From Dietzia aurantiaca (lineage in GTDB: Bacteria; Actinomycetota; Actinomycetes; Mycobacteriales; Mycobacteriaceae), in the NCBI RefSeq assembly GCF_021033825.1, contig NZ_JAIFXZ010000003.1, positions 62,001-126,000 on the forward strand: 64,000 nucleotides of DNA. Reading direction: 5' to 3'. Position 1 is the stretch's first letter. Each line of letters opens with the position of its first letter. The notes under the pieces are model-generated. The model searched no databases and had not been told where the DNA came from. It saw only the letters and a program-made list of their open reading frames with translations. Below are positions 1-64,000 of this stretch, one piece after another. A program made the translations under genes and the position numbers.

Positions 1-183
1 ATCGCCGCACGACGGCAGCAGCGCCTGGTCCACGAACTGGCACCCCAGCATCACGGCGCCGTTGTACAGCGCGGTGGTCGACGGCATCTCCGCCGACCCG
101 GCCGACGCGGTGCCGGCCCCCAAGCTCATCGCCATGGCCGCGGTCGCGGCGACTGCAGCGATACGCTTTTGTGTCTTTCCCAC
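1..183 (-). CDS. Secreted protein, N-terminal fragment (cut by window edge)
   Basis: The first 61 codons of a reverse-strand gene that runs off the left edge. It starts at GTG 183, with GGGAGAGGA about 8 nt upstream as a good ribosome site. The peptide opens with MGKTQKRIAAVAATAAMAMS and continues to GAGTASA, a typical Sec signal peptide with cleavage likely after TASA near residue 28. The visible mature part has two cysteines (in LGCQF and PSCGD), which could form a disulfide outside the cell. The family cannot be named from this piece. It diverges from the DNA glycosylase gene across about 110 bp. Confidence 0.7.
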   Translation of the reverse strand, partial: MGKTQKRIAAVAATAAMAMSLGAGTASAGSAEMPSTTALYNGAVMLGCQFVDQALLPSCGD

Positions 184-295
184 GAATTCGGTCCTCTCCC
201 AAGCAAAGTTGTGACCCATCGGTTATCGGCGCTGCCAGCCGAGGCGTTACCTCCGAACTCGGATCGATCACGAATGCGCGCGTAACGTGCACGTC

Positions 296-979
296 ATGAC
301 GAAAGGATACGACAGAGTAACGGCTGTACAACACCTCCGCCGGGCAGATTTTCTCCTTAGTGCCCATATCGATTCTGTCGGCCCCTGCACCCTCAACCCA
401 CCCCCGGATGCGGGAACCCACATGCTTTTCGACCGCTTGGCATCGTCGATCCTGTCCCAGCAACTGTCGGTCAAGGCCGCCGCGACGATCGCCGGACGCC
501 TCCGCGACCGCGCCAGCACCACAGGCCACACTAGCCCCACCAGTGCCCGCCCGCTTCTCGCCCCGGACCTTGTCGCCGCCCTGTCCGACGAGGAACTGCG
601 CGCGTGCGGGATCTCGCGGCCGAAGATGGCCGCCCTTCGAGACCTCGCCGACGCGGTGCAGTCGGGGCGGATCCCCACCCTCGAGGTGCTTCGCGGATAT
701 GACGACGACGCCGTCATCAACGCCCTGACCGCCGTCCGCGGGATAGGCCGCTGGACCGCCGAGATGCAATTGATCTTCCTGCTGGACAGACCCGACGTCT
801 TCCCCCTGGCCGATGTGGGGGTCCGCCGCGGCTTCGAACAGGTGCTGGGCCTCGAGACCAAGGCCACGCCCGCCCAGATGGCCGAGCACGCACAGGCCTG
901 GGCGCCGTACCGGTCGGTCGCGTCCTGGTATCTGTGGCGCGCGGTGGACCAGACCGGGGAATCCGTGCCGCCGGCCTGA
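296..979 (+). CDS. DNA-3-methyladenine glycosylase II-like (HhH-GPD)
   Basis: A base-excision-repair glycosylase that would remove alkylated purines. The helix-hairpin-helix is visible as VRGIGRWTAEMQ at about residues 147-158, followed by PLADVGVRRGF, where the aspartate near residue 173 sits at the catalytic position of the HhH-GPD superfamily. The motif SILSQQLSVKAA near residue 52 is also typical. No iron-sulfur cysteine cluster follows, which fits AlkA-type enzymes and not MutY/Nth. The protein is about 227 aa, shorter than E. coli AlkA, and lacks its N-terminal domain. GTG 287 is an in-frame alternative start; neither start has a clear ribosome site. Confidence 0.85.
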   Translation: MTKGYDRVTAVQHLRRADFLLSAHIDSVGPCTLNPPPDAGTHMLFDRLASSILSQQLSVKAAATIAGRLRDRASTTGHTSPTSARPLLAPDLVAALSDEELRACGISRPKMAALRDLADAVQSGRIPTLEVLRGYDDDAVINALTAVRGIGRWTAEMQLIFLLDRPDVFPLADVGVRRGFEQVLGLETKATPAQMAEHAQAWAPYRSVASWYLWRAVDQTGESVPPA

Positions 980-993
980 GCCCGGCACAGCCT

Positions 994-1040
994 CCCACCT
1001 GGGGCGCCCTGCTCACCCCGTTCAGGGCACCCCAGGTCAG
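994..1040. repeat. 47-bp palindromic repeat, copy 1 (spacer class A, reversed)
   Basis: Arms at 994-1011 and 1023-1040 around the 11-base spacer CTCACCCCGTT. The right arm is the consensus CAGGGCACCCCAGGTCAG. The left arm differs from perfect complementarity at three positions, and the same left-arm variant occurs in copy 3. The spacer is, bar one base, the reverse complement of the copy 5 spacer, so this copy is inverted relative to copies 4-6. It lies between two same-strand genes, just after the glycosylase stop, and no T tract follows. Confidence 0.9.
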
Positions 1041-1086
1041 GACCGGGGGCACCCCGCGCCGACGGGCCACGTCCTAGTCTCGTCCC

Positions 1087-1971
1087 ATGACCACGTCCGC
1101 CGAGGGGCCCACTCCCGAGCCGCGACCGGAACCGGAGCCAGAGCCGGAGAACCAGCCGGCACTGCCGGCCGAGCGCTGGGCCCGCGTACGTGCGGCGGCG
1201 ACCCGGGTGGCCACGGGTGCCTATGACGCCAACCGGCACCCGACGTCGGTCGAGATGGCCCGGCGGGTCCGGCGGGTGCTGCCCGGGGACTCGGGGTTCG
1301 GGGACCCGCTCTCGGCGGCGGGACGCGACGGCGCCGGGACCATCGCACGGATCGCCGGCCGACTGTTCGACGAGCGCCCCACGGCCACACGCGAGGTGAC
1401 GCTCGGAGGCCTGCAGCTGTGGCACGCGCTGCGGGAGCGGGCCGGCCGGGGCGTCGGCGAGCAGGAGGTGACCATCGTGTTCACCGACCTGGTGGGTTTC
1501 TCGAACTGGGCGATGCGCGCCGGCGACGAGGACGCCCTGCGACTGCTGCGGCGGGTCGCGACCGCCACCGAGCCCGAGGTCGTGGCGCACCGCGGGGCCG
1601 TGGTCAAGCGGCTGGGCGACGGGATGATGGCCGTGTTCCCGTCCCCGCAGCTCGCGCTCGACGCGGTCGCCGCGTGCCTGGACGGAGTCGCCCGGATCGA
1701 GGTCGGCGGCTGGCGGCCACGACTGCGGGTGGGGGTCCACACCGGGCATCCGCGGCGGATCGGCGACGACTACCTGGGCATGGACGTCAACATCGCCGCG
1801 CGCCTCGGCGAGAAGGCCGGAGCGGGAGAGATCCTCATCAGCGAGGCGACGCGCGCGGGCCTGGATCCGGCGCGGGTGGCGACCCGCCCCAAGCGGACGT
1901 TCCGGCTCGGCGGGGTCAAGGGAGTGCCCGACGACGTGGTGGTCCACGTGGCGACTCCCCACCGACACTGA
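1087..1971 (+). CDS. Class III adenylate/guanylate cyclase, soluble
   Basis: Makes a cyclic nucleotide (probably cAMP) in the cytoplasm. The catalytic homology domain fills roughly residues 124-290. Metal-binding aspartates are D134 in IVFTDLVGFS and D178 in KRLGDGMMAVF. VGVHTG follows, and DVNIAARL supplies the transition-state Asn and Arg near 235 and 239. K174 fits the adenine-specifying lysine. Residues 10-23 are a Pro/Glu repeat (PEPEPEPE), and residues 30-110 form a helical N-terminal region of unknown role. No membrane segment is present. A second, membrane-bound cyclase lies at 34755-36311. Confidence 0.9.
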   Translation: MTTSAEGPTPEPRPEPEPEPENQPALPAERWARVRAAATRVATGAYDANRHPTSVEMARRVRRVLPGDSGFGDPLSAAGRDGAGTIARIAGRLFDERPTATREVTLGGLQLWHALRERAGRGVGEQEVTIVFTDLVGFSNWAMRAGDEDALRLLRRVATATEPEVVAHRGAVVKRLGDGMMAVFPSPQLALDAVAACLDGVARIEVGGWRPRLRVGVHTGHPRRIGDDYLGMDVNIAARLGEKAGAGEILISEATRAGLDPARVATRPKRTFRLGGVKGVPDDVVVHVATPHRH

Positions 1972-1997
1972 CGCCCGCCGTGCGGTAGAACGGACTC

Positions 1998-2495
1998 ATG
2001 GCAACCACCGCATTCAAGGGCAACCCCGTCACCACGTCCGGCGAGCTTCCCGCCGTCGGCTCGACCGCGCCGGCCTTCGACCTGGTCGGCTCCGACCTGT
2101 CGGCCGTCACCTCCGAGTCGCTGGCCGGCAAGAAGGTCGTGCTCAACATCTTCCCGAGCGTCGACACCGGCGTGTGCGCGACCTCCGTCCGCACCTTCAA
2201 CGAGAAGGCCGCCGGCCTGGAGAACACCGCCGTGGTCTGCGTGTCCGCCGACCTGCCGTTCGCCGCCGCGCGCTTCTGCGCCGCCGAGGGCATCGAGAAC
2301 GTCTCCACGGGCTCGACCTTCCGCAGCACCTTCTCCACCGACTACGGCGTCAAGATGATCGACGGCCCGCTGGCCGGCCTCAACGCCCGCTCGGTCGTCG
2401 TACTCGACGCCGCCGGCAAGGTCCTCTACACCCAGCTCGTCGACGAGATCACCACCGAGCCGGACTACGACGCCGCGCTCGCCGCCCTGAACTGA
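1998..2495 (+). CDS. tpx: Thiol peroxidase, atypical 2-Cys peroxiredoxin
   Basis: Reduces hydrogen peroxide and organic peroxides using thioredoxin, in the cytoplasm. The 165-aa length is normal for Tpx. The peroxidatic cysteine is C60 in [15 protein letters not shown] and the resolving cysteine is C94 in [11 protein letters not shown], matching the Cys pair of the family. The Thr and Arg of the peroxiredoxin active site are also present. It starts 26 bp after the cyclase stop, but that may be only proximity. A strong hairpin follows the stop. Confidence 0.95.
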
Positions 2496-2506
2496 CATAC
2501 ACCACC

Positions 2507-2538
2507 GCGGCCCGCCCCCTGCACAGGGAGCGGGCCGC
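2507..2538. terminator. Hairpin between convergent tpx and flavin reductase genes
   Basis: Arms of 14 bp, GCGGCCCGCCCCCT and AGGGAGCGGGCCGC, with one mismatch and a 4-base loop. It sits between the two converging stop codons, so it can serve both strands. No T tract follows. Confidence 0.7.
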
Positions 2539-2540
2539 TG

Positions 2541-3101
2541 TCATGCTCGCGGCTCAGCGCTCATGCGGCGCGTCGCGCTCTCGAGCTGATCGAACACGGT
2601 CGCGATCTCCCGGGTGCGGCGCTCGTCCGGCGCCACGCCGTCGTCGTCGAACTCGGCGAACGTGCTCAGCGAAACCTGCTGGCGCACGCCGAACATGCGG
2701 AAATTGACGACGATCTGGCGCCAGTGCTCGACCGCGCGGACGCCGCCCTCGGCGCCGTAGGACACGAAGGCCACGGCCTTGTCGGCCCACTCGCCGCCGA
2801 GCGAGTCGAAGGCGTTCTTCAGGCCGCCCGGCACGCTGTGGTTGTACTCGGGGGTGACAAAGACGAAGCCGTCGTAGGAATCGATCGCGGTGCTCCAGCG
2901 GGTCACGCGCTCGTCGTCGTACTGCTTGTTCGCCGCGCCCGGCACGGTGGCCGAGGTGAGCAGCGGGACGTCGAAAGTCTTGAGGTCGACCAGCTCGTAG
3001 GTCACGCCCTCGCGCGACGCGGCCTGCTCGGCCACCCACCGCGCGACGGACTCGCCGGCGCGCCCCTCACGGATGCTGCCCAGGATGATGCCGATCTTCA
3101 C
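2541..3101 (-). CDS. NAD(P)H-dependent FMN reductase (flavodoxin-like fold)
   Basis: A flavoprotein quinone/FMN reductase of the NADPH_FMN_red family. It begins VKIGIILGSIREGRAGESVA, with the phosphate-binding GSIREGR loop after the first beta strand. FVTPEYNHSVPGGLKNAFD, at about residues 80-98, is the family signature. The GTG at 3101 is chosen because GAGGGGA lies about 9 nt upstream and the family starts at this strand. Length is 186 aa, as expected. It lies 35 bp downstream of the thioesterase gene on the same strand, so the two may be co-transcribed. Confidence 0.9.
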   Translation of the reverse strand: MKIGIILGSIREGRAGESVARWVAEQAASREGVTYELVDLKTFDVPLLTSATVPGAANKQYDDERVTRWSTAIDSYDGFVFVTPEYNHSVPGGLKNAFDSLGGEWADKAVAFVSYGAEGGVRAVEHWRQIVVNFRMFGVRQQVSLSTFAEFDDDGVAPDERRTREIATVFDQLESATRRMSAEPRA

Positions 3102-3136
3102 GTCTCGTCCCCTCTCGTCGGTCGGTCCGGCCGACC

Positions 3137-3949
3137 CTACCGCCGCCCGTAGACGGTGACCGATGCCACCGCGCACACGCGACCGCGCTCGTCGAGCGTG
3201 GCGGCCCGCGCGATGCCCCAGCTCCGGCCGTCGTGAACGACCTCCGCGCGCACCGTGACCGGCTCGGCCAGGGGGACCTGCCGGACGTAGTGGACCTCGA
3301 GCGACGACGAGCTGACCTCGCGCTCGTGCGGGAACACGGCCGCACCCGCGATCTCCGCGACCGCCGCGAACACTCCCCCGTGCAGATTGCCCAGCGGATT
3401 GGCCAGCGCGGGCTCCGGGGCGATCACGGCCTCCACCGCGCGGGTGCCGCCCGGGCCGTCATCGCGCTCGTCGAGAGTCAGGCACAGCACCTCCGGCAGC
3501 GTTCCCGGCGCGAGCAGGGAGGGCCACGGGGGCTCGTCGTCGAACTCGTCCGGGTCGACGCCGATCGAGAACTCCATGGACTTGACCAGTGCGGCGGCGA
3601 CCACCTCGTCGTCGTCGTCGACGATCTCACCGCGCGTGGTGAGGACACGGCCGTCCCCGCCCAGGTGGTCCGTGCGCACGCCCAGGCCGGTCGAGCCCTC
3701 GCGCGGCGGCGAGACGAGGTCGATGCGCAGCTCGGTGGTGACCGTCCACATCCCGCTCGGCCGGCGGCGGTGGTTCTCGGCGCCGAGCCCCGAGTCCACC
3801 AGGACCGCCAGTCCGCCCGTGGCGAAGCGTCCGCCGGGGCCGATGAACTGGTCACCGACCGGCTGGTGCCAGGTGATGGATCCGTCCCCGGCCTCGTCGA
3901 AGGTCACGCCCAGGCGCGGCTCGGGGCCTCTGTACTGCGATTCTCTCAC
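3137..3949 (-). CDS. Acyl-CoA thioesterase-like protein, two hotdog domains
   Basis: About 270 aa, built from two hotdog folds. The N-terminal half has GPGGRFATGGLAVLVDSGLG near residue 40. The C-terminal half has NPLGNLHGGVFAAVAEIAGA near residue 195, a PaaI-type active-site helix with its HGG motif. A run of acidic residues (VDDDDE) links the halves. The likely role is hydrolysis of a CoA thioester; the substrate is unknown. Divergent from the sensor kinase gene with only about 50 bp between starts. Confidence 0.75.
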   Translation of the reverse strand: MRESQYRGPEPRLGVTFDEAGDGSITWHQPVGDQFIGPGGRFATGGLAVLVDSGLGAENHRRRPSGMWTVTTELRIDLVSPPREGSTGLGVRTDHLGGDGRVLTTRGEIVDDDDEVVAAALVKSMEFSIGVDPDEFDDEPPWPSLLAPGTLPEVLCLTLDERDDGPGGTRAVEAVIAPEPALANPLGNLHGGVFAAVAEIAGAAVFPHEREVSSSSLEVHYVRQVPLAEPVTVRAEVVHDGRSWGIARAATLDERGRVCAVASVTVYGRR

Positions 3950-4001
3950 CCCGCGACGCTAACACGCGTTCTAGTTCCCGCCGGGCACGCACAATGGGAC
4001 C

Positions 4002-5429
4002 GTGCCCCTGAACCGCGACGTCCTCACGACCCCCCACCGGTGGCCGATCCGCGTCGCGACCACCGTGATCGCCACCGCGATCGTCATGCTCGTGCTGGCC
4101 GCCGCGGCCGGCGGCGCGTGGCTGATGCTGCGCTCGGCCGTGCACAGCACGATCGACACCCTGAACCGCAACCGCGCCGCCGAGGTGGCCGGGCAGCTCG
4201 CCACCCGCGGACCCCAGGCCTCGCTCGAGATCGTCGCCGAGCCACTCGCGGGCGTCGACATGGTGCGCATCATCACCCCCGACGAGACGATCCTCGCCGG
4301 TCAGGTCATGCACGGGCTGGAGAACGTCCCCGTGCTGACCTCGCCGGCGGCGGGGGAACTGGTCCGGCACCGGTTCCGGGCGCCGAACGGCGACGACGTG
4401 CGGGTCACCTCCGTCGGGGTGGACGTCCGCGGGACGACGTTCGTCGTGCAGGTCGGCGCCGGCACGGACCGCTACGACTCCCTGCTCGACACCGGCGCGA
4501 TCCTGTTCCTGTCGTTCGTACCGGTCGCGGGCCTGGCCACCGCGGTGTTCGTCCACTACGCGATGGGCCGCGTGCTGCGCCCGGTCGAGGCGATCCGCTC
4601 ACGGGTCGCCGAGATCTCCACGTCCGGCCACGGCGAGCGGGTCCCGGTGCCGGAGGCCGAGGACGAGATCGCCCGCCTCGCCGAGACCATGAACGCCATG
4701 CTCGCCCGCCTGGATTCCGCCCGCACCGCGCAGGTTGCGTTCATCGGCGACGCCTCCCACGAGCTGCGCAGCCCGCTGTCCACACTGTCGACGATGCTCG
4801 AGCTGTCCTCCACCTCGGGCACGCCGGTCGACGTGGAGACCGTCGACGAACTGCTGCTGCCCGAGGTCGCACGGATGCGCTCGATGGTCGAGGACCTGCT
4901 GCTGCTCGCCAAGAACGACGAGTACGGGATGCCGCTGCGCCGCGACGACGTGGATCTCGACGACATCGTGCTCTCCGAGGGCACGCGGGCGCGGGGCCTG
5001 GGCACGGCGGCCGGCGCCGGCCTGCAGGTGGCGGTGTCGGTGGAGCCGGCGCGCCTGTGCGGTGACCCCGACGCGCTGCAGCGCGTGGTGCGCAACCTGG
5101 TGGACAACGCGCGCCGGCACGCGCGCGAGCGGATGTCGCTGGGGCTCACCGTCGACCGGTCGGTCCCCGGGTCGCCACGCGCGGTGATCGTGGTCGACGA
5201 CGACGGCGACGGCGTCCCCGCGGACCAGCGACATTCGGTGTTCGATCGCTTCGCCCGCCTCGATGCCGACCGCGCGCGTGGCAAGGGCGGTTCGGGGCTG
5301 GGGCTGGCGATCGTCGCGGAGATCACGCGTTCCCACGGCGGCAGCGTGCGGGTCGAGGACGCGCCCGACGGAGGCGCCCGGTTCGTGGTGGAGCTGCCGG
5401 TCGAGGAGCTCGGGGAGTTCGGGGACTAA
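4002..5429 (+). CDS. Sensor histidine kinase, membrane-bound
   Basis: The first transmembrane helix is at about residues 18-44. An extracytoplasmic sensor region of about 115 aa follows, then the second helix at about 163-186 and a HAMP linker. The phosphoacceptor is H253 in DASHELRSPLSTL. The ATPase domain shows the N box RNLVDNARRHA and the glycine loops DDDGDGVP and GSGLGLAIV. GTG 4002 is the start that precedes the first helix. The sensed signal is unknown. Its stop overlaps the stop of the convergent response regulator gene by 4 bases, so kinase and likely partner cannot share one mRNA. Confidence 0.93.
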   Translation: MPLNRDVLTTPHRWPIRVATTVIATAIVMLVLAAAAGGAWLMLRSAVHSTIDTLNRNRAAEVAGQLATRGPQASLEIVAEPLAGVDMVRIITPDETILAGQVMHGLENVPVLTSPAAGELVRHRFRAPNGDDVRVTSVGVDVRGTTFVVQVGAGTDRYDSLLDTGAILFLSFVPVAGLATAVFVHYAMGRVLRPVEAIRSRVAEISTSGHGERVPVPEAEDEIARLAETMNAMLARLDSARTAQVAFIGDASHELRSPLSTLSTMLELSSTSGTPVDVETVDELLLPEVARMRSMVEDLLLLAKNDEYGMPLRRDDVDLDDIVLSEGTRARGLGTAAGAGLQVAVSVEPARLCGDPDALQRVVRNLVDNARRHARERMSLGLTVDRSVPGSPRAVIVVDDDGDGVPADQRHSVFDRFARLDADRARGKGGSGLGLAIVAEITRSHGGSVRVEDAPDGGARFVVELPVEELGEFGD

Positions 5430-6106
5430 CCCGCCGTGCTGTCCACGAGCCGGTAGCCCTGGCCGCGGACCGTCTCGATCGAACGCGCCTTGAACGGCGT
5501 GTCGATCTTGCGGCGCAGATAGCCGACGTACACCTCGACGATGTTGTCGTCGCCGTCGTAGGCCGAGTCCCACACGGACCGCATGATCTGCGCCTTGGAC
5601 ACCACCTGGTTGCGGTTGCGGATCAGGTACTCCAGGACGGCGTACTCGCGCGAGGTCACGGTGATCCGCTCCTCGCCGCGGCGGACCTCCCGCGCGGCCG
5701 GGTCCACCACGAGGTCACCGGCCTCGAACACCGCGGGGCGCTCGGGGGCGCCCCGGCGGACCAGCGCGCGCAGGCGCGCCTCCAGCACCACGAACGAGAA
5801 CGGCTTGACCAGGTAGTCGTCGGCTCCGAGGTCGAACGCGTCGGCCTCGTCGTACTCGCCGTCCTTGGCGGTGAGCACGAGCACGGGCGTCCAGATCTCG
5901 CGGCGGCGCATCTCGCGCACCACCTCATACCCGTTGCGGCGCGGCATCATGATGTCGAGCACCACGACGTCGTACTCCTCGTCTGCGGCCATCGCGAGAC
6001 CGGCCTCGCCGTCACCGGCGGTGTCGACGGCCCAGCCGCCGGCGACCAGTCCGCGGCGCAGGCTCTCCCGCAGCGCAGGCTCGTCGTCGACGACCAGGAC
6101 TCGCAT
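5426..6106 (-). CDS. Response regulator, OmpR/PhoB family
   Basis: 226 aa. The receiver domain carries the acidic pocket DDE at residues 7-9, phosphoacceptor D51 in VVVLDIMMPRRNG and K101 in LGADDYLVKPFS. The winged-helix DNA-binding domain covers about 125-222, with TSREYAVLEYLIRNRN and VYVGYLRRKID. Probable partner of the convergent kinase at 4002-5429. It starts 6 bp after the cysE-like gene stop on the same strand, so it is probably transcribed with that gene. Confidence 0.95.
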   Translation of the reverse strand: MRVLVVDDEPALRESLRRGLVAGGWAVDTAGDGEAGLAMAADEEYDVVVLDIMMPRRNGYEVVREMRRREIWTPVLVLTAKDGEYDEADAFDLGADDYLVKPFSFVVLEARLRALVRRGAPERPAVFEAGDLVVDPAAREVRRGEERITVTSREYAVLEYLIRNRNQVVSKAQIMRSVWDSAYDGDDNIVEVYVGYLRRKIDTPFKARSIETVRGQGYRLVDSTAG

Positions 6107-6112
6107 GCGCTC

Positions 6113-6952
6113 TCAGGCCTCGGAGTCGATCTTGTGGTCCATCTGCTCGGCCGGGACCACCGACTCGGCGTGACGGCGCACCACCTTGGCCGGCACCCCG
6201 GCGACCGTGGTGTGCGGCGGCACCTCGTGCAGAACCACCGAGCCGCCGGCCACCCGCGCGCAGTCGCCCACGCGGACGTTGCCCAGCACGATCGAGCCGG
6301 CGGACAACAGCACGCCGGAGCCGATCTTGGGGTGGCGGTCACCGTCCTCGTTGCCGGTACCGCCGAGGGTGACGCCCTGCAGGATGGACACGCCGTCGCC
6401 GATCACGCAGGTCTCGCCCACGACGATGCCGGTGGCGTGGTCAACCAGAATGCCCGAGCCCACGCTCGCGGCAGGATGGATGTCCATCGCGAACACCTCG
6501 GAGATGCGGCTCTGCAGGAACGAGGCCGCCATGACGCGTCCGGAGTGCCACATCTCGTGGGCGACCCGGTGCACCTGCAGGCCGAGGAACCCCTTGGCGA
6601 ACAGGTACGGCACCAGATAGTTGGGGTAGGCGGGGTTGCGCTCGTAGCTCACCACGAGGTCCGCCGCGACCGCCTCCAGGACGCGCGGGTTCTCCGCCAG
6701 GACGGCGCGGATCTCCTTCTCCAGCACGTGGCGGCCGATCTCCGGCGTCGCGATGCGGGAGGCGGCCAGCCGGGCCAGGGATTCACCCAGGTCATCGCAG
6801 CCGTCGATGAGGTCCAGGACGAGGCCGGCGATCAGCGGCTCGGTCCTGCTGGAGGCCGCGTCGAGCGACAACTGGTTCCAGACCGCACGCACGGAGGAGT
6901 CGGCCTCCGCCTGCGGCACGCACGGGTTCTCGATGCTCAGCTCGATGGTCAC
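6113..6952 (-). CDS. cysE: Serine O-acetyltransferase
   Basis: Acetylates L-serine with acetyl-CoA, the first step of cysteine synthesis. 279 aa, like the long enterobacterial form with its N-terminal helical domain. The left-handed beta helix starts near residue 155. The catalytic pair is D157 and H172 in DIHPAASVGSGILVDHATG, followed by hexapeptide repeats and LQGVTLGGTG. Start GTG 6952 is chosen because the extension above it has no family similarity. No cysK is adjacent; instead a response regulator gene follows after 6 bp, which is odd. Confidence 0.9.
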   Translation of the reverse strand: MTIELSIENPCVPQAEADSSVRAVWNQLSLDAASSRTEPLIAGLVLDLIDGCDDLGESLARLAASRIATPEIGRHVLEKEIRAVLAENPRVLEAVAADLVVSYERNPAYPNYLVPYLFAKGFLGLQVHRVAHEMWHSGRVMAASFLQSRISEVFAMDIHPAASVGSGILVDHATGIVVGETCVIGDGVSILQGVTLGGTGNEDGDRHPKIGSGVLLSAGSIVLGNVRVGDCARVAGGSVVLHEVPPHTTVAGVPAKVVRRHAESVVPAEQMDHKIDSEA

Positions 6953-7024
6953 CCCACCCAGGGTAGGCCCGCGCCGTCGCGGGGGTCGAGTCGCACCGCT
7001 CGGAGAACGCGGCATCATGGGGGC

Positions 7025-7348
7025 ATGATGCTCATCAACGTCCGTTTCGACGTCAAGCCCGAACACGCCGACTCCTGGCTCGAGATCACCCGCGAATTCA
7101 CCGAGGCCACTCGCGCCGAGCCGGGCAACCTCTGGTTCGACTGGTACCGCTCCACCGAGACGCCCACCGAGTTCCTGCTGTGCGAGGCGTTCCGCGACGG
7201 CGACGCCCCCGCCGAGCACGTGGGCTCCGCCCACTTCCAGGAATTCACCGGCTCCGCGGCGCAGTACCTGCAGCGCACCCCGCGGATCATCAACACCACG
7301 CTCGAGGGCGAGGAGTGGGGGACGATGGGCGAGATCACTGTCGAGTGA
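7025..7348 (+). CDS. Antibiotic biosynthesis monooxygenase (ABM) domain protein
   Basis: A 107-aa single-domain protein of the ABM/YgiN dimeric ferredoxin-like fold. It has the expected pattern: a beta strand (INVRFDVKP), a helix with FTEATRAEPGNLWFDWYRS, then FLLCEAFRDGDAPAEHVGSAHF and the second helix. Members act as quinol monooxygenases or cofactor-free oxygenases on small aromatics; the substrate here is unknown. ATG 7028 is an equal start. Divergent from cysE across about 70 bp. The perfect copy of the 47-bp palindrome lies just after its stop. Confidence 0.8.
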   Translation: MMLINVRFDVKPEHADSWLEITREFTEATRAEPGNLWFDWYRSTETPTEFLLCEAFRDGDAPAEHVGSAHFQEFTGSAAQYLQRTPRIINTTLEGEEWGTMGEITVE

Positions 7349-7395
7349 GTTGCCGAGCCGCGCGGCCCGGGTCATCCTCCGCCTGCAAATAGGCC

Positions 7396-7442
7396 CTGAC
7401 CTGGGGTGCCCTGCACGCATCGTGCAGGGCACCCCAGGTCAG
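7396..7442. repeat. 47-bp palindromic repeat, copy 2 (spacer class B), perfect stem
   Basis: Arms CTGACCTGGGGTGCCCTG (7396-7413) and CAGGGCACCCCAGGTCAG (7425-7442) are exact complements. The spacer CACGCATCGTG extends the stem by 4 bp, giving a 22-bp perfect stem with a CAT loop. It lies between two convergent genes, the best terminator position of any copy. No T run follows. Confidence 0.95.
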
Positions 7443-7475
7443 ATGCCTTCGTGGGTCGGTGTCGGTGGTGCCGGG

Positions 7476-8294
7476 TCAGCTCTGGCTGCCGAGCGCGGAC
7501 TGAGCCAGGGTCAGGTAGTCGGTGGGCCACCACTGGCCGTAGTCGAGGGCGTAGACGCGGTTCAGGTCCGACACCACACCACCCACGGTCACCTGCTGCT
7601 TGACCGGCAGCTGGTGGATGGTGGCATGCGGGTTGAGTCGCCCGTTCGAGCCCCAGTCGTGCTGCCAGAAGTACTCGCCGAGGTTGCGGCCACGGCACCA
7701 GTCGATGGTGGGGGCGTTGGCGTACACGCCGAGCTTCATACCGGCGCCGCCCAGGTGGTGCCGCCACCGCTCGAGGTACGGGGCGATCTGGTTCTCGAAC
7801 TGCCACCACGTCGGGTTGTCGTCGATCGCGACGTACATCGGCACACCGCCCGGGCCGCCGGCCTCCCGGTGGATCCGGATACCGACGGGCGCGTGGGTGT
7901 CCGCGCCGCCGGCCCCGCCCTTCCAGTCTGCGGTCTCGGCGCGACCGTACTGGTAGCAGGAGACCATGCTGAGGCCGTGGGCGCGGAAGTCGTCCACCTC
8001 GCGGCGCAGCAGCGGCTTCCCGCTCATCCACTCGGCGCCGGGACGACGGTTGGAGCAGTAGCGGACCGCGCCCATGTGGCCGGCCGCGCGGATCGCCGCT
8101 GCCGACGGAGGGCCCGAAGCGTAGTCGAGCAGGGTCCCGATCGGGATCCCCGCACCGGCGCCGGGGAGGCCTCCGAGCCCGGCGGGGACGGAGGACTGGG
8201 CGCCGACGGCGGGCGTGATGCCCGCCGCGAGGGCGCCGGCCCCGGCCACGCCGATACCGGCGCGACGGAGGAAGGTTCGGCGGTCGAACGTCAT
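7476..8294 (-). CDS. Tat-exported DUF1906 glycoside-hydrolase-like protein (Rv2525c-like)
   Basis: 272 aa. The N-terminus has a twin-arginine signal, RRTFLRRAG, followed by a hydrophobic stretch ending near residue 32. The mature part matches the DUF1906 TIM-barrel family: LLDYASGPPSAAAIRAAG at the start, YCSNRRPG, YVAIDDNP and GVYANAPTIDWC. In M. tuberculosis the Tat-exported relative Rv2525c is linked to cell-wall metabolism; that role is inferred here. It stands alone, convergent with the ABM gene across copy 2 of the palindrome. Confidence 0.85.
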   Translation of the reverse strand: MTFDRRTFLRRAGIGVAGAGALAAGITPAVGAQSSVPAGLGGLPGAGAGIPIGTLLDYASGPPSAAAIRAAGHMGAVRYCSNRRPGAEWMSGKPLLRREVDDFRAHGLSMVSCYQYGRAETADWKGGAGGADTHAPVGIRIHREAGGPGGVPMYVAIDDNPTWWQFENQIAPYLERWRHHLGGAGMKLGVYANAPTIDWCRGRNLGEYFWQHDWGSNGRLNPHATIHQLPVKQQVTVGGVVSDLNRVYALDYGQWWPTDYLTLAQSALGSQS

Positions 8295-8451
8295 GGAGGT
8301 ACTCCGGGTTCTCGGTCAGTGAGGGTGGCGCGTGTGGCGGATGGGGCTCGCGCCCCCGACGAGTGTGACACAAGATCATCGCGGATGATATCCCCGCGTT
8401 ACCACACGGGTGGGCGCCCGCAGGCCAGGCGCGGCTGGTTGACTGACGTTC

Positions 8452-9369
8452 ATGACCCGCTCGCGCAGATGGCACACCGCCGACATCACTGATCAGACCG
8501 GCCGCACCTTCGTCGTCACCGGCGCCAACGCGGGGATCGGTTTCGCCACCACCAGGGCCCTCGCCGAGCGGGGCGCGCGCGTGATCATGGCCTGCCGGAA
8601 CACCGAGAAGGCCGAGGCCGCGCGCGCCGCCCTGCCCGCCGTCTCGCGGGCGCTCACCGAGGTCCGCCGGCTCGACCTGGCGGACCTGGACTCGGTGGCC
8701 GCGTTCGTGGCCGACGCCACCACCGGCGAGGGCGCGCTCGAGCGGATCGACGTGCTCATCAACAACGCCGGCCTGATGAACATCCCCCACGGCCTCACCG
8801 CCCAGGGCCACGAGATGCAGTTCGGCGTCAACACGCTGGCCCACCATGCGCTCACGATGGGACTGGCGCCGCTGCTGACCGACCGCGTCGTCTGGCTCGG
8901 CTCGCTGGCCCACCTGTGGGGCCGCATCGACACCGACGACCTGGACTCGGAGCGCCGCCGCTACCGCCCGCTGGGCGCGTACGGGAACTCCAAGCTGGGC
9001 TGCATCATGCTCGCCTACGAGTGGCAGCGCCGCTTCGACCGTGAGGGCCGGGGTCTGCGCTCGGTCGCCGCGCACCCCGGGTACACGGCCACCGAGCTCA
9101 TCCGGCAGAGCGGCCGCCCCCTCGCCGACCGGTTCTTCGAGCTCGGCAACTCGATCCCGGGCGCAGGGCTCAGCCCGGAGCAGGGCGCGCTGCCGGTCCT
9201 GTACGCGGGCACGGTCCCGGGCATCGCCGGCGGCGCGTTCGTGGGTCCCGACCGGGCCGGGGGGCTGCGTGGCTACCCGCGGATCACCTGGTCGACGCGC
9301 CGCTCACATGACGCCGCCGTCTCGGCGGATCTGTGGCAGCGCTGCACCGATATGGCGGCGTTCCGCTAG
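8452..9369 (+). CDS. Short-chain dehydrogenase/reductase
   Basis: 305 aa, of the retinol-dehydrogenase/protochlorophyllide-reductase-like type of classical SDR. The NAD(P) loop is VTGANAGIGFATTRALAERG near residue 19. LINNAGLM follows near 104, and the catalytic YGNSK is near residue 178. ACRN after the second strand suggests NADP preference. The substrate is unknown. The stop TAG overlaps the convergent dapA stop in the four bases CTAG, leaving no room for a terminator. Confidence 0.87.
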   Translation: MTRSRRWHTADITDQTGRTFVVTGANAGIGFATTRALAERGARVIMACRNTEKAEAARAALPAVSRALTEVRRLDLADLDSVAAFVADATTGEGALERIDVLINNAGLMNIPHGLTAQGHEMQFGVNTLAHHALTMGLAPLLTDRVVWLGSLAHLWGRIDTDDLDSERRRYRPLGAYGNSKLGCIMLAYEWQRRFDREGRGLRSVAAHPGYTATELIRQSGRPLADRFFELGNSIPGAGLSPEQGALPVLYAGTVPGIAGGAFVGPDRAGGLRGYPRITWSTRRSHDAAVSADLWQRCTDMAAFR

Positions 9370-10256
9370 CCGAGCAGGCCGGCGGCGGCGAGCCCGGTCC
9401 GGAGCTTCTCCTGGTGCTCGGCCGGCCCCTGGAGCAGCGGCATGCGCAGCCGATCGGAGTCGATGATGCCCTGCATCTTCAGGGCCGCCTTGACCTGGAT
9501 CGCGCCCTGCGAGGTGTGCATGATCGCGTCCACGGCCGGGATTAGGCGGGCGTGGATCTCCCGGGCACGACCGAGATCACCGGCATCGACCGCGTCGACC
9601 ATCGCGCGGTAGTCGTTGCCGGCCATGTGGCCGACGACCGAGACGACGCCGGTCGCCCCCAGCGCCAGGAACGCGAGGTTGAGCACGTCGTCGCCGGAGA
9701 ACCACAGCAGGTCGGTCTCGGCCATGAGGCGACTGGCCTCGAACAGGTCGCACTTGGCGTCCTTGACCGCGCGCACCTGAGGGATCCTCGCGAGCTGACG
9801 GATGGTGTCCGTGGCCAGGGCGGTGCCGGTACGGCCGGGGATGTCGTACGCCATGACCGGCCGGTCGGCGGCCTCGGCGATCATCCGGAAGTGCTCGACG
9901 ATCCCGTGCTGCGTGGGCTTGTTGTAGTACGGGGTCACCACGAGCAGCGAGTCGGCGCCACGGGCGACCATCTCGCGGGCCGCGCGCATCGAGTGCTCGG
10001 TGTCGTTGGTGCCGCAGCCGGCCATCACCTTGACCCGGTCCCCGACCGCCTCGACGACGGCCGCGACCGAGTCATAGTCCTCGTCGTCGGTGGTCGTCGC
10101 GGACTCGCCGGTCGTGCCGTTGACCAGCAGGCCGTCGTGGCCATGGTCGGCCAGATGGACCGCGAGCCGCTGCAGGCCGTTGAAATCGATCGAGCCGTCG
10201 TCATGCATGGGGGTCACCATCGCGGTGATGACCCGACCGAAGGGGTTGTCGGACAT
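9366..10256 (-). CDS. dapA: 4-hydroxy-tetrahydrodipicolinate synthase
   Basis: Condenses pyruvate with aspartate semialdehyde in the lysine/diaminopimelate pathway. 296 aa, the normal length. The Schiff-base lysine is K165 in VRAVKDAK. GTTGES is at 47-52, and the tyrosines are in VVTPYYNKP and MAYDIPGRTG. It is not next to dapB, thyX or rnj, its common actinobacterial neighbours, so it may be a second copy or a relocated gene. The 41-codon gene lies 86 bp upstream on the same strand. Confidence 0.93.
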   Translation of the reverse strand: MSDNPFGRVITAMVTPMHDDGSIDFNGLQRLAVHLADHGHDGLLVNGTTGESATTTDDEDYDSVAAVVEAVGDRVKVMAGCGTNDTEHSMRAAREMVARGADSLLVVTPYYNKPTQHGIVEHFRMIAEAADRPVMAYDIPGRTGTALATDTIRQLARIPQVRAVKDAKCDLFEASRLMAETDLLWFSGDDVLNLAFLALGATGVVSVVGHMAGNDYRAMVDAVDAGDLGRAREIHARLIPAVDAIMHTSQGAIQVKAALKMQGIIDSDRLRMPLLQGPAEHQEKLRTGLAAAGLLG

Positions 10257-10342
10257 GCGCACCAGACTAGGCCACATCAGTGGTGATGCGCGCCCGGGCG
10301 GGGGCCGGTGCGGCGCACATCACCTCCGCGGGGGCCGCCGTA

Positions 10343-10468
10343 CTAGCGGACCTTGTCGGGATCGGTGTTGAGGAATCGGCCGAGCGTGTTGTCCACGACG
10401 ATATGGGCCACCTCGTTGGTGGTGGCGACACCCACGCGAAGGGTGGTGATCAGCGCGTTCTGCAGCAT
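10343..10468 (-). CDS. Small protein of 41 aa, unknown function
   Basis: A short reverse-strand gene with a near-perfect ribosome site, AGGAGGT, 7 nt before ATG 10468. It ends at TAG 10343. The peptide starts MLQNALITTLRVGVATTNEV, continues AHIVVDNTLGRFLNTD and ends PDKVR. The codons are GC-rich at the third position, like the neighbours. Residues 4-25 could form an amphipathic helix; there is no clear membrane segment or signal peptide. It is 86 bp upstream of dapA and diverges from pirin. It lacks runs of regulatory codons, so a leader-peptide attenuator is unlikely. Confidence 0.6.
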   Translation of the reverse strand: MLQNALITTLRVGVATTNEVAHIVVDNTLGRFLNTDPDKVR

Positions 10469-10548
10469 CGGACGTACCTCCTACATACTGTGACGCTCAT
10501 CACCGTACGTCGCCCGGTGACACGGCATCAAATATTCGGCAAACTTTC

Positions 10549-10587
10549 TGGACGGACGTATTGGACGAACGTACTAGACGAGGAGGT
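10549..10587 (+). repeat. Three 13-bp tandem units upstream of pirin
   Basis: Units TGGACGGACGTAT, TGGACGAACGTAC and TAGACGAGGAGGT follow each other; the third carries the pirin ribosome site. Within the same divergent region GACGTAC (10471-10477) and GTACGTC (10505-10511) form an inverted pair. This looks like a regulator-binding array controlling pirin and the small gene; the regulator is unknown. Confidence 0.45.
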
Positions 10588-10591
10588 CCCC

Positions 10592-11338
10592 GTGTCAGTG
10601 AAGATCCGACGCTCGCTCTCGCGCTCCCACGACGGCGGCGGCTGGCTGGACTCGCGCCACTCGTTCTCGTTCGCCCGCCACCAGGACCCGATGAACACCC
10701 ACTTCGGGCGGCTGCTCGTGAACAACGACGACCGCATCGCCGCCGGCTCGGGGTTCGACACCCACGGCCACCGCGACATGGAGATCGTCACCTGGGTCCT
10801 GTCCGGCTCGCTCGTCCACCAGGACTCCGAGGGCCACAGCGGCATCATCTACCCGGGCCTGGCCCAACGCATGAGCGCCGGGAGCGGCATCCTCCACTCC
10901 GAACGCAATGACACCCCGACCGATCCGGTCCATCTGGTGCAGATGTGGGTCGTGCCGGACGAGACCGGAGGGGACCCCGGATACGAACAGCTCGAGATCG
11001 ACCCCGGGGAGCTGGAGAACACCCTCGTCGTCGTCGCCGGAGGGCTCCCCGCCTACGCCGACCGGGCGGCCATCCGGATCCGCAACCGCACGTCGGCCCT
11101 GCTCGCCTCCCGCCTGGCGCCGGGCCGCTCCGTCCAACTCCCCGACGCCCCCTACCTTCACCTCTACGTGCCGGTGGGCTCCGTGGCGCTCGAGGGCGAG
11201 GGCGTGCTCGCCACCGGCGACGCCGCCCGCATGACCGCCTCAGGCGGGCGGCGCGTCACCGCCGGGGACTCCGGCGCCGAGATCCTCGTGTGGGAGATGC
11301 ACGCCGGCATGACCATGCTCGACGTGCGCGGGCACTAG
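10592..11338 (+). CDS. Pirin family bicupin
   Basis: 248 aa, close to the YhhW/pirin length. The N-terminal cupin has all four metal ligands: H58 and H60 in FDTHGHRDMEIVTW, and H102 and E104 in GSGILHSERN. It may act as a quercetin 2,3-dioxygenase or redox-sensing protein. GTG 10592 is chosen because GAGGAGGT precedes it closely and the family begins with this KIRRSLSRSHDGGGWLDSRH stretch. Longer upstream extensions run through the small gene in antisense and are rejected. Confidence 0.9.
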   Translation: MSVKIRRSLSRSHDGGGWLDSRHSFSFARHQDPMNTHFGRLLVNNDDRIAAGSGFDTHGHRDMEIVTWVLSGSLVHQDSEGHSGIIYPGLAQRMSAGSGILHSERNDTPTDPVHLVQMWVVPDETGGDPGYEQLEIDPGELENTLVVVAGGLPAYADRAAIRIRNRTSALLASRLAPGRSVQLPDAPYLHLYVPVGSVALEGEGVLATGDAARMTASGGRRVTAGDSGAEILVWEMHAGMTMLDVRGH

Positions 11339-11352
11339 CTGGTCGGTAACAG

Positions 11353-13053
11353 CTAGGCCCCGTCGTCCTCCTCCGGGCGGGTGTCCTCGCCGTCCGGGAG
11401 GGAGTGCAGCGGATGGACCGGCTCGGGCGAGGGCGCCTCCTCGTTCTTCTCGAGCTCGTCGGCCGAGTAGGCGCGGTCCCACTGGCGGGTGACCGTGGGC
11501 AGCCGATCGCCCATGTCGTCACTGATGCCGCGCACGAGGCTGTACATCATCACGAAGCCCATCACGAAGAACGGCAGACCGATAACCGTGATGACCTGCT
11601 GCAAGGCGGTGAGGCCGCCCTCGCCGGTGCCGACGAGGATCGTGGCGCCGACCGCGCCCATGAGCACACCCCAGATGACGCGCTGGTGGGTGGGTGAGAC
11701 CTGGACATCGTCGTCCTTGCCCGAGGCCATCATGTCGACGACCATCGCCGCCGAGTCGACCGACGTGGTGAAGAAGATCACCACGAGCACCACGGCGAGG
11801 CCGGAGACGAACGTCGCGAGCGGGTAGTGCGACAGGAACTCGAACAGTGCGCCCGGGATGTCGCCCTCGATGGCCACGCGTTCGGCCAGCCCGCCGTCGC
11901 CGTTGAGCTCGATGTCGAACGAGGCCATGCCGAAGATCCCGAACCACAGGACCGAGAAGGCCACGGGCAGGCCGAGGACGCCGAAGACGAACTCGCGGAT
12001 CGTGCGGCCCTTGCTGATGCGGGCGATGAAGATGCCCACGAACGGCGACCAGGTGATTGTCCACGCCCAGTAGAAGACGGTCCAGGTGTTCTGCCACGAG
12101 GCCAGGTCGTCACTGGCCGGGAAGACGTTGTTCCACAGTGCCAGCTCCGGCAACGACGTGAGGTACACACCGAGCGACTCGACCGTGCCCTTGAGCAGGA
12201 ACAGCGTCGGGCCCGTGATGAGGATGAAGATCAGCAGTCCGACCGCCATCGCGATGTTGAGGTTGGACAGGCGCTTGATGCCCTTCTCCAAGCCCAGCGC
12301 GACGGAGATGCACGCGATCGTGGTGACGATCGCGATGGTGAGCACCTGCACGAACGGCGAGATCGCGATGCCGAACAGCTCGTTGAGCCCGGCGTTGATC
12401 TGCAGGGTGCCCAGGCCGACCGAGGTGGCCACGCCGAACACGGTGCCGATGAGGGCCACCACGTCGATGGTCTTGCCGATGGGGCCGAAGATCTTGTCGC
12501 CCAGCACGGGCGCGAAGATCGAGCTCACCCGTGGCGGCATCTTGCGCTTGTAGATGAAGTACGCGAACGCCAGCGAGGGCAGCGCGAAGATCGTCCAGGT
12601 GTGCAGGCCGAAGTGGTACAGCGTGAAGGCCATGGCCTGGCTGGCCGCGTCCGTGCTGCCCGGTTCGACGCCGCCGCGGGGCGGGTTGGCGAAGTGGGAG
12701 ATCGGCTCGGCCACGCCCCAGAACATGAGGATCGAGCCGATGCCGGCCGCGAACAGCATGCCGAACCAGGTGGCGGTGGAATGCTCGGGCTTCTCGCCGT
12801 CGGCGCCCAGGCGTACGTGGCCGAAGCGGCTCAACGCAATCCAGATCAGGAAGAACAGGAAGGCCGTGACGCCGAAGATGTAGAACCAACCCAGGTTGGT
12901 CATGATCCAGGTCGAGGCGACGCCGAAGACCTCTCCCACCCAGCCACCGAAGAGGATCGTGATGACGACGAACGCCACCATGATCCCGACCGTGGTGAGG
13001 AAGATCCCCGGGTCCGTCTTGAGCCTCAGTGCTCGTGTGATCCGTTCGGACAT
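11353..13053 (-). CDS. BCCT family transporter (betaine/choline/carnitine)
   Basis: 566 aa with about 12 membrane helices. It imports a quaternary amine, usually for osmoprotection. Family marks are GMLFAAGIGSILMFWGVAEP in the first third and the tryptophan-rich stretch around TWTVFYWAWTITWSPFVGIF near residue 330. The C-terminal tail is about 60 residues, charged and rich in Glu/Asp, as in osmosensing members. The start has GAGGGAG a few bases upstream. It lies 23 bp downstream of the CAP-domain gene on the same strand. Confidence 0.93.
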   Translation of the reverse strand: MSERITRALRLKTDPGIFLTTVGIMVAFVVITILFGGWVGEVFGVASTWIMTNLGWFYIFGVTAFLFFLIWIALSRFGHVRLGADGEKPEHSTATWFGMLFAAGIGSILMFWGVAEPISHFANPPRGGVEPGSTDAASQAMAFTLYHFGLHTWTIFALPSLAFAYFIYKRKMPPRVSSIFAPVLGDKIFGPIGKTIDVVALIGTVFGVATSVGLGTLQINAGLNELFGIAISPFVQVLTIAIVTTIACISVALGLEKGIKRLSNLNIAMAVGLLIFILITGPTLFLLKGTVESLGVYLTSLPELALWNNVFPASDDLASWQNTWTVFYWAWTITWSPFVGIFIARISKGRTIREFVFGVLGLPVAFSVLWFGIFGMASFDIELNGDGGLAERVAIEGDIPGALFEFLSHYPLATFVSGLAVVLVVIFFTTSVDSAAMVVDMMASGKDDDVQVSPTHQRVIWGVLMGAVGATILVGTGEGGLTALQQVITVIGLPFFVMGFVMMYSLVRGISDDMGDRLPTVTRQWDRAYSADELEKNEEAPSPEPVHPLHSLPDGEDTRPEEDDGA

Positions 13054-13076
13054 GGTCTCCCTCGTCGCCTACTACA

Positions 13077-13658
13077 TCAGTACGCGAAGTTGTGTACCAC
13101 GAAAACTTTCCCGGCTCCGTAGGCAATGCCCATGCCCGCCGAACGGTAATCGGGATCGAGCAGGTTCACGTTGTGGCCGGGCGAGCGCTTCCACAGGTCC
13201 ACGAGACAGGCTGCGCCGCAGAAGGTCCCGGCGGAGACGATGTTCTCGCCGTGCCCGCGGTTGATCAGCGCGTCGTTGTGCACCACCACATCGCGCGCCG
13301 CGAGCCACTCCGCCCACGCCTGGGCCTCGTGGTCGAGTCCGGGGTTCGGCGCGAGCGTGCCGAGGCCGTGAGCCAGGCGGTAGCCGTTGATCTCCGCGAT
13401 GATGCCCTCGCGCAGCCCGCCGGAGACGTCCTGGTAGGTCATGCCCGTCGATCCGGCCGCCGCCCACACCTCGGGGGGCAGCGCCGCGCGCACCTGGGAG
13501 AGCACCTGCTCGGCCTGGGGGACAAGGTGCGGCGGGACGAACGACGGCACCGCCTGAGCGGACGCCGTCGCCGCACCGCCACCCCCGATCAGAGCGGCGG
13601 AGGTGACGGCAACGGTCGCGAGTGACGTGATGAGCCTGGAGCGCATGGTGGTGATCAT
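13077..13658 (-). CDS. Secreted CAP (SCP/PR-1) domain protein
   Basis: 193 aa. A Sec signal peptide runs to about residue 35 (TVAVTSAALIGGGGAATASA). The CAP domain includes EINGYRLAHGLGTLAPNPGL near residue 88, HEAQAWAEWLA, HGENI and the final WKRSPGHNVNLLDPDYRSAG followed by GMGIAYG. Two cysteines in FCGAACLVDLW could pair. Function unknown; in bacteria such proteins are cell-envelope associated. ATG 13646 is an alternative start. It may be co-transcribed with the BCCT gene. Confidence 0.9.
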   Translation of the reverse strand: MITTMRSRLITSLATVAVTSAALIGGGGAATASAQAVPSFVPPHLVPQAEQVLSQVRAALPPEVWAAAGSTGMTYQDVSGGLREGIIAEINGYRLAHGLGTLAPNPGLDHEAQAWAEWLAARDVVVHNDALINRGHGENIVSAGTFCGAACLVDLWKRSPGHNVNLLDPDYRSAGMGIAYGAGKVFVVHNFAY

Positions 13659-13731
13659 GCCGCCTCGGCGAGCCTGAAGCGAACCGTTTGACAGATGATA
13701 TAGCCGATTCGGAAACGCCTGTGACCTGCAG

Positions 13732-14691
13732 TTATTGGTGGGGCTTGTGTGACTGGAGTGACCGCGGCACGAGGAACCGACCCGCGCCCGGCAGCACCTC
13801 GACCGTGACCGGAAGCGGCGCCACCGGATCGCCGTCGGCGAACGCCTCGACGTCCGGGGCCTCGAGCCGGACCGTCCGGCAGCGCCGCGTCACGACCCGG
13901 TCCAGGTCCACGTGCCGCCCCGAGTAGATCTTGGGGAAGTGCCACGCGAACCGGAGCTTGGGGATCCGGCCCACGTACACCACGTCGAGCAGCCCGTCCG
14001 AGCGGTCCGCGTCCGGCGCGATCCTCATGTCGCCGCCGTAGCTGCGAGTGATCGCGAAGGCACTGAGCAGCACCTCGGTCTCGACGACCTCCTCGGTCGG
14101 CAGCCCGGCGTCGAACGTCATCCGGAAGCGGCGCGGCCGGTAGAGCGGGAACTCGATCACCGACGCGAGGACGTACCGCAGCGGCCCGCCGAGCACCCGC
14201 ATCTCGTTGACGCGCCGGTTGACCTTGGAGTCGAGCCCTGCGCAGAGGATCGACCCGAACACCTGCGGCTGGTCGCCGTCGGGCGTCGCCTGCCCCAGGT
14301 CCACGCACTCGACGCGCCCGCCGGCCACCACGTCCGCGGCCGCCTCGGGATCGCCGAGCGGGATGCCGTAGTCGCGGGCCAGGTCGTTGCCGGTGCCGGC
14401 GGGGATGATGCCCACCGGGACCTCGGAGTGGGCCTGCGCCTTGACCGCGAGCGAGACCATGCCGTCGCCGCCGCACACCGCCAGCGCGTCGACGCCCTCG
14501 GCCACCGCGGCCCGCGCCAGCTCGAGCGACTCCTGCGCGCTCGCGCCGATCAGCCGGGTCACCGTGATCCCGTGGTCCCGCAGCCGCGCCTCGGCCCTGT
14601 CCGCGACCTCCCCGACCTTACCCCCGCCCGCGGCCGGGTTGACCAGCAGGGCGACGGTGTGGATCTCGCGGTCGATCAGCTTCGCGCTCAT
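13732..14691 (-). CDS. Diacylglycerol kinase-like lipid kinase
   Basis: 319 aa of the DAGK/sphingosine kinase catalytic family. LLVNPAAGGGK is at the start, VCGGDGMVSLA near residue 80 is the nucleotide-binding GGDG motif, and IPAGTGNDLARDYG follows near 100. It would phosphorylate diacylglycerol or a related lipid at the membrane. Start ATG 14691 overlaps the upstream flavoprotein stop as ATGA, so the two are translationally coupled. The M. tuberculosis counterpart by position and family is Rv2252, a diacylglycerol kinase tied to phosphatidylinositol mannoside supply. Confidence 0.88.
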   Translation of the reverse strand: MSAKLIDREIHTVALLVNPAAGGGKVGEVADRAEARLRDHGITVTRLIGASAQESLELARAAVAEGVDALAVCGGDGMVSLAVKAQAHSEVPVGIIPAGTGNDLARDYGIPLGDPEAAADVVAGGRVECVDLGQATPDGDQPQVFGSILCAGLDSKVNRRVNEMRVLGGPLRYVLASVIEFPLYRPRRFRMTFDAGLPTEEVVETEVLLSAFAITRSYGGDMRIAPDADRSDGLLDVVYVGRIPKLRFAWHFPKIYSGRHVDLDRVVTRRCRTVRLEAPDVEAFADGDPVAPLPVTVEVLPGAGRFLVPRSLQSHKPHQ

Positions 14692-16346
14692 GGGATGAGT
14701 GTCCCCGGGTTGCACACGCCGTGCGGGTCGACGGCGGCCTTGACCGCGCGCAGCATCCGCACGCCGACCTCACCGATCTCCGCCGCGAGGTACGGGCGGT
14801 GGTCCACGCCGACCGCGTGGTGGTGGGTGATGGTGCCGCCGTGGGCACCGATCGCCTCGGACGCGGCGCGCTTGGCGTCCATCCACTGCGCGATCGGGTC
14901 CTCGCCGCGCTGCCCGGCCACGATGGTGAAGTACAGCGACGCGCCCGTGGGATAGACGTGGCTGATGTGGCACATGACCAGCGCGGGAGTGCCGCTCGCC
15001 TCGAGGGAGGTGGTGAGGGCGACGACGACGGCGTCGCGCAGCGCCGGGATCCCCGACCAATCGGTGGCCGTCTCCAGCGTCTCCACCAGTGCGCCGTTGT
15101 CCAGCAGTGAGTCGCGCAGCACGGGGGCGCCGAAGCGGCCGTGCTCCCACGACTCGGCCGGGCCCGCGCCGAGGGACGTCCCGCCGTGGGCCAGGAGCAC
15201 CGCGCGCGTCTCGGCCTGCCGCGACTCGGCGTGCTCGGGCGTGCCCTCGAACAGGCACAGGCACAGGCAGCCGCCCTGCTCCTCACCCTGCTCCTGCTGG
15301 CCGATCGACTCGGTGGCCGTGGCCAGGTTGACCATCGTCTCCGTCTCGTCGGACAGGCGGATGACGGTGGGGCCGGCGCCCTGCTGCTCGACGGCCCGCA
15401 GCGCGGCGGCGCCGGTGGCGAAATCCGGGAAGCGGAACGCCTCGTGGCGCACGACCTCCGGTACGGGGTGGATGCGCACGCGCACGCGGGTGCACACGCC
15501 GAACGCGCCCTCGGAGCCCATCAGCCACTGCCGCAGGTCCGGGCCGGCCGCCGACGCGGGCGCGCGACTGGCCTCGATCACGCCGACCGGGGTCACCACG
15601 GTCAGGCCGCGGACCATCTCGTCGAACCGTCCGTAGCCGGCCGAGCTCTGCCCCGACGAGCGGGTCATGGCGTACCCGCCCAGCGAGGCGTACGGGAAGG
15701 ACTGCGGGTAGTGCCCGAGAGAGAACCCGTGCTCGGCCAGCAGCTCCTCGGCGCGGGGACCGGTGACGCCGGCGCCGAACACGGCCTCGCCGGACTCGGT
15801 GTCGATCGACTCGAGCTCGTCGAACCGGATCAGGTCGACGCTCACGACGGCCCGGTGGGCGCCGGCGTCCGGGGTGAGACCGCCGACCACCGAGGTGCCT
15901 CCGCCGAACGGGACCACCGCGACCGACTCGCGTCCGCACCACTCCAGCAGGGCCGCCACGTCGTCGTCGCTACCCGGGGCCACCACCGCGTCAGGGCAGT
16001 CCACCTCGGGGCGCAGGCGCCATGCGAGGAGGTCGGGGGTCGACTTGCCCCGGGCACGGGGCAGGCGCTGGGCGTCGTCGACGGACACGTTGCCGGCACC
16101 TACGAGGCCGGCCAGCGCGGCGATGTCGTCGTCGTCAAGCCTGGACGGCGAGGCCGTCACCGCAGCGGGGTCGAACGTGACGGCGGTCTCGGCGGTCACG
16201 CCCAGCACGTCGCTCAGCAGGCCCCGGATCCCCTCGTTCAGGTCCTTGGCCTCGGCCGCGGTGCCCCAGCGGGACAGGGCCATGGGCGGCAGTGGGAGCC
16301 CACCGCCGGCATTGTCGGGATTGTCTACAGAGGAGAAGTCGCTCAT
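14688..16346 (-). CDS. FAD-binding oxidase, alkyldihydroxyacetonephosphate synthase-like
   Basis: 552 aa of the vanillyl-alcohol-oxidase/PCMH fold. The FAD domain shows VVPFGGGTSVVGGLTPDAG near residue 130 and RSSGQSSAGYGRFDEMVRGL near 215. The C-terminal half has THHHAVGVDHRPYLAAEIG, the His-rich loop characteristic of AGPS, and it ends HGVCNPGTLIP. Start ATG 16346 is beside the TetR operator. By order it matches Rv2251. It may form or cleave an ether or glycolate-type bond in glycerolipids; the exact reaction is unproven. Confidence 0.85.
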   Translation of the reverse strand: MSDFSSVDNPDNAGGGLPLPPMALSRWGTAAEAKDLNEGIRGLLSDVLGVTAETAVTFDPAAVTASPSRLDDDDIAALAGLVGAGNVSVDDAQRLPRARGKSTPDLLAWRLRPEVDCPDAVVAPGSDDDVAALLEWCGRESVAVVPFGGGTSVVGGLTPDAGAHRAVVSVDLIRFDELESIDTESGEAVFGAGVTGPRAEELLAEHGFSLGHYPQSFPYASLGGYAMTRSSGQSSAGYGRFDEMVRGLTVVTPVGVIEASRAPASAAGPDLRQWLMGSEGAFGVCTRVRVRIHPVPEVVRHEAFRFPDFATGAAALRAVEQQGAGPTVIRLSDETETMVNLATATESIGQQEQGEEQGGCLCLCLFEGTPEHAESRQAETRAVLLAHGGTSLGAGPAESWEHGRFGAPVLRDSLLDNGALVETLETATDWSGIPALRDAVVVALTTSLEASGTPALVMCHISHVYPTGASLYFTIVAGQRGEDPIAQWMDAKRAASEAIGAHGGTITHHHAVGVDHRPYLAAEIGEVGVRMLRAVKAAVDPHGVCNPGTLIP

Positions 16347-16349
16347 ACT

Positions 16350-16374
16350 GGAACAGTAAAGCACAATCTGTTCC
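16350..16374. promoter_or_regulatory. TetR-type operator (7-11-7 inverted repeat)
   Basis: GGAACAG and CTGTTCC are perfect complements separated by 11 AT-richer bases. The site fills the 55-bp gap between the divergent flavoprotein and TetR genes, so the TetR protein could repress both directions. Confidence 0.7.
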
Positions 16375-16401
16375 GTTTCCGCCCGCCTATCAGGAGGACC
16401 G

Positions 16402-16983
16402 GTGGCCGCCTCGACCTCGACCCGTGACCGCGCGCTCGACGCCGCCCACGCCGCGATCCTCGAGCTCGGCACCGAGCGCACCACGATGGTCGAGGTCGCC
16501 CGCCGCTCCGGCGTCGGCCGCACCACCCTCTACCGGCACTGGACCGACATCACCGCGCTGTTCGCCGACCTGCTCACCCGCGAGCTCACCGCGGCCGTCA
16601 CGCGCGTCGGCCCGGGCCTGGCCGACCCGACCCTCCTGCGCGACGCCGACGAGATCGCCGACCAGCTGTGCGGCATCGCGGACCAGATCCGCACAGACCC
16701 GCTACTCGACGCGATGCGCCGCCACGAGGCCGGCCTGCTCGCCGAATACCTCCTGCGCCGCCTCGGCGCCTCCCAGCACGCCCTCATCGCGATGCTGACC
16801 GGCGTCCTCGCCCACTCCCCCGACCCGCGCCTGGCCGGCCGCGACCCCGAGACCGTCGCCACCATGCTCTACCTGGCCGTTCAGGGCGCCGTCCTGTCCG
16901 CACCGCTCGCCGACCCACCGCTCGACCCCGTCACCTGGCGGGCCGAGCTCCACCGACTCATCAGGGGGTACCTGATCCCATGA
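16402..16983 (+). CDS. TetR family transcriptional regulator
   Basis: 193 aa. The N-terminal helix-turn-helix runs over about residues 8-52, including TMVEVARRSGVGRTTLYRHW. The C-terminal ligand domain is all helical, without a recognisable ligand signature. GTG 16402 follows a GGAGGACC ribosome site. The stop overlaps the glpD start as ATGA. It probably autoregulates through the operator at 16350-16374 and controls glpD plus the divergent flavoprotein-kinase pair. The matching M. tuberculosis gene by order is Rv2250c. Confidence 0.92.
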   Translation: MAASTSTRDRALDAAHAAILELGTERTTMVEVARRSGVGRTTLYRHWTDITALFADLLTRELTAAVTRVGPGLADPTLLRDADEIADQLCGIADQIRTDPLLDAMRRHEAGLLAEYLLRRLGASQHALIAMLTGVLAHSPDPRLAGRDPETVATMLYLAVQGAVLSAPLADPPLDPVTWRAELHRLIRGYLIP

Positions 16984-18584
16984 ACGCGCCCACCACGCCC
17001 GACACCGCCCTGTCCGCCGCCCGCCGCGCCCGCGAGCTCGCCGACCTGCGCGAGCGCACGACCCCCGTCGACCTCGTCGTGATCGGCGGCGGCATCACCG
17101 GCACCGGCATCGCCCTGGACGCCGCCTCGCGCGGGCTCGAGGTGGTGTTGCTCGAGGCGCACGACCTGGCGTTCGGGACGAGTCGCTGGTCGTCCAAGCT
17201 CGCCCACGGCGGGCTGCGCTACCTGGCCACCGGCAACGTCGGGATCGCGCGCAGCTCGGCCGTCGAACGCGGCATCCTCCTCGACCGCACCGCCCCCCAC
17301 CTGGTGCGCCCGCTCGCCCAGGTGGTGCCGGTGTTCCGCGACACGCCGCCGCTCGGCGCGGTGCTGCCGGGGCTGGGGTTCGTGGCGGGCACGCTGCTCT
17401 CGCGCCTGGCGGGGACCGGCGCCGACCGCCTCCCGGGCGCGAGAATCGTCGGCCCGCGGCGCGTGGCCGCCTATGTGCCGGGCGTCCGCCGCGAGGGGCT
17501 GCGATTCGGCCACGTGAACTGGGACTGCCAACTCGTCGACGACGCCCGCCTCGTCACCGCCGTCGCGCGCACCGCCGCCGGCCACGGGGCTCAGGTCATC
17601 ACGCGGGCGCGGGTGGTCGAGGCGTCGGGGACACGGGTCACCGTGCGGGACGAGGCCCCGATTCACGACGACGACGCCGCCGCCGGTGCCCGCGAGTTCA
17701 CCCTCTCCGCCCGGGCCGTCATCTCGGCGACCGGCGTGTGGGCCGGCGAGACCGCACCGGAGGTGAGGGTGCGCCCGTCGCGGGGTACGCACCTGGTGAT
17801 CGACGCGGCCGCCCTCGGTCACCCGGAGGGCGCGCTGACCGTGCCCGTCCCGGGCGAGACCAACCGGTTCTGCTTCGCCCTGCCCGCCGGGTTCGGGCGC
17901 CTGCACGTCGGCCTGACCGACGTCGACGCCCCCGGCCCGATCCCCGACGTCCCCGAGTCCTCCGACGACGAGATCGACTTCCTCCTCGACGTCGTCAACC
18001 GTGCGCTCGCCACCGCCCTGACCCGCGACGACGTCCTGGGCACTTTCGCCGGGCTGCGACCGCTGGTCGATTCGGGGGCTTCCGGCGAGACGGCCGACCT
18101 GTCCCGCGAGCACGCCGTCCTGGAATCCGAGAACGGACTCATCACGATCACCGGCGGGAAGCTCACCGAGTACCGGCTCATGGCCGAGCAGGCGGTCGAC
18201 CTCGTCGTCGACCGGACCGGACTGCCCGCCTCGCCGTGCCGCACCGCCGACCTGCCGCTCGTCGGTGCGCCCGGGCATCCCGTGGCCGTTGGGCTTGGCG
18301 GGGCCGGCGGGGCCACGTCCCCCGGCCGACTGCCCGCGTCGCTCGTGGAACGCTACGGGCAGGAGGCCGCCGCGGTGGTGGCGGCGAGCCTGCTGGACCG
18401 GCCACTCGAGCCGGTCGCGGAGGGCCTCGACGTGACGCGCGCCGAGTTCTCCTACGCCGTCACCCACGAGGGGGCGCTGACCGTGGACGACATCCTCGAC
18501 CGACGCAGCCGTGTGGGGCTCGCGCCGGCCGACCGCGCGGCCGCCGAGGCCGCCGCGCAGGAGGCGGTCGGGCTGATCAGCTGA
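16980..18584 (+). CDS. glpD: Glycerol-3-phosphate dehydrogenase, FAD-dependent
   Basis: 534 aa. Oxidises sn-glycerol 3-phosphate to dihydroxyacetone phosphate and passes electrons to quinone at the membrane. The FAD loop is VVIGGGITGTGIALDAASRG near residue 34. TSRWSSKLAHGGLRYL near 73 is the family signature, and FAGLRPL and TITGGKLTEYRLMAE are in the C-terminal third. Start ATG 16980 overlaps the TetR stop. Its stop overlaps the convergent decarboxylase stop in TCAGCTGA. Position and family match Rv2249c (glpD1). Confidence 0.95.
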   Translation: MNAPTTPDTALSAARRARELADLRERTTPVDLVVIGGGITGTGIALDAASRGLEVVLLEAHDLAFGTSRWSSKLAHGGLRYLATGNVGIARSSAVERGILLDRTAPHLVRPLAQVVPVFRDTPPLGAVLPGLGFVAGTLLSRLAGTGADRLPGARIVGPRRVAAYVPGVRREGLRFGHVNWDCQLVDDARLVTAVARTAAGHGAQVITRARVVEASGTRVTVRDEAPIHDDDAAAGAREFTLSARAVISATGVWAGETAPEVRVRPSRGTHLVIDAAALGHPEGALTVPVPGETNRFCFALPAGFGRLHVGLTDVDAPGPIPDVPESSDDEIDFLLDVVNRALATALTRDDVLGTFAGLRPLVDSGASGETADLSREHAVLESENGLITITGGKLTEYRLMAEQAVDLVVDRTGLPASPCRTADLPLVGAPGHPVAVGLGGAGGATSPGRLPASLVERYGQEAAAVVAASLLDRPLEPVAEGLDVTRAEFSYAVTHEGALTVDDILDRRSRVGLAPADRAAAEAAAQEAVGLIS

Positions 18585-19353
18585 CGGGCGCCGGGGCGGG
18601 GAACTCGGCCGTGAAGTTCTCGAAAGAGAACGTGGCCAGGGCCCGCGCGCGGGTCAGTCCCAGCTCGCGGACGGCCCCGGCGAACCGGGCGACGTGGGCG
18701 TCGCCGTCCCCGGCACCCGCGACGACCGAGATCGTCGCGCCACCGGCCGGTCGGATGCGTCCGCCGCCGACCTCGGCCTGCGCCCCCACCAGGACGGGCT
18801 CGCCGCCGAGGACCTGGATGCAGTTCATGCCGATCGACTGTTTTCCCGGCAGCGGGATCCCGCGGCGGGTGTCGAGCCTGATGTCGATGCCCGAGGCGCC
18901 GCCCGAGCCGACCGCACCGAGGCGGGCGTCATCGAGCGCGCCGCCGGCCGTGCCGACCATGTCGCCCTTCCACTTGGGAAAGCCCCACAGCTCGTTGCCG
19001 GCGGCCAGCGTGAAGTCCTGGTCGACCGGCAGCTCGTGGATGTGGACCCGCGTCCCGACGCCCGGGACCTTGACCTGGAACGCCAGCCCCACCTCGTGAT
19101 ACGCGCCCAGCACGTTGCCCGGGACGTCGTGGTAGCGGACGTGGATCACGACCACCGGCGTGCGACCGCCGGGCAGGGCGACGGGCTCGGCGCCGGCCGC
19201 GTCGAGCACCGCCGACTGGGCACCGCCGGCGATCAGTCGGCGGGCGACCGCGGCCTTACCGAGAAAGGCCGCACCCGAGATCGAGGCGGACACGACGGGA
19301 ACGGGAAACGTGATCTCACGGCCCGCGACGACCTGCGAAGTGGAAGAACTCAT
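18577..19353 (-). CDS. Acetoacetate decarboxylase family protein
   Basis: 258 aa. The segment NELWGFPKWKGDM near residue 120 matches the ADC motif with the Schiff-base lysine region, and LGAYHEVGLAFQV precedes it. It may decarboxylate a beta-keto acid or be one of the many ADC-like proteins with other aldolase-type activity. Start ATG 19353 is taken because the reading frame above it runs through aspA in antisense. A palindrome, CTGGTCA-GG-TGACCAG, lies 14 bases before the start. It follows aspA on the same strand. Confidence 0.75.
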   Translation of the reverse strand: MSSSTSQVVAGREITFPVPVVSASISGAAFLGKAAVARRLIAGGAQSAVLDAAGAEPVALPGGRTPVVVIHVRYHDVPGNVLGAYHEVGLAFQVKVPGVGTRVHIHELPVDQDFTLAAGNELWGFPKWKGDMVGTAGGALDDARLGAVGSGGASGIDIRLDTRRGIPLPGKQSIGMNCIQVLGGEPVLVGAQAEVGGGRIRPAGGATISVVAGAGDGDAHVARFAGAVRELGLTRARALATFSFENFTAEFPAPAPVS

Positions 19354-19366
19354 ACCCAGACGGTAG

Positions 19367-19382
19367 CTGGTCAGGTGACCAG
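19367..19382. promoter_or_regulatory. GntR/FadR-like operator palindrome
   Basis: A perfect 7-2-7 palindrome, CTGGTCA GG TGACCAG, lies in the 68-bp gap between aspA and the decarboxylase gene. The TGGTC/GACCA halves resemble sites bound by FadR-type GntR regulators. No GntR gene is in the window. Confidence 0.5.
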
Positions 19383-19421
19383 TATCACTATGTTGCGAGG
19401 CTAAATTCTCGAGCGTTTCCG

Positions 19422-20861
19422 CTACTCCGGCAGCGCGACACCCGGAGGCGCAATGCGGCCCTTGTATTTCGGCCGCAGGAGATTGGCCGGGGACAGGATG
19501 TCGTCGAGTTCCGCCTCCGTGAGCAGACCCATTTCCAGCACCACGTCCCGCACGCCGCGACCGGACCGCGCACACTCGCGGCCCACGAGGTCGCCGTTGT
19601 GATGGCCGATGACCGGGTTGAGGTAGGTGACGATCCCGATCGAGTCCATGACGTTCCGGCGCGCGATCTCCACGTTCGCGGTGATGCCCCGCACGCACTT
19701 GTCGGTGAGGGTCTCCATGGCCGAGGTGAGAAGCGAGATGGACTCGAACATCGCCTGGGCGATCACCGGCTCCATCACGTTGAGCTGCAGCTGGCCCGCC
19801 TCGGCCGCCATCGTGACGGTGACGTCGTTGCCGATCACTTTGAAGCACACCTGGTTGACCACCTCGGGGATCACCGGGTTGACCTTGGCCGGCATGATCG
19901 ACGATCCCGCCTGCAGCTCCGGCAGGTTGATCTCGTTGAGCCCGGCCCGCGGCCCGGAGGACAGCAGCCGCAGGTCGTTGCAGATCTTGGACAGCTTGGC
20001 GGCGGTCCGCTTGAGGGCGGCGTGGACGTTGACGTAGTCGCCGGTGTCGCTGGTGGCCTCGATGAGGTTCATCGCCCCGGAGACCGGCAGCCCGGTCACG
20101 GCCCGCAGATGACTGATGACGGACCGGCGGTAGTCGGGCGGGGTGTTGACCCCGGTGCCGATCGCCGTGGCGCCGAGGTTGACGGCCAGCAGCATCCGCG
20201 CGGCCGAACCCAGCACGTGTAGCTCCTCGTCGAGGGTCACGGCGAAGCCGCCGAACTCCTGGCCGAGCGACATCGGGACCGCGTCCTGCAGCTGGGTGCG
20301 GCCCATCTTGAGGACCTCGCGGAACTCCTCCGACTTGTCGTAGCAGGCCTCCCGCAGCGCGACGATCGTCGGCTCCAGCCGCTCGAGCGCGTGCCACAGC
20401 GCGATCCGGAAGCCGGTCGGGTAGGCGTCGTTGGTCGACTGCGAGCGGTTGACGTCGTCGTTCGGACTGACGAACTCGTAGGCGCCCTTCGGGTGGCCGA
20501 GCCGCTCGAGCGCCAGGTTCGCGACCACCTCGTTGGCGTTCATGTTGACTGACGTGCCCGCGCCGCCCTGGAACACGCAGGACGGGAACTGGTCCATGCA
20601 ACGGCCGTCCACGAGGATCTCGTCGCACGCCCCGACGATCGCCTCCGCGACCTTCTCGTCGAGGACGCCCATCTCGAGGTTGGCCAGCGCAGCGGCCTTC
20701 TTCACCATGACCATCCCGCGGACGAAATCCGGGATGTCGCTGATCGTGGAGGAGCCGATCGGGAAGTTCTCCACGGCCCGCACCGTGTGGACGCCGTAAT
20801 AGGCATCCGCCGGCACCTCCCGTGTTCCGAGCAGATCCTCTTCCACACGTGTCCGGCTCAT
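19422..20861 (-). CDS. aspA: Aspartate ammonia-lyase
   Basis: 479 aa, the usual length. Interconverts aspartate with fumarate plus ammonia in the cytoplasm. The superfamily signature [11 protein letters not shown] is near residue 320 and holds the catalytic serine loop. [14 protein letters not shown] and [19 protein letters not shown] lie in the N-terminal half. Fumarases of this class differ in their C-terminus; this one, with [20 protein letters not shown], fits aspartase better. The ribosome site GGGAGGA precedes ATG 20861. Confidence 0.9.
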
Positions 20862-20979
20862 TCGTCCTCCCTCTCTCGGATCTGGGGATCGCGGTGCGTC
20901 CCGCCAACAGTAACCGCGCCGCCGTACCTTCCGTCACGATCCACGGCGGTTCACCGCACTCGCTGCATAGTGTGGATTC

Positions 20980-21741
20980 ATGTCGCCCCAGACGACCCAC
21001 AGCCCCGGCCCCGGCCCCGGCCCCGGCCCCGGCCGGATCCTGCCCCCGGCGCGAGATCTCGTCGGCAGCATCGTCGATCGCCAGGAGGTGCCGCTCCCCC
21101 GTGGGACATGGCGGGTCTTCGGGCTCGCGTTCGCCGGATTCGCGACGCCGGTGATCGGCTTCGTCGAGCTGGCCCAGCGCATCCAGGGCGAGGCAAAACT
21201 GCCGTTTGATCGCGCACTCATGATGTGGGCCCGCCGCCGACATTCGCCGCGTCGGACCCGGATCGTCCGGGCCGTCACCGAACTCGGCGGTGTCACGGCG
21301 GTGCCGGTGGTCGCACTGTCCGCGGCCGGCTATCTCGCCGCCGTCCGGGGCAGCCGCCGACCGGCGACGCTGCTCACGGTCTCACTGGTGGGATCGACGG
21401 TCATCAACTCGATCCTCAAGGTGATGTACCGGCGGGCGCGCCCGACCTTCTTCCCCCACATCGTGCAGGAGAAGAGCTACTCGTTCCCCAGCGGGCACGC
21501 CATGGCCAGCGCCGCCCTGGCCGGCTGCGCGTGTGTTCTGGCCTGGCCGACCAGGTGGCGCGCTCCCGTCATGGCGGGCTCCGCCGTCTACGTCCCCACC
21601 ATCGGCGCCACCCGCGTCTACCTGGGCGTGCACTTCCCCAGCGACATCCTGGCCGGCTGGTGCGTGAGCCTGGCCTGGGTCGGCGAGGTCGCCACCATCA
21701 TGTGGCTCGCGGACCGGTTCGACCGATCCGCGAGCCACTGA
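20980..21741 (+). CDS. PAP2 family membrane phosphatase
   Basis: 253 aa with about 5-6 membrane helices. All three PAP2 motifs are present: KVMYRRARP near residue 147, YSFPSGHAMASA near 168 and TRVYLGVHFPSD near 215, which holds the catalytic histidine and aspartate. Candidate substrates are phosphatidic acid or undecaprenyl pyrophosphate, with the active site on the outer face. The N-terminus carries a GPGPGPGPG run encoded by a 6-bp tandem repeat. Divergent from aspA. Confidence 0.9.
   Translation: MSPQTTHSPGPGPGPGPGRILPPARDLVGSIVDRQEVPLPRGTWRVFGLAFAGFATPVIGFVELAQRIQGEAKLPFDRALMMWARRRHSPRRTRIVRAVTELGGVTAVPVVALSAAGYLAAVRGSRRPATLLTVSLVGSTVINSILKVMYRRARPTFFPHIVQEKSYSFPSGHAMASAALAGCACVLAWPTRWRAPVMAGSAVYVPTIGATRVYLGVHFPSDILAGWCVSLAWVGEVATIMWLADRFDRSASH
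21003..21032 (+). repeat. 6-bp tandem repeat inside the PAP2 gene
   Basis: Five perfect CCCCGG units encode Gly-Pro repeats near the protein N-terminus. Because the unit is 6 bp, copy-number change would keep the frame, so it would alter linker length and not switch the gene off. Confidence 0.85.
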
Positions 21742-21756
21742 GCCGGGTCCGCCGGA

Positions 21757-23775
21757 TCAGATCCGGTCGACCAGCAGCTTGGCGAACGCCGCGGGATCGG
21801 CGAGCGTACCGCCCTCGGCCAGGACCGCCGCACCGGAGATCAGCCGCGCCGTGTCCACGAGCCCGTCCGCCGACGGATCCTCGGCGTGCTGGCGACGCAG
21901 CCGCTCGACCAGCGGGTGCGACGGGTTGAGTTCCAGAATCCGCTTGCTCGTCGGTAGCTCCATTCCGGAGGCCCGGTACATCGCCTCGAGCTGCGGGGTC
22001 ATGTCGAACTCGTCTCCCACCATGCAGGCCGCGGACTCGGTGAGCCGGTGCGACAGCCGCACCTGCTTGACCTCGTCTTCCAGCTCCTCGCCGAGCCAGG
22101 TGAGCAGGTCGGTGAACTCCGCCGCGTCCGGCTGATCCTCACCGTCCTGCGTGTCCGCGCCGATTCCCGACAGGTCCACGTCGCCCTTGGCCACGGACCG
22201 CAGCCGCTTGCCCTCGACCTCGCCGACCGCGTCCACCCAGACCTCGTCGACCGGGTCGGTGAGGACCAGCACCTCGACGCCGCGCGCGCGGAACGCCTCC
22301 AGGTGCGGGGAGCTCTCCACCGCGGCGCGCGACGTTCCGGTCAGGTAATAGATCTCCTCCTGCCCGTCCACCATCCGGGAGACGTACTCGGCGATGGTGG
22401 TGCCCGCCTCGGCGTCCGCAGCACCGTCGGCACCCTCCGCACTCTCGACCGACGGCCGCGTCGAGGCGAACGTGCTGACCGCAAGCAACTGATCACGCGC
22501 GTCGACATCCGCGATCAGGCCCTCCTTGAGGACCGCGCCGAAGTTCGCCCAGAAGCTCCGGAACTCCTCTGGACGATCCCGCTTGACCTGCTCGATCGCC
22601 TGCAGCACCCGCTTGACCAGACGCTTGCGGATCGCGCGGATCTGACGGTCCTGCTGCAGGATCTCGCGGGAGACGTTCAGCGAGAGGTCCTGCGCGTCGA
22701 CGATGCCCTTGACGAAGCGCAGGAACGGCGGAACCAGCTCCTCACAGTCGTCCATGATGAACACCCGACGCACGTAGAGTTGCACACCCCGCTTGACGTC
22801 CGGCGAGAACAGGTCGAACGGCACCTGCGAGGGCAGGAACAGCAGCGCCTGGTACTCGAACGTGCCCTCCGCCTTGAGCGTGATGGTCTCGAGCGGCTCA
22901 TCCCAAGCGTGCGAGATATGCCGGTAGAACTCCGCGTACTCCTCGTCCGAGACCTCGGACCTGGGGCGCGTCCAGAGCGCCTTCTGCGAGTTCAGCGTGA
23001 CGGTCTCGGTGATGGAGTTCTCGGCCGAGGGATCGTTGGCCTCGTCGTCATCCCCCGTATCGCCCTCCGGCTCCGGCGCGGGGCGCTCCACCTCCATCCG
23101 GATCGGCCACGCGATGAAGTCGGAGTACGTCCGGACGACACGCCGCAGCGTGTTCTCGTCGGCGTAATCCGGCAGCGCGGCGTCCCCACCGGCAGGCTTG
23201 AGCTGGAGGATCACCGACGTGCCCTGGGGCGCGTCCGCGTCCTCCTCGATCGTGTACGTGTCCTCGCCACTGGAGACCCAGCGCGTGCCGACCGACTCCC
23301 CGGCCTTGCGGGTGACGAGCGTGACCGAGTCCGAGACCATGAACGTCGAGTAGAAACCGATGCCGAACTGCCCGATCAGGTCGGCCGTGGCCTGCTCCGA
23401 GATCTCGCCCGATTCCTGCGCCGCCCGCGCGGCCGACAGCGCCTCACGCATCTGCCCGGTACCCGACTTGGCGAGGGTGCCGATGAGATCCACGACCTCC
23501 TCACGGGACATACCGATGCCGTTGTCCCTGATCACGAGGGTGCGGGTCTGCTCGTCCGGGATGAGCTCGATGTGCAGATCGGACGTGTCCACGCCCAGCG
23601 TCGAGTCCTGAAGCGCCGCCAACCGCAGCTTGTCCAGCGCGTCGGAGGAGTTGGAGATGACCTCGCGCAGGAACGTGTCCGGATTGGAATAGATCGAGTG
23701 GATCATCAGATCCAGCAACTGTCGGGTCTCCGCCTGGAACTCCCTGGTCTCGGCATTCCCGGTGTGCTGACTCAT
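21757..23775 (-). CDS. htpG: Molecular chaperone HtpG (Hsp90)
   Basis: About 672 aa. The N-terminal ATPase shows NSSDALDKLR near residue 37, VIRDNGIGMSREE near 80 and LIGQFGIGFYSTFMVSD near 122. The middle domain includes the linker-like acidic stretch EPEGDTGDDDEAND near 245, longer and more acidic than in E. coli. ATG 23775 is preferred over ATG 23787 because the ribosome site GGAAGGAA abuts the upstream ATG but is about 11 nt from 23775. Its promoter region holds a 16-bp tandem duplication and two 47-bp palindromes. Confidence 0.94.
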   Translation of the reverse strand: MSQHTGNAETREFQAETRQLLDLMIHSIYSNPDTFLREVISNSSDALDKLRLAALQDSTLGVDTSDLHIELIPDEQTRTLVIRDNGIGMSREEVVDLIGTLAKSGTGQMREALSAARAAQESGEISEQATADLIGQFGIGFYSTFMVSDSVTLVTRKAGESVGTRWVSSGEDTYTIEEDADAPQGTSVILQLKPAGGDAALPDYADENTLRRVVRTYSDFIAWPIRMEVERPAPEPEGDTGDDDEANDPSAENSITETVTLNSQKALWTRPRSEVSDEEYAEFYRHISHAWDEPLETITLKAEGTFEYQALLFLPSQVPFDLFSPDVKRGVQLYVRRVFIMDDCEELVPPFLRFVKGIVDAQDLSLNVSREILQQDRQIRAIRKRLVKRVLQAIEQVKRDRPEEFRSFWANFGAVLKEGLIADVDARDQLLAVSTFASTRPSVESAEGADGAADAEAGTTIAEYVSRMVDGQEEIYYLTGTSRAAVESSPHLEAFRARGVEVLVLTDPVDEVWVDAVGEVEGKRLRSVAKGDVDLSGIGADTQDGEDQPDAAEFTDLLTWLGEELEDEVKQVRLSHRLTESAACMVGDEFDMTPQLEAMYRASGMELPTSKRILELNPSHPLVERLRRQHAEDPSADGLVDTARLISGAAVLAEGGTLADPAAFAKLLVDRI

Positions 23776-23814
23776 CGCGACATCCATTTCCTTCCGCGCG
23801 TAAACGCGCCGCTG

Positions 23815-23846
23815 TTATCGGCCACTGCACTTATCGGCCACTGCAC
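23815..23846. repeat. 16-bp tandem duplication upstream of htpG
   Basis: TTATCGGCCACTGCAC occurs twice without a gap, about 40-70 bp upstream of the htpG start. It could be a doubled regulator site or a simple duplication that also doubles a promoter element. Confidence 0.8.
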
Positions 23847-23963
23847 ATCCCCTGCGGGCGTGGTCTGACGAGGACAACCTATCCGGCCGGTCCGACATTC
23901 CCGGCTGGGCGGTCCTCGTCGTCGTCATCCCCCGCCCCTATTCTCCCGCCTCTCGCCCCGCCG

Positions 23964-24010
23964 CCCACCTGGGGCGCCCTGCGTGATGCCTGCAGGGCAC
24001 CCCAGGTCAG
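23964..24010. repeat. 47-bp palindromic repeat, copy 3 (spacer class B, reversed)
   Basis: Arms at 23964-23981 and 23993-24010 around spacer CGTGATGCCTG. The right arm is the consensus; the left arm has the same three changes as copy 1. The reversed spacer matches 8 of 11 bases of copy 2. It lies upstream of htpG and of the nuclease gene, not after a gene end. Confidence 0.9.
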
Positions 24011-24118
24011 ACGCCGTTTCGAGCGACTTCGCTGCCGAGGACCGTCCCGTGCCGCGCACCGACGACCGCCCGCCTATCGCGCCAGCGGAGCCCACCCGCC
24101 CCAGGGCGTCGCACCGCC

Positions 24119-24165
24119 CTGACCTGCGGTGCCCTGAACACGCCGAGCAGGGCACCGCAGGTCAG
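24119..24165. repeat. 47-bp palindromic repeat, copy 4 (spacer class A)
   Basis: Arms CTGACCTGCGGTGCCCTG and CAGGGCACCGCAGGTCAG are exact complements around spacer AACACGCCGAG. Both arms carry the same G-to-C/C-to-G swap at one stem pair compared with copies 1-3 and 6, which keeps the pairing. It lies 83 bp before the nuclease start. Confidence 0.95.
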
Positions 24166-24247
24166 GAGGACCGAGCGCGCGTGGCAACACCGACGTCGAC
24201 GACCACACCATCGCACCAATGTCGTACCTCGAACATACTGTCGAGCC

Positions 24248-25846
24248 ATGACCGCTACCCGGACCTCCTCCCGCACCGATTCCCCGTTCCCCGGCCCGCA
24301 GCCCGGCGGGCACTTCGAGGCCCCGCCCGGCTTCACCACCACGACCGGCCCGGCGGCCGATGTGCTGGTCCCCGAGGCCTACGCCAGGTGGGATCCAGGG
24401 CAGCGCCGCGGCTATCTCGCCAGGCGGCTGGTCAATGCAGCCGAGGGCGGCACGCTGCTCTACGCCTATGACTGCGTCCGTATGTCGCGCGAACGGGATG
24501 GTGTCCGCGACCCGTGGGAGACGGCGGCCACCATGATCGGGGCGTCCATGTCGATGTCGCGGCACGGGGCGACGCGGCTCATCTCCACCGCCGTGGAACT
24601 CATCGACCGGCTGCCGCGGACGGCGGCCCTGTTGCTGACCGGGTGGATCGGGCTGCTCGCGGCGCACACCATCGCCGAGGAGACCGCGTTCGTCGCGGAC
24701 GAGATGATGCCCGAGATCGACCGTCGCATCTGCGAGGGGCTCGCCCCCACCCGGCGGCGCATCCACCCACCCCGGCTCGGACCGCTGCGGAAGATGCTGA
24801 CCAAGACCATCAACAAATACGACCCGGTAGGCGCGGACGCCCGCGCTGAACAGGCACGACGTGGGGCGGACGTGGAAATGGTCCCGCTCGGGAACGACCG
24901 CGGGATGATCAGCGCCACGCTCAAAGCAGAGGACGCGATCGAGATCTTCCAGCGCCTGGACGGCCTCGTACGCAGCGCCGATCCTGAAGATCCGCGCACG
25001 GCCGGGCAGCTCCGCGCCGCCGGACTGCTCGCGATGAGCCGCGGCTGGACCTGCCTGCCCGATCCCGACGGCGAACATCCCGCCGACCCCGCCGCGCAGG
25101 ACGCCGCGAGACGAGTGGTGATACACGCGTACGACGACGGCAGCGCCGACAATCGCGGGCTCAGTCTCTACGGGTACGGACCGATAACCCGGCATACGGC
25201 GGATCAGCTCGATCGCAGCGCCCGGCGCAGGCTCGACAAGCTCGCGCACCTCGCCGACCCGCACAGCGACTCCGCGGGCCGGTACCGCCCCTCCGAGGCG
25301 CTGGCCCGGTTCTGTCGCGGAAGGGACGGGACCTGCGTGTTCCCCGGCTGCCAGACCCTGGCCGAGCATGCGGACCTGGACCACATCATCCCGTTCGACC
25401 ACGACGATCCGGCCCGGGGCGGGCGCACGACGAGTGACGATCTGGGCTGCCTGTGCCGGACCCATCACCGGCTCAAGACCGACGGCGTGTGGGCGTACTA
25501 CCGCGACGTCGACGGATCGTACGTGTGGCTCCACGGGCCCAACCATCCCGAACCCGACCGCGGCACCCGCGTGATCACGGGTCCGACCGGATCCTTGGCG
25601 CACCTCTCCGCCCCGCGGCATCCCGACGCCAGCCGACGCCAGATGGCCGCCGCCGAATCCGGGCGTACCGGCGGGCGGGGCGCGGATGAGGGGCGCAGGC
25701 ACCGACCGCACCTCGCGGAACGGCGTCGGGCGGACCGTCGGATCCGCCGCGAACGGGCTGAACAGCGTCGGGCGGACCGGTCGACGCCGGTGACGCCGGT
25801 GATGCCGGTGATGCCGGTGATGCCGGACGACGAGCCGCCATTCTGA
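24248..25846 (+). CDS. DUF222-HNH endonuclease (13E12-repeat type)
   Basis: 532 aa. DUF222 occupies about residues 45-340. The HNH domain follows, with zinc cysteines C363 and C368 in CVFPGC, catalytic DLDH at 377-380, then C401, C403 and HH at 406-407. Such genes are multicopy in mycobacteria (REP13E12) and relatives; a role in mobility or as nicking enzymes is suspected, not shown. The C-terminus is Arg-rich and ends in a TPV/MPV repeat. Two 47-bp palindromes lie within 290 bp upstream. Confidence 0.9.
   Translation: MTATRTSSRTDSPFPGPQPGGHFEAPPGFTTTTGPAADVLVPEAYARWDPGQRRGYLARRLVNAAEGGTLLYAYDCVRMSRERDGVRDPWETAATMIGASMSMSRHGATRLISTAVELIDRLPRTAALLLTGWIGLLAAHTIAEETAFVADEMMPEIDRRICEGLAPTRRRIHPPRLGPLRKMLTKTINKYDPVGADARAEQARRGADVEMVPLGNDRGMISATLKAEDAIEIFQRLDGLVRSADPEDPRTAGQLRAAGLLAMSRGWTCLPDPDGEHPADPAAQDAARRVVIHAYDDGSADNRGLSLYGYGPITRHTADQLDRSARRRLDKLAHLADPHSDSAGRYRPSEALARFCRGRDGTCVFPGCQTLAEHADLDHIIPFDHDDPARGGRTTSDDLGCLCRTHHRLKTDGVWAYYRDVDGSYVWLHGPNHPEPDRGTRVITGPTGSLAHLSAPRHPDASRRQMAAAESGRTGGRGADEGRRHRPHLAERRRADRRIRRERAEQRRADRSTPVTPVMPVMPVMPDDEPPF
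25784..25828 (+). repeat. 9-bp tandem repeat at the nuclease 3' end
   Basis: Five 9-bp units of the form ACGCCGGTG or ATGCCGGTG encode TPV-TPV-MPV-MPV-MPD near the C-terminus. Changes in number keep the reading frame. Confidence 0.85.
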
Positions 25847-25960
25847 TCCGCGAGACCGAGGGTGCATAACCGTTGCCGACGACAGCTCCGGGGATTAGCG
25901 TCGCTGTGGAGGAGACGCCACACGACGCCCCCTGGCCCCTACCCAGCGAAAGGTGCCGTC

Positions 25961-26386
25961 ATGGCCCTGACCACCAGCCCGTACCTCTCTTTCCCCGGCA
26001 ACGCCGCGGAGGCGTTCCCGTATTACCACGAACTCTTCGGCGGAGAGCTCGAGGTGCAGACCTACGACGCGATGCCGTCCCTGGAGGGCTTCCCGTTCAC
26101 CCCGCCGCCCGGGGCCGTGGCCCACGCGACGCTGACGGCGCCCGGGATCACGCTCGCCGGAGGCGACGGAATGGGCGACCATCTGCCGTCGCTGTCCAGT
26201 GATGTCTACTCGTTCCTGCTCACGTTCGACTCCGTCGACGAGGCCCGCGGGTTCATCGACAAGGTCGTCGGGGGCGGCGGCGCGGCGGGCATGCCGTTCG
26301 AGGAGGCCCCCTGGGGAGATATGTACGGACAGGTCACGGACCGGTTCGGGATCCGGTGGGACGTCAGCGTGCCGGCCCGACGGTGA
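25961..26386 (+). CDS. VOC/PhnB-like protein (glyoxalase fold)
   Basis: 141 aa. It opens ALTTSPYLSFPGNAAEAFPY followed by YHELFGG, the PhnB/3-demethylubiquinone-methyltransferase-like start. Then come TYDAMPSLEG, VAHATLTAPGITLAGGDG and the C-terminal PWGDMYGQVTDRFGIRWDVS. PhnB-like proteins form dimers and often lack a full metal site; the function is unknown. ATG 25961 has GCGAAAGG upstream; the reading frame extends further 5-prime, but without family similarity. Confidence 0.85.
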   Translation: MALTTSPYLSFPGNAAEAFPYYHELFGGELEVQTYDAMPSLEGFPFTPPPGAVAHATLTAPGITLAGGDGMGDHLPSLSSDVYSFLLTFDSVDEARGFIDKVVGGGGAAGMPFEEAPWGDMYGQVTDRFGIRWDVSVPARR

Positions 26387-26447
26387 TTTCGCTACTTAAG
26401 AACACGTAGCCCCCGTCGCGATCAACTCTGCTTGTTACTGTGCGGTC

Positions 26448-27224
26448 ATGGATATTTCTGGAGCAAGTGCGATCGTCACGGGCGGCGCGTCGGGCATCGG
26501 CGCCGCCGTCGTCCGTCAGCTCGCCGCGAAGGGCGCGAAGGTCGTCATCGCCGACCTGAACGCCGAGAAGGGTGAGGCCCTCGCCAAGGAGGTCGGCGGC
26601 GCGTTCGTGTCCGTCGACGTGACCAAGACCGACCAGAACGAGAAGGCCGTCGCGGCCGCTCTCGAGCTGGGCCCGCTGCGCTACCTCGTCAACTCGGCTG
26701 GCATCGGCTGGGCGCAGCGCACCATCGGCCGCGACGGCGAGTACTCCTCGGCGTTTGACTTGGACTCGTTCCGCAAGGTCATCGAGATCAACCTCATCGG
26801 CTCCTTCGACATGCTGCGTCTGGCCGCCACCAAGATGAGCCTCAACGAGGCCGACGAGGACGGGCAGAAGGGCGCCATCGTTAACATGGCCTCCGTCGCC
26901 GCGTTCGACGGCCAGATCGGCCAGGCCGCCTACTCCGCTTCCAAGGGCGGCATCGTGGGACTGACCCTGCCCGTCGCGCGTGACCTGTCGGCCGCCGGCA
27001 TCCGCCTCAACACCGTGGCCCCCGGGCTGATCGACACCCCGATCTACGGCGAGGGCCCGGATTCGGAAGCGTTCAAGGCCAAGCTGGGCGAGAGCGTCCT
27101 GTTCCCCAAGCGCCTCGGCTCGGGCGACGAGCTCGCCTCCATGGTCATGGAGCTGCTCGGCAATCCGTACATGAATGCGCAGACCATCCGTGTCGACGGC
27201 GGTATCCGGATGCCACCGAAGTGA
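26448..27224 (+). CDS. SDR, 3-hydroxyacyl-CoA dehydrogenase type II-like
   Basis: 258 aa. The NAD loop is AIVTGGASGIGAAVVRQLAA near residue 8; IADLNAEKG after strand 2 suggests NAD. Further motifs are LVNSAGIG near 81, catalytic serine in NMASVAAF and YSASKGG near 164, then APGLIDTPI. The sequence resembles HSD17B10-type enzymes acting on short or branched 3-hydroxyacyl-CoA. Followed by a very strong bidirectional terminator. Confidence 0.88.
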   Translation: MDISGASAIVTGGASGIGAAVVRQLAAKGAKVVIADLNAEKGEALAKEVGGAFVSVDVTKTDQNEKAVAAALELGPLRYLVNSAGIGWAQRTIGRDGEYSSAFDLDSFRKVIEINLIGSFDMLRLAATKMSLNEADEDGQKGAIVNMASVAAFDGQIGQAAYSASKGGIVGLTLPVARDLSAAGIRLNTVAPGLIDTPIYGEGPDSEAFKAKLGESVLFPKRLGSGDELASMVMELLGNPYMNAQTIRVDGGIRMPPK

Positions 27225-27240
27225 CCTGACCCGGTCAGCG

Positions 27241-27290
27241 CACAGCGAAGGGCCCCACCGGAACGGTTTCCGGTGGGGCCCTTCGTTGTG
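27241..27290. terminator. Strong bidirectional terminator between SDR gene and gluD
   Basis: An 18-bp perfect stem (27246-27263 with 27268-27285) closed by a CGGT loop. It extends outward to 23 bp with a single G-T pair. It ends in TTGTG with no T tract. The genes on both sides converge here. Confidence 0.9.
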
Positions 27291-27336
27291 TGGGTCCCAT
27301 GGGTGTGTGGGTCCCGTGGCTGTGTGGCGTCCCGGG

Positions 27337-28167
27337 TCAGGACCTGGCGCGCCGCTTCTTGAGACGACCTTCGAGGTACACGGCGAGCCTGGTGAGCGAG
27401 TAGTTGATGATGATGAACAGGATGCCGGCGACGATGTACGCCGGCACGGTGTTCGCGTACGCCGATCCCAGTGTCTTGGACCAGGTCAGCAGCTCGAGGT
27501 AGGTGATGCCATAGCCGAGCGCGGAGTCCTTGAGGACCACGACCAACTGACCGACGAGCGCCGGGAGCATGGCCGTGAGCGCCTGCGGAAGCTCGATCGA
27601 CCGGAGCACCTGCCCGGGCGTGAGCCCGACCGCCAGCCCCGCCTCGGTCTGGCCCTTGGGCAGACCGTGCACGCCGGAGCGCACGAGCTCGGCGATCACG
27701 GCCCCGTTGTAGAGCGTCAGCGCGGTGACTACCGCGGCGAGCGGGGCGTGCACGTTGGGCACCAGGTCGGAGGTGGCGAAGTAGCCGAAGTAGGCGAACA
27801 CCATCATCAGCAGCACCGGGACCGCGCGGAAGAACTCGACGATGACGCTGCAGAACCAGCGCACCGGACCGATCGGCGAGAGCCGGCCCATGCCGAAGAG
27901 CAGTCCGAAGATCACGGCGAGAACGATCGAGATCCCCGCGGCCATGAAGGTGCCCTTGAGGCCGGGGATGAGATAGGACGTCCAGACCTCGGGGTCGGTG
28001 ACGAACGGCTCCCACATCGAGGCCTTGAGCTGGCCGGCCTCGTCGAACTTCAGGTAGACGAAGTAAGCGATCGCGATGGCGATGAGCGCGCCGATCACGG
28101 TGAGGATCCGATGCCGCGCGCGAGCCTTGGGGCCGGGGGCGTCGAACAGTACGGTCTGGGTACTCAT
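27337..28167 (-). CDS. gluD: Glutamate ABC transporter permease GluD
   Basis: 276 aa. Four to five membrane helices, and the permease EAA loop near residue 180, AVGLTPGQVLRSIELPQA. The N-terminal first helix is preceded by a 20-residue charged tail. With GluC it forms the membrane channel of the importer. Start ATG 28167 overlaps the gluC stop as ATGA. Last gene of the gluABCD order known from Corynebacterium glutamicum; assignment of substrate as glutamate rests on that order. Confidence 0.88.
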   Translation of the reverse strand: MSTQTVLFDAPGPKARARHRILTVIGALIAIAIAYFVYLKFDEAGQLKASMWEPFVTDPEVWTSYLIPGLKGTFMAAGISIVLAVIFGLLFGMGRLSPIGPVRWFCSVIVEFFRAVPVLLMMVFAYFGYFATSDLVPNVHAPLAAVVTALTLYNGAVIAELVRSGVHGLPKGQTEAGLAVGLTPGQVLRSIELPQALTAMLPALVGQLVVVLKDSALGYGITYLELLTWSKTLGSAYANTVPAYIVAGILFIIINYSLTRLAVYLEGRLKKRRARS

Positions 28168-28826
28168 CGCTTCACCGCCAGCTTCCGGGACAGAGAGGTG
28201 GTCCCCAGGCCAATCGGCAGCGTGAGGACCACGAAGACCATGGCGAAAAAGAAGAACATCGGCAGGCTGGCGCCCTCGTTCTCGGTGATGATCTGCATCA
28301 GTCCGGCGGAGTCGCCGACGCCGATCACGGCCGCGACCGTCGAGTTCTTGATGAGCGCGATGACGACCGAGCCGATCGGGGCGACGGCCCCGCGGAACGC
28401 CTGCGGCAGGATCACCTCGCGCAGGGACTGGCCGAAGCCCAACCCGATCGAGCGGGCCGCCTCGGCCTGGCCGACCGGCACCGTGTTGATGCCCGAACGC
28501 AGGGCCTCGCAGATGTAGGCCGCGTGGTAGACCGACAGCATGATCACGGCCCACCAGAAGGCATTGCGGGCGAAGTCGTCCGACATCGACAGCTGCATGA
28601 TGAAGGACAGGCCCAGGATGCTGAAGACCATCAGCAGGGTCAGCGGCACGTTTCGGAACGTGTTGACGTACGAGGTACCGATGCCCCGGAGGACCGCCAC
28701 CGGGGAGACGCGGAGGATCGCGACGACCGTCCCCAGGATGAACGCGCCGATGATGCCGAGCACCGAGAGCTGGATCGTGACCCAGACGGCCCCGAGGACG
28801 TCATACTCGGCGAACATATCGCCCAT
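28164..28826 (-). CDS. gluC: Glutamate ABC transporter permease GluC
   Basis: 220 aa. A HisM-type permease with about five helices. The family pattern FRNVPLTLLMVF is near residue 60, and the EAA loop RSIGLGFGQSLREVILPQAF is near 128. ATG 28826 is chosen because AAGGAAGG lies 6 nt upstream; the alternative TTG at 28832 would sit on the ribosome site. Coupled by ATGA to gluD. A gap of 92 bp separates it from gluB. Confidence 0.88.
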   Translation of the reverse strand: MGDMFAEYDVLGAVWVTIQLSVLGIIGAFILGTVVAILRVSPVAVLRGIGTSYVNTFRNVPLTLLMVFSILGLSFIMQLSMSDDFARNAFWWAVIMLSVYHAAYICEALRSGINTVPVGQAEAARSIGLGFGQSLREVILPQAFRGAVAPIGSVVIALIKNSTVAAVIGVGDSAGLMQIITENEGASLPMFFFFAMVFVVLTLPIGLGTTSLSRKLAVKR

Positions 28827-28918
28827 GGTCAACCTTCCTTAGGAAGAGCCTCAGCCTCCACGCACCCGGGCTGGGGTCGCCGGCCGGGGTGCGTGGAAAC
28901 GAGGAGTACCGGATCAGA

Positions 28919-29731
28919 TCAGGAGCAGGTGTCCGGCTCCGGCGGGTTGCCCGGCCCCGGAACGAAACCGGCGGTGCCGAGCGTCTCGTCGAACGCGGTC
29001 TGCCAGCTGCCGTCGTCGATCATCTCGGTCAGGGCCTCGTTGATCTGCTCGCACTTGTCGACGTCACCCTTCTGGATGCCGATGCCGTACAGCTCCTCGG
29101 TGAACGAGGCGCCGACGACCTTGAGCTGGCCCTGGTACTGCGGCTGCGCGGCGTAACCGGCCAAGATCGTGTCATCGGTGGTAACGGCGTCCACGGCGTT
29201 GGACTGCAGCGCGGAGACGCACTCGGAGTAGGTGCCGAACTCCTGCAGGTTGACGCCCGGGACCTGCTCCTGGAGCGTCTGCGCCGAGGTCGAGCCGGTC
29301 ACGGAGCACAGACGCTTGCCGTCGAGGGACTCCGGGCCGGTGATGGACTCGTCGTCGGCCCGGACCAAGAGGTCCTGACCTGCGATGAAGTACGGGCCGG
29401 CGAAGCTGACCTTCTCCTTACGGGAGTCGGTGATGGAGTAGGTGGCGACGATCATGTCGACCTGGCCGGTCTCCAGCAGCGTCTCGCGCTGGGCGCTCGG
29501 CGCCTGGACCCACTGGATGTCGTCCGCGGAGGTGCCCATCTTCTCGGCCACGTAGCGCGCGACCTCCACGTCGAAGCCCGTGTAGTCGTTGCCCTCCTTG
29601 AGGCCGAGGCCGGGCTGGTCGTACTTGATGCCGATCTTCAGCTTGTCGCCGCCGTCATCCGAGCCACAGGCGGCCAGGCCGAGTGCCAGAGTCACGGCCG
29701 CAGCAGCGGCACCGATCCGTCGGATTTTCAT
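28919..29731 (-). CDS. gluB: Glutamate-binding lipoprotein GluB
   Basis: 270 aa. The signal peptide ends in the lipobox LGLAAC, with the lipidated cysteine at residue 22. The solute-binding fold (SBP_bac_3) is clear from YTGFDVEVARYVAEKMG, ETLLETGQVDMIVATYSIT and VDAVTTDDTILAGYA. The Arg/Asp residues that bind amino acids lie in these segments. The mature protein ends PEPDTCS with a free cysteine, which could pair with one of the internal cysteines. GGAGTAAAG precedes the start. Confidence 0.92.
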   Translation of the reverse strand: MKIRRIGAAAAAVTLALGLAACGSDDGGDKLKIGIKYDQPGLGLKEGNDYTGFDVEVARYVAEKMGTSADDIQWVQAPSAQRETLLETGQVDMIVATYSITDSRKEKVSFAGPYFIAGQDLLVRADDESITGPESLDGKRLCSVTGSTSAQTLQEQVPGVNLQEFGTYSECVSALQSNAVDAVTTDDTILAGYAAQPQYQGQLKVVGASFTEELYGIGIQKGDVDKCEQINEALTEMIDDGSWQTAFDETLGTAGFVPGPGNPPEPDTCS

Positions 29732-29793
29732 CTTTACTCCTCGTGGGGTGGGTGGATGAGTCGCGTACGGGTCCGCGTGCGGTCCCTGGGGGT

Positions 29794-30528
29794 CTAGTTG
29801 GTGAGGATCTTGGACAGGAAGTCCTTGGCCCGCGAGCTCTGCGGGTTGGTGAAGAACTCGTCGGGGGTCGCCTGCTCGACCAGCTCACCGTCGGCCATGA
29901 AGACGACGCGGTCGGCGGCCTTGCGGGCGAAGCCCATCTCGTGGGTCACCACGACCATGGTCATGCCGGACTTGGCGAGTCCCGTCATCACGTCGAGGAC
30001 CTCGTTGATCATCTCCGGGTCCAGGGCGGAGGTCGGCTCGTCGAACAGCATGACCTTCGGGTCCATGGCCAGGGACCGGGCGATCGCCACGCGCTGTTGC
30101 TGGCCACCGGACAGCTGGGCCGGGTACTTGTCGGCCTGATGGTCAACGCCGACCCGGGCGAGCAGTTCCCTGGCCCGCTTCTCCGCCTCGTCCTTGCGCT
30201 GCTTACGGACCTTGATGGGCCCGAGCGTGACGTTCTCGAGGATCGTCTTGTGCGCGAAGAGGTTGAACGACTGGAACACCATGCCCACGTCGGCCCGGAG
30301 CTTGGCCAACGCCTTGCCTTCTTCGGGAAGCGGCTTCCCGTCGATGGTGATACCCCCCTCCTCGAAGGTCTCGAGGCGGTTGATGGTGCGGCAGAGCGTT
30401 GACTTGCCGGAGCCCGAAGGCCCGATCACCACCACGACCTCACCTTGCTCGATGGACAGGTTGATGTCCTTGAGGGCGTGGAAGTCACCGAAGTGCTTGT
30501 TGACGCCTGAGATCTCGACCAGAGCCAT
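29794..30528 (-). CDS. gluA: Glutamate ABC transporter ATPase GluA
   Basis: 244 aa, normal for the PAAT ATPase family. Walker A is GPSGSGKST near residue 36, the Q loop [11 protein letters not shown], the signature LSGGQQQR near 138 and Walker [15 protein letters not shown] near 157; the His switch is VVTHEMGF. It energises uptake through GluC/GluD. First gene of gluABCD. ATG 30528 has no purine-rich site upstream (CTCCTCTC precedes it), so translation may be leaderless or use another signal. Confidence 0.93.
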
Positions 30529-30622
30529 GAGAGGAGCATAAACGCCACATGAGCCGCAGACCTCCAACTCGCCACACAAGTATCCGGTCGACATGCATGC
30601 GTTTCGGCCGTACCGTTTTCCC

Positions 30623-31846
30623 ATGGCGGTATCTGACGTGAAGGACTACGCCCATCTCAGCGCCGAGGACGTCGAGGCGATCGGCGCCGAACTCGACGCG
30701 ATCCGCAAAGAGGTCGTCGACTCACTAGGCGCGGACGATCGCCGGTACGTGCGCAACACGATCCGGCTCCAGCGCGGACTGGTCGCCGGGGGCCGCGCTG
30801 TGCTGCTGTTCTCCGGGCACCGGCCCGCATGGGCGCTGGGCACCGGCCTGCTCGCGGCGGGCAAGATCATCGAGAACATGGAGCTCGGGCACAACGTCAT
30901 GCACGGGCAGTGGGACTGGATGAATGACCCGGAGATCCACTCCACCACCTGGGAGTGGGACATCGTAGGTACCTCCGAGCACTGGAAGGCCACCCACAAC
31001 CACCACCATCACACGTACACCAACATCATCGGCATGGACGACGACGTCGGCTACGGCGTCGTCCGCGTGACCCGCGACCAGCCCTGGCACCCCGCCTTCG
31101 GGCTCAACATCCTGTGGAACGCCGTACTCGCGTTCGCCTTCCAGTGGGGCGTGGGCGTGCAGCACCTGGAGATCGCGCCGGGCACCATCAACTCCTCGGG
31201 TTGGCCGGAGCAGAAGCGCCGCATCGGCCAGTTCCTTCGTAAGGCCCGGCGGCAGGTCGGCAAGGACTACGTGTGGTGGCCGATGCTCTCCGGTGACGAC
31301 TGGAAGACGACCCTCACCGCGAACGCCACGGCGAACGTCATCCGCAACCTGTGGTCCAACGCGGTGATCTTCTGCGGCCACTTCCCGGACGGTGCCGACA
31401 AGTTCACGCTCGAGGACCTCGAGAAGGAGACGCAGGCCCAGTGGTACCTGCGTCAGATGCTGGGCTCGGCCAACTTCACAGGTAGTCGACTCACGCACTT
31501 CATGTCCGGCAACCTGTCGTTCCAGATCGAACACCACCTCTTCCCCACCCTGCCCTCGAACCGCTACGCCGAGCTGTCGGAGAAGGTGCAGGACGTGTGT
31601 CGGCGGTGGGATCTGCCGTACACGACGGGCCCGCTCTACCGGCAGTACTGGCAGTCCTGGCGCACGATCGCCCGGCTCTCGCTGCCGGACCGGTTCCTGC
31701 GGGCGACCGCGGATGACGCGCCCGAGACCAGGTCGGAGCGCATGTTCGCCGGGGAGCCCCGGACCTACGACGACCACATTGGTCCGCGATCCGGCCTCGT
31801 CACCGCCCTGCGGCACCACCGCGCCAGGAAGGAACACGCACTGTGA
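30623..31846 (+). CDS. Membrane fatty acid desaturase (first paralogue)
   Basis: 407 aa. The three histidine boxes for the di-iron centre are [11 protein letters not shown] near residue 88, [11 protein letters not shown] near 124 and QIEHHLFP near 305. The last His-rich box with Q is typical of front-end/linoleoyl-CoA-type desaturases such as mycobacterial DesA3. It would insert a cis double bond in an acyl-CoA or membrane lipid, using an oxidoreductase partner not found next door. Very similar to the gene at 38954-40159. Confidence 0.9.
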
Positions 31847-31853
31847 GTGACGC

Positions 31854-32132
31854 CTACCCGGTGCGGTGTCGGCCGGCGATCCGGTGCCGTTCGGCCTCGG
31901 TCAGGCCACCCCAGACTCCGTAGAGCTCCTTGGTCTCCAAGGCGAAGGTTCTACAGGTGTCGAAGACCGGGCAGGTCGCGCAGACCTCTTTGGCCTCGTC
32001 CTCCTTCTTTCGCCGCTCACCCTTCACCTCGTCCTCGAGACTGTAGAAGAGATCCTCGTGTCCGATACAGGCGGCGGCGTCTCGCCACGACCAGAAGTCG
32101 GCCGTGGGTTCGAGGTTCCTGTACCTGGGCAT
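31854..32132 (-). CDS. WhiB family iron-sulfur transcription factor
   Basis: 92 aa. The four cluster cysteines are C22 (AAACIGHEDLFY), C51, C54 and C60 (VCATCPVFDTC), followed by the turn YGVWGGLTEAER and a basic C-terminus for DNA binding. The spacing of 28 residues between C22 and C51, with a charged middle (GERRKKEDEAK), and the preceding TADFWSWRD resemble WhiB3 more than WhiB1 or WhiB2. ATG 32132 lies 4 nt after GGAGG; ATG 32135 sits too close. Its end is 7 bp from the convergent desaturase stop. Confidence 0.9.
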   Translation of the reverse strand: MPRYRNLEPTADFWSWRDAAACIGHEDLFYSLEDEVKGERRKKEDEAKEVCATCPVFDTCRTFALETKELYGVWGGLTEAERHRIAGRHRTG

Positions 32133-32350
32133 CATGCCTCCGTTTCCACGAGCCAGAAGCACCCTGTCGTGGGCGCTGGAATTCCAGCTCGAAGTCCACG
32201 CTGTCATCCTGTCAGCGTCCGTCGGACTGTCGACCGCAAAGCGGTGCGGACGGACGCATGTTGAAGGCTCGATCAGGGCGATAACCAGGGAAAACACCGC
32301 CGCCACGGGCGAAAGTGAGAATAGACCAATCTGCTCAGGAGGCGGTGCGA

Positions 32351-33358
32351 TCAGTGCGTGACGGCGGTCCTCGTGGTCGTCGTCGTCGTCGACCTGATGA
32401 CCTCTGCGGCGCGCGAGGCCGCGCCGTCCACTCCCCACCTGTCGCGGATCCCCCCGGACGCCTGATCCAGGGAGCGCGCCACCTGGTCGCACACCGCATG
32501 CGCTACAGCTGTAGGGCCGTCGCCGTAGCGCAGCACGGCCGCCCCGTCGAACGCCCCGAGTGCGTCGGCGGTGGCGTCCTGCTCGCCGTATTCGTGACGA
32601 CGCGGGACCACCACCATCGGCACGTTGGAGCAGGCCGCGTCCGCGACAGACGCCTGTCCCGCGCATGTCACCACTACATCTGCAGAGGTGAGCTCGTCCC
32701 ACGGGTCCTCGCGCCACACGCCGTCCGGGCCGCCCACCTCGACCCACTCGGCGACGCCCAGTCGCTGCGCCGTGGAGCGCACCGCCCGCCAGAAGCGATG
32801 GTCACCGCTCGGGCCGGCACTGTTGAGATGGACCACCCGGGGTCGACGACGACGAGGATGCTGCTCCCGGTCGCGCCGCTCGAACCGGGAGATCCCCCCG
32901 ACCTCACGCACCCGTCCCCGCGTGCCCGCGACGGTCGCCGGATGCACGCCCGGCGGCCAGGCCGCCAGCAGCGTCTCGGCGGCGCGGCACCGTAGTACAT
33001 GCGGCTCGTCGTCACGTAGGCCCGGCGGCAGCGTGCTCACCACTGGCGTCCCGGTCATGCGTGCGGCCAACGACATGGCGGGGGGGCCGTCCACCCAGAC
33101 CGTCCTGGGGCGCATCCGGTCGATCCAGGTCACGGCGGCGCGGCGGGCGGACAGATCGATGTCGTCGGGGTCCGGCCCGACCTCTGATCGGGTCGCGGGC
33201 AGGTGAACCACACTGGAACCGCGCGGCCGGGTCCGCTCGTCGAACGGGCCGGCCAGCAGCATCGTCACCTCTTCCCCGCTGTCCCGGAGAGCGGCGACGA
33301 CCGGCAGCACCCGGTTCAGGTGTCCCCGCCCACGATTGTGGACATAGACGCCGATCAT
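32351..33358 (-). CDS. Glycosyltransferase, GT-B fold (MurG/GT28-like)
   Basis: 335 aa. It opens MIGVYVHNRGRGHLNRVLPV, the glycine-rich nucleotide-sugar glycosyltransferase start. The C-terminal half has TSADVVVTCAGQASVADAAC and VPRRHEYGEQDATADALGAF, typical of the donor-binding GT28 domain. Donor and acceptor are unknown. The C-terminus ends in a Thr/Arg run. It follows the PfpI-like gene by 28 bp on the same strand. Confidence 0.8.
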   Translation of the reverse strand: MIGVYVHNRGRGHLNRVLPVVAALRDSGEEVTMLLAGPFDERTRPRGSSVVHLPATRSEVGPDPDDIDLSARRAAVTWIDRMRPRTVWVDGPPAMSLAARMTGTPVVSTLPPGLRDDEPHVLRCRAAETLLAAWPPGVHPATVAGTRGRVREVGGISRFERRDREQHPRRRRPRVVHLNSAGPSGDHRFWRAVRSTAQRLGVAEWVEVGGPDGVWREDPWDELTSADVVVTCAGQASVADAACSNVPMVVVPRRHEYGEQDATADALGAFDGAAVLRYGDGPTAVAHAVCDQVARSLDQASGGIRDRWGVDGAASRAAEVIRSTTTTTTRTAVTH

Positions 33359-33386
33359 CGAAAAGGCCCCCTCGCTGGTCCCTTGC

Positions 33387-33947
33387 CTAGTCTGCGCCCC
33401 GGATCGCGCCGAGGAGGGCGTCGCAGAACGCCGGGAGGTCGTCGGGATTGCGGCTGGTGGAGATGCCGTCGTCGGTCACGAGTTCGGCGTCGACCCACTC
33501 GGCGCCCGCGTTGGTCAGGTCGGTGCGCAGGCTCGGGTACGAGGTGATGCGGCGGCCGCGGACGACGTCGGCCTCGATGAGCACCCACGGCGCGTGGCAG
33601 ATCGCGAGCACCGGCTTGCCGGCCTCGACCATCTCGCGGACGAGGGTCAGGGCGTGCTGGTCCTGCCGCAGCGCGTCCGGGTTGGCCACTCCGCCGGGCA
33701 GGACCAGGACGTCGAACTCCGCGGCGGAGACGTCGGCGGTCGTGCGGTCCACGGGGTGGGTGCCGGCTGGGCTGAGATGGTCGACGAGGCCGACCTCCCC
33801 GTCGTCGGTGCTCACCAGCACGGCCGTGTGGCCGGCGTCGGTGACGGCCTCCCACGGCTCGGTGAGTTCGACGCGCTCCACGCCTTCACCGGCGACGAGG
33901 AAGGCGACGGTACGGGTCTCGGTGGTTGCTTCCTGTGTCTCGGTCAT
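33387..33947 (-). CDS. DJ-1/PfpI family protein
   Basis: 186 aa. The nucleophile elbow is VLAICHAPW, with the cysteine near residue 119 followed by the expected histidine. The glutamate partner lies in the GEGVERVELTEPWEAV segment, and LPGGVANPDALRQDQHAL is the family middle motif. It matches the YhbO/PfpI type, reported as deglycases or stress proteins. ATG 33947 is chosen because the sequence above it does not fit the family. Confidence 0.87.
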   Translation of the reverse strand: MTETQEATTETRTVAFLVAGEGVERVELTEPWEAVTDAGHTAVLVSTDDGEVGLVDHLSPAGTHPVDRTTADVSAAEFDVLVLPGGVANPDALRQDQHALTLVREMVEAGKPVLAICHAPWVLIEADVVRGRRITSYPSLRTDLTNAGAEWVDAELVTDDGISTSRNPDDLPAFCDALLGAIRGAD

Positions 33948-34032
33948 GCCCCGAGGGTGCGGGCGGCGGGATCGTATCGCAACCGGACGACGACGGGTGG
34001 ACCCCGGCGCGCGGGTCCGGCACGATACCGGC

Positions 34033-34758
34033 ATGGGACGTGGAGCGCGGACGGGACGAGGCAACCGGGGCGGCGGGCGTGGCTGCGGCTGCTCGTTGAT
34101 CCTGCTGGTGTTGGTGCTGGTCGGACTGGTGGCGGCCGCCGAGTTCGGCGCGCGGTGGTACCTGGCGGACCGCGCCGAGCGGGAGGTGTCGGCCCGGATC
34201 GACGCGCCGACGGACGTGTCCTTCGGCCGGGGGCTGCTGTTGTGGGAGCTGATCAGCTCCCGTGCCGCGGGGGAGGTCCACCTGACCTCGCCAGGCTCCG
34301 ACACCGTGCCGCAGCTCGACGTGACCGCCCACTCGGTGACGCTCGTCGACGGCGCGCTGCACGCGCAGACCATTGACGGCACCGCCGTGCTCGACGAGCA
34401 GCAGATGGTGGCAGCCGCGGCTCAGGGCGGCCCGGAGGGCTCACCGATCGCGGGGCTGACCGAGGTGCGTTCGGTGCGACCCGACGCGACGGCGGGTCTC
34501 CTGCGCGCGGACCTCGGTGGAATCGCCGAAGTCGGGGTGGCGCCCAGCGTCACCGACGGGCGCCTCACGCTGCGGCCCGAGCAGACCGCGCTGCTGGGCT
34601 TCCCGCTGCCGGACGGCCTGTTCTCCGGCATCACCACGGTGGTCGACTCGGCGGTCGCGGATCTGCCACAGGGCGTCGTGATCGAGGGCACCCGGGTCGT
34701 GCCCGAGGGGCTCGAGGTGAGCCTCGGCGGACGAGACGTGGTCCTGCAGACGAACTAG
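34033..34758 (+). CDS. DUF2993 (LmeA-like) envelope protein
   Basis: 241 aa. An Arg/Gly-rich cytoplasmic start is followed by one membrane helix, LILLVLVLVGLVAAAEFGA at about residues 21-40. The rest is the DUF2993 domain (FGARWYLADRAEREVSARID is its start). In mycobacteria LmeA acts in the periplasm on phosphorylated mannosides and affects lipomannan elongation; whether this is the orthologue is uncertain. Its stop overlaps the convergent cyclase stop in CTAG. Confidence 0.78.
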   Translation: MGRGARTGRGNRGGGRGCGCSLILLVLVLVGLVAAAEFGARWYLADRAEREVSARIDAPTDVSFGRGLLLWELISSRAAGEVHLTSPGSDTVPQLDVTAHSVTLVDGALHAQTIDGTAVLDEQQMVAAAAQGGPEGSPIAGLTEVRSVRPDATAGLLRADLGGIAEVGVAPSVTDGRLTLRPEQTALLGFPLPDGLFSGITTVVDSAVADLPQGVVIEGTRVVPEGLEVSLGGRDVVLQTN

Positions 34759-36311
34759 GCGGTTCGCGGAACGCAGAGCTCGGTCGGCTCGTCGCGGCCC
34801 CGGACCACCTCGGAGCCCGTGGACTCCCAGCGGCGCGCCTCGGCGGGGTCGGAGGCGGAGACGGCGGCGCCGGAGGCCAGGACCAGCCCGTCGCGGTCCT
34901 TGGCCAGGTCGCACAGGCGCGAGGCCTCGTTGACCGCGTCGCCGATCACGGTGTACTCGAAGCGGTCGTCGGAGCCCACGTAGCCGGCCACCACGTCGCC
35001 GTAGGAGGCACCGATGCCGGCCCGGCAGCCCGGGACCCGCTCGGGGAGCCGCTCGGCCAGCGTGCGGGCGCACGCCACCGTGGCCGTTGCCGGGTCCGCC
35101 ATCGATCTGGGCGCGCCGAACACCACGAGCGCGGCATCGCCGAGGAAGCTGTCGACGATGCCGTCGTACTCCTCCACGGTCTCCACCACCACGGCGAAGA
35201 ACCGGTTGAGCACGTCGACCACCGCCGCCGCCTCGGACCGGGTGGCCATCTCGGTCGAGCCGATGAGGTCCACGAACACCACCCCGACGCGGGAGTCGCG
35301 CCCGCCCAGCTCGGGGTCGTGCAGCTCGGCGGCCTCGGCCACCTCCCGCCCCACGTGGCGGCCGAAGAGATCGCGCAGCCGCTCGCGCTCCTGCAGCCCG
35401 GCGGCCATCTGGTTGAAGCCGCGCTGCAGTTCGCCGAGCTCGGTGCCGTCGTACACCACGACGCGCCGCGACAGGCGTCCCGCGGTGACATCCTCCATCG
35501 CCCAGCGCACGCTGCGCAGCGGGCCGAGCATCGAGCCCGTCGACAGGGAGACCAGCAGGAATCCGGCCAGGAGGGAGGTGGCGGACAGGACGATGATGAC
35601 GACGACGAGGCGTTCCAACGTGAGTGCCCGACCGGCCAGTGTGTAGATCGCCACGATGATCAGACCCGCGATCGGCACGCCGCTGCCCAGGGCCCACGCC
35701 ACCCGGACCCGCGTCATGGCCCCGAGGAAGCGGGCCCGCGGCGCCGTTCCCGTGGACAGCGCGACCGCGGCGACCGGGCGGAGCCCGAAGTCGGTGAACA
35801 GGAACGCCGCACCGCACACGACCATCCCGGAGAAGACGATGGTGAAGCCCACCACCGGGATCGCCGCCGGGTCGATCACGCCGAAGGCCGTGGTGATGAG
35901 CGCGGCGCCGAGGATCCACAGGAAGCCCTGGATGAGCGTCACCCGTCCGGGCAGGCGCAGTGTCCGGGCCCGCTCGCGGTCGGTGGGGTCGCGGCCGTCG
36001 AGGAACCAGCGCACCCGGCGGAAGACCACCGCGCGCACCCATACCAGGCCGAGGACCGTCGCCAGCCCCACGTAGACGGGCACGATCACCGCGTTGGGCC
36101 ACAGGAACCGCGAGGACAGCAGGTGGGGCCCGGGCAGCACGAACAGGATGAGGACCGCCGCGACCGCGATGCCGACCAGGTTCGAGCCCAGCAGCGTCAG
36201 GACCAGCAGGATCCGGACCCGGAGCGAGCGTAGACGGGCGGACTCGCGTTCGCGTCCGAGCAGCACCGAACCCAACTCCGGGCGGCGCAGCAGGGACAGG
36301 TCGAGGCGCAT
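34755..36311 (-). CDS. Membrane-bound class III cyclase with HAMP domain
   Basis: 518 aa. Six membrane helices occupy about residues 30-260. A HAMP segment follows (GPLRSVRWAMEDVTAGRLSR), then the catalytic domain from about 335. Metal aspartates lie in VVFVDLIGSTEMA and SFLGDAALVVFG, and YTVIGDAVNEASRL supplies the Asn and Arg. This architecture matches the mycobacterial Rv1318c-Rv1320c/Rv3645 family, where the membrane part is thought to sense lipids or pH. Divergent from the helicase gene. Confidence 0.92.
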   Translation of the reverse strand: MRLDLSLLRRPELGSVLLGRERESARLRSLRVRILLVLTLLGSNLVGIAVAAVLILFVLPGPHLLSSRFLWPNAVIVPVYVGLATVLGLVWVRAVVFRRVRWFLDGRDPTDRERARTLRLPGRVTLIQGFLWILGAALITTAFGVIDPAAIPVVGFTIVFSGMVVCGAAFLFTDFGLRPVAAVALSTGTAPRARFLGAMTRVRVAWALGSGVPIAGLIIVAIYTLAGRALTLERLVVVIIVLSATSLLAGFLLVSLSTGSMLGPLRSVRWAMEDVTAGRLSRRVVVYDGTELGELQRGFNQMAAGLQERERLRDLFGRHVGREVAEAAELHDPELGGRDSRVGVVFVDLIGSTEMATRSEAAAVVDVLNRFFAVVVETVEEYDGIVDSFLGDAALVVFGAPRSMADPATATVACARTLAERLPERVPGCRAGIGASYGDVVAGYVGSDDRFEYTVIGDAVNEASRLCDLAKDRDGLVLASGAAVSASDPAEARRWESTGSEVVRGRDEPTELCVPRTA

Positions 36312-36539
36312 GATGACTCATCGTGCCACCGCGCGGCACGCGAGGCGACGGTCTCGTGATGCTCTCCGTCACACATGTGGGAAGCGGGGGCGCGCGACGA
36401 GTAGGGTGTGGGCAGTCGGTCCGCACCACGCTTGCCTCGGACCGAGCGGCTGGTCGACCTCCCGTGGTCGCGCACCGGGCGCATCCGTCGATACGGCGGT
36501 GCGACATCCGCGAGCGCGCCGGGCAAGACGCCCCCATCT

Positions 36540-38066
36540 ATGTACGGAGCTTTCTCCTTGTCACGTTCTTTCGCCGATCTCGGCGTTCCCTCCCCCCTGC
36601 TCGACGTCCTCGGCGGCGCCGGCATCGTCACCCCTACGCCCATCCAGGACGCCACGCTCCCCGACGCACTAGCCGGGCGGGACGTGCTGGGCCGCGGCCG
36701 CACCGGCTCCGGCAAGACCTACGCGTTCTGCATCCCACTGGTGGCCCGCCTGGCCGCCTCCGGCGGTAAGCGCAAGAAGGGCGCCCCGCGCGGGCTGATC
36801 CTCGCGCCCACCCGCGAGCTGGCCCGCCAGATCGACGAGACGCTCGCCCCGCTGGCCGCCGCGATGGGCATGCGCACGACCGTGATCTTCGGCGGCGTCT
36901 CGCAGGGCCGTCAGGTCGATGCGCTCAACCGCGGCGTGGACATCGTCGTGGCCTGCCCCGGCCGGCTCGAGGATCTCATGGGGCAGAAGCACTGCAGCCT
37001 GGCGTCGACCGAGGTCACCGTCCTCGACGAGGCCGACCACATGGCCGACCTCGGCTTCCTGCCGGGCGTCACCCGCATCCTGTCGGCCACCCCGAAGGGT
37101 GCCCAGCGGCTGCTGTTCTCCGCGACCCTCGACGAGGGCGTGAGCAAGCTCGTCGACCGGTTCCTGGTGGACCCGGTCGACCATTCCGTCGACGACGGCT
37201 CCGCCACCCCCGGGCCGACCTCCCACTACGTGCTGCGCGTGACCTCAGACGACCGTGTCCGTGCCCTGGCCGACCTGGCCGGCGCCCACGAGCGGACCGT
37301 CATGTTCACCCGCACCAAGCACGGCGCCCGGCGGCTGGCCAAGCAGCTCACCGGCCGCGGCGTGGCGAGCGTGGACCTGCACGGCAACCTCTCGCAGAAC
37401 GCCCGCGTGCGTAACCTCGACGCCTTCTCCTCCGGTGAGGCGACCGTGCTCGTGGCCACCGACATCGCCGCGCGCGGCATCCACGTCGACGACGTGGGGC
37501 TGGTCGTCCACTCCGATCCGCCGGCCGAGCACAAGGCGTACGTCCACCGCTCGGGCCGCACGGCCCGCGCCGGCGCCGTGGGCACCGTCGTGACCGTGGC
37601 GACCCAGGACCAGGTCGGCGAGGTGCGCGGCCTGCTGCGCGCTGCCGGTGTGACCGCCGGGGAGATCGTCCTACCCGAGGGTGACGACGCCGGCGTCGCG
37701 CTCGCCGACGCTCCCGAGCCGCCCCCGCACGTGCCGGGTGGCGCCGGTGGTGCCGACAGCGCGGCCGAGCCGCCGTCCCGCCGGAACCAGGCCCGGCGCA
37801 GCCGTGGCCAGAACCGGCAGCAGCAGGGCGGGGAGCGCGGCCAGGGCCGCGATCAGAATTCAGGCGGGCCGGGCGGTACGGGTGGCGCTCGTCGTCGTCC
37901 TCGTCGTCCCCAGAACGGCGGCGGCCAGGGATCGGCACGTCAGGGCTCGGGCCGTCAGGGTTCCGGCGCGCAGCAGTCCGTCGGCCAGGCCTCGGGCCAG
38001 GGCCGCGGTGGCGCCGGCGGCGGTTCAGGCAGCGGACGTCGTCGCTCCACGCGCGCGGCGGGCTGA
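36540..38066 (+). CDS. DEAD-box RNA helicase
   Basis: 508 aa. The Q motif TPTPIQ is near residue 33. Walker A is GRTGSGKT, where the usual AxT is replaced by GRT. PTRELA, DEAD in TVLDEADHMADLGF, SAT in LLFSATLDEG and HRSGRTARAG complete both RecA domains (to about residue 390). The C-terminal 120 residues are Arg/Gly/Gln-rich low complexity, suited to RNA binding and condensation, as in CsdA/RhlE-type proteins. ATG 36540 has no clear ribosome site, and a 228-bp untranslated region precedes it. Confidence 0.92.
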   Translation: MYGAFSLSRSFADLGVPSPLLDVLGGAGIVTPTPIQDATLPDALAGRDVLGRGRTGSGKTYAFCIPLVARLAASGGKRKKGAPRGLILAPTRELARQIDETLAPLAAAMGMRTTVIFGGVSQGRQVDALNRGVDIVVACPGRLEDLMGQKHCSLASTEVTVLDEADHMADLGFLPGVTRILSATPKGAQRLLFSATLDEGVSKLVDRFLVDPVDHSVDDGSATPGPTSHYVLRVTSDDRVRALADLAGAHERTVMFTRTKHGARRLAKQLTGRGVASVDLHGNLSQNARVRNLDAFSSGEATVLVATDIAARGIHVDDVGLVVHSDPPAEHKAYVHRSGRTARAGAVGTVVTVATQDQVGEVRGLLRAAGVTAGEIVLPEGDDAGVALADAPEPPPHVPGGAGGADSAAEPPSRRNQARRSRGQNRQQQGGERGQGRDQNSGGPGGTGGARRRPRRPQNGGGQGSARQGSGRQGSGAQQSVGQASGQGRGGAGGGSGSGRRRSTRAAG

Positions 38067-38104
38067 GCCTGCGGATCGCGTGTGGTCCGCGGCTACCGCG
38101 GCCG

Positions 38105-38929
38105 TCAGCCGAAGATCGTGATGGACTGACGGCTGATCGCGGCGAGCTCGCCGCCGGGCAACCAGAGCATCGCGTGCGTGTGCGCGTAACCGTCGCGGGC
38201 CGAGTCGGTCGTGGCGCGGTAGGCGAAATCGGTGGTGCCGGGGACGGACTGCGGGCCGATCTCGGCGATCAGCTCGAGGGTCCAGGTGAGACTGCTGCCG
38301 GGCGCGAAGCCGTCGAGCATCTGCAGGGGCGCCGGCGGCCAGGCGTCGGCGAGCAGTACCAGATGCTCCTCGGCGAGGTGCTGCGGCTTCTCGCGCAGAC
38401 CGGTCCAACCGGAGATGTCATGACTGTCCGAGCCGCTGAACGGCATCTGGCCGCCGACCTGGCGTAGCTCGACAAACTGGTAGAACTCGGGCGTGAGCTT
38501 CTCGATGTAGGGGAACGCCTCGATCGACGAGGGCTCGGGCAGCGTCGGGGCCCCATGCGTCGGTGCGACCGACAGCGCCGACTCGCGGTGCTTGCCGAAC
38601 GCCGCCAGCGCGGTGGCCACCACCTCGCCGGACTGGCGCAGCGTGGCCTGGCACTGGGTCACGTTCGAGCCGACGCGCAGGACCTCGGCCGCCAAGTCGA
38701 CCGGGCCGGGCGTGGCGGGGCCGACGAAGGACACGGTGATCGATCGCAGCGGCGGCACGGTGTCGGGCTTACCGGTGGTGGCGGACAGCTCGGCGATCCG
38801 GCCCTTCATCGCCGCCAGCAGCAGCGCCCCCGTGAGACCCCCGAAGATGGCCCGGCCCTGGGTCCAACCGGACTCGACCTCGATCGTCCCGCCGTGAGCG
38901 GCGGCCTCCAACATGCTCGTCAGCGACAT
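38105..38929 (-). CDS. Acyl-CoA thioesterase-like protein (TesB-type double hotdog)
   Basis: 274 aa. GWTQGRAIFGGLTGALLLAAM near residue 20 is the first hotdog helix. VSFVGPATPGPVDLAAEVLR and TQCQATLRQSGEVVATALAAFG follow. The C-terminal half has the second fold ending HTHAMLWLPGGELAAISRQS. Likely hydrolyses a CoA thioester in fatty acid metabolism; it neighbours a desaturase on the same strand (24 bp downstream of it), which supports a lipid role. Confidence 0.82.
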   Translation of the reverse strand: MSLTSMLEAAAHGGTIEVESGWTQGRAIFGGLTGALLLAAMKGRIAELSATTGKPDTVPPLRSITVSFVGPATPGPVDLAAEVLRVGSNVTQCQATLRQSGEVVATALAAFGKHRESALSVAPTHGAPTLPEPSSIEAFPYIEKLTPEFYQFVELRQVGGQMPFSGSDSHDISGWTGLREKPQHLAEEHLVLLADAWPPAPLQMLDGFAPGSSLTWTLELIAEIGPQSVPGTTDFAYRATTDSARDGYAHTHAMLWLPGGELAAISRQSITIFG

Positions 38930-38953
38930 GCGGCCCAGTCTGCCAGTGCCGAC

Positions 38954-40159
38954 TCAGCGCGCCGCTCGGGCCCGTCGTTTACGCAGACCGGCGAGCGCCG
39001 TGGCCAGGCCCGGCATGGGCGGCCCCGGGGCGAACATCTTCTCGCTGCGGGTTTCCGGGGCGTCGTCGGCGGTGCGGCGCAGGTAGCGGTCCGGCAGGGA
39101 CAGTCGCGCGATGGTCCGCCACGCCTGCAGGTACTGCTTCCACAGCGGGCCGGTCACGTACGGCAGGTCGTAGCGCTCGCACAGGTCGCGGACCTTGAGC
39201 GAGATCTCCGAGTACCGGTTGGACGGCAGGTCGGGGAACATGTGGTGTTCGATCTGGAACGACAGGTTGCCCGACATGAGGTTCATGACCGGGCCGCCGT
39301 CGAGGTTGGCGCTGCCGAGCATCTGGCGCAGGTACCACTCCGCCCGGGTCTCGGTCTCTACATCTGTCAAGGTGAACTTCTCGGCACCGTCCGGGAAGTG
39401 CCCGCAGAAGATCACCGCGTTGGTCCAGATGTTGCGAATGATGTTGGCGGTGACCGCCGCGGTGAGGGCCTGGCGGCCGCCCGGCCCGGCGAGGACGGGA
39501 AAGAGGATGTAGTCCTTGAGGATCTGCTTGCCGGCCTTCACGATGAAGCGGCGGGCGCGGCGCCGCTCCTCCGGGGCTTCGGTCGAGCCCGGCAACGCGG
39601 CGCTCAGACTCACCGCCTGCAGCCCTATGCCCCATTCGAAGCCCGCCATGAGAAGGGTGTTGACCAGCACGTTCGCGGAGTACCGCGGCTTCCACGGCAC
39701 GTCGCGGGTGACGCGGAGGACGCCGTATCCCACGTCGTCGTCCATCCCGATGATGTTGGTGAACTTGTGGTGCAGGTGGTTGTGGGTGTGCTTCCAGTCG
39801 GCCGCGTTGCCGACGAGGTCCCATTCCCAGGTGGTCGAGTGGATCTCGGGGTCGTTCATCCAGTCCCACTGGCCGTGCATGATGTTGTGGCCGAGTTCCA
39901 TGTTCTCGAGGATCTTGGCCACCGCCAGCACGCCGGTGCCCAGCGCCCACACGGTCCGATTCCGGGCCCCGAAGTACAGCAGCGCGCGCGAGGAGATCTC
40001 CAGCCCGCGCTGCAACCGGATGATGCTGTGGATGTACCGGTAGTCGCGATCCCCGCGGGATTCCAGGACCTCGGCGCGGATCGCGTCGAGCTCCCGTCCC
40101 AACTCCTCGATCTGTGCCTGATCGAGGTGGGCGTACTCACCTACTTCGGAGATCGCCAT
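38954..40159 (-). CDS. Membrane fatty acid desaturase (second paralogue)
   Basis: 401 aa. Histidine boxes ELGHNIMHGQW, THNHLHHKFTN and QIEHHMFP line up with those of the gene at 30623-31846. The two proteins share long identical blocks, for example [20 protein letters not shown] and [12 protein letters not shown]. They differ most in residues 160-240 and in the C-terminal tail. In box 2 this copy has Leu where the paralogue has His. It may differ in substrate or regulation. The thioesterase gene follows after 24 bp. Confidence 0.9.
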   Translation of the reverse strand: MAISEVGEYAHLDQAQIEELGRELDAIRAEVLESRGDRDYRYIHSIIRLQRGLEISSRALLYFGARNRTVWALGTGVLAVAKILENMELGHNIMHGQWDWMNDPEIHSTTWEWDLVGNAADWKHTHNHLHHKFTNIIGMDDDVGYGVLRVTRDVPWKPRYSANVLVNTLLMAGFEWGIGLQAVSLSAALPGSTEAPEERRRARRFIVKAGKQILKDYILFPVLAGPGGRQALTAAVTANIIRNIWTNAVIFCGHFPDGAEKFTLTDVETETRAEWYLRQMLGSANLDGGPVMNLMSGNLSFQIEHHMFPDLPSNRYSEISLKVRDLCERYDLPYVTGPLWKQYLQAWRTIARLSLPDRYLRRTADDAPETRSEKMFAPGPPMPGLATALAGLRKRRARAAR

Positions 40160-40250
40160 GACCTGAGCCTAAGCCTCCCCGGAGTCCACGGCTACTGCTA
40201 TGGCCTCTGGGTGGGGCCGTTCGTGACGACCCTCACGCGGGCGGGCCACT

Positions 40251-41261
40251 TCAGTCACTCCAGGCCCGCCGCAGCACCTCGAGCGAGCCGTGCGCACGCT
40301 CGGGCGACGAGCCGATCGGGGCGATCATCAACTCGTCGGCGCCCGCGCGGTGCGCGAACTCGGTGAGGTAATCGCGCACAGTCGCGCCGTCGCCGCACGC
40401 GGTGTAGCTGATCATGTGGAGGATCTGGCGGCCGCCGGCCGACTCCATGACCATGTCGAGTTCCTCGTCGGTGAAGTTGCGACCCCGCCCGGCCATGAGC
40501 TTGACCCGCTGGCGGCGGTACCAGTACAGCTCCTGCTCGGCCCGCGCGGCGTCGTCGTCGGCAACTACATTGACCGCGGCGATCATGTACGGCTCCGACA
40601 GCTGCTCGCTGGGCTGGAACCGCTCACGGTAGACCGCGGACGCCTGTTCCAGGGCGTCCGGCGCGAAGTGCGAGGCGAAGGCGTACGGCAGCCCGTACGC
40701 CGCGGCGAGCTGGGCGCCGAACAGCGAGGACCCGAGGATGTAGAGGGGCACCTTGGTGCCGCGGCCGGGCACCGCCACGATCCCGCGCGTGCGGGCCATG
40801 TCGCTGGGCGAGTCGCCGAGGAAGGCCTGCAGTTCGCGCACGTCGTCGGGGAAGGTCTCGGCGGCGGACGGCTCCCGGCGCAGTGCGCGCAGGGTCTGCG
40901 GATCGGTGCCGGGCGCGCGGCCCAGGCCCAGGTCGATGCGGCCCGGGTGCAGCTCGGCGAGGGTGCCGAACTGCTCGGCGATCACGATCGGCGAGTGGTT
41001 GGGCAGCATCACGCCGCCGGAGCCCAGTCGGATGATCGAGGTCCGCGCGGCGATGTGCGCCATGAGCACCGCCGGCGCGGAGGAGGCGATCGACGGCATG
41101 TTGTGGTGCTCGGAGTACCAGACCCGCTCGTAGCCGAGCTCCTCCGCCTTCTGCGCCAGCGCGACCGAGTCCTGCAGCCCCTCCCCGACGGTCTGCCCGG
41201 GGCGGACGGACGCGAAGTCGATGACGGACAGGGGCAGGGCGCGGAAGTCAGAGGCGGGCAT
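40251..41261 (-). CDS. LLM-class flavin-dependent oxidoreductase (YhbW-like)
   Basis: 336 aa of the luciferase-like family. The start [20 protein letters not shown] followed by the [20 protein letters not shown] segment is characteristic of the LLM subgroup 1 (MsnO8/YhbW). [16 protein letters not shown] forms the phosphate-binding part. The flavin could be FMN or F420; YhbW-type members use FMN. Substrate unknown. ATG 41261 is the family start. Divergent from thiM with 69 bp between. Confidence 0.88.
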
Positions 41262-41330
41262 ACCCCGTGCAACCCGCCCCCTCGGCCGGCTATTCCGGGG
41301 AGCGGTGGTGCCGCACGGCACACTGGGGGC

Positions 41331-42191
41331 ATGCCTGATGCAACCGAGCAGAGCCCCGCCGATCCCGCCGCCACGGTCGCCCGTCTGGTGACGCTGCTGC
41401 GGGAGTCGAGTCCGCTGGTGCACTGCCTGACCAACTCGGTGGTCCGCGAGATCACGGCCGACGTGCTGCTCGCGGCGGGTGCGGCTCCGGCCATGGTCGA
41501 CCACCCGGCCGAGGCCGGCGACTTCGCGTCGATCGCCTCGGGCGTGCTCGTCAACGTCGGCAACCCGACGAGCGAGCAGATCAAGGGCATGCACGCGGCC
41601 ATCGCGTCGGCGCGCGAGCACTCCACGCCGTGGGTGCTGGACCCGGTCGCGGTGGGCGGCCTGACGCTGCGCACGGACCTGGCCACCGGCTGGCTCGACC
41701 ACTCCCCCGCGGCCATCCGGGCCAACGCCTCGGAGATCGTGGCGCTGGCCGGGGCGGGCGCGGGCGGCCGCGGCGTGGATTCCACCGCCACCGTCTCCAG
41801 CGCGCTGCTGCCGGCGCTCGAGTTGTCCGCCCGCACGGGCGGCACTGTCGCGATCTCGGGCGACAGGGATCTCGTCATCACCCAGACCGACGGGCCCACC
41901 CGGGCGACGTGGATCGACTCCGGCCATCCGCTGCTGCAGAAGGTCATCGGCACCGGCTGCGCGCTGGGCGCGTTGACGGCCGGCTATCTCGCGGTCGCGC
42001 GCTCGGCGGACATCTCCGATCACGACGCCGTGGTGGCCGCCCACGCCCACATCGGCGCGGCGGGCACGGCCGCGGGCACTGTGGCGATGGGGCCGGGCTC
42101 GTTCGCGATGGCGTGGCTGGACGCGTTGTACTCGCTGGAGCCGGAGCAGATCGCCGAGCTCGCGGTGCTGACGATCGCCGATGCCGAGTGA
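41331..42191 (+). CDS. thiM: Hydroxyethylthiazole kinase
   Basis: 286 aa. Phosphorylates 4-methyl-5-(2-hydroxyethyl)thiazole for salvage into thiamine. [24 protein letters not shown] is the N-terminal substrate region, split here as [12 protein letters not shown] and [29 protein letters not shown] and the catalytic-cysteine loop [15 protein letters not shown] are present. Only 69 bp lie upstream, too short for a full TPP riboswitch, and none is seen. Coupled to thiE by a GTGA overlap. Confidence 0.94.
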
Positions 42192-42895
42192 GCCCGCCGG
42201 CCGCGCGCCGCCGCGCCGCCGAGGCGACCGACTGGCGCCTGTACCTGGTCACCGATCCGCATCTGGGCGGCGGGCGGGACGCGGTGCCACAGATCGTCGC
42301 CGACGCGGTGCTGGGCGGGGTGGGCGTGGTCCAGGTGCGAGATAAGGAGTGTGACGACGACGAGTTCGCCGCCCACGCCGCCGCCATCGCCGCGGCGGCG
42401 GATCGCGCCGCGTCCGAGGTGGGTCGCCACGTTCCGGTGTTCGTCAACGATCGGCTCGAGGTGGCGCGCGAGCTGGGCCTGCACCTGCACATCGGTCAGC
42501 GGGACGAGCCGTTGGCGCGGGCCCGGGCGGCGCTGCCGGGCGAGCTGATGCTGGGCTTGTCGATCGAATCGGATGTGCAGTTGGTCGAGTCGCTCGCCGA
42601 TCCGTCGGTGGCCCCGGACGTGATCGGGGTGAGCCCGGTGTGGTCGACCGCCACCAAGACCGACACCGCCCCTGCGCTGGGCGTGCAGGGCGCGGACCGG
42701 ATCGCGCGGGTGGCCGCGGACGCCGGGGTGCGGTCGGTGGGCATCGGCGGGGTGGGGCCGGCCAACGTCGCAGATCTCGCGACCACCGCGCTGGACGGGG
42801 TGTGCGTGGTCTCGGCCATCATGGCCGCCCCGGACCCGCGCGCGGCCGCCGCGGATCTGCTCTCCCGCTGGGAGACCGGCCGCGGAACCCGCTGA
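42188..42895 (+). CDS. thiE: Thiamine-phosphate synthase
   Basis: 235 aa. Joins HMP-pyrophosphate and thiazole phosphate to thiamine phosphate. The TIM barrel shows [52 protein letters not shown] and [20 protein letters not shown]. Start GTG 42188 overlaps the thiM stop (GTGA), so the pair is one operon for thiazole salvage. Its stop codon lies inside copy 5 of the 47-bp palindrome. Confidence 0.93.
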
Positions 42896-42938
42896 CCTGC
42901 GGTGCCCTGAACGGGATGAGCAGGGCACCGCAGGTCAG
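42892..42938. repeat. 47-bp palindromic repeat, copy 5 (spacer class A)
   Basis: Arms CTGACCTGCGGTGCCCTG and CAGGGCACCGCAGGTCAG are exact complements around AACGGGATGAG. It has the same compensated stem pair as copy 4. The first bases overlap the thiE stop TGA (42893-42895), so it is the 3' end structure of the thiM-thiE mRNA. Confidence 0.95.
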
Positions 42939-43028
42939 GGGCCCTGCCCATCAGGCGGCCGGCCCAGGCGGTGAGCGGGACGCGCGAATCGCAGCCGCCC
43001 CACCGACGGCACCCGTAGGTTCGGCCCT

Positions 43029-43943
43029 ATGCAGACACCGTCGCCGACAGACCTTCCCGACGAGCCGTTGCCGATCCTGTTCGGCGCGAACATCGACCCG
43101 CTGTGGACCGAGGGCGCCGATCCGGTGGGCCGGGCGCTGGACGCCGAGAACGCCGGGTTCGACTTCGTCACCATTCAGGATCACCCGTACCAGCAGCGGT
43201 TCCACGACACGTGGACGCTGCTGACGTTCATCGCGGCCCGGACCGAGCGCCTCACCGTGGTGCCGACCGTGGCGTGCCTGCCACTGCGGCCGCCGGCGAT
43301 GCTGGCCAAATCCGCGTCGAGTCTCGACAAGCTCACCGGCGGGCGCGTGCAGCTGGGACTCGGTGCAGGCGCGTTCTGGACGGCGATCGCCGCGATGGGC
43401 GGGCCCGAGCGTTCGCCCAGGGAGGCGGCGGATGCGTTGACGGAGGCGGTCGACGTGATCCACGCGATGTGGTCCGGCCAACGCTCGGTGAAGGTACCGG
43501 GCGAGTACTACCGCCTCGACGGCAGCAAACCCGGCCCGCCACCGAGTGGGGATCTCGGGATCTGGACGGGCGCCTACGGGCCGCGGATGCTGCGGCTGAC
43601 CGGGGCGAAGGCCCGCGGCTGGATGCCCTCGCTGGGATTCCTGCCGGTGGACGAGCTTCCGGCGGTGGTGGCCCGCCTGGACGAGGCGGCACGGGAGGCC
43701 GGCCGGGATCCTTCGCGAATCCGGAAGGTGTACAACCTCAACGGCATGATCGGCGCCGAGTCCGGGACGCCGTTCGCGGGTTCGGCCGCGCAGTGGGCGG
43801 ATCAGATCGCCGGGTTGGTGTCCGAGCAGGGCATGAACGGCTTCGCCTATTGGCCCGACGACGACCACGACCGTCAACTCGCGATCTTCGCCGACGAGGT
43901 GGTGCCGCGGGTGCGGGAGTTGCTGCCGTCAGACCGGCCCTGA
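43029..43943 (+). CDS. LLM-class flavin-dependent oxidoreductase, probably F420-type
   Basis: 304 aa. PILFGANIDPLWTEGADPVG at the start, GFDFVTIQDHPYQQRFHDTW near residue 43 and GRVQLGLGAGAFWTAIAAMG near 108 are luciferase-like motifs. The IQDHPY segment is common among F420-dependent members of actinobacteria. Substrate unknown. It starts 91 bp after copy 5 of the palindrome. Not closely related to the other LLM protein at 40251-41261. Confidence 0.85.
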   Translation: MQTPSPTDLPDEPLPILFGANIDPLWTEGADPVGRALDAENAGFDFVTIQDHPYQQRFHDTWTLLTFIAARTERLTVVPTVACLPLRPPAMLAKSASSLDKLTGGRVQLGLGAGAFWTAIAAMGGPERSPREAADALTEAVDVIHAMWSGQRSVKVPGEYYRLDGSKPGPPPSGDLGIWTGAYGPRMLRLTGAKARGWMPSLGFLPVDELPAVVARLDEAAREAGRDPSRIRKVYNLNGMIGAESGTPFAGSAAQWADQIAGLVSEQGMNGFAYWPDDDHDRQLAIFADEVVPRVRELLPSDRP

Positions 43944-44037
43944 CCCGGATCCTCACTCCGTAAGTGGCCGTGGGCCTTCCTTGTTCCCTTTTCGGATTCG
44001 AGCGAGTCCCGACCCGGCTCAGCGTATTTTCGAGGTT

Positions 44038-44409
44038 ATGAGCCGTAAGCCACTCGAGATCACCCTGGTCGAGTTCCCCAGCACGTCCATGTCCGCCACC
44101 TCCGACTTCCTGGAGAAGGTGTGCGGGTGGACGCCCACCGTGTACGGGCCGTCGTACAGCAATCTGGTCGGCGGCGGGATCGACGTGGGGGTGCAGGGCG
44201 ACGCCCACGAACAGTCTCCGGCGCCGCTCATGGTGATCCGGGTGAGCGACCTCGACGAGGCCCGCGAGCAGGTCGAGGCCGCAGGCGGCGTGGTGACGTT
44301 CGGCCCGTTCGATTTTCCCGGCGGCCGGCGCTTTCACTTCCGCGAGCCCGGCGGGAACGAGATGGCGATGTGGGTGGCGGTGACGCGACCCGACCCGCCG
44401 ACCGAGTAG
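44038..44409 (+). CDS. VOC family protein (glyoxalase/bleomycin-resistance fold)
   Basis: 123 aa. The order is ITLVEFPSTSMSATSDFLEK (first beta-alpha unit), GGIDVGVQGD, LMVIRVSDLDEAREQVEAAG, then FPGGRRFHFREPGGNEMAMW, the second metal-ligand unit with its FxxPxGN-like end. Many such proteins are isomerases or lyases of small thiol adducts; the function here is unknown. Its end is 7 bp from the convergent AraC gene stop. Confidence 0.87.
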   Translation: MSRKPLEITLVEFPSTSMSATSDFLEKVCGWTPTVYGPSYSNLVGGGIDVGVQGDAHEQSPAPLMVIRVSDLDEAREQVEAAGGVVTFGPFDFPGGRRFHFREPGGNEMAMWVAVTRPDPPTE

Positions 44410-44416
44410 GGCCCGC

Positions 44417-45289
44417 TCACCGCTGTTCACGTTCGACCGGCAACCACAGTTCGCACGTGGCCGTGCTGAAGTCGTCGGCATGCTCGAGCACGGTGAGGAT
44501 CGACGGCCCGGGCCGCAGGCGCCACGGATTGGACGGGAACCACTCCGTGGCGGTGGCCGCCCACATCCGCTGCAGCGCGGCGGGGTGCTCGCCTGAGGAG
44601 CGGAATACCGCCCAGGTGCCCTCAGGCACGTCGATGGAGTCGAGGTCGGTGGGGATCGGGGTGTCGACGACGACGGCGACGCCGTGCAGATACGTGAGTT
44701 CGGCTCCTTCCGTGTAGTCGGGATCGACGTCGGCACTGACCTGCAGGATGCCGCCGGGTTCGGTGTCGGCGAGTTCTTTGAGTCGAGCGTGTTCTGCGGG
44801 CGGGATCGACTCGACGTGTGCGCGGATGTGCGGGTTCACGCCCTCGTGAATGAGTGGCACGCGGGCGGCATGGCCGATCAGGCGGAAGGCGTGGTGGTCG
44901 ATGATGCGGGCGTCCATGGGGATGCTCCCTTCAACGGTCAGGCGGAACCTGAGTACGGGTTGGCTGCGAAGGGGGCCGCCGTCCCGGCGGACCGCACCGT
45001 GGCTGACGCCGTGGACGGCGCGGAACGCCCGGCCGAACGCCTCTATCGAGCCGTAGCCGTAGCGGACCGCGATAGTGAGCAGATCCTCCTCGCCCATCAC
45101 GTCCGCCGTTGCGACGGTCATCCGGCGTCTGCGCAGATACTCGGAGACGGGCATCCCCGCCAGGGACGAGAACATGCGGCGCAGGTGATAGCCAGTGGTC
45201 CCGGACGCGGTGGCGATCGCCTCCACGTCGAGTTCGCCGGCCAGGTTGTCCTCGATCTCGTCGACGAGGCGGTTGAGGATCTCGATCAC
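44417..45289 (-). CDS. AraC family regulator with GyrI-like ligand domain
   Basis: 290 aa. The N-terminal double helix-turn-helix spans about residues 8-108 (TASGTTGYHLRRMFSSLAGM and VRYGYGSIEAFGRAFRAVHG). The GyrI/SOUL-like effector domain covers about 130-290, as in Rob/BmrR-type multidrug sensors. GTG 45289 follows GAAGGGAG at good spacing. It lies 67 bp after the ECF41 sigma gene on the same strand, so it may belong to that unit. Confidence 0.88.
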   Translation of the reverse strand: MIEILNRLVDEIEDNLAGELDVEAIATASGTTGYHLRRMFSSLAGMPVSEYLRRRRMTVATADVMGEEDLLTIAVRYGYGSIEAFGRAFRAVHGVSHGAVRRDGGPLRSQPVLRFRLTVEGSIPMDARIIDHHAFRLIGHAARVPLIHEGVNPHIRAHVESIPPAEHARLKELADTEPGGILQVSADVDPDYTEGAELTYLHGVAVVVDTPIPTDLDSIDVPEGTWAVFRSSGEHPAALQRMWAATATEWFPSNPWRLRPGPSILTVLEHADDFSTATCELWLPVEREQR

Positions 45290-45356
45290 GTGTGACTCCC
45301 TTCGCCGTCGACTCTGCTCGGAATCGGTCCGGGGCGCCCGACTTCTCCGGACCGGT

Positions 45357-46328
45357 TCAGTCGGCCGGACGGAACCCCTCCGGCAGCTCCACGCGGGTGA
45401 GCTTGTCCGGGTTGGCGTGGAACCAGACCCGCGTGACCCGGCCGTCCGTCGCACCGACCTGACCGATCCGCAGGACGCCCCGCGAGAACACGACCAGCGC
45501 CGTCTCCCCGTTGACGTCGACGGGCGCGATCATGCCGTCGGCGAGCTCGGCGGCCTTGACCAGGAAGTATGCGGTCTTGCGCGCGCCCACGATGTCGCGG
45601 CGGGCGGCATTGACCTTGCCGTCGCTGTCCGAGACCACACGGGCGTCAGCGGTGAGCGCGGCGATGGTCGCGGTCAGGTCTCCTGACATGACGGCATCGA
45701 CCAGCTGGCCGATGAGCTCGTCCGAGGCCCGCTCGGGCGGACGGAGGTCGGTGTCGAGCCGGTGCCGGGCCCGGCTCACCCACTGGCGGACAGTCGGCAC
45801 GGCGGTCTCGAGGATCTCCGCGATCTCGGAGTACGGCAGCTCGTAGGCCTCCCGCAGGACGAACGCCGCCCGCTCGGTGGGCACCAGTTGCTCGTAGGCC
45901 AACAGGACCGCGATCCGCAGATCGTCCCGGCGCTCGACCGCGTCCTCGGGCAGCAGCCCGGTGTCGACGGGCTCCGGCAGCCACGCGCCCGTGTAGGCCT
46001 CACGCTGACGACGGCGCAGCCGGTCCAGGCACAGTCGCGTGGTGACGGTGGTCAGCCAGGCCTCGGCGTTGTCCGGGGCCCCACCGCCCGGCATATCCCC
46101 GGAGCCCAGCGCGACCAGCCGGGCCAGGGCCTCGTCGGCGGCCTCCTCCGCGTCCGCCCACGTGCCGGTGAGGCGATACCCGATCCCGAGCAGCCGGCCC
46201 CGCACGCGGTCGAACGCGGCTTGGTCGGGCAGCGCGGTCAGCTCGGGCGCACGGGATCGATGTCGCGCTCCTCGACGCCCTTCAGCGAGCGCGGGTCCAG
46301 CCTCGTGGCCACGGCGATCCGATTCCAT
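45357..46328 (-). CDS. ECF41-type RNA polymerase sigma factor (SigJ-like)
   Basis: Sigma region 2 begins at VRGRLLGIGYRLTGTWADAE, and region 4 includes LPYSEIAEILETAVPTVRQW. The SnoaL-like C-terminal extension carries both ECF41 marks: a DGGGK-type motif (here DSDGK) and NPDKL near the end, which tune activity without a separate anti-sigma factor. ATG 46328 gives a 91-bp overlap with the upstream AhpD-like gene and an N-terminal tail of about 38 residues absent from relatives. GTG 46205, or a CTG overlapping the upstream stop, may be the true start. Confidence 0.9.
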   Translation of the reverse strand: MESDRRGHEAGPALAEGRRGARHRSRAPELTALPDQAAFDRVRGRLLGIGYRLTGTWADAEEAADEALARLVALGSGDMPGGGAPDNAEAWLTTVTTRLCLDRLRRRQREAYTGAWLPEPVDTGLLPEDAVERRDDLRIAVLLAYEQLVPTERAAFVLREAYELPYSEIAEILETAVPTVRQWVSRARHRLDTDLRPPERASDELIGQLVDAVMSGDLTATIAALTADARVVSDSDGKVNAARRDIVGARKTAYFLVKAAELADGMIAPVDVNGETALVVFSRGVLRIGQVGATDGRVTRVWFHANPDKLTRVELPEGFRPAD

Positions 46329-46747
46329 GCGTTGATGGTGACGATCTCCATGAGCAGCTGTCCAGCCCCGGATTCCCCGCGGTGCCGGACGACCTCGGCC
46401 CAGAGCTCGTCCGGGACGGATTCCTCGCCGTCGATGTAGGTGACGGCGTCGGCGAACCGTGCCACCACCCGCTGGTCCTCGGCCAGGTCGTCCGCGCGGG
46501 AGCTCGTGAGTTCGGCCGCGAGGATCCGCGCGTCGTCCCAGCCGTCCTTGCGGGCGTCGCGGCGGTGCATGGCCGTGCAGTAGCGGCAGCCATTGACCGC
46601 CGAGACCCGGAGCCTGATGAGGTGACTGTCCGCCCGCGAGACGCGGGCCCTCGTGTAGGCCTCCATCGCCACCATGGGCGCCATCGCACCCGCGCTGATC
46701 TTCTTGCGCTTCATCCCGCCTTGCGGGCTGCTCTCGTGTGTACTCAT
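46238..46747 (-). CDS. Carboxymuconolactone decarboxylase/AhpD-like protein, ECF41 partner
   Basis: Up to 169 aa. The AhpD core is NGCRYCTAMHRRDARKDG, with C54, C57 and H61 forming the redox CxxC-xxx-H site. CMD proteins are the usual genomic partners and promoter targets of ECF41 sigma factors. A matching ECF41 promoter lies directly upstream. With that promoter, transcription would begin about 3 nt before ATG 46747, giving leaderless translation, or ATG 46714 (after AAGGCGGG) is used, which also fits family length. Confidence 0.88.
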   Translation of the reverse strand: MSTHESSPQGGMKRKKISAGAMAPMVAMEAYTRARVSRADSHLIRLRVSAVNGCRYCTAMHRRDARKDGWDDARILAAELTSSRADDLAEDQRVVARFADAVTYIDGEESVPDELWAEVVRHRGESGAGQLLMEIVTINAWNRIAVATRLDPRSLKGVEERDIDPVRPS

Positions 46748-46755
46748 ATCCCTTC

Positions 46756-46782
46756 GACGCACGAGCGCCCCGAAACGTGACA
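46756..46782 (-). promoter_or_regulatory. ECF41-type promoter of the AhpD-like/sigma operon
   Basis: On the reverse strand, TGTCACG (46782-46776) is followed by 16 bases and CGTC (46759-46756). The reported ECF41 consensus is TGTCACA at -35 and CGTC at -10 with about this spacing. The gene for the matching sigma factor lies in the operon it would drive. Confidence 0.75.
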
Positions 46783-46855
46783 GTCGCGCACCGGGGTGAG
46801 GGCTGTGGGCGCGGCTACGCTGGGAATCCACCGCCCCGACCGAGGAGCTCCAGTC

Positions 46856-47515
46856 ATGACCGAGCCCAGCAGCCCCGACCCCACCGGCCCGGAGCCGGTT
46901 CCCGCACCCGACCTGCTGCTCTCCGACGCCGAGCGCCTGCACGCGTTGACGGCGCTCGGCGACCACTATGCGGCGGGCCGCCTGGACGACTCGGAGTTCC
47001 ACGCCCGGTCGGGCGACGTGGCCGCGGCCCGCACTCTGCGCCAGCTCCGCGGGACATTCAGCGATCTGCCCGGCGGGATGCCCCTGACCTCGGTCGACGG
47101 TATGATTGTCCGGTCGGCCACGGTCGGCGATCAGGTGGGCGCGGGCGGGGTGGTGGCGTCGTCGTCGGGCGCTTCTTCCACCCAGGTGCCGGCGCACCGG
47201 GACGTCGACGCCGAGCTGGCGGAGCTGCGTAAGCGCGGCAAGACCATCGAGGCGCTGGACGGCGTCGTGGTGGGCGTGACGCTGGTGGCATTCCTCATCC
47301 TGCAGTTCGTGGTGGGCTGGAACTTCGCGTGGATCGTGTGGCCGTCGCTGGCGCTGACGCTCGGCATCCCGCGCCTGATCCTGCGCTACAACGACGACGA
47401 CGAAGCCACCTACGAGAAGCTCAAGAAGGCCGACCAGAAGGCGCGCGAGGACCGGCTGCGCGCGGCGAACGACCGGATCCGCGAGCTGGGCGACGGGCGC
47501 GAGGGCCGGGGCTGA
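46856..47515 (+). CDS. DUF1707 membrane protein
   Basis: 219 aa. The DUF1707 domain covers about residues 20-70 (LLLSDAERLHALTALGDHYA then AGRLDDSEFHAR, ending DLPGG). A Gly/Ser linker precedes two membrane helices at about 140-160 and 163-180 (VVVGVTLVAFLILQFVVGWN). The charged C-terminal tail (KLKKADQKAREDRLRAANDR) is likely a coiled coil in the cytoplasm. Function unknown. The ribosome site GAGGAG is 8 nt before ATG 46856. Copy 6 of the palindrome follows its stop. Confidence 0.85.
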   Translation: MTEPSSPDPTGPEPVPAPDLLLSDAERLHALTALGDHYAAGRLDDSEFHARSGDVAAARTLRQLRGTFSDLPGGMPLTSVDGMIVRSATVGDQVGAGGVVASSSGASSTQVPAHRDVDAELAELRKRGKTIEALDGVVVGVTLVAFLILQFVVGWNFAWIVWPSLALTLGIPRLILRYNDDDEATYEKLKKADQKAREDRLRAANDRIRELGDGREGRG

Positions 47516-47532
47516 CATCCTCGTTCAGGCCT

Positions 47533-47579
47533 CTGACCTGGGGTGCCCTGGAGGGGGCGAGCAGGGCACCCCAAGTCAG
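47533..47579. repeat. 47-bp palindromic repeat, copy 6 (spacer class A)
   Basis: Left arm CTGACCTGGGGTGCCCTG, right arm CAGGGCACCCCAAGTCAG, spacer GAGGGGGCGAG. One mismatch lies in the outer stem. It fills the gap between the convergent DUF1707 and MFS genes, a terminator-like position. Confidence 0.9.
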
Positions 47580-47587
47580 AGGGGGTC

Positions 47588-48907
47588 TCAGGTGTCCTCG
47601 AGTGCGACGCCCTTGCGCTCGGGGAGGGTGAAGGCCGCCAGGGCGGCGACGACGAAGGCCGCCGCGAACACCGCGAAGACCAGCACCGTGTCGCCCGCAT
47701 CGAGCAGGAACGGCACGAGCAGTGGCGCGATGATGGAGGCGATCCGCCCGAATGCCGCGGCTGCGCCGGTGCCCGCGCCGCGGGCCTGAGTGGGGTAGAG
47801 CTCCGGGCCGATCGCGTACAGCGCGCCCCACGCGCCGAGGTTGAAGAACGAGAGCGCCATACCCGCGGCAATGATCGTGGCCGGGGAGTCGGCGAGGCCG
47901 AACAGACCGGCCGCAACGGCGGAGCCGGCGAGGAAGACCGCGAGCGTGATGCGTCGGCCCCACACCTCGATGAGCCAGGCCGCGACCGCGTAGCCGGGCA
48001 GCTGGGCCAGCGTGATGATGAGCGTGTAGCCGAAGGATTTGACCAGGTCGAAGCCCTGGGCCACGAGCAGGCTCGGCAGCCAGATGAACGCGCCGTAGTA
48101 GGAGAAGTTGATCCCGAACCACACGATCCACAGTGCGCCGGTACGGCGGCGCAGGCGCGGGGACCAGATCGACTCGAGTGGCTCCTCGGCGACCGATCCA
48201 GAAGCACGCTCCCGGTCGGCCGGGGCTGCGGACTCGACCCCGGCTGCCTCCTCGAATTCGCGGACCACGCCCTCGGCCTCGGCGTGACGGCCCTTCGACT
48301 CGAGGTAGCGCACCGACTCGGGCAGCCCGAACCGCACGACCAGCGCGTAGGCGGCGGGGACGAGGCCGATGGCCAGGGCCCAGCGCCAGCCGGCGTCGCT
48401 GGCCGGCACCACGAAGTAGCCGATCACGGCGGCCATGATCCAACCGACGGCCCAGAAGCCCTCAAGGATGACCACCACGCGGCCGCGGATCTTGCGGGGC
48501 GCGAACTCGCTGACCAGCGTGGACGCGACCGGCAATTCGGCGCCCAGTCCGAGGCCTACGATGAAGCGCAGCACGATGAGCATCGCGATGCCCGTCGACA
48601 GCGCCGCGGCGCCGGTGGCGATGCCGTAGACCAGCAGTGTGGCGGCGAAGACCTGACGGCGGCCGATCCTGTCGGCGAGCAGCCCGCCGAACGCGGCGCC
48701 CAGAGCCATGCCGACGAACCCGATCGAGCCGATCCACGACAGCTCGGTGGGAGTGAGCGACCAGTGGACGGCCAGCGCCGCCATGACGAAGGAGATGAGT
48801 CCGACGTCCATGGCGTCCAGGGCCCAGCCGAGGCCCGAGCCGAGCAGCAGCCTGCGATGCTTGCGGGTGAACGGCAGGCCGTCGAGCCGCTCCGTGCGAG
48901 TGGTCAT
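47588..48907 (-). CDS. MFS transporter, sugar/organic-acid porter type
   Basis: 439 aa and 12 predicted helices. The loop 2-3 motif is GGLLADRIGRRQVFAATLLV near residue 74. GLGLGAELPVASTLVSEFAP (helix 4 region) and FGLPESVRYLESKGR (sugar-porter PES-type motif) near 200 place it in the metabolite:H+ symporter/aromatic acid-sugar porter group. The central loop is acidic. Substrate unknown. Confidence 0.9.
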   Translation of the reverse strand: MTTRTERLDGLPFTRKHRRLLLGSGLGWALDAMDVGLISFVMAALAVHWSLTPTELSWIGSIGFVGMALGAAFGGLLADRIGRRQVFAATLLVYGIATGAAALSTGIAMLIVLRFIVGLGLGAELPVASTLVSEFAPRKIRGRVVVILEGFWAVGWIMAAVIGYFVVPASDAGWRWALAIGLVPAAYALVVRFGLPESVRYLESKGRHAEAEGVVREFEEAAGVESAAPADRERASGSVAEEPLESIWSPRLRRRTGALWIVWFGINFSYYGAFIWLPSLLVAQGFDLVKSFGYTLIITLAQLPGYAVAAWLIEVWGRRITLAVFLAGSAVAAGLFGLADSPATIIAAGMALSFFNLGAWGALYAIGPELYPTQARGAGTGAAAAFGRIASIIAPLLVPFLLDAGDTVLVFAVFAAAFVVAALAAFTLPERKGVALEDT

Positions 48908-49041
48908 GGTCGTGACGCTACTCCGCCTCTCGCACAGGTCGGCCGACCGTCCTGACCAGTCGAAGTCGCCAACAGATTCGTCCAGACACCAGGCGCGACG
49001 ATCGGCTTTTCCGATACGGGCGCGCGCCGCGGGTCGGTTCC

Positions 49042-49278
49042 ATGTCCGACCCGTCTGCGATGCTGCGCCGCGTGGACCGGGTCGATGGGTTGCGGATGTT
49101 CCGGCGGTTGATTCCCCGCCGGTGGAAGCGCGTCGTTGGGATCGCCGTGCTCATTGGAATGCTGGCGCGTCCGGACCTCGCGGCGCAGGCGGCATCGTGG
49201 GTCTGGGAAGAGCGAGCCCAGCGGATGGGCTCGATCATGACGGACACCTTCGGTCCAGTAGCCCCGCCCGGCTTCTGA
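49042..49278 (+). CDS. Small hypothetical protein with one membrane helix
   Basis: 78 aa. A basic stretch (RRLIPRRWKR) precedes a weak hydrophobic segment, VVGIAVLIGMLARPDLAAQA at about residues 31-50, then an amphipathic end. Third-position GC is moderately high, which supports coding. There is no clear ribosome site before ATG 49042, and I do not recognise a family. It fills the gap between the MFS and PPOX genes. Confidence 0.4.
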   Translation: MSDPSAMLRRVDRVDGLRMFRRLIPRRWKRVVGIAVLIGMLARPDLAAQAASWVWEERAQRMGSIMTDTFGPVAPPGF

Positions 49279-49342
49279 GCGGCACACTGGAGACGGCAGG
49301 GCCAGCGTCACGCTGGTCACCGGTAACCCGATAGGAGTCACC

Positions 49343-49750
49343 ATGCCCGCCACACCCCTCGCCGACGATGTCCGCGAACTGCTCCTCAAGCCCAACCCGG
49401 CCGTGATGGCGACGATCCGCAAGGACGGCTCGCCGGTCACCGTCCCCACCTGGTACCGGCTGGTGGGAGACCGGATCCTGCTCAACCTCGACAAGAGCCG
49501 CGTCCGGCTGCAGCACATCCAGCGGGACCCGCGGGTGGCGCTGTCGGTCATGGAGGCCGGCAACTGGACGACCCACGTGAGCATCCAGGGCCGCGTGGTG
49601 GAGATCGTCGACGACCCGAACCTGGAGGGAATCGACTCGCTCGCGCAGCACTACACCGGCCAGGACTACTTCAACCGGGAGGATCCGCGCGTGGACGCCT
49701 GGGTCGAGATCGACCACGTGCACGTGTGGGGCGATCTCGCCCGCTCCTGA
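49343..49750 (+). CDS. PPOX-class F420-dependent oxidoreductase-like protein
   Basis: 135 aa split-barrel flavin/deazaflavin-binding protein. VMATIRKDGSPVTVPTWYRL at residues 21-40, then LLNLDKSRVRLQHIQRDPRV and ALSVMEAGNW are the pyridoxamine-oxidase-like family motifs. Actinobacterial members of this type often bind F420. Substrate unknown. TAGGAGT precedes ATG 49343. Confidence 0.87.
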   Translation: MPATPLADDVRELLLKPNPAVMATIRKDGSPVTVPTWYRLVGDRILLNLDKSRVRLQHIQRDPRVALSVMEAGNWTTHVSIQGRVVEIVDDPNLEGIDSLAQHYTGQDYFNREDPRVDAWVEIDHVHVWGDLARS

Positions 49751-49766
49751 CGCCCGAGGCCGGCAT

Positions 49767-49991
49767 CTAGGCCCGGTCCGCGACTCCGGAGTGCTCGGCG
49801 CAGTGCGCGCAACAGTAGACGGTGCCGTCGACCTCCACACCGTGGCCCAGGATCCGGCAACTGCAGTGCGAGCAGGTCGGCGCCATCGCGTGGGCCGCGC
49901 ACTCGAAGCTGTCGAACGTTCCCGACCTGTCGCCCTGGGTGAGGGTGAAGGCCTTGTCGTAGTCGTTTCCGCACGTATCGCACTTGGCCAT
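49767..49991 (-). CDS. Cysteine-rich metallothionein-like protein
   Basis: 74 aa with nine cysteines: C4 and C7 (CDTCGNDYDKAF), C31, C40, C43 and C45 (CSHCSCRILGHG, counting from C40), then C60, C61 and C64 (YCCAHCAEHSG). The C-terminal half resembles prokaryotic metallothioneins; the N-terminal CxxC looks like a zinc ribbon. It probably binds zinc or another soft metal in the cytoplasm. Its end is 16 bp from the convergent PPOX gene stop. Confidence 0.78.
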   Translation of the reverse strand: MAKCDTCGNDYDKAFTLTQGDRSGTFDSFECAAHAMAPTCSHCSCRILGHGVEVDGTVYCCAHCAEHSGVADRA

Positions 49992-50190
49992 GTCCGCCTC
50001 CTCGGCTCGTTGGTTCGGCGCTTGGCGTCAACGTAGGCGCGGCCACCGCCCCTCACAACCGGTCGGGGGGACGTGGGTCGATCCCGATCCGGGACGACGA
50101 CGAGCAGCCCTACCCTGTGAGCACGCTCACTCGCCTGGGCGCCATTACGTCGGTGCCGAGTCCGGCGCCCTGAAACCTCCGGAGCCCCGC

Positions 50191-50766
50191 ATGTCCGATC
50201 GTTATCCCCTCGCCGAGCTCGACGACCTGCCCGAGGATCTGCGCGAGCGCATCCTCGCCGAACAGGAGAAGGCCGGGTTCATCCCCGAGGTGTTCCTGAT
50301 GTTCGGCCGACGCCCGGCGGAGTCGCGGGCGTTTTTCGCCTATCACGACGCGCTGATGGAGCGTGAGGGCTCGAACATGTCCAAGGCGGACAAGGAGATG
50401 ATCGTCGTGACCGTCTCCGGGCAGAACAACTGCCAGTTCTGCGTGGTCGCGCACGGCGCCATCCTGCGGATCGTCAAGAAGGACCCGTACATCTCAGACC
50501 AGTTGGCCGTGAGCTACCACAAGGCGGTTTTGTCCCCGCGTGAGCGCGCGATCTGCGACTTCGCCACGAAGGTCAATCTGCGCTCGGACGAGTTGTGCGA
50601 TGCCGACTACGACGCGCTCTACGAGCACGGCCTCGACTCTGAGGACGCCTGGGACATCGCCGCCATCACGGGCTTGTTCGGACTCAGCAACCGTCTGGCC
50701 AACGCCTCGGAGATGCGTCCGAACCCGGAGTTCTACGTCATGGGCCGCATCCCGCGGCAGAAGTGA
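50191..50766 (+). CDS. AhpD-like/carboxymuconolactone decarboxylase family protein
   Basis: 191 aa of the peroxidase-related (uncharacterised alkylhydroperoxidase) subgroup. The redox site is QNNCQFCVVAHGA with C81, C84 and H88. The start PLAELDDLPEDLRERI and KAGFIPEVFLMFGRRP are typical of this subgroup. It is not close to the ECF41-linked AhpD-like protein at 46238-46747, and no ECF41 promoter was seen upstream. ATG 50191 is the family start. Confidence 0.87.
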   Translation: MSDRYPLAELDDLPEDLRERILAEQEKAGFIPEVFLMFGRRPAESRAFFAYHDALMEREGSNMSKADKEMIVVTVSGQNNCQFCVVAHGAILRIVKKDPYISDQLAVSYHKAVLSPRERAICDFATKVNLRSDELCDADYDALYEHGLDSEDAWDIAAITGLFGLSNRLANASEMRPNPEFYVMGRIPRQK

Positions 50767-50843
50767 CCAAATGCTGACGGCCGGCGCGCGGCACAATCAC
50801 GAGCGCCGTCCGTCTGCGAATGTACTACCGAATGTGGTCGGCG

Positions 50844-51530
50844 TCAGCCGTTCTCGGCGACGACACCGCACGCGATGCGGCTGCCGCCGTCGCCGGCCAT
50901 GTGCGTATCCTCGTCCGGCCCGTCGGGCGCGTAGCGCTCCGGGATGTTGGCCAGATTGTCTGACTTCTCGTGGATCATCACGGCCGATCCGTCGTCGTCG
51001 AGAAGCTGGTCGCGGTCCAGTCGATCGGTGAACGTGACGATCTCACCGGTTCCGTCGTCGGCCACGTAGAGGGGCGGCAGATCGCCGGCGTGATTCGGGT
51101 GGACGGCCTCGTCGTCGTCGCCCTTCAGGTGGCCCCCTGCGGACAGGAATGCTCCGCGCTCGCCGGGGTCACTGGGGTTCTCGCTGTCGGGTTCACACAA
51201 TCCGGTGGTATGGATGTGCAGGCCGTGGAAGCCGGGCGGCAGGTCCATCGCCTTGGCGGTGACCATGGTGCCCCCGTCCACCTCGGCGAACTCGACAGTG
51301 CCGCGCGGCTCGCCCTCCGGAGTGACCAGGTCAGCGACGGCGAACTGCTCACCCTCGTCGGAGTCGGCGACCTCAGTGGAGGTGTCGCTCTGCGGCGTGA
51401 CCTCGCCCTGGGCGGCCGGCGAGTCCTCTCCGGTCCCGCAGGACGCTGCCAGAAGAGCGGCCGCGGAGAGTGCGACAAACGTTGAACTGCGGCGGACTCG
51501 TCGTGCTGTGGTCGTGGTGCGTGGAGTCAT
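50844..51530 (-). CDS. sodC: Cu/Zn superoxide dismutase, lipoprotein
   Basis: 228 aa. A basic N-terminus and hydrophobic stretch end at LLAASC, with C31 as likely lipidated cysteine. After an acidic linker, the SOD fold shows the copper histidines in FHGLHIHTTGLC, the zinc-site region GGHLKGDDDEAVHPNHAGDL and the C-terminal RIACGVV cysteine that pairs with the one in TTGLC. It detoxifies superoxide outside the membrane. AGGAGG precedes ATG 51530. Confidence 0.92.
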   Translation of the reverse strand: MTPRTTTTARRVRRSSTFVALSAAALLAASCGTGEDSPAAQGEVTPQSDTSTEVADSDEGEQFAVADLVTPEGEPRGTVEFAEVDGGTMVTAKAMDLPPGFHGLHIHTTGLCEPDSENPSDPGERGAFLSAGGHLKGDDDEAVHPNHAGDLPPLYVADDGTGEIVTFTDRLDRDQLLDDDGSAVMIHEKSDNLANIPERYAPDGPDEDTHMAGDGGSRIACGVVAENG

Positions 51531-51675
51531 CGAAGGGCCTCCTCGTCGGCGGTGCTGCAGCGCCTTCGAGGCGCCGGTGGCGGCCACGGTACCGACCGCA
51601 TGTAGCGGCGCAACCGTGAACGCGGCCGAGTGGACGGGACCTCACCAGCGAGGCGAATTGTGGGGCTACCACAAA

Positions 51676-51690
51676 GTAAGGAAGCCTTAC
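51676..51690. promoter_or_regulatory. Palindrome GTAAGG-AAG-CCTTAC upstream of sodC and flp
   Basis: A perfect 6-3-6 inverted repeat in the divergent region. The right half with its flank (GCCTTACCTGA) resembles half of an IdeR/DtxR iron box, but the left half does not, so metal control is only a possibility. Confidence 0.4.
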
Positions 51691-51879
51691 CTGAAATATC
51701 CCGCAAGTCGTACGTTCGCCCGACTACTAATCGGACCCATGTCCCACTAGATGGCCGCGGCGACGTCCGCTTCCATGCGGAAATCTCTTGTGCCACGTGC
51801 TGTCTCACCTGCACGAGGTCTACACACGCGTACACATCTCCCGCAGAGTGACGTTCGTTACAGAAAGTTTTCCAAAGGC

Positions 51880-51908
51880 TTGCGCTTGCGTGACCGGCCC
51901 TGCATACT
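51880..51908 (+). promoter_or_regulatory. Possible sigma-A-type promoter of the Tad locus
   Basis: TTGCGC and CATACT are separated by exactly 17 bases; the matches to consensus are only 3 and 4 of 6. It would start transcription near 51915 and leave an 80-nt leader before flp. Confidence 0.35.
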
Positions 51909-51994
51909 CTTCTCAGCGCCAACTCAGAAAGAGCGAGGCGCATCCCCTCCCCTCGAGCCGCCTCGGCTCATTCCCTCGCAAGAAAGGGTTCATC

Positions 51995-52216
51995 ATGAAC
52001 CAGGCTTACTACGCCCTGCTCACCGTCCAGGCGTTCTTCAGCGACCGCCTCGACAACCGCAAGGACCGCGGCGCTACGGCTGTTGAGTATGGACTGATGG
52101 TCGGACTGATCGCCGTCGTCATCATTGCTGCTGTCACCCTGCTGGGCGGCCAGCTCGAAGCGCTTTTCGACAAGCTCACGGACGGACTGGCGAAGTCTTC
52201 CGGAAAGACTAGCTAA
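51995..52216 (+). CDS. flp: Flp-type type IVb pilin
   Basis: 73 aa. The prepilin cleavage site is RG-ATAVEYGLMVGLIAVVII, cut after G26. The +5 glutamate is E31 and is followed directly by the tyrosine typical of Flp pilins (EYG). One hydrophobic helix over about 33-52 forms the fibre core. The leader is unusually long (26 residues) and charged. The ribosome site AAGAAAGGG precedes ATG 51995. First gene of the Tad locus; a hairpin separates it from tadE. Confidence 0.93.
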   Translation: MNQAYYALLTVQAFFSDRLDNRKDRGATAVEYGLMVGLIAVVIIAAVTLLGGQLEALFDKLTDGLAKSSGKTS

Positions 52217-52230
52217 GGCAGCCACGCCAC

Positions 52231-52267
52231 CCCTGGCGCAGCGACCCCACCTAGCGCTGCGCCGGGG
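52231..52267 (+). terminator. Hairpin between flp and tadE (attenuator)
   Basis: Arms CCCTGGCGCAGCG and CGCTGCGCCGGGG pair over 13 positions with one mismatch and an 11-base loop. It begins 15 bp after the flp stop. It could end most transcripts after the pilin, or protect the pilin mRNA, and let a fraction continue into the assembly genes. Confidence 0.65.
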
Positions 52268-52329
52268 CCAGCAAAGTCCCTCCCCTCGTCCCGAATCCAC
52301 AAAACCCCTCTAACCCCTCAGGCGCCGCA

Positions 52330-52719
52330 ATGCTCACGCCCTCACGTGAGCGCGGGGCCACGGCCGTTGAGTTCGCGATTCTCCTGCCGATCCTGTTGTT
52401 GCTCGTCCTGGGCATCATGGAGTTCGGCAGGGCGTTTCACGTGCAGACGACGCTCTCCAATGCGGCGCGCGACGGCGTGCGTGTGATGGCACTGCAAGAC
52501 AACACCACAGCCGCGCGCTCGACGGCCAAGGCCTCCGCTCATGGTCTCCCCCTCACCGACGCGATGATCAGCGTCACCCCCACCACCTGTTCCTCCGATG
52601 CCGCCGCTCCCGGCATGGCGTCGGTGACCATCAGTTATCCGTTCTCGCCGGTCTCGGGCTTCCTGCCCATCGACGACCTCACCCTCACCGGCAAGGGGAC
52701 CATGCGATGCTTCGGTTAA
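52330..52719 (+). CDS. tadE: TadE-like pseudopilin
   Basis: 129 aa. The N-terminus SRERGATAVEFAILLPILLL is a class III prepilin signal: cleavage after G9, with E14 at +5. The hydrophobic helix is followed by GIMEFGRAFHVQTTLSNAAR and DGVRVMAL, the TadE family motif. Two cysteines in the C-terminal part (TTCSS and RCFG) could pair outside the cell. It would be processed by the prepilin peptidase at 59311-59976 and help form the pilus. Confidence 0.88.
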   Translation: MLTPSRERGATAVEFAILLPILLLLVLGIMEFGRAFHVQTTLSNAARDGVRVMALQDNTTAARSTAKASAHGLPLTDAMISVTPTTCSSDAAAPGMASVTISYPFSPVSGFLPIDDLTLTGKGTMRCFG

Positions 52720-53669
52720 ATGACGATCGAGGCGCGGCCGCGGTCATCATCGCGATCCTGATGGTGCCTCTCCTGGGGTTCGCTGCTATCTCCATCGACG
52801 TCGCAGCGATGCACGCCGAGAAGCAGCAGCTCCAGACCGGCGCGGATGCCGCCGCACTCGCGATCGCCCAGGACTGTGCCCGTGACACCTGCGGGTCGCC
52901 CCGGGTGACGGCGCAGACTCTTGCCACGGCGAACAGTAACTCGGGCAACGCCATTGCCACGCTGCCGACAGTTCCCACCGCGACAACCGGGCGCGTCACC
53001 GTGGAGAACTCCGCGGTACGGAAGCACTGGTTCGCACCGGTCCTGGGAGTCGATGAATCCGAGATCAATGTCCGCGCCAGCGCAAGCTGGGGCGCGCCCA
53101 TCGGCGGCACCGCGGCTTTGCCGCTCATTCTCACACTGTGCGAATTCAATCGCTACGCCGTCAACGGATTCCCGGCCGGAGTTGAACAAACGATCATCAC
53201 GACGCCGGCGGGAAATTGCCTGCAAACCGGCGCTGGGAACCAGCCACCACACTGGGTCCCAGGCGGCTTTGGCTGGCTGTCCCCCACCGCGCACAAGAGC
53301 TGTTACACCAAGACGCAGGTTGGGCAGAAGGCCACCAGCTCGCCAGGCAACAACATGAATCAGTGCGACATCTCGGCGATCAGGGACCGGACCATCCTGC
53401 TGCCACTGTTCGACTCGAGCAACCCGCTCAATTCCGGCGGAAATGGTGCCAACGCCTGGTACCGGGTCTACGGCTATGCGGCGTTTCACGTCACCGGGTA
53501 CTACTTCTCCGGACAGAGCTGGGATGGCGGCAAGAGCGCCCCGTGTCGTGGGAACGAGCGCTGCATCCGCGGCTATTTCACCACGATGGTCCACACCGAC
53601 CCCAACTTCGACTACGGCCCCGGCGCACCCAACCTGGGCGCCGCAGCCGTGTTCCTTCTACCCGATTAG
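52707..53669 (+). CDS. TadG-like pilus-associated protein
   Basis: 320 aa. The N-terminal Tad domain is DDRGAAAVIIAILMVPLLGF followed by AAISIDVAAMHAEKQQLQTG and ADAAALA. It lacks a glutamate at +5, so it is probably a membrane anchor and not a processed pseudopilin. The remaining 250 residues have no recognised domain, are rich in aromatic residues and Asn/Gly, and carry several cysteines (for example CARDTCG, KSCYTKT, PCRGNERC), suggesting a disulfide-bonded surface domain. It overlaps tadE by 13 bp. Confidence 0.82.
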   Translation: MLRLNDDRGAAAVIIAILMVPLLGFAAISIDVAAMHAEKQQLQTGADAAALAIAQDCARDTCGSPRVTAQTLATANSNSGNAIATLPTVPTATTGRVTVENSAVRKHWFAPVLGVDESEINVRASASWGAPIGGTAALPLILTLCEFNRYAVNGFPAGVEQTIITTPAGNCLQTGAGNQPPHWVPGGFGWLSPTAHKSCYTKTQVGQKATSSPGNNMNQCDISAIRDRTILLPLFDSSNPLNSGGNGANAWYRVYGYAAFHVTGYYFSGQSWDGGKSAPCRGNERCIRGYFTTMVHTDPNFDYGPGAPNLGAAAVFLLPD

Positions 53670-53679
53670 CGAGTTCCCC

Positions 53680-54447
53680 ATGAGTCGTCGCCTCATCGCA
53701 GGCCTGGCCGCCGGGCTGGTGGCCCTCCTCGGCGCCGTCCTTCTCATCACCTACGTCAATGCGGCGGATGAGCGGGCGATGGCCAATCTGGATCCGGTCG
53801 AGGTCCTGGTCGCTTCGGCGCCCATCGTTCAGGGCACCCCAGCCGAGGATCTGGCCACGCTGGTCGCGGTCGAGGAGATCCCGTCCGCCGCGGTCGGCCC
53901 GGCCCCGGTGCGGTCGCTGGCCGAGCTGGAAGGAATGGTCGCGGCCACCGACATCCAGGTCGGCGAGCAGCTCCTCGCCGGGCGCTTCGCCAGCCCCCTC
54001 GACATGCAGAAATTCGGAGGCATCCCCGTCCCCGAGGGCCTGCACCAGGTCACCGTTCCTCTGGATTCTGCACGGGTAGTCGGAGGAACTATCACCCCCG
54101 GAGACCTCGTCGGCGTTTTCGCCTCGTTTGATTTTGAGCCCCCTGTGACTCACCTCGTGCTGGACAAGATCCTGGTCACCCGCGTTCAGGGCGGCCTGAA
54201 CCCATCGACCAACAGCTCCTCGAGTTCAAACGGAACTGACGACGAGGCCAGCACCTCCGCAAGCGACGATCCCTCCGCCGCCCCCGTCCATGATGGCGGT
54301 GCCATGGTGACCCTCGCAGTCCCTGCCCGCGCTGCCGAGACCATCGTGTTCGGGGCTGAGCACGGAACTATCTGGCTCTCCATCGTCGATCCTGAAGCGC
54401 CCGCTGACGGAATCCGCATCGTCGACCCAGGGAACGTGTACGAATGA
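53680..54447 (+). CDS. cpaB: CpaB/RcpC-like pilus assembly protein
   Basis: 255 aa. One N-terminal membrane helix (IAGLAAGLVALLGAVLLITY) is followed by a SAF domain: VEVLVASAPIVQGTPAEDL, then the strand-loop VGEQLLAGRFASP. The RcpC/CpaB domain includes LHQVTVPLDSARVVGGTITP and GDLVGVFASF. A Ser/Asn/Asp-rich linker (about residues 176-205) interrupts it. In diderms CpaB helps the secretin; here it probably supports the pilus through the envelope. ATGA overlap with cpaE. Confidence 0.87.
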   Translation: MSRRLIAGLAAGLVALLGAVLLITYVNAADERAMANLDPVEVLVASAPIVQGTPAEDLATLVAVEEIPSAAVGPAPVRSLAELEGMVAATDIQVGEQLLAGRFASPLDMQKFGGIPVPEGLHQVTVPLDSARVVGGTITPGDLVGVFASFDFEPPVTHLVLDKILVTRVQGGLNPSTNSSSSSNGTDDEASTSASDDPSAAPVHDGGAMVTLAVPARAAETIVFGAEHGTIWLSIVDPEAPADGIRIVDPGNVYE

Positions 54448-55784
54448 ACCGCCTCCTCCTCATCTCCGATTCCCCGGATCTCGGCGGTCACGTCGCCGAT
54501 GCGATCCAGGCGCAGATCGCGCTGATCAGCGGCCTCGAGGTCCCCACCGGCCCCTCGCAGCTGTTCCAGCAGCTGGGCCCCGGCGCGCCGATCCCCCTGG
54601 TGGTCGTGATCGACACCGCCAGCCGCGAGGACGAGGCGCTCGGGCTCTCGGCCCGCCTGTCAGCGGAGTGCCCCGGGATGGCCGTGGTGCTGCTCAGCGA
54701 GCAGCCCGACGCCTTTGCCCTGTCCGCTCTGCGGGCCGGCGCCTGCGACGTGGTGCACCCCCACACCCCCCTCGAGGAACTCGGCCGGGTACTCCACCGC
54801 GCCGCGCAGGTCGCCCAGTCCTCCGCTTCTGCCCAGCCAGTCCCCGGCGACCCCGCGATCAGCGGAAACGCCGACGCCCGCGGGCGGGTCATCAGCGTCC
54901 TGTCACCCAAGGGCGGCGTGGGCAAGACGACCGTGGCCACCAACCTCGCCGTGGGTTTGGCCCGCTCCGCGCCGCTGTCGACCGTCCTGGTGGACCTGGA
55001 CGTGCAGTTCGGCGACGTGGCCAGCGCCCTCAACATGCACCCCGACCACACCCTCCTCGACGTGACCCGTGGCCCGGCCGCGCGGGACTCGATGGTCCTC
55101 AAGACCTTCCTCACCCAGCACGAGACCGGCCTCTACGCGGTATGCGGCCCGACAAACCCTGCCGACGCCGACGCCATCACCCCCGCCGACGTCGCCCGCC
55201 TGCTCGAGACCCTGGCCGCCGAGTTCCGCTACGTGGTGGTGGATACCGCCCCCGGCCTGGGCGAGCACGCCCTCGCCGCACTGGACCACACCAATGACCT
55301 CGTGATCATGACCAGCCTCGACGTGCCCGGCGTGCGCGGACTCCGCAAGGAGCTCGATATCCTGCGCGACCTCGGCCTGGGCTTCGATCGCCGCCATGTG
55401 GTGATCAACTTCGCCGACACCCACAGCGGACTCACCAAGGCAGACGTCGAGGCCACCATCAACGCCGGCGTCGACCTGGTCCTGCCCCGCAGTCGCCCCA
55501 CCGCCGCGTCGGTCAACCAGGGCGTGCCCATGCTGCAGAGCGAGGTCCGCGACCCGATGACCAAGAAACTCCGCACGCTCGTCGAGCGCTTCGTCCCGGC
55601 GCCCGCGCCCGCCGGCGCACCGGGCACGCCCGCCGCCCACAGCACCGTCGCACCGGGCGGCGCCACCACGAACACCGGCCGCACCAGCCGCTTCGCCCTT
55701 CCGGGCCTGAAGTCCGGCCGCGACCAGAACCAGAGCACCGAGGGCGGCCGCCACCGCTTCCTCCGTAAGAGAGTCGAACGATGA
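54444..55784 (+). CDS. cpaE: CpaE/TadZ-like ParA-family ATPase
   Basis: 446 aa. An atypical receiver-like domain fills about residues 1-125; the phosphoacceptor region is degenerate (VVVIDTAS). The MinD/ParA ATPase begins at about 150 with the deviant Walker A SPKGGVGKTTVATNLA, then VLVDLDVQFGDVA and VVVDTAPGLGEHAL. It localises the Tad machine at a cell site. The C-terminal 60 residues are Ala/Pro/Gly-rich and basic. Coupled by ATGA overlaps on both sides. Confidence 0.9.
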   Translation: MNRLLLISDSPDLGGHVADAIQAQIALISGLEVPTGPSQLFQQLGPGAPIPLVVVIDTASREDEALGLSARLSAECPGMAVVLLSEQPDAFALSALRAGACDVVHPHTPLEELGRVLHRAAQVAQSSASAQPVPGDPAISGNADARGRVISVLSPKGGVGKTTVATNLAVGLARSAPLSTVLVDLDVQFGDVASALNMHPDHTLLDVTRGPAARDSMVLKTFLTQHETGLYAVCGPTNPADADAITPADVARLLETLAAEFRYVVVDTAPGLGEHALAALDHTNDLVIMTSLDVPGVRGLRKELDILRDLGLGFDRRHVVINFADTHSGLTKADVEATINAGVDLVLPRSRPTAASVNQGVPMLQSEVRDPMTKKLRTLVERFVPAPAPAGAPGTPAAHSTVAPGGATTNTGRTSRFALPGLKSGRDQNQSTEGGRHRFLRKRVER

Positions 55785-57298
55785 GCCTCACCGAGCGCCT
55801 GCGTGCCGCCCGCGGCGAACACCCCGGCGACGTCGTCGTCGACGCCACCGCGCCGACCACCGCCGTGGCGCCGGACGTCGCGGCCACCGTTCCCACCGCG
55901 GCGTCCGTGCCGACCACCGCAACGATGACCACGACGACGACGCCGTCGACCGCCGCCCCCACACCGGCACCATCGCAGTCGCCGGAGGGCACAGATCCCG
56001 CCGCCACCGACGCCCTGGCCACGCTCAAGGAGAACGCCGCCCACGCCCTGTTCGAGCGGATCGGCGCCCGCCTGAACAACCCCGCGCTCACCGAGGAGCA
56101 GCTGCACACCATGGTGCGCAGCGAGCTCAACAAGGTGGTCGAGGAACAGACCGTGCCGCTGACCAGCGACCAGCGCAAGCGCCTCATGATCGACGTCCAG
56201 GCCGACGTGCTGGGCCACGGACCGCTCGAGAAGCTGCTCGAGGACCCGGACGTCACCGAAATCATGGTCAACGGGCCCGACATGATCTACGTCGAGCGCG
56301 CCGGCCAGATCACCCGCAGTCGCGAGCGCTTCACCTCCGAGGAGCACCTGCGGCAGGTCATCGAGCGGATCGTCTCCCGCATCGGCCGCCGCATCGACGA
56401 GTCCTCGCCGCTCGTGGACGCGCGCCTGGCCGACGGCTCCCGCGTCAACGCCGTGATCCCGCCGCTCGCCGTCAACGGCTCCTCGCTGACCATCCGAAAG
56501 TTCTCGCGTGACCCGTTCCAGGTCCACGACCTCATCGGCTTCGGCACGCTGACGCCCGAGATGGCCGAACTGCTGCGGGCCTGTGTGCAGGCGCGGCTGA
56601 ACATCATCGTTTCTGGCGGCACGGGTACCGGTAAGACCACGCTGCTCAATGTGCTGTCCTCGTTCATCCCGGAGGGCGAGCGGATCGTGACCATCGAGGA
56701 CGCGGTCGAGCTGCAGCTGCAGCAGGACCACGTGGTGCGGCTCGAGTCCCGCCCGGCGAACATCGAGGGCAAGGGCGAGATCAGTATCCGCGACCTCGTC
56801 CGCAACTCCCTGCGTATGCGGCCCGACCGCATCGTGGTGGGCGAGGTCCGCGGCGGTGAGACCCTCGACATGCTCCAGGCCATGAACACCGGCCACGACG
56901 GCTCGCTGTCCACCGTGCACGCCAACTCCCCGCGCGACGCCATCGCCCGACTCGAGACCCTCGTGCTCATGGCCGGCATGGACCTGCCGCTGCGGGCCAT
57001 CCGCGAGCAGATCGCCTCCGCCGTGGACGTGATCATCCAGCTCACCCGCCTGCGCGACGGCACACGCCGCGTCACCGCCGTCACCGAGGTCCAGGGCATG
57101 GAGGGACAGACCGTCACCCTGCAGGACGCCTTCCTGTTCGACTACTCCGCGGGCATCGGGCCCGACGGCAGGTTCCTCGGAAAGCCCCTCGCCACCGGCG
57201 TGCGGCCCCGCTTCACCGACCGGTTCAACGAGCTCGGCATCACCCTCTCGCCGCGGGTGTTCGGCGCCACCACCGACAACCCGGGAGGCATCCGATGA
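55781..57298 (+). CDS. cpaF: CpaF/TadA secretion ATPase
   Basis: 505 aa. The hexameric motor of pilus extension. After a Thr/Ala/Pro-rich tail (about residues 20-75), the N-terminal domain contains LGHGPLEKLLEDPDVTEIMV. The ATPase has Walker A SGGTGTGKTTLLNVL near residue 280, the Asp box ERIVTIEDAVELQLQQ, Walker B MRPDRIVVGEVRGGETLDML and the His box GHDGSLSTVHANSP. Coupled by ATGA overlaps with cpaE and tadB. Confidence 0.94.
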   Translation: MSLTERLRAARGEHPGDVVVDATAPTTAVAPDVAATVPTAASVPTTATMTTTTTPSTAAPTPAPSQSPEGTDPAATDALATLKENAAHALFERIGARLNNPALTEEQLHTMVRSELNKVVEEQTVPLTSDQRKRLMIDVQADVLGHGPLEKLLEDPDVTEIMVNGPDMIYVERAGQITRSRERFTSEEHLRQVIERIVSRIGRRIDESSPLVDARLADGSRVNAVIPPLAVNGSSLTIRKFSRDPFQVHDLIGFGTLTPEMAELLRACVQARLNIIVSGGTGTGKTTLLNVLSSFIPEGERIVTIEDAVELQLQQDHVVRLESRPANIEGKGEISIRDLVRNSLRMRPDRIVVGEVRGGETLDMLQAMNTGHDGSLSTVHANSPRDAIARLETLVLMAGMDLPLRAIREQIASAVDVIIQLTRLRDGTRRVTAVTEVQGMEGQTVTLQDAFLFDYSAGIGPDGRFLGKPLATGVRPRFTDRFNELGITLSPRVFGATTDNPGGIR

Positions 57299-58236
57299 AC
57301 ACCGCGTTGACCGCCGGCGGGATCGGCGTGCTCGCCCTGACCCTGGCGCTGCTGGTGGGCACCTATCTCGTGCTCTCGCCCGCGCCCGGCAACATCCCCC
57401 GCGACCGCCGCAGGCCCGGCGTCTCCGCCGGCCCGGGAGCCCTCTCCCGTCTCGCGACAGCAGCCACCGAGGCGATCGACAAGATCCTGAGCAAGCGCGG
57501 GGCCCCCGGAGCCGGCGCGCTCGAACAAGCGGGTGTCCGCATGCGGCTCCAGGACTACGTCTTTCTCGTCGTCGTCGCCACCCTCGTCGCCTTCGCGGCA
57601 GGCCTCGTGGCCTCCGGACCGCTCTTCGGCATCTTCCTCGTGATACTCACGCCGATCGGCGCGGTCGGACTGCTGAAGATCCTCGCCGCGCGGCGGCGTG
57701 CCGCCTTCGCGGACCAGCTCGACGACTCGCTGCAGCTCATGGCCTCCAGCCTGCGCGCCGGGCACAGCCTCCTCCAGGCGCTCGCCTCCGTCGCCCGCGA
57801 GGCCGAGGAGCCCACCTCCGAGGAGTTCGCGCGCATCATCAACGAAACCCGCGTCGGCCGCGACCTCGGCCCCGCACTCGAGGAGACCGCCGGCCGAATG
57901 GGCAGCCAGGACTTCGTCTGGGTCACCCAGGCCATCGCCATCAACCGCGAGGTCGGCGGCAACCTGGCCGAGGTGCTCGACGGCGTCGGCCAGACCATCC
58001 GCGAGCGCAACCAGATCCGGCGGCAGGTCAAGGCACTGGCCGCCGAGGGCAAGCTCTCGGCCTACGTACTCATGGCGCTGCCGTTCGGCATCGGCGGGTT
58101 CCTGTTCATCTCCAACCCGTCGTACATCGGCACCCTCACCGAGAGCCCGCTCGGGTGGGGGATGATCGGCGCCGGTGTGGTGATGCTGATCGTCGGCGGA
58201 TTCTGGTTGTCCAAGGTCGTCAGCATCAAGTTCTAG
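57295..58236 (+). CDS. tadB: TadB inner-membrane platform protein
   Basis: 313 aa, T2SSF domain. A first helix lies at residues 8-28, a helix pair near 85-118, then the cytoplasmic helical domain DDSLQLMASSLRAGHSLLQA and a final helix pair near 255-310 around FGIGGFLFISNPSYIGTLTE. With TadC it forms the platform that CpaF turns or pushes. Overlaps cpaF by ATGA. A pyrimidine-rich gap of 116 bp follows, with no visible signal. Confidence 0.9.
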   Translation: MNTALTAGGIGVLALTLALLVGTYLVLSPAPGNIPRDRRRPGVSAGPGALSRLATAATEAIDKILSKRGAPGAGALEQAGVRMRLQDYVFLVVVATLVAFAAGLVASGPLFGIFLVILTPIGAVGLLKILAARRRAAFADQLDDSLQLMASSLRAGHSLLQALASVAREAEEPTSEEFARIINETRVGRDLGPALEETAGRMGSQDFVWVTQAIAINREVGGNLAEVLDGVGQTIRERNQIRRQVKALAAEGKLSAYVLMALPFGIGGFLFISNPSYIGTLTESPLGWGMIGAGVVMLIVGGFWLSKVVSIKF

Positions 58237-58352
58237 AGGTGCCGGGCGTCCCCTCCGCCCGCCCCTCGACCGTCGTACCCCGCCCGTCCCTCGCACAGCC
58301 CCCTCCCGCCCCGCGCCCCTCGAGCGCGTCACACAGATAAGGAGCACCCCGG

Positions 58353-59255
58353 ATGTCGCTGACCGCCGCATTCGCCGTGTTCGTCCTCACGGTCTCGGTG
58401 TTCCTACTGGCCTACGTCGTGTTCACCGGCCGCGACACCGCGCGCGCCCGCACCCTCGACAACCTGCGCAGCGGATTCGACGACGGCTACGCAGCCGCGC
58501 CCGCCCTCGACGCTGCCGATGACGACGCCTCCGGCAGCTCCGTGGTGGCGCTCGCCCGTCGGCTCACACCTGCCCGCACCGTCCAGCGGCTCGAGCGGCT
58601 CATCCTCCGCGCCGGTCGACCCGACGGCTGGACCATCGACCGGCTGCTCGTGCTCAAGATCGCCGCGCCGCTGCTCGTGGTGGTGCTCGGCCTGCTTCTG
58701 GTCAGCACCAACCCGGCGCCGCTTCTGATCCTGCTCATGCTGGGCACCGCGGTGGTCTGCTACTTCCTGCCCGAACTGCTGCTCAAGAGCCGCAGCCAGG
58801 AGCGCAACGAGGAGATCGCGCTCGAGCTCGCCGACACGCTCGACCAGATGACCATCGCCGTGGAGGCCGGACTCGGATTCGACTCCGCCATGGCCCGCGC
58901 CGGACGCAACGGCACCGGGCCGCTCGCCCAGGAGCTCATCCGGACCCTGCAGGAGATCCAGGTGGGCCAGCTGCGCCGGACCGCGTACGAGCAGCTCGCC
59001 CAGCGCACCGACGTGCCCGACCTCCGCCGCTTCGTCCGCGCCCTCATCCAGGCCGACGCCTACGGCATCTCCGTGGCCGACGTGCTGCGCACGCAGGCCG
59101 CCGAGCTGCGGCTCAAGCGGCGGCAGCGGGCCGAGGAGAAGGCGCAGCAGGTTCCGGTGAAGGTGATCTTCCCCCTCCTGGTGTGCATCCTGCCCGTACT
59201 GTTCATCGTGCTGCTCGGACCGACCGTGATCAACATGATGGAGGCGTTCTCCTGA
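58353..59255 (+). CDS. tadC: TadC inner-membrane platform protein
   Basis: 300 aa, T2SSF domain. The helical core ELADTLDQMTIAVEAGLGFD then SAMARAGRNGTGPLAQELIR is near residues 158-200, and QRTDVPDLRRFVRALIQADA is the second half. There are helices at 4-24, 108-142 and 268-296. The pair TadB/TadC is standard for Tad systems. TAAGGAG precedes ATG 58353. Confidence 0.9.
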   Translation: MSLTAAFAVFVLTVSVFLLAYVVFTGRDTARARTLDNLRSGFDDGYAAAPALDAADDDASGSSVVALARRLTPARTVQRLERLILRAGRPDGWTIDRLLVLKIAAPLLVVVLGLLLVSTNPAPLLILLMLGTAVVCYFLPELLLKSRSQERNEEIALELADTLDQMTIAVEAGLGFDSAMARAGRNGTGPLAQELIRTLQEIQVGQLRRTAYEQLAQRTDVPDLRRFVRALIQADAYGISVADVLRTQAAELRLKRRQRAEEKAQQVPVKVIFPLLVCILPVLFIVLLGPTVINMMEAFS

Positions 59256-59310
59256 CCGTGCGTTCTCATCTCCAGCTCGTACTGCTGCCCTGCGCTGATC
59301 GGCTGCCGTC

Positions 59311-59976
59311 ATGCTGTTCGTGATCGCCGTCGCGTCCGGGCTCGTGTGCGCGGTGACCGCGGCCGCGCTCGGCCGGTGGATGCGTGACCTCGCCGACTCC
59401 GACTCGCGCTGGCTACGTATCGGGCTGCACGTCGTACTCGCCGCCGGCGGCGGCTTCGGGGCCGCCTACATCGCGCGGGGCTGGGCTGATCTCGCGACGT
59501 TCGCCGCGCTCGCCGTGGCCTGCGCGCTGCTGGTGACGATCGACCTGGCCGTCTTCCGGCTGCCGGACAAGATCGTGCTCCCGATGTACCCGGTGGTGTT
59601 CGGCGGGCTACTCGTGGCGGCCGCGGTCTCTAACGAGTGGGGCTCTTTCGGCCGGGCCGCCGCCGCTGCCGCTGTGCTGCTGGCCTTCTACTTCATTCTG
59701 GCGCTGATCAACCCCTCCGGGATGGGGCTGGGCGACGTCAAACTGTCCGGGCTGCTGGGCGCGTTCCTCGGCTGGTTGGGCTGGCCTGCCGTGATGGCGG
59801 GCACGCTGGCCGCGTTCGTCATCAACGCCGCCGTGGCACTGGTGCTGCTGGCCGCGCGGCGGGTGGGCGCCAAGAGCGGGATCGCCTTCGGCCCGGCCAT
59901 GGTGATCGGCGCGGTGCTGGGCGCCGCCTACTTCGCGGTGCGCTCCGGCGGGGCGGCCTTGCTGGGTGCGGCCTGA
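59311..59976 (+). CDS. Prepilin peptidase (A24 family, TadV/CpaA-like)
   Basis: 221 aa with about six to seven membrane helices. The two catalytic aspartates are D78 in LLVTIDLAVFRLPDK and D142 in SGMGLGDVKLSGLLGAFLGW, the GxGD motif. The N-terminal methylase domain of larger PilD enzymes is absent, as in TadV. It would process Flp and TadE. Last gene of the Tad locus, 55 bp after tadC. Confidence 0.92.
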   Translation: MLFVIAVASGLVCAVTAAALGRWMRDLADSDSRWLRIGLHVVLAAGGGFGAAYIARGWADLATFAALAVACALLVTIDLAVFRLPDKIVLPMYPVVFGGLLVAAAVSNEWGSFGRAAAAAAVLLAFYFILALINPSGMGLGDVKLSGLLGAFLGWLGWPAVMAGTLAAFVINAAVALVLLAARRVGAKSGIAFGPAMVIGAVLGAAYFAVRSGGAALLGAA

Positions 59977-60018
59977 GCGGGGTGCCTGGCCTGGTCGCGG
60001 TGACGGGCGCTGCTGCGC

Positions 60019-60864
60019 CTATGCGCTCGAGCGCGAGCGCGCTGTCACGTTCGCGGCGACGGCGATGAACAGCACCACGACCACCGCGAGTACGGCGGTC
60101 CACACCAGTTCGGGCGATTCGAAGGCCCCCTCGGTGCGTCCAACCGAGACCCAGGCCAGGCCCCAGCTCGTGGCCAGGGCGGGAGCGATCCGTCCGCCGC
60201 TGAGCAGGGCGGTAGCGATGCCTATCCCGGCGGCCACCACGATGCCCACCACGCCGAGTTGGATTCGTGTGAAGATGTCGATCCCGGCGTCGGCGAGCCA
60301 CGCATAAGTGTTGGCCAGGAACGCCACAGACACCCAGCCCAGGTAGAGCCCGAACGTCCAGTCGGCCACCACCTTCTCGACGATCCCGCCGGTACGCGGC
60401 GCTCCGAGGAGGAACATCAGGCGGATGATCACGGCCAGCAACACCACGATCACCAGCACGGAGACCGCCAGCCAGCCGAGCTGAACGGTCCATATCCAGA
60501 GCGGGTTGAGCACCGCGGAAGCCAACGCCCACGGTCTGACCGCCTCCTGCCGCGGCGAACGCCGGGCGGTGGGGGTGAGCTGCCAGATCGCGTAGGCGGC
60601 CAGGCCCAGGTAGATTACGCTCCAGATGCTGAATGCCGTGCCCGCCGGGGCGATCGGTGTGGCGTCGGCGGACAGCGCTCCGCCGGCGGCCTCGTTGATC
60701 GGGGTGCCGCCCAGTGCGCCACTGCCGATGAAAGCGGCCACAATCGCGGCGGCGACCCCCAGCAGGGTCACGATCGGCAGGAACCAGCCTGTTGCCGCGG
60801 AGGGGACCCCGCCGGGGTGGGTCGAGGTTCTGTCGGACGCGGGAGTGCTTCTCTGTGACCTCAT
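60019..60864 (-). CDS. TspO/MBR-related membrane protein
   Basis: 281 aa. About seven helices with tryptophan-rich segments: TAFSIWSVIYLGLAAYAIWQ near residue 75, LNPLWIWTVQLGWLAVSVLV near 120 and DWTFGLYLGWVSVAFLANTY near 168. This pattern matches the extended tryptophan-rich sensory protein group, of which TspO is the short form. A transport or sensing role for porphyrin-like ligands is a family guess. Convergent with the prepilin peptidase gene. Confidence 0.65.
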   Translation of the reverse strand: MRSQRSTPASDRTSTHPGGVPSAATGWFLPIVTLLGVAAAIVAAFIGSGALGGTPINEAAGGALSADATPIAPAGTAFSIWSVIYLGLAAYAIWQLTPTARRSPRQEAVRPWALASAVLNPLWIWTVQLGWLAVSVLVIVVLLAVIIRLMFLLGAPRTGGIVEKVVADWTFGLYLGWVSVAFLANTYAWLADAGIDIFTRIQLGVVGIVVAAGIGIATALLSGGRIAPALATSWGLAWVSVGRTEGAFESPELVWTAVLAVVVVLFIAVAANVTARSRSSA

Positions 60865-61020
60865 GGCCCCACCAAACCACGAAGAGGCACTGGACGGAAC
60901 CGTGACCAGGTGTCGAGGTCGTTCACGGTGCAGTGGCCGGGCCGAAGCCGTTGGCTCTGCCTGTGAACACAGCGGCGCTGTTACACCACCGGCCTTGCGC
61001 TACGCCCTCATGATGGACAC

Positions 61021-61905
61021 ATGACCGACACCTCCGACCGTCTAGTGCCGCCCCCGCTTCCCGACCCGGCCACCCCTCCGAGCCTCCCGGACATCGCGAT
61101 CGAGCGCGACAGCGAGATAGCGATCATCCGCCTCGAGAAGCCCGACAAGCTCAACGCGGTGACCGACCGGAACCTGCGCGACCTGATCAGGGCCTTCGAC
61201 GCCGTCGACGCCGATGACTCGATCCTCGCCGTGGTCCTCACCGGCACCGGTCGGGCGTTCTGCGCGGGCGCGGACCTGTCCGGTGGGGTCTCCACCTTCG
61301 TCGCCGAGGCCGGGGCCGCCGGAGAGGTCCCGGCCGACACCGGCGGGCTCGTCTCGCTGCGCATCTACCGCATGTCGAAGCCAGTCATCGCCGCGATCAA
61401 CGGTCCGGCCGCCGGGGTCGGGGTAACCATGACGCTGCCGGCAGACGTCCGGATCGCCGCCGAGAACGCCCGCTTCGGATTCGTCTTCACCCGCCGCGGG
61501 CTGGTGCCGGAGGCGTGCTCGACGTGGTTCCTCCCGCGGATCGTGGGAATCTCTACCGCTGTCGAATGGACGATGGGCGCCCGCATGGTCCCGGCGGACG
61601 AAGCACTCGAACGTGGCCTGGTCCGCGAACTCGTCCCCGCCGGGAACGCGCTGGCCAGGGCCATCGAGGTGGCCCGCGACATGGTCGCCGGAACGGCGCC
61701 GGTCTCCGTGGCACTGACCCGCGCGCTGATGTGGCGCATGCTCGGCGCCGCCGGCCCCGAGGAGGCGCACGCCGCGGAGTCTGTCGGCATCTTCACCCGC
61801 GGCGCCTCGGCCGACGTCCGCGAGGGCGTCGAGGCCTTCCTGGTCAAGCGCGAGCCGGCATTCCCGGACCACATCGCCGACGGTCTGCCGGATCTCTTCG
61901 GATAG
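61021..61905 (+). CDS. Enoyl-CoA hydratase/isomerase family protein
   Basis: 294 aa crotonase fold. AIIRLEKPDKLNAVTDRNLR near residue 36, the oxyanion-hole segments GRAFCAGADLSG near 77 and AINGPAAGVGVTMTLPADVR near 124, and the glutamate region FVFTRRGLVPEACSTWFLPR near 150 are all present; the Glu in VPEA sits at one catalytic position, the residue two turns earlier is not the usual Glu, so hydratase activity is uncertain. Pro-rich N-terminus. Confidence 0.88.
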   Translation: MTDTSDRLVPPPLPDPATPPSLPDIAIERDSEIAIIRLEKPDKLNAVTDRNLRDLIRAFDAVDADDSILAVVLTGTGRAFCAGADLSGGVSTFVAEAGAAGEVPADTGGLVSLRIYRMSKPVIAAINGPAAGVGVTMTLPADVRIAAENARFGFVFTRRGLVPEACSTWFLPRIVGISTAVEWTMGARMVPADEALERGLVRELVPAGNALARAIEVARDMVAGTAPVSVALTRALMWRMLGAAGPEEAHAAESVGIFTRGASADVREGVEAFLVKREPAFPDHIADGLPDLFG

Positions 61906-62068
61906 CCACCACACAGCCGAACCAGACGTCACTCCGCCGGGCCGGGTATCCGCTCAACCCACCCTGGCGGCCGCCAACCCCACGGAGTGCTGCGAGATCT
62001 AGTCGGCGAGGGTGGTCACGTGCGTCTGCCAGAGCACCGTCACCCCGCCGCGGCTTCACGCCCTCAGC

Positions 62069-62177
62069 CCGCGGTTGCAAGACATAGCCCCGGGGCTGCA
62101 AGACGTCTCGTGCGAGATCCGGCAAGAAATTCGCACAGTTTGTCGTGCGACCGGAGGGGAGTGTCTTGCAACCGGGG
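62069..62177. other. Nested inverted-repeat element, possible structured RNA
   Basis: Outer arms GGTTGCAAGACA (62073-62084) and TGTCTTGCAACC (62162-62173) are exact complements. Inside lie three short palindromes: AGCCCCGGGGCT (62086-62097), TCTCGTGCGAGA (62106-62117) and TCGCAC...GTGCGA (62131-62150). A third, imperfect copy of the outer motif (GGGCTGCAAGACG) follows the first. Folded, this makes a closed multi-branch structure. Function and strand unknown. Confidence 0.5.
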
Positions 62178-62377
62178 CCATCTTCTCCGCGGGCAGTTCT
62201 TCAGCGATGACAGTCCCGAGCCCCGGACCAATCCTGCGCGCGGCCACAGGTGTCGTCCGTCGTCCAGGGCCCCGACGACAATGCCGCCATCACCCGCGAC
62301 CGGTTCAGTAGCCGGGTGGAGCCGAATCGTCGCGCCACAGCTCGCCGCGTAGACGCTGAGTGCGGTCACTCGCATCC

Positions 62378-62417
62378 GTACCCGGTGGGGCAGCTCCTCA
62401 GCTGCCCGACCGGGTAC
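62378..62417 (-). terminator. Strong hairpin after the copper ATPase gene
   Basis: Arms of 17 bp, GTACCCGGTGGGGCAGC and GCTGCCCGACCGGGTAC, with one mismatch and loop TCCTCA. It starts 8 bp downstream of the ATPase stop. No clear T tract. Confidence 0.8.
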
Positions 62418-62425
62418 GCAGTTGC

Positions 62426-64000
62426 TCAGACTGCGGCGCGGAACCTCCGCAGCCGCAGGCTGTTCGCCACCACGAACACCGAGGAGAACGCCATCGCGGC
62501 GCCCGCGATCATCGGGTTGAGCAGCCCGGCCGCGGCCAGCGGGAGCGCTGCCACGTTGTAGGCGAACGCCCAGAACAGGTTGCCGCGGATCGTGCCCAGG
62601 GTCCGGCGGGACAGCCGGATGGCATCGGCCGCCGAACGAAGGTCGCCGCGGACCAGCGTGAGGTCGGAGGCCTCGATCGCGGCGTCGGTGCCGGTACCGA
62701 TCGCCAGCCCTAGGTCGGCGGTGGCCAGGGCGGCCGCGTCGTTGACGCCGTCGCCGACCATCGCCACCACCCGGCCCTCGGCCTGCAGCCGGCGTACCTG
62801 CTCCACCTTGTCGGCGGGCATGACCTCGGCGATCACTGTCTCCGGCCCGGGGTCGATCCCCACCTGCTCGGCCACCGCGGCGGCCACCTTGGCGTTGTCG
62901 CCGGTCAGCAGGATCGGGGTGAGCCCCAGCTCGCGGAACCGACCGATCGCCTCGGCGGAGGTCTCCTTGATCTGGTCGGCCACCACCAGCACGCCGCGGG
63001 CCCGGCCGCCCCAGCCCACTGCAACAGCGGTCTGGCCGCGCTCGGAGGCGGCGTCCATGGCCCGCTGCAGGTTCTCTGACAGCGGCATGGCACGGTCCGC
63101 CAGCAACGCTGGCCGGCCGACGATGATCTCCTCGGCGGCGTTGTCGTCGTCGCCCCCATCACCGGGACCGGCGCCTGCGGCGACGCGACCGGAGACGCCC
63201 AGGCCCTCGTGGTTCCGGAAGCCCTCCACGGCCGGCAGGTCACCGGCCTTCTCGCGCGCACCCGCGGCGATCGCGCGGGCGATGGGGTGCTCGGAGGCGT
63301 CCTCCACCGCGCCGGCCAGACGCAATACCTGCGCCTCGTCCTCGCCGTCCGCGACAGTTGTAGAGACCAGGGCGTGCTTGCCGGTGGTGACGGTGCCGGT
63401 CTTGTCCAGCACGATCGTGTCGACCTTGCGCGTGGACTCCAGCACCTCCGGGCCCTTGATGAGGATGCCCAGCTGGGCGCCACGGCCGGTGCCGACCATC
63501 AGCGCCATCGGCGTGGCCAGACCCAGCGCACACGGGCAGGCGATGATGAGCACGGCGACCGCGGCGGTGAACGCCATGGCCGCGCCGACGCCGGTGATCA
63601 TCCAGAACACGAACGTCGCCACGGCCAGCACCAGCACGACGGGCACGAAGATGCCCGAGATGCGGTCGGCCAGACGCTGCGCGGCGGCCTTGCCGGACTG
63701 GGCGTCCTCCACCATCTGCGCCATCTGCGCGAGCTGCGTGTCCGAGCCGACGCGGGTGGCGCGCACGACCAGGCGGCCGCTCGCGTTGACGGTGCCGCCG
63801 ACCACGGCGTCACCCTCGGACACCTCGGCGGGCACGGACTCGCCGGTCACCATGGAGGTGTCGACAGCGGACGCGCCGTCGACGATCTCACCGTCGGTGG
63901 CGATCTTCTCACCGGGGCGGACGACGAACCCCTCGCCCACCTGCAGCGCCTCGACCGGGATACGGGTCTCGACGCCGTCCCGCAGGACCGACACCTCCTT
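62426..64000 (-). CDS. Copper-type P1B-ATPase, C-terminal part (cut by window edge)
   Basis: About 525 codons are visible; the N-terminus lies beyond the right edge. Marks of the P1B class: actuator loop [11 protein letters not shown], the metal-binding membrane motif [17 protein letters not shown], phosphorylation site [11 protein letters not shown], the class-specific HP in [13 protein letters not shown], and the hinge [23 protein letters not shown] with the following membrane sequence [12 protein letters not shown] and [15 protein letters not shown] indicates Cu(I) export (CopA/CtpV-like). An acidic insert ([10 protein letters not shown]) sits in the N domain. Confidence 0.93.

Follow-up and report, generated by a model that had tools for sequence, protein, structure and literature searches.

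In Dietzia, a 47-bp palindrome is dispersed between genes, and we read it as a REP-like site recognised by the protein of a Dietzia-specific DUF222-HNH (13E12-type) clade. The probability of this reading is put at roughly 0.6, with both the binding and the movement inferred from sequence patterns. The palindrome is associated with a single gene clade, keeps a fixed geometry, displays a half-site pattern and clusters near the clade gene. It is probably the DNA target of the DUF222-HNH protein as well as a small mobile repeat, and it was probably spread by this HNH protein, in the role that a RAYT transposase plays elsewhere.

The window, a 64,000-nucleotide stretch of the Dietzia aurantiaca genome, holds six copies of the palindrome (Table 1). 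As a sequence-only reading of the same DNA had described, each measures exactly 47 bp and consists of two 18-bp arms around an 11-bp spacer; copies 1 and 3 share the same variant arm, CCCACCTGGGGCGCCCTG, and a C/G swap at arm position 9 is present in copies 4 and 5. The arms are perfect in copies 2, 4 and 5; a single arm-arm mismatch occurs in copy 6, and three in each of copies 1 and 3. The earlier account of the gene context was likewise reproduced with gene calls from our own codon-score script, which underlie all orientation counts: convergent gaps hold two copies, codirectional gaps another two and a single divergent gap the last two, and the copy at 42892 overlaps a stop codon. No known RNA family was detected in the window at gathering score.

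Table 1. Coordinates of the palindrome copies and of the DUF222-HNH locus in the window
Feature	Position	Strand	Remarks
Palindrome copy 1	994..1040	-	left arm with 3 differences; model match on - strand
Palindrome copy 2	7396..7442	+	arms perfect; in a convergent gap; orthologous copies in G010, G001, G009, G006
Palindrome copy 3	23964..24010	-	upstream of DUF222-HNH gene
Palindrome copy 4	24119..24165	+	upstream of DUF222-HNH gene
Palindrome copy 5	42892..42938	+	TGA of the copy itself provides the upstream gene's stop codon
Palindrome copy 6	47533..47579	+	convergent gap; orthologous copies in G009, G006
SOS/LexA-box-like sequence TCGAACATACTGTCGA	24229..24244	+	just before start codon of DUF222-HNH gene
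DUF222-HNH protein gene	24248..25846	+	532 aa; PF02720 E 1.3e-19; in element-associated clade
HNH motif region	25334..25480	+	about residues 363-411; conserved residues; PF01844 E 0.0093, below cut-off

A genome-wide search revealed further copies, 13 in total in the window's genome, and the arm pattern with up to two mismatches matched 24 places there versus 0 for a reversed control pattern, which places the family beyond chance. The palindrome was found in 18 of 23 Dietzia genomes, from which 108 distinct copies with the 11-bp spacer were collected, none of them inside a called gene (0/108). Copies identical including their 10-bp flanks were counted once, which drops copies shared by close species (e.g., G019), and four of the 112 places gathered were set aside because a different spacer fitted them best: two of these overlap 11-bp copies, the right arm of a third is broken and the fourth is chance-like. 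The largest number collected from one genome, 27 in G009, may mix strains, because that assembly carries 3% contamination. Once six copies at contig edges are excluded, 87 of 102 lie in convergent or codirectional gaps and 15 in divergent ones; the median distance to a gene 3' end is 47 bp, and the element's own TGA serves as the stop codon for neighbouring genes. Dispersed copies keep the exact geometry, with spacers and flanks mostly differing, and since their spacers usually differ, there is no clear sign that the unit moves whole by simple cut-and-paste, which counts against our reading. The genus-wide spread, the fixed spacer length, the local clusters and the many unrelated loci support the earlier view of a dispersed element rather than a plain terminator. 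Carriage by plasmids or phages was rejected: one palindrome copy had no match in a plasmid search, another had none in a phage search, and the DUF222 protein of the window was unmatched in plasmids at E 1e-30.

The palindrome is associated with one clade of DUF222-HNH genes. Of the 18 clade genes, which come from 14 genomes, 17 have upstream copies, from one to seven per gene, the nearest lying 55-646 bp from the called start; the 18th gene is cut by a contig end. Four of the clade genes were retrieved only by a fresh search; three of these were testable and copies were present at 3/3. No copy was found within 600 bp downstream of 14 clade genes (0/14), within the flanking sequence covered. 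Among 36 other DUF222 genes, none (0/36) has a copy in the 700 bp before it or the 600 bp after it, in the flanking sequence covered, and 60 stretches around non-clade DUF222 genes, part of 166 DUF222 matches, were free of the palindrome. All palindrome-associated genes fall into one clade with support 95/97, in a tree whose midpoint root serves for drawing only and in which some long-branch joins may be false. All 23 Dietzia genomes carry DUF222-HNH (13E12) genes, with 3 to 15 matches each; the clade itself was not found in a search of 396 further genomes from the same order. Counted per Dietzia genome, gene and element occur together in 14, the element only in 4, neither in 5 and the gene only in 0. 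The four element-only genomes, which have no intact clade gene, count against our reading.

Further copies gather around the gene. Three contiguous genomes contain 16 non-promoter copies, of which 11 are no more than 50 kb away from it, versus 0.67 expected with kinship ignored; leaving out two matches of E 0.0016 and 0.0027 gives 9/14 versus 0.59 expected, again with kinship ignored. The remaining 5/16 copies, 106-629 kb from the gene, speak against our reading. The window's genome has ten non-promoter copies, and nine of them are located on the two gene-bearing contigs (p 1.5e-5, kinship ignored). The position of the cluster follows the gene and occupies different loci in different lineages. 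The G002 and G005 clusters are orthologous to each other, neither copies nor genes related in this way are independent, and all tests here and below ignore kinship.

Such clustering, together with the half-site geometry and the presence of copies at all 17 testable clade promoter regions, would also be expected of a regulatory or chromosome-organising site (autoregulation or parS-like loading) that is bound by the DUF222-HNH protein and not mobilised. ParS partition sites cluster near par genes, and the Dietzia sites resemble them as palindromes gathered around the gene of a presumed binding protein; however, the Dietzia association includes no Par protein, the protein has an HNH nuclease motif, and the cluster position shifts between species. 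Away from the gene, copies concentrate at 3' ends and in convergent gaps, give neighbours their stop codons and form near-identical local arrays, which together suggest an expanding repeat, and they are kept in the four genomes without the gene. We consider a bound but immobile site unlikely. A chromosome-domain signal of the matS kind was rejected, because the clusters occupy different orthologous regions across species, as was a site of an XRE-type regulator (named by eye), since that gene adjoins copies only at seven orthologous-looking loci.

The internal structure of the palindrome was analysed on 87 copies, left from 108 after removal of 1 with weak arms (107), 19 with a repeated spacer (88) and 1 at a contig end. 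Agreement between the arms is at chance level for 17 of 18 positions (p 0.097 or more). Only arm position 9 is linked (58/87 versus 48% expected, p 4.6e-4), it is mismatched in 17 of 53 copies, and the covariation score was reached by 25 of 500 shuffles. The swap at this position had been taken as direct evidence for a conserved fold; since a single position is linked and many copies are mismatched there, that claim did not hold, and an RNA fold kept by covariation was rejected as the main driver, compensatory changes exceeding chance only at arm position 9. Nor were the two oriented spacer classes proposed earlier recovered: the 88 distinct spacers form one degenerate pattern. Sequence conservation extends, unpaired, into the "spacer", which fits two half-sites of a DNA-binding protein, and the arms behave as independent half-sites reaching into it. 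The position-9 linkage is not predicted by a pure half-site model and thus counts against our reading.

We infer the mobility of the palindrome from sequence, as clean empty sites, the test of mobility named in the sequence-only reading, were not found: in a between-species comparison of the sites at 7396 and 47533 and of six G011 sites, three of which had both flanks in a relative, none was clean. Orthologous gaps lacking the element were diverged or filled by other sequence. Copy-holding gaps are variable among relatives, and cassette exchange between copies is not claimed, because similarity usually ends at least 34 bp from the element and not at its edge. Copies and gene might merely share recombining, variable regions, the palindromes multiplying by ordinary recombination and replication errors. 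This variability and the near-identical local arrays of G009 (L173, L165, L171) agree with such an origin, as does the enrichment of gene conversion in REP13E12 regions of M. tuberculosis given in the available part of PMC13061034. We nevertheless regard it as very unlikely: dispersed copies are exact in geometry despite different spacers and flanks, and no copies lie close to any of the 36 other DUF222 genes, among which no other palindrome recurs either, except for an inverted repeat common to two related genes (L258 and L249) and lying in front of both.

Some copies may terminate transcription, and the palindromes could be bidirectional terminators spread between genes as ready-made hairpins, with the DUF222-HNH link incidental. 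Like bidirectional intrinsic terminators, they form very stable GC-rich hairpins in convergent gaps (-29.8 to -49.4 kcal/mol; the six window copies have z -5.1 to -11.0). They lie close to gene 3' ends and favour convergent gaps, with 41/102 copies in such gaps versus 62/316 in the background, which includes the copy-holding gaps. Some orthologous gaps without the element hold other hairpins, with 27-bp arms in G017 and 12-bp arms in G013 at the 7396 site and 14-bp arms in G008 at the 47533 site, whereas the inverted repeat found instead in G011 is exact over just 8 bp. The terminator role assigned in the sequence-only reading is thus possible: hairpin stability and convergent enrichment favour it, but a T-rich tail on either side occurs in only 10/108 copies. 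Fifteen of 102 copies are divergent, the arms do not co-vary, and a terminator would need neither one sequence family with a fixed 11-bp spacer nor an association with one gene clade. As an account of the whole family, termination therefore appears rather improbable.

The proposed REP-like site can be set beside known systems. The available text of PMC3733652 describes REP sequences as extragenic, mostly in convergent or unidirectional gaps near 3' ends, with termini supplying stop codons to neighbours; that of PMC2817692 has copies adjoining the gene of a DNA-processing enzyme and others scattered between neighbouring genes, at usually more than 100 copies per genome. The Dietzia element is likewise a short palindrome (47 bp with 18-bp arms, 108 copies), extragenic, near 3' ends, a donor of stop codons and adjacent to an enzyme gene, but it reaches tens of copies per genome at most and is strongly clustered. 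Unlike in RAYT-REP systems, the enzyme gene beside the copies is a DUF222-HNH gene and not a Y1/HUH tyrosine transposase (Pfam01797); copies lie upstream of the gene only, whereas RAYT loci are flanked on both sides by inverted copies; and the long arms with their fixed spacer lack a GT(A/G)G head, none being found on the outer side of 174 half-sites, where a weak C preference marks the second-last outer base. DUF222, HNH and the LexA-type box recall the 13E12/REP13E12 family of M. tuberculosis, which is reported as LexA-controlled (PMC4181829, in part) and, in the portion of PMC13061034 at hand, as being without defined function. In the literature searched, available partly in excerpt, no palindrome partner of 13E12/REP13E12 is reported, nor, in these mainly open-access sources, is an association of a palindrome with DUF222-HNH. 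The co-occurrence of the clade with a single exact DNA sequence provides a concrete substrate and makes DUF222-HNH function testable. If our reading is true, REP-like palindromes can be tied to an HNH protein and not only to a RAYT, and such repeats can remain close to its gene, with implications for how dispersed repeats begin and spread.

The DUF222-HNH gene beside copies 3 and 4, the main feature, had been passed over in the earlier reading. HNH residues are conserved, with PF02720 scoring above cut-off and PF01844 below. A search for a relative of solved structure found none (best E 0.53), and comparison with known defence families gave nothing convincing. We hypothesize that at least two subunits of the protein bind the pair of inverted half-sites, either as duplex DNA or in the form of an extruded hairpin, and that the HNH domain nicks or cuts at the palindrome, perhaps after DNA damage, a timing proposed because of the SOS-like box. 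Such cutting could lead to new copies of the 47-bp unit close to the gene and hence to local spread; copies would persist in intergenic gaps, often at 3' ends, and their hairpin or TGA could there end transcription or translation as a by-product. More tentatively, the protein may be an SOS-inducible nuclease and part of a selfish repeat system of an undescribed class, which would recognise the 47-bp double half-site, maintain an array of it as the promoter region of its own gene and seed copies preferentially within about 100 kb of that gene. Such a system would give the 13E12/DUF222 superfamily its first known DNA target and would represent a RAYT-independent route to REP-like repeats. The sequence TCGAACATACTGTCGA resembles the SOS/LexA-box consensus, with LexA function presumed. 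A box-like sequence precedes the start codon in 7 of the 14 clade genes listed, and for the remaining seven the start was called deeper within the gene.

Exactly as the sequence-only reading had it, the window carries six palindromes of 47 bp, each composed of two 18-bp arms and an 11-bp spacer. The arm consensus is CTGACCTGSGGTGCCCTG; the arms are perfect in three of the six copies, and copy 6 has one mismatch. Also borne out were the left arm common to copies 1 and 3, with its three differences, and the gene context, which in our own gene calls consists of convergent and codirectional gaps (two of each) plus one divergent gap holding a pair. In the 3.77-Mb genome to which the window belongs (G000:C23:62001-126000), the arm pattern with up to two mismatches gave 24 matches, versus none for a reversed control, and the pattern and a covariance model yielded 13 copies: ten on contig C23, two on C1 and one on C9.

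Coordinates of palindrome copies, the DUF222 gene and other hairpins (window, or stretches L of compared genomes)
Feature	Stretch	Position	Remark
Copy 1	window	994 (start)	
Copy 2	window	7396 (start)	
Copy 3	window	23964 (start)	between HSP90 (htpG) gene and DUF222 gene
Copy 4	window	24119 (start)	between HSP90 (htpG) gene and DUF222 gene
Copy 5	window	42892 (start)	
Copy 6	window	47533 (start)	
DUF222 gene	window	24248-25846	clade member
Separate hairpin	window	27239-27292	23-25-bp arms, 4-nt loop, A/T-rich outer ends
Array, seven copies	L173 (G009)	2936-3761	
Array, four copies	L165 (G009)	855-1335	
Copy pair	L158	3106-4140	
Copy pair	L183	39-1076	
Copy pair	L193	3010-4127	
Copy pair	L196	3049-4197	
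G053 palindromes	L152-L156	near 5541, 4848, 4342, 3628 and 4462	different family

Clustering of the proteins adjoining the collected copies identified a DUF222 family as the largest group (15 members, one a 47-aa fragment, against seven in the next cluster), and all 15 have their start facing the copies. A profile built from 13 of these proteins separated the DUF222 proteins called in the stretches into 14 scoring 651-991, all with copies upstream, and 36 scoring at most 139, none with a copy in the available flanking sequence, up to 700 bp on the upstream and 600 bp on the downstream side. Because this profile was derived from the associated proteins, all 23 Dietzia genomes were searched afresh (E <= 1e-60), revealing 18 clade genes in 14 genomes. 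One to seven copies lie upstream of 17 of them, with 55-646 bp between the called start and the nearest copy; the 18th ends at a contig edge. Four genes were new to this search (two in G019, one each in G014 and G018), and the three testable ones all have copies, degenerate in G018 (arm scores 18 and 13, 17 and 14), the fourth being the contig-edge gene. No copy was found in 60 stretches (223 kb) round non-clade DUF222 genes. A maximum-likelihood tree of 53 rows placed all copy-associated genes in one clade (support 95/97), and the same profile at E <= 1e-70 detected no clade gene in 396 further genomes sampled from the order (86 genera in all). DUF222 genes as such are abundant in Dietzia, with 166 matches in the 23 genomes.

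Gene and element were found together in 14 of the 23 genomes, the element only in four (G001, G008, G010 and G015), neither in five and the gene only in none (Fisher p 0.004, relatedness ignored). Since the G001 assembly is 88% complete, it may lack a clade gene that the genome has; in G015 the 47-aa DUF222 fragment adjoins one copy (L207). In the three contiguous gene-bearing genomes (G017, G005 and G002), with promoter-array copies left out, 11 of 16 copies lie within 50 kb of the gene versus 0.67 expected, or 9 of 14 versus 0.59 without two matches of E 0.0016 and 0.0027. Counting against clustering are the far copies, three at 470-629 kb and two at 106 and 112 kb, and the orthology of the G002 and G005 clusters. 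In the window's genome, nine of the ten non-promoter copies are on the two gene-bearing contigs, which form 23% of the assembly (p 1.5e-5). The clade gene adjoins htpG in G000, G009 and G006, and an XRE-type gene (named by eye) in G017, G011, G007, G020, G003, G005 and G002; the G017 region orthologous to the window (1896-1940 kb) has no copy among the matches listed at E <= 0.5. The copy cluster follows the gene, not chromosome position.

With a model trained on 53 copies, the palindrome family was detected in 18 of the 23 Dietzia genomes (E <= 1e-9). An initial search across 61 genomes (E <= 0.1) gave matches in 24, six of them outside Dietzia: five single weak matches and G053, whose hairpin family is longer and distinct. 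Among named genomes, a pattern search found 22 stretches, 19 from Dietzia and one each from an Acidobacteria record, a Nocardiopsis MAG and 'Bacterium HR26'. The first and last of these three were rejected, as their palindromes differ; the Nocardiopsis MAG contig holds true copies. This 3-kb contig (L086), from chicken gut, carries two copies much like those in a chicken-gut Dietzia MAG, and is probably a binning error, or else reflects transfer.

Of 112 places collected from the stretches, 108 have the 11-bp spacer, and none of these 108 lies inside a called gene. The 102 copies with both neighbours called comprise 41 convergent, 46 codirectional and 15 divergent cases, compared with 62, 157 and 97 among 316 background gaps (50 bp or longer) from those stretches, so that convergent placement is commoner (p 6e-5) and divergent rarer (p 0.001), with orthologous copies counted repeatedly. 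Copies lie at a median of 47 bp from gene 3' ends and 172 bp from 5' ends. For 12 of 128 3' ends, the distance is precisely that which places the stop codon within the element's own CTGA. The two G009 arrays consist of near-identical copies spaced roughly 105-190 bp apart, with G/C-rich simple sequence in between. Several copies form pairs, with roughly 1 kb and one or two genes between the partners; the bracketed contents vary among relatives, which may hint at recombination between copies.

Predicted RNA hairpins of the six window copies are strong (-29.8 to -49.4 kcal/mol), as is to be expected of any palindrome of this kind; the informative test is covariation. Matched arm changes had been taken as evidence for a conserved fold, a claim that mostly fails: in 87 copies with distinct spacers, 17 of 18 arm positions agree no better than independence. 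The whole-structure covariation score of the 53 copies was reached by 25 of 500 shuffles. Arm position 9 is the exception, with agreement in 58 of 87 copies versus 48% expected (p 4.6e-4); in the set of 53 it gives Fisher p 0.012 and is mismatched in 17 copies. Conservation does not stop at the 'spacer': of 174 half-sites, 116 have A at position 2 and 115 have G at position 4, with no pairing above chance at these positions. Given mostly independent arms and this unpaired conservation, each arm resembles a single half-site for a DNA-binding protein, the two being read alike from either end with constant spacing. The position 9 link and a matched change at arm position 7 in G009 and G006 may reflect arm-to-arm correction, replacement by another copy, or a hairpin role.

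HNH residues are conserved in the clade proteins, and the PF01844 score is under cut-off (E 0.0093). Considering these residues and the palindrome array upstream throughout the clade, we hypothesize that the clade protein most likely binds the palindrome; it could then nick or cut the DNA, the palindrome would be copied, and the gene might be SOS-induced. Directly before the start codon is a sequence similar to the actinobacterial SOS box, recognizable in 7 of 14 clade rows examined; similar boxes precede several non-clade DUF222 genes, so the box is not clade-specific. As a by-product, copies in convergent gaps could plausibly end transcription; few copies (10 of 108) carry a T-rich tail.

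M. tuberculosis 13E12 genes are described as HNH-domain genes within a LexA-controlled module (PMC4181829), REP13E12 regions as frequently recombined and without defined function (PMC13061034), and REP13E12/HNH/DUF222 as repetitive elements (PMC10589994). RAYT loci were discovered through an enzyme gene that had palindromic repeats on its flanks and more repeats between neighbouring genes (PMC2817692). Like the REP sequences described in PMC3733652, the Dietzia palindrome is extragenic, lies near 3' ends, gives stop codons to neighbours and occurs in arrays and singly. Membership in the RAYT-REP system was rejected because the enzyme class (DUF222-HNH), the missing GT(A/G)G head, one-sided placement at the gene, low copy number and local clustering all differ; at most, palindrome and protein might work in a RAYT-REP-like manner. 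The literature search, over partial texts, found no account of the 47-bp palindrome, and none that pairs DUF222 with a palindrome.

Orthologous gaps did not provide the clean insertion sites that a mobile family had been expected to leave, either at the 7396 and 47533 gaps or at six G011 sites. The 7396 copy is kept in G010, G001, G009 and G006; G017 (L102) has an unrelated hairpin with 27-bp exact arms, G013 an inverted repeat with 12-bp arms, and G011, G008, G015 and G007 similar gaps (longest exact inverted repeat measured 8 bp, in G011), while others have a short or diverged gap, or were matched at just one flank. The 47533 copy is kept in G009 and G006; G008 and G011 (L128, L129) have another hairpin in common (14 bp exact in G008), and the remaining gaps show no clean insertion site. 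When the six G011 sites were compared with five relatives, both flanks were located in a relative for three; these gaps are 0.1 to 4.2 kb long in relatives, with no clean element-sized indel, and L177 keeps both copies in G017. We therefore infer past movement from the dispersal of copies, their clustering around the gene and the variant arm that unites copies 1 and 3. At both the 7396 and the 47533 gap, some other species have unrelated inverted repeats where the window's genome has the palindrome, as if the slot itself prefers a hairpin.

The separate strong hairpin of the window, which has the look of an ordinary terminator, is matched by two similar ones in G004 and G018 stretches. G053, a genome from a different family within the order of Dietzia, possesses a dispersed palindrome of its own, ACCTGCGGTGCCTTTCACCCCGCTA followed by a short loop and its mirror, seen in five places. 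None of nine tested flanking proteins, RpoC, MraZ, ribosomal S10 and transporters included, is DUF222. Beside four of the five lies TTATCCACAG, which resembles a DnaA box, and beside the fifth TTTTCCACAG.
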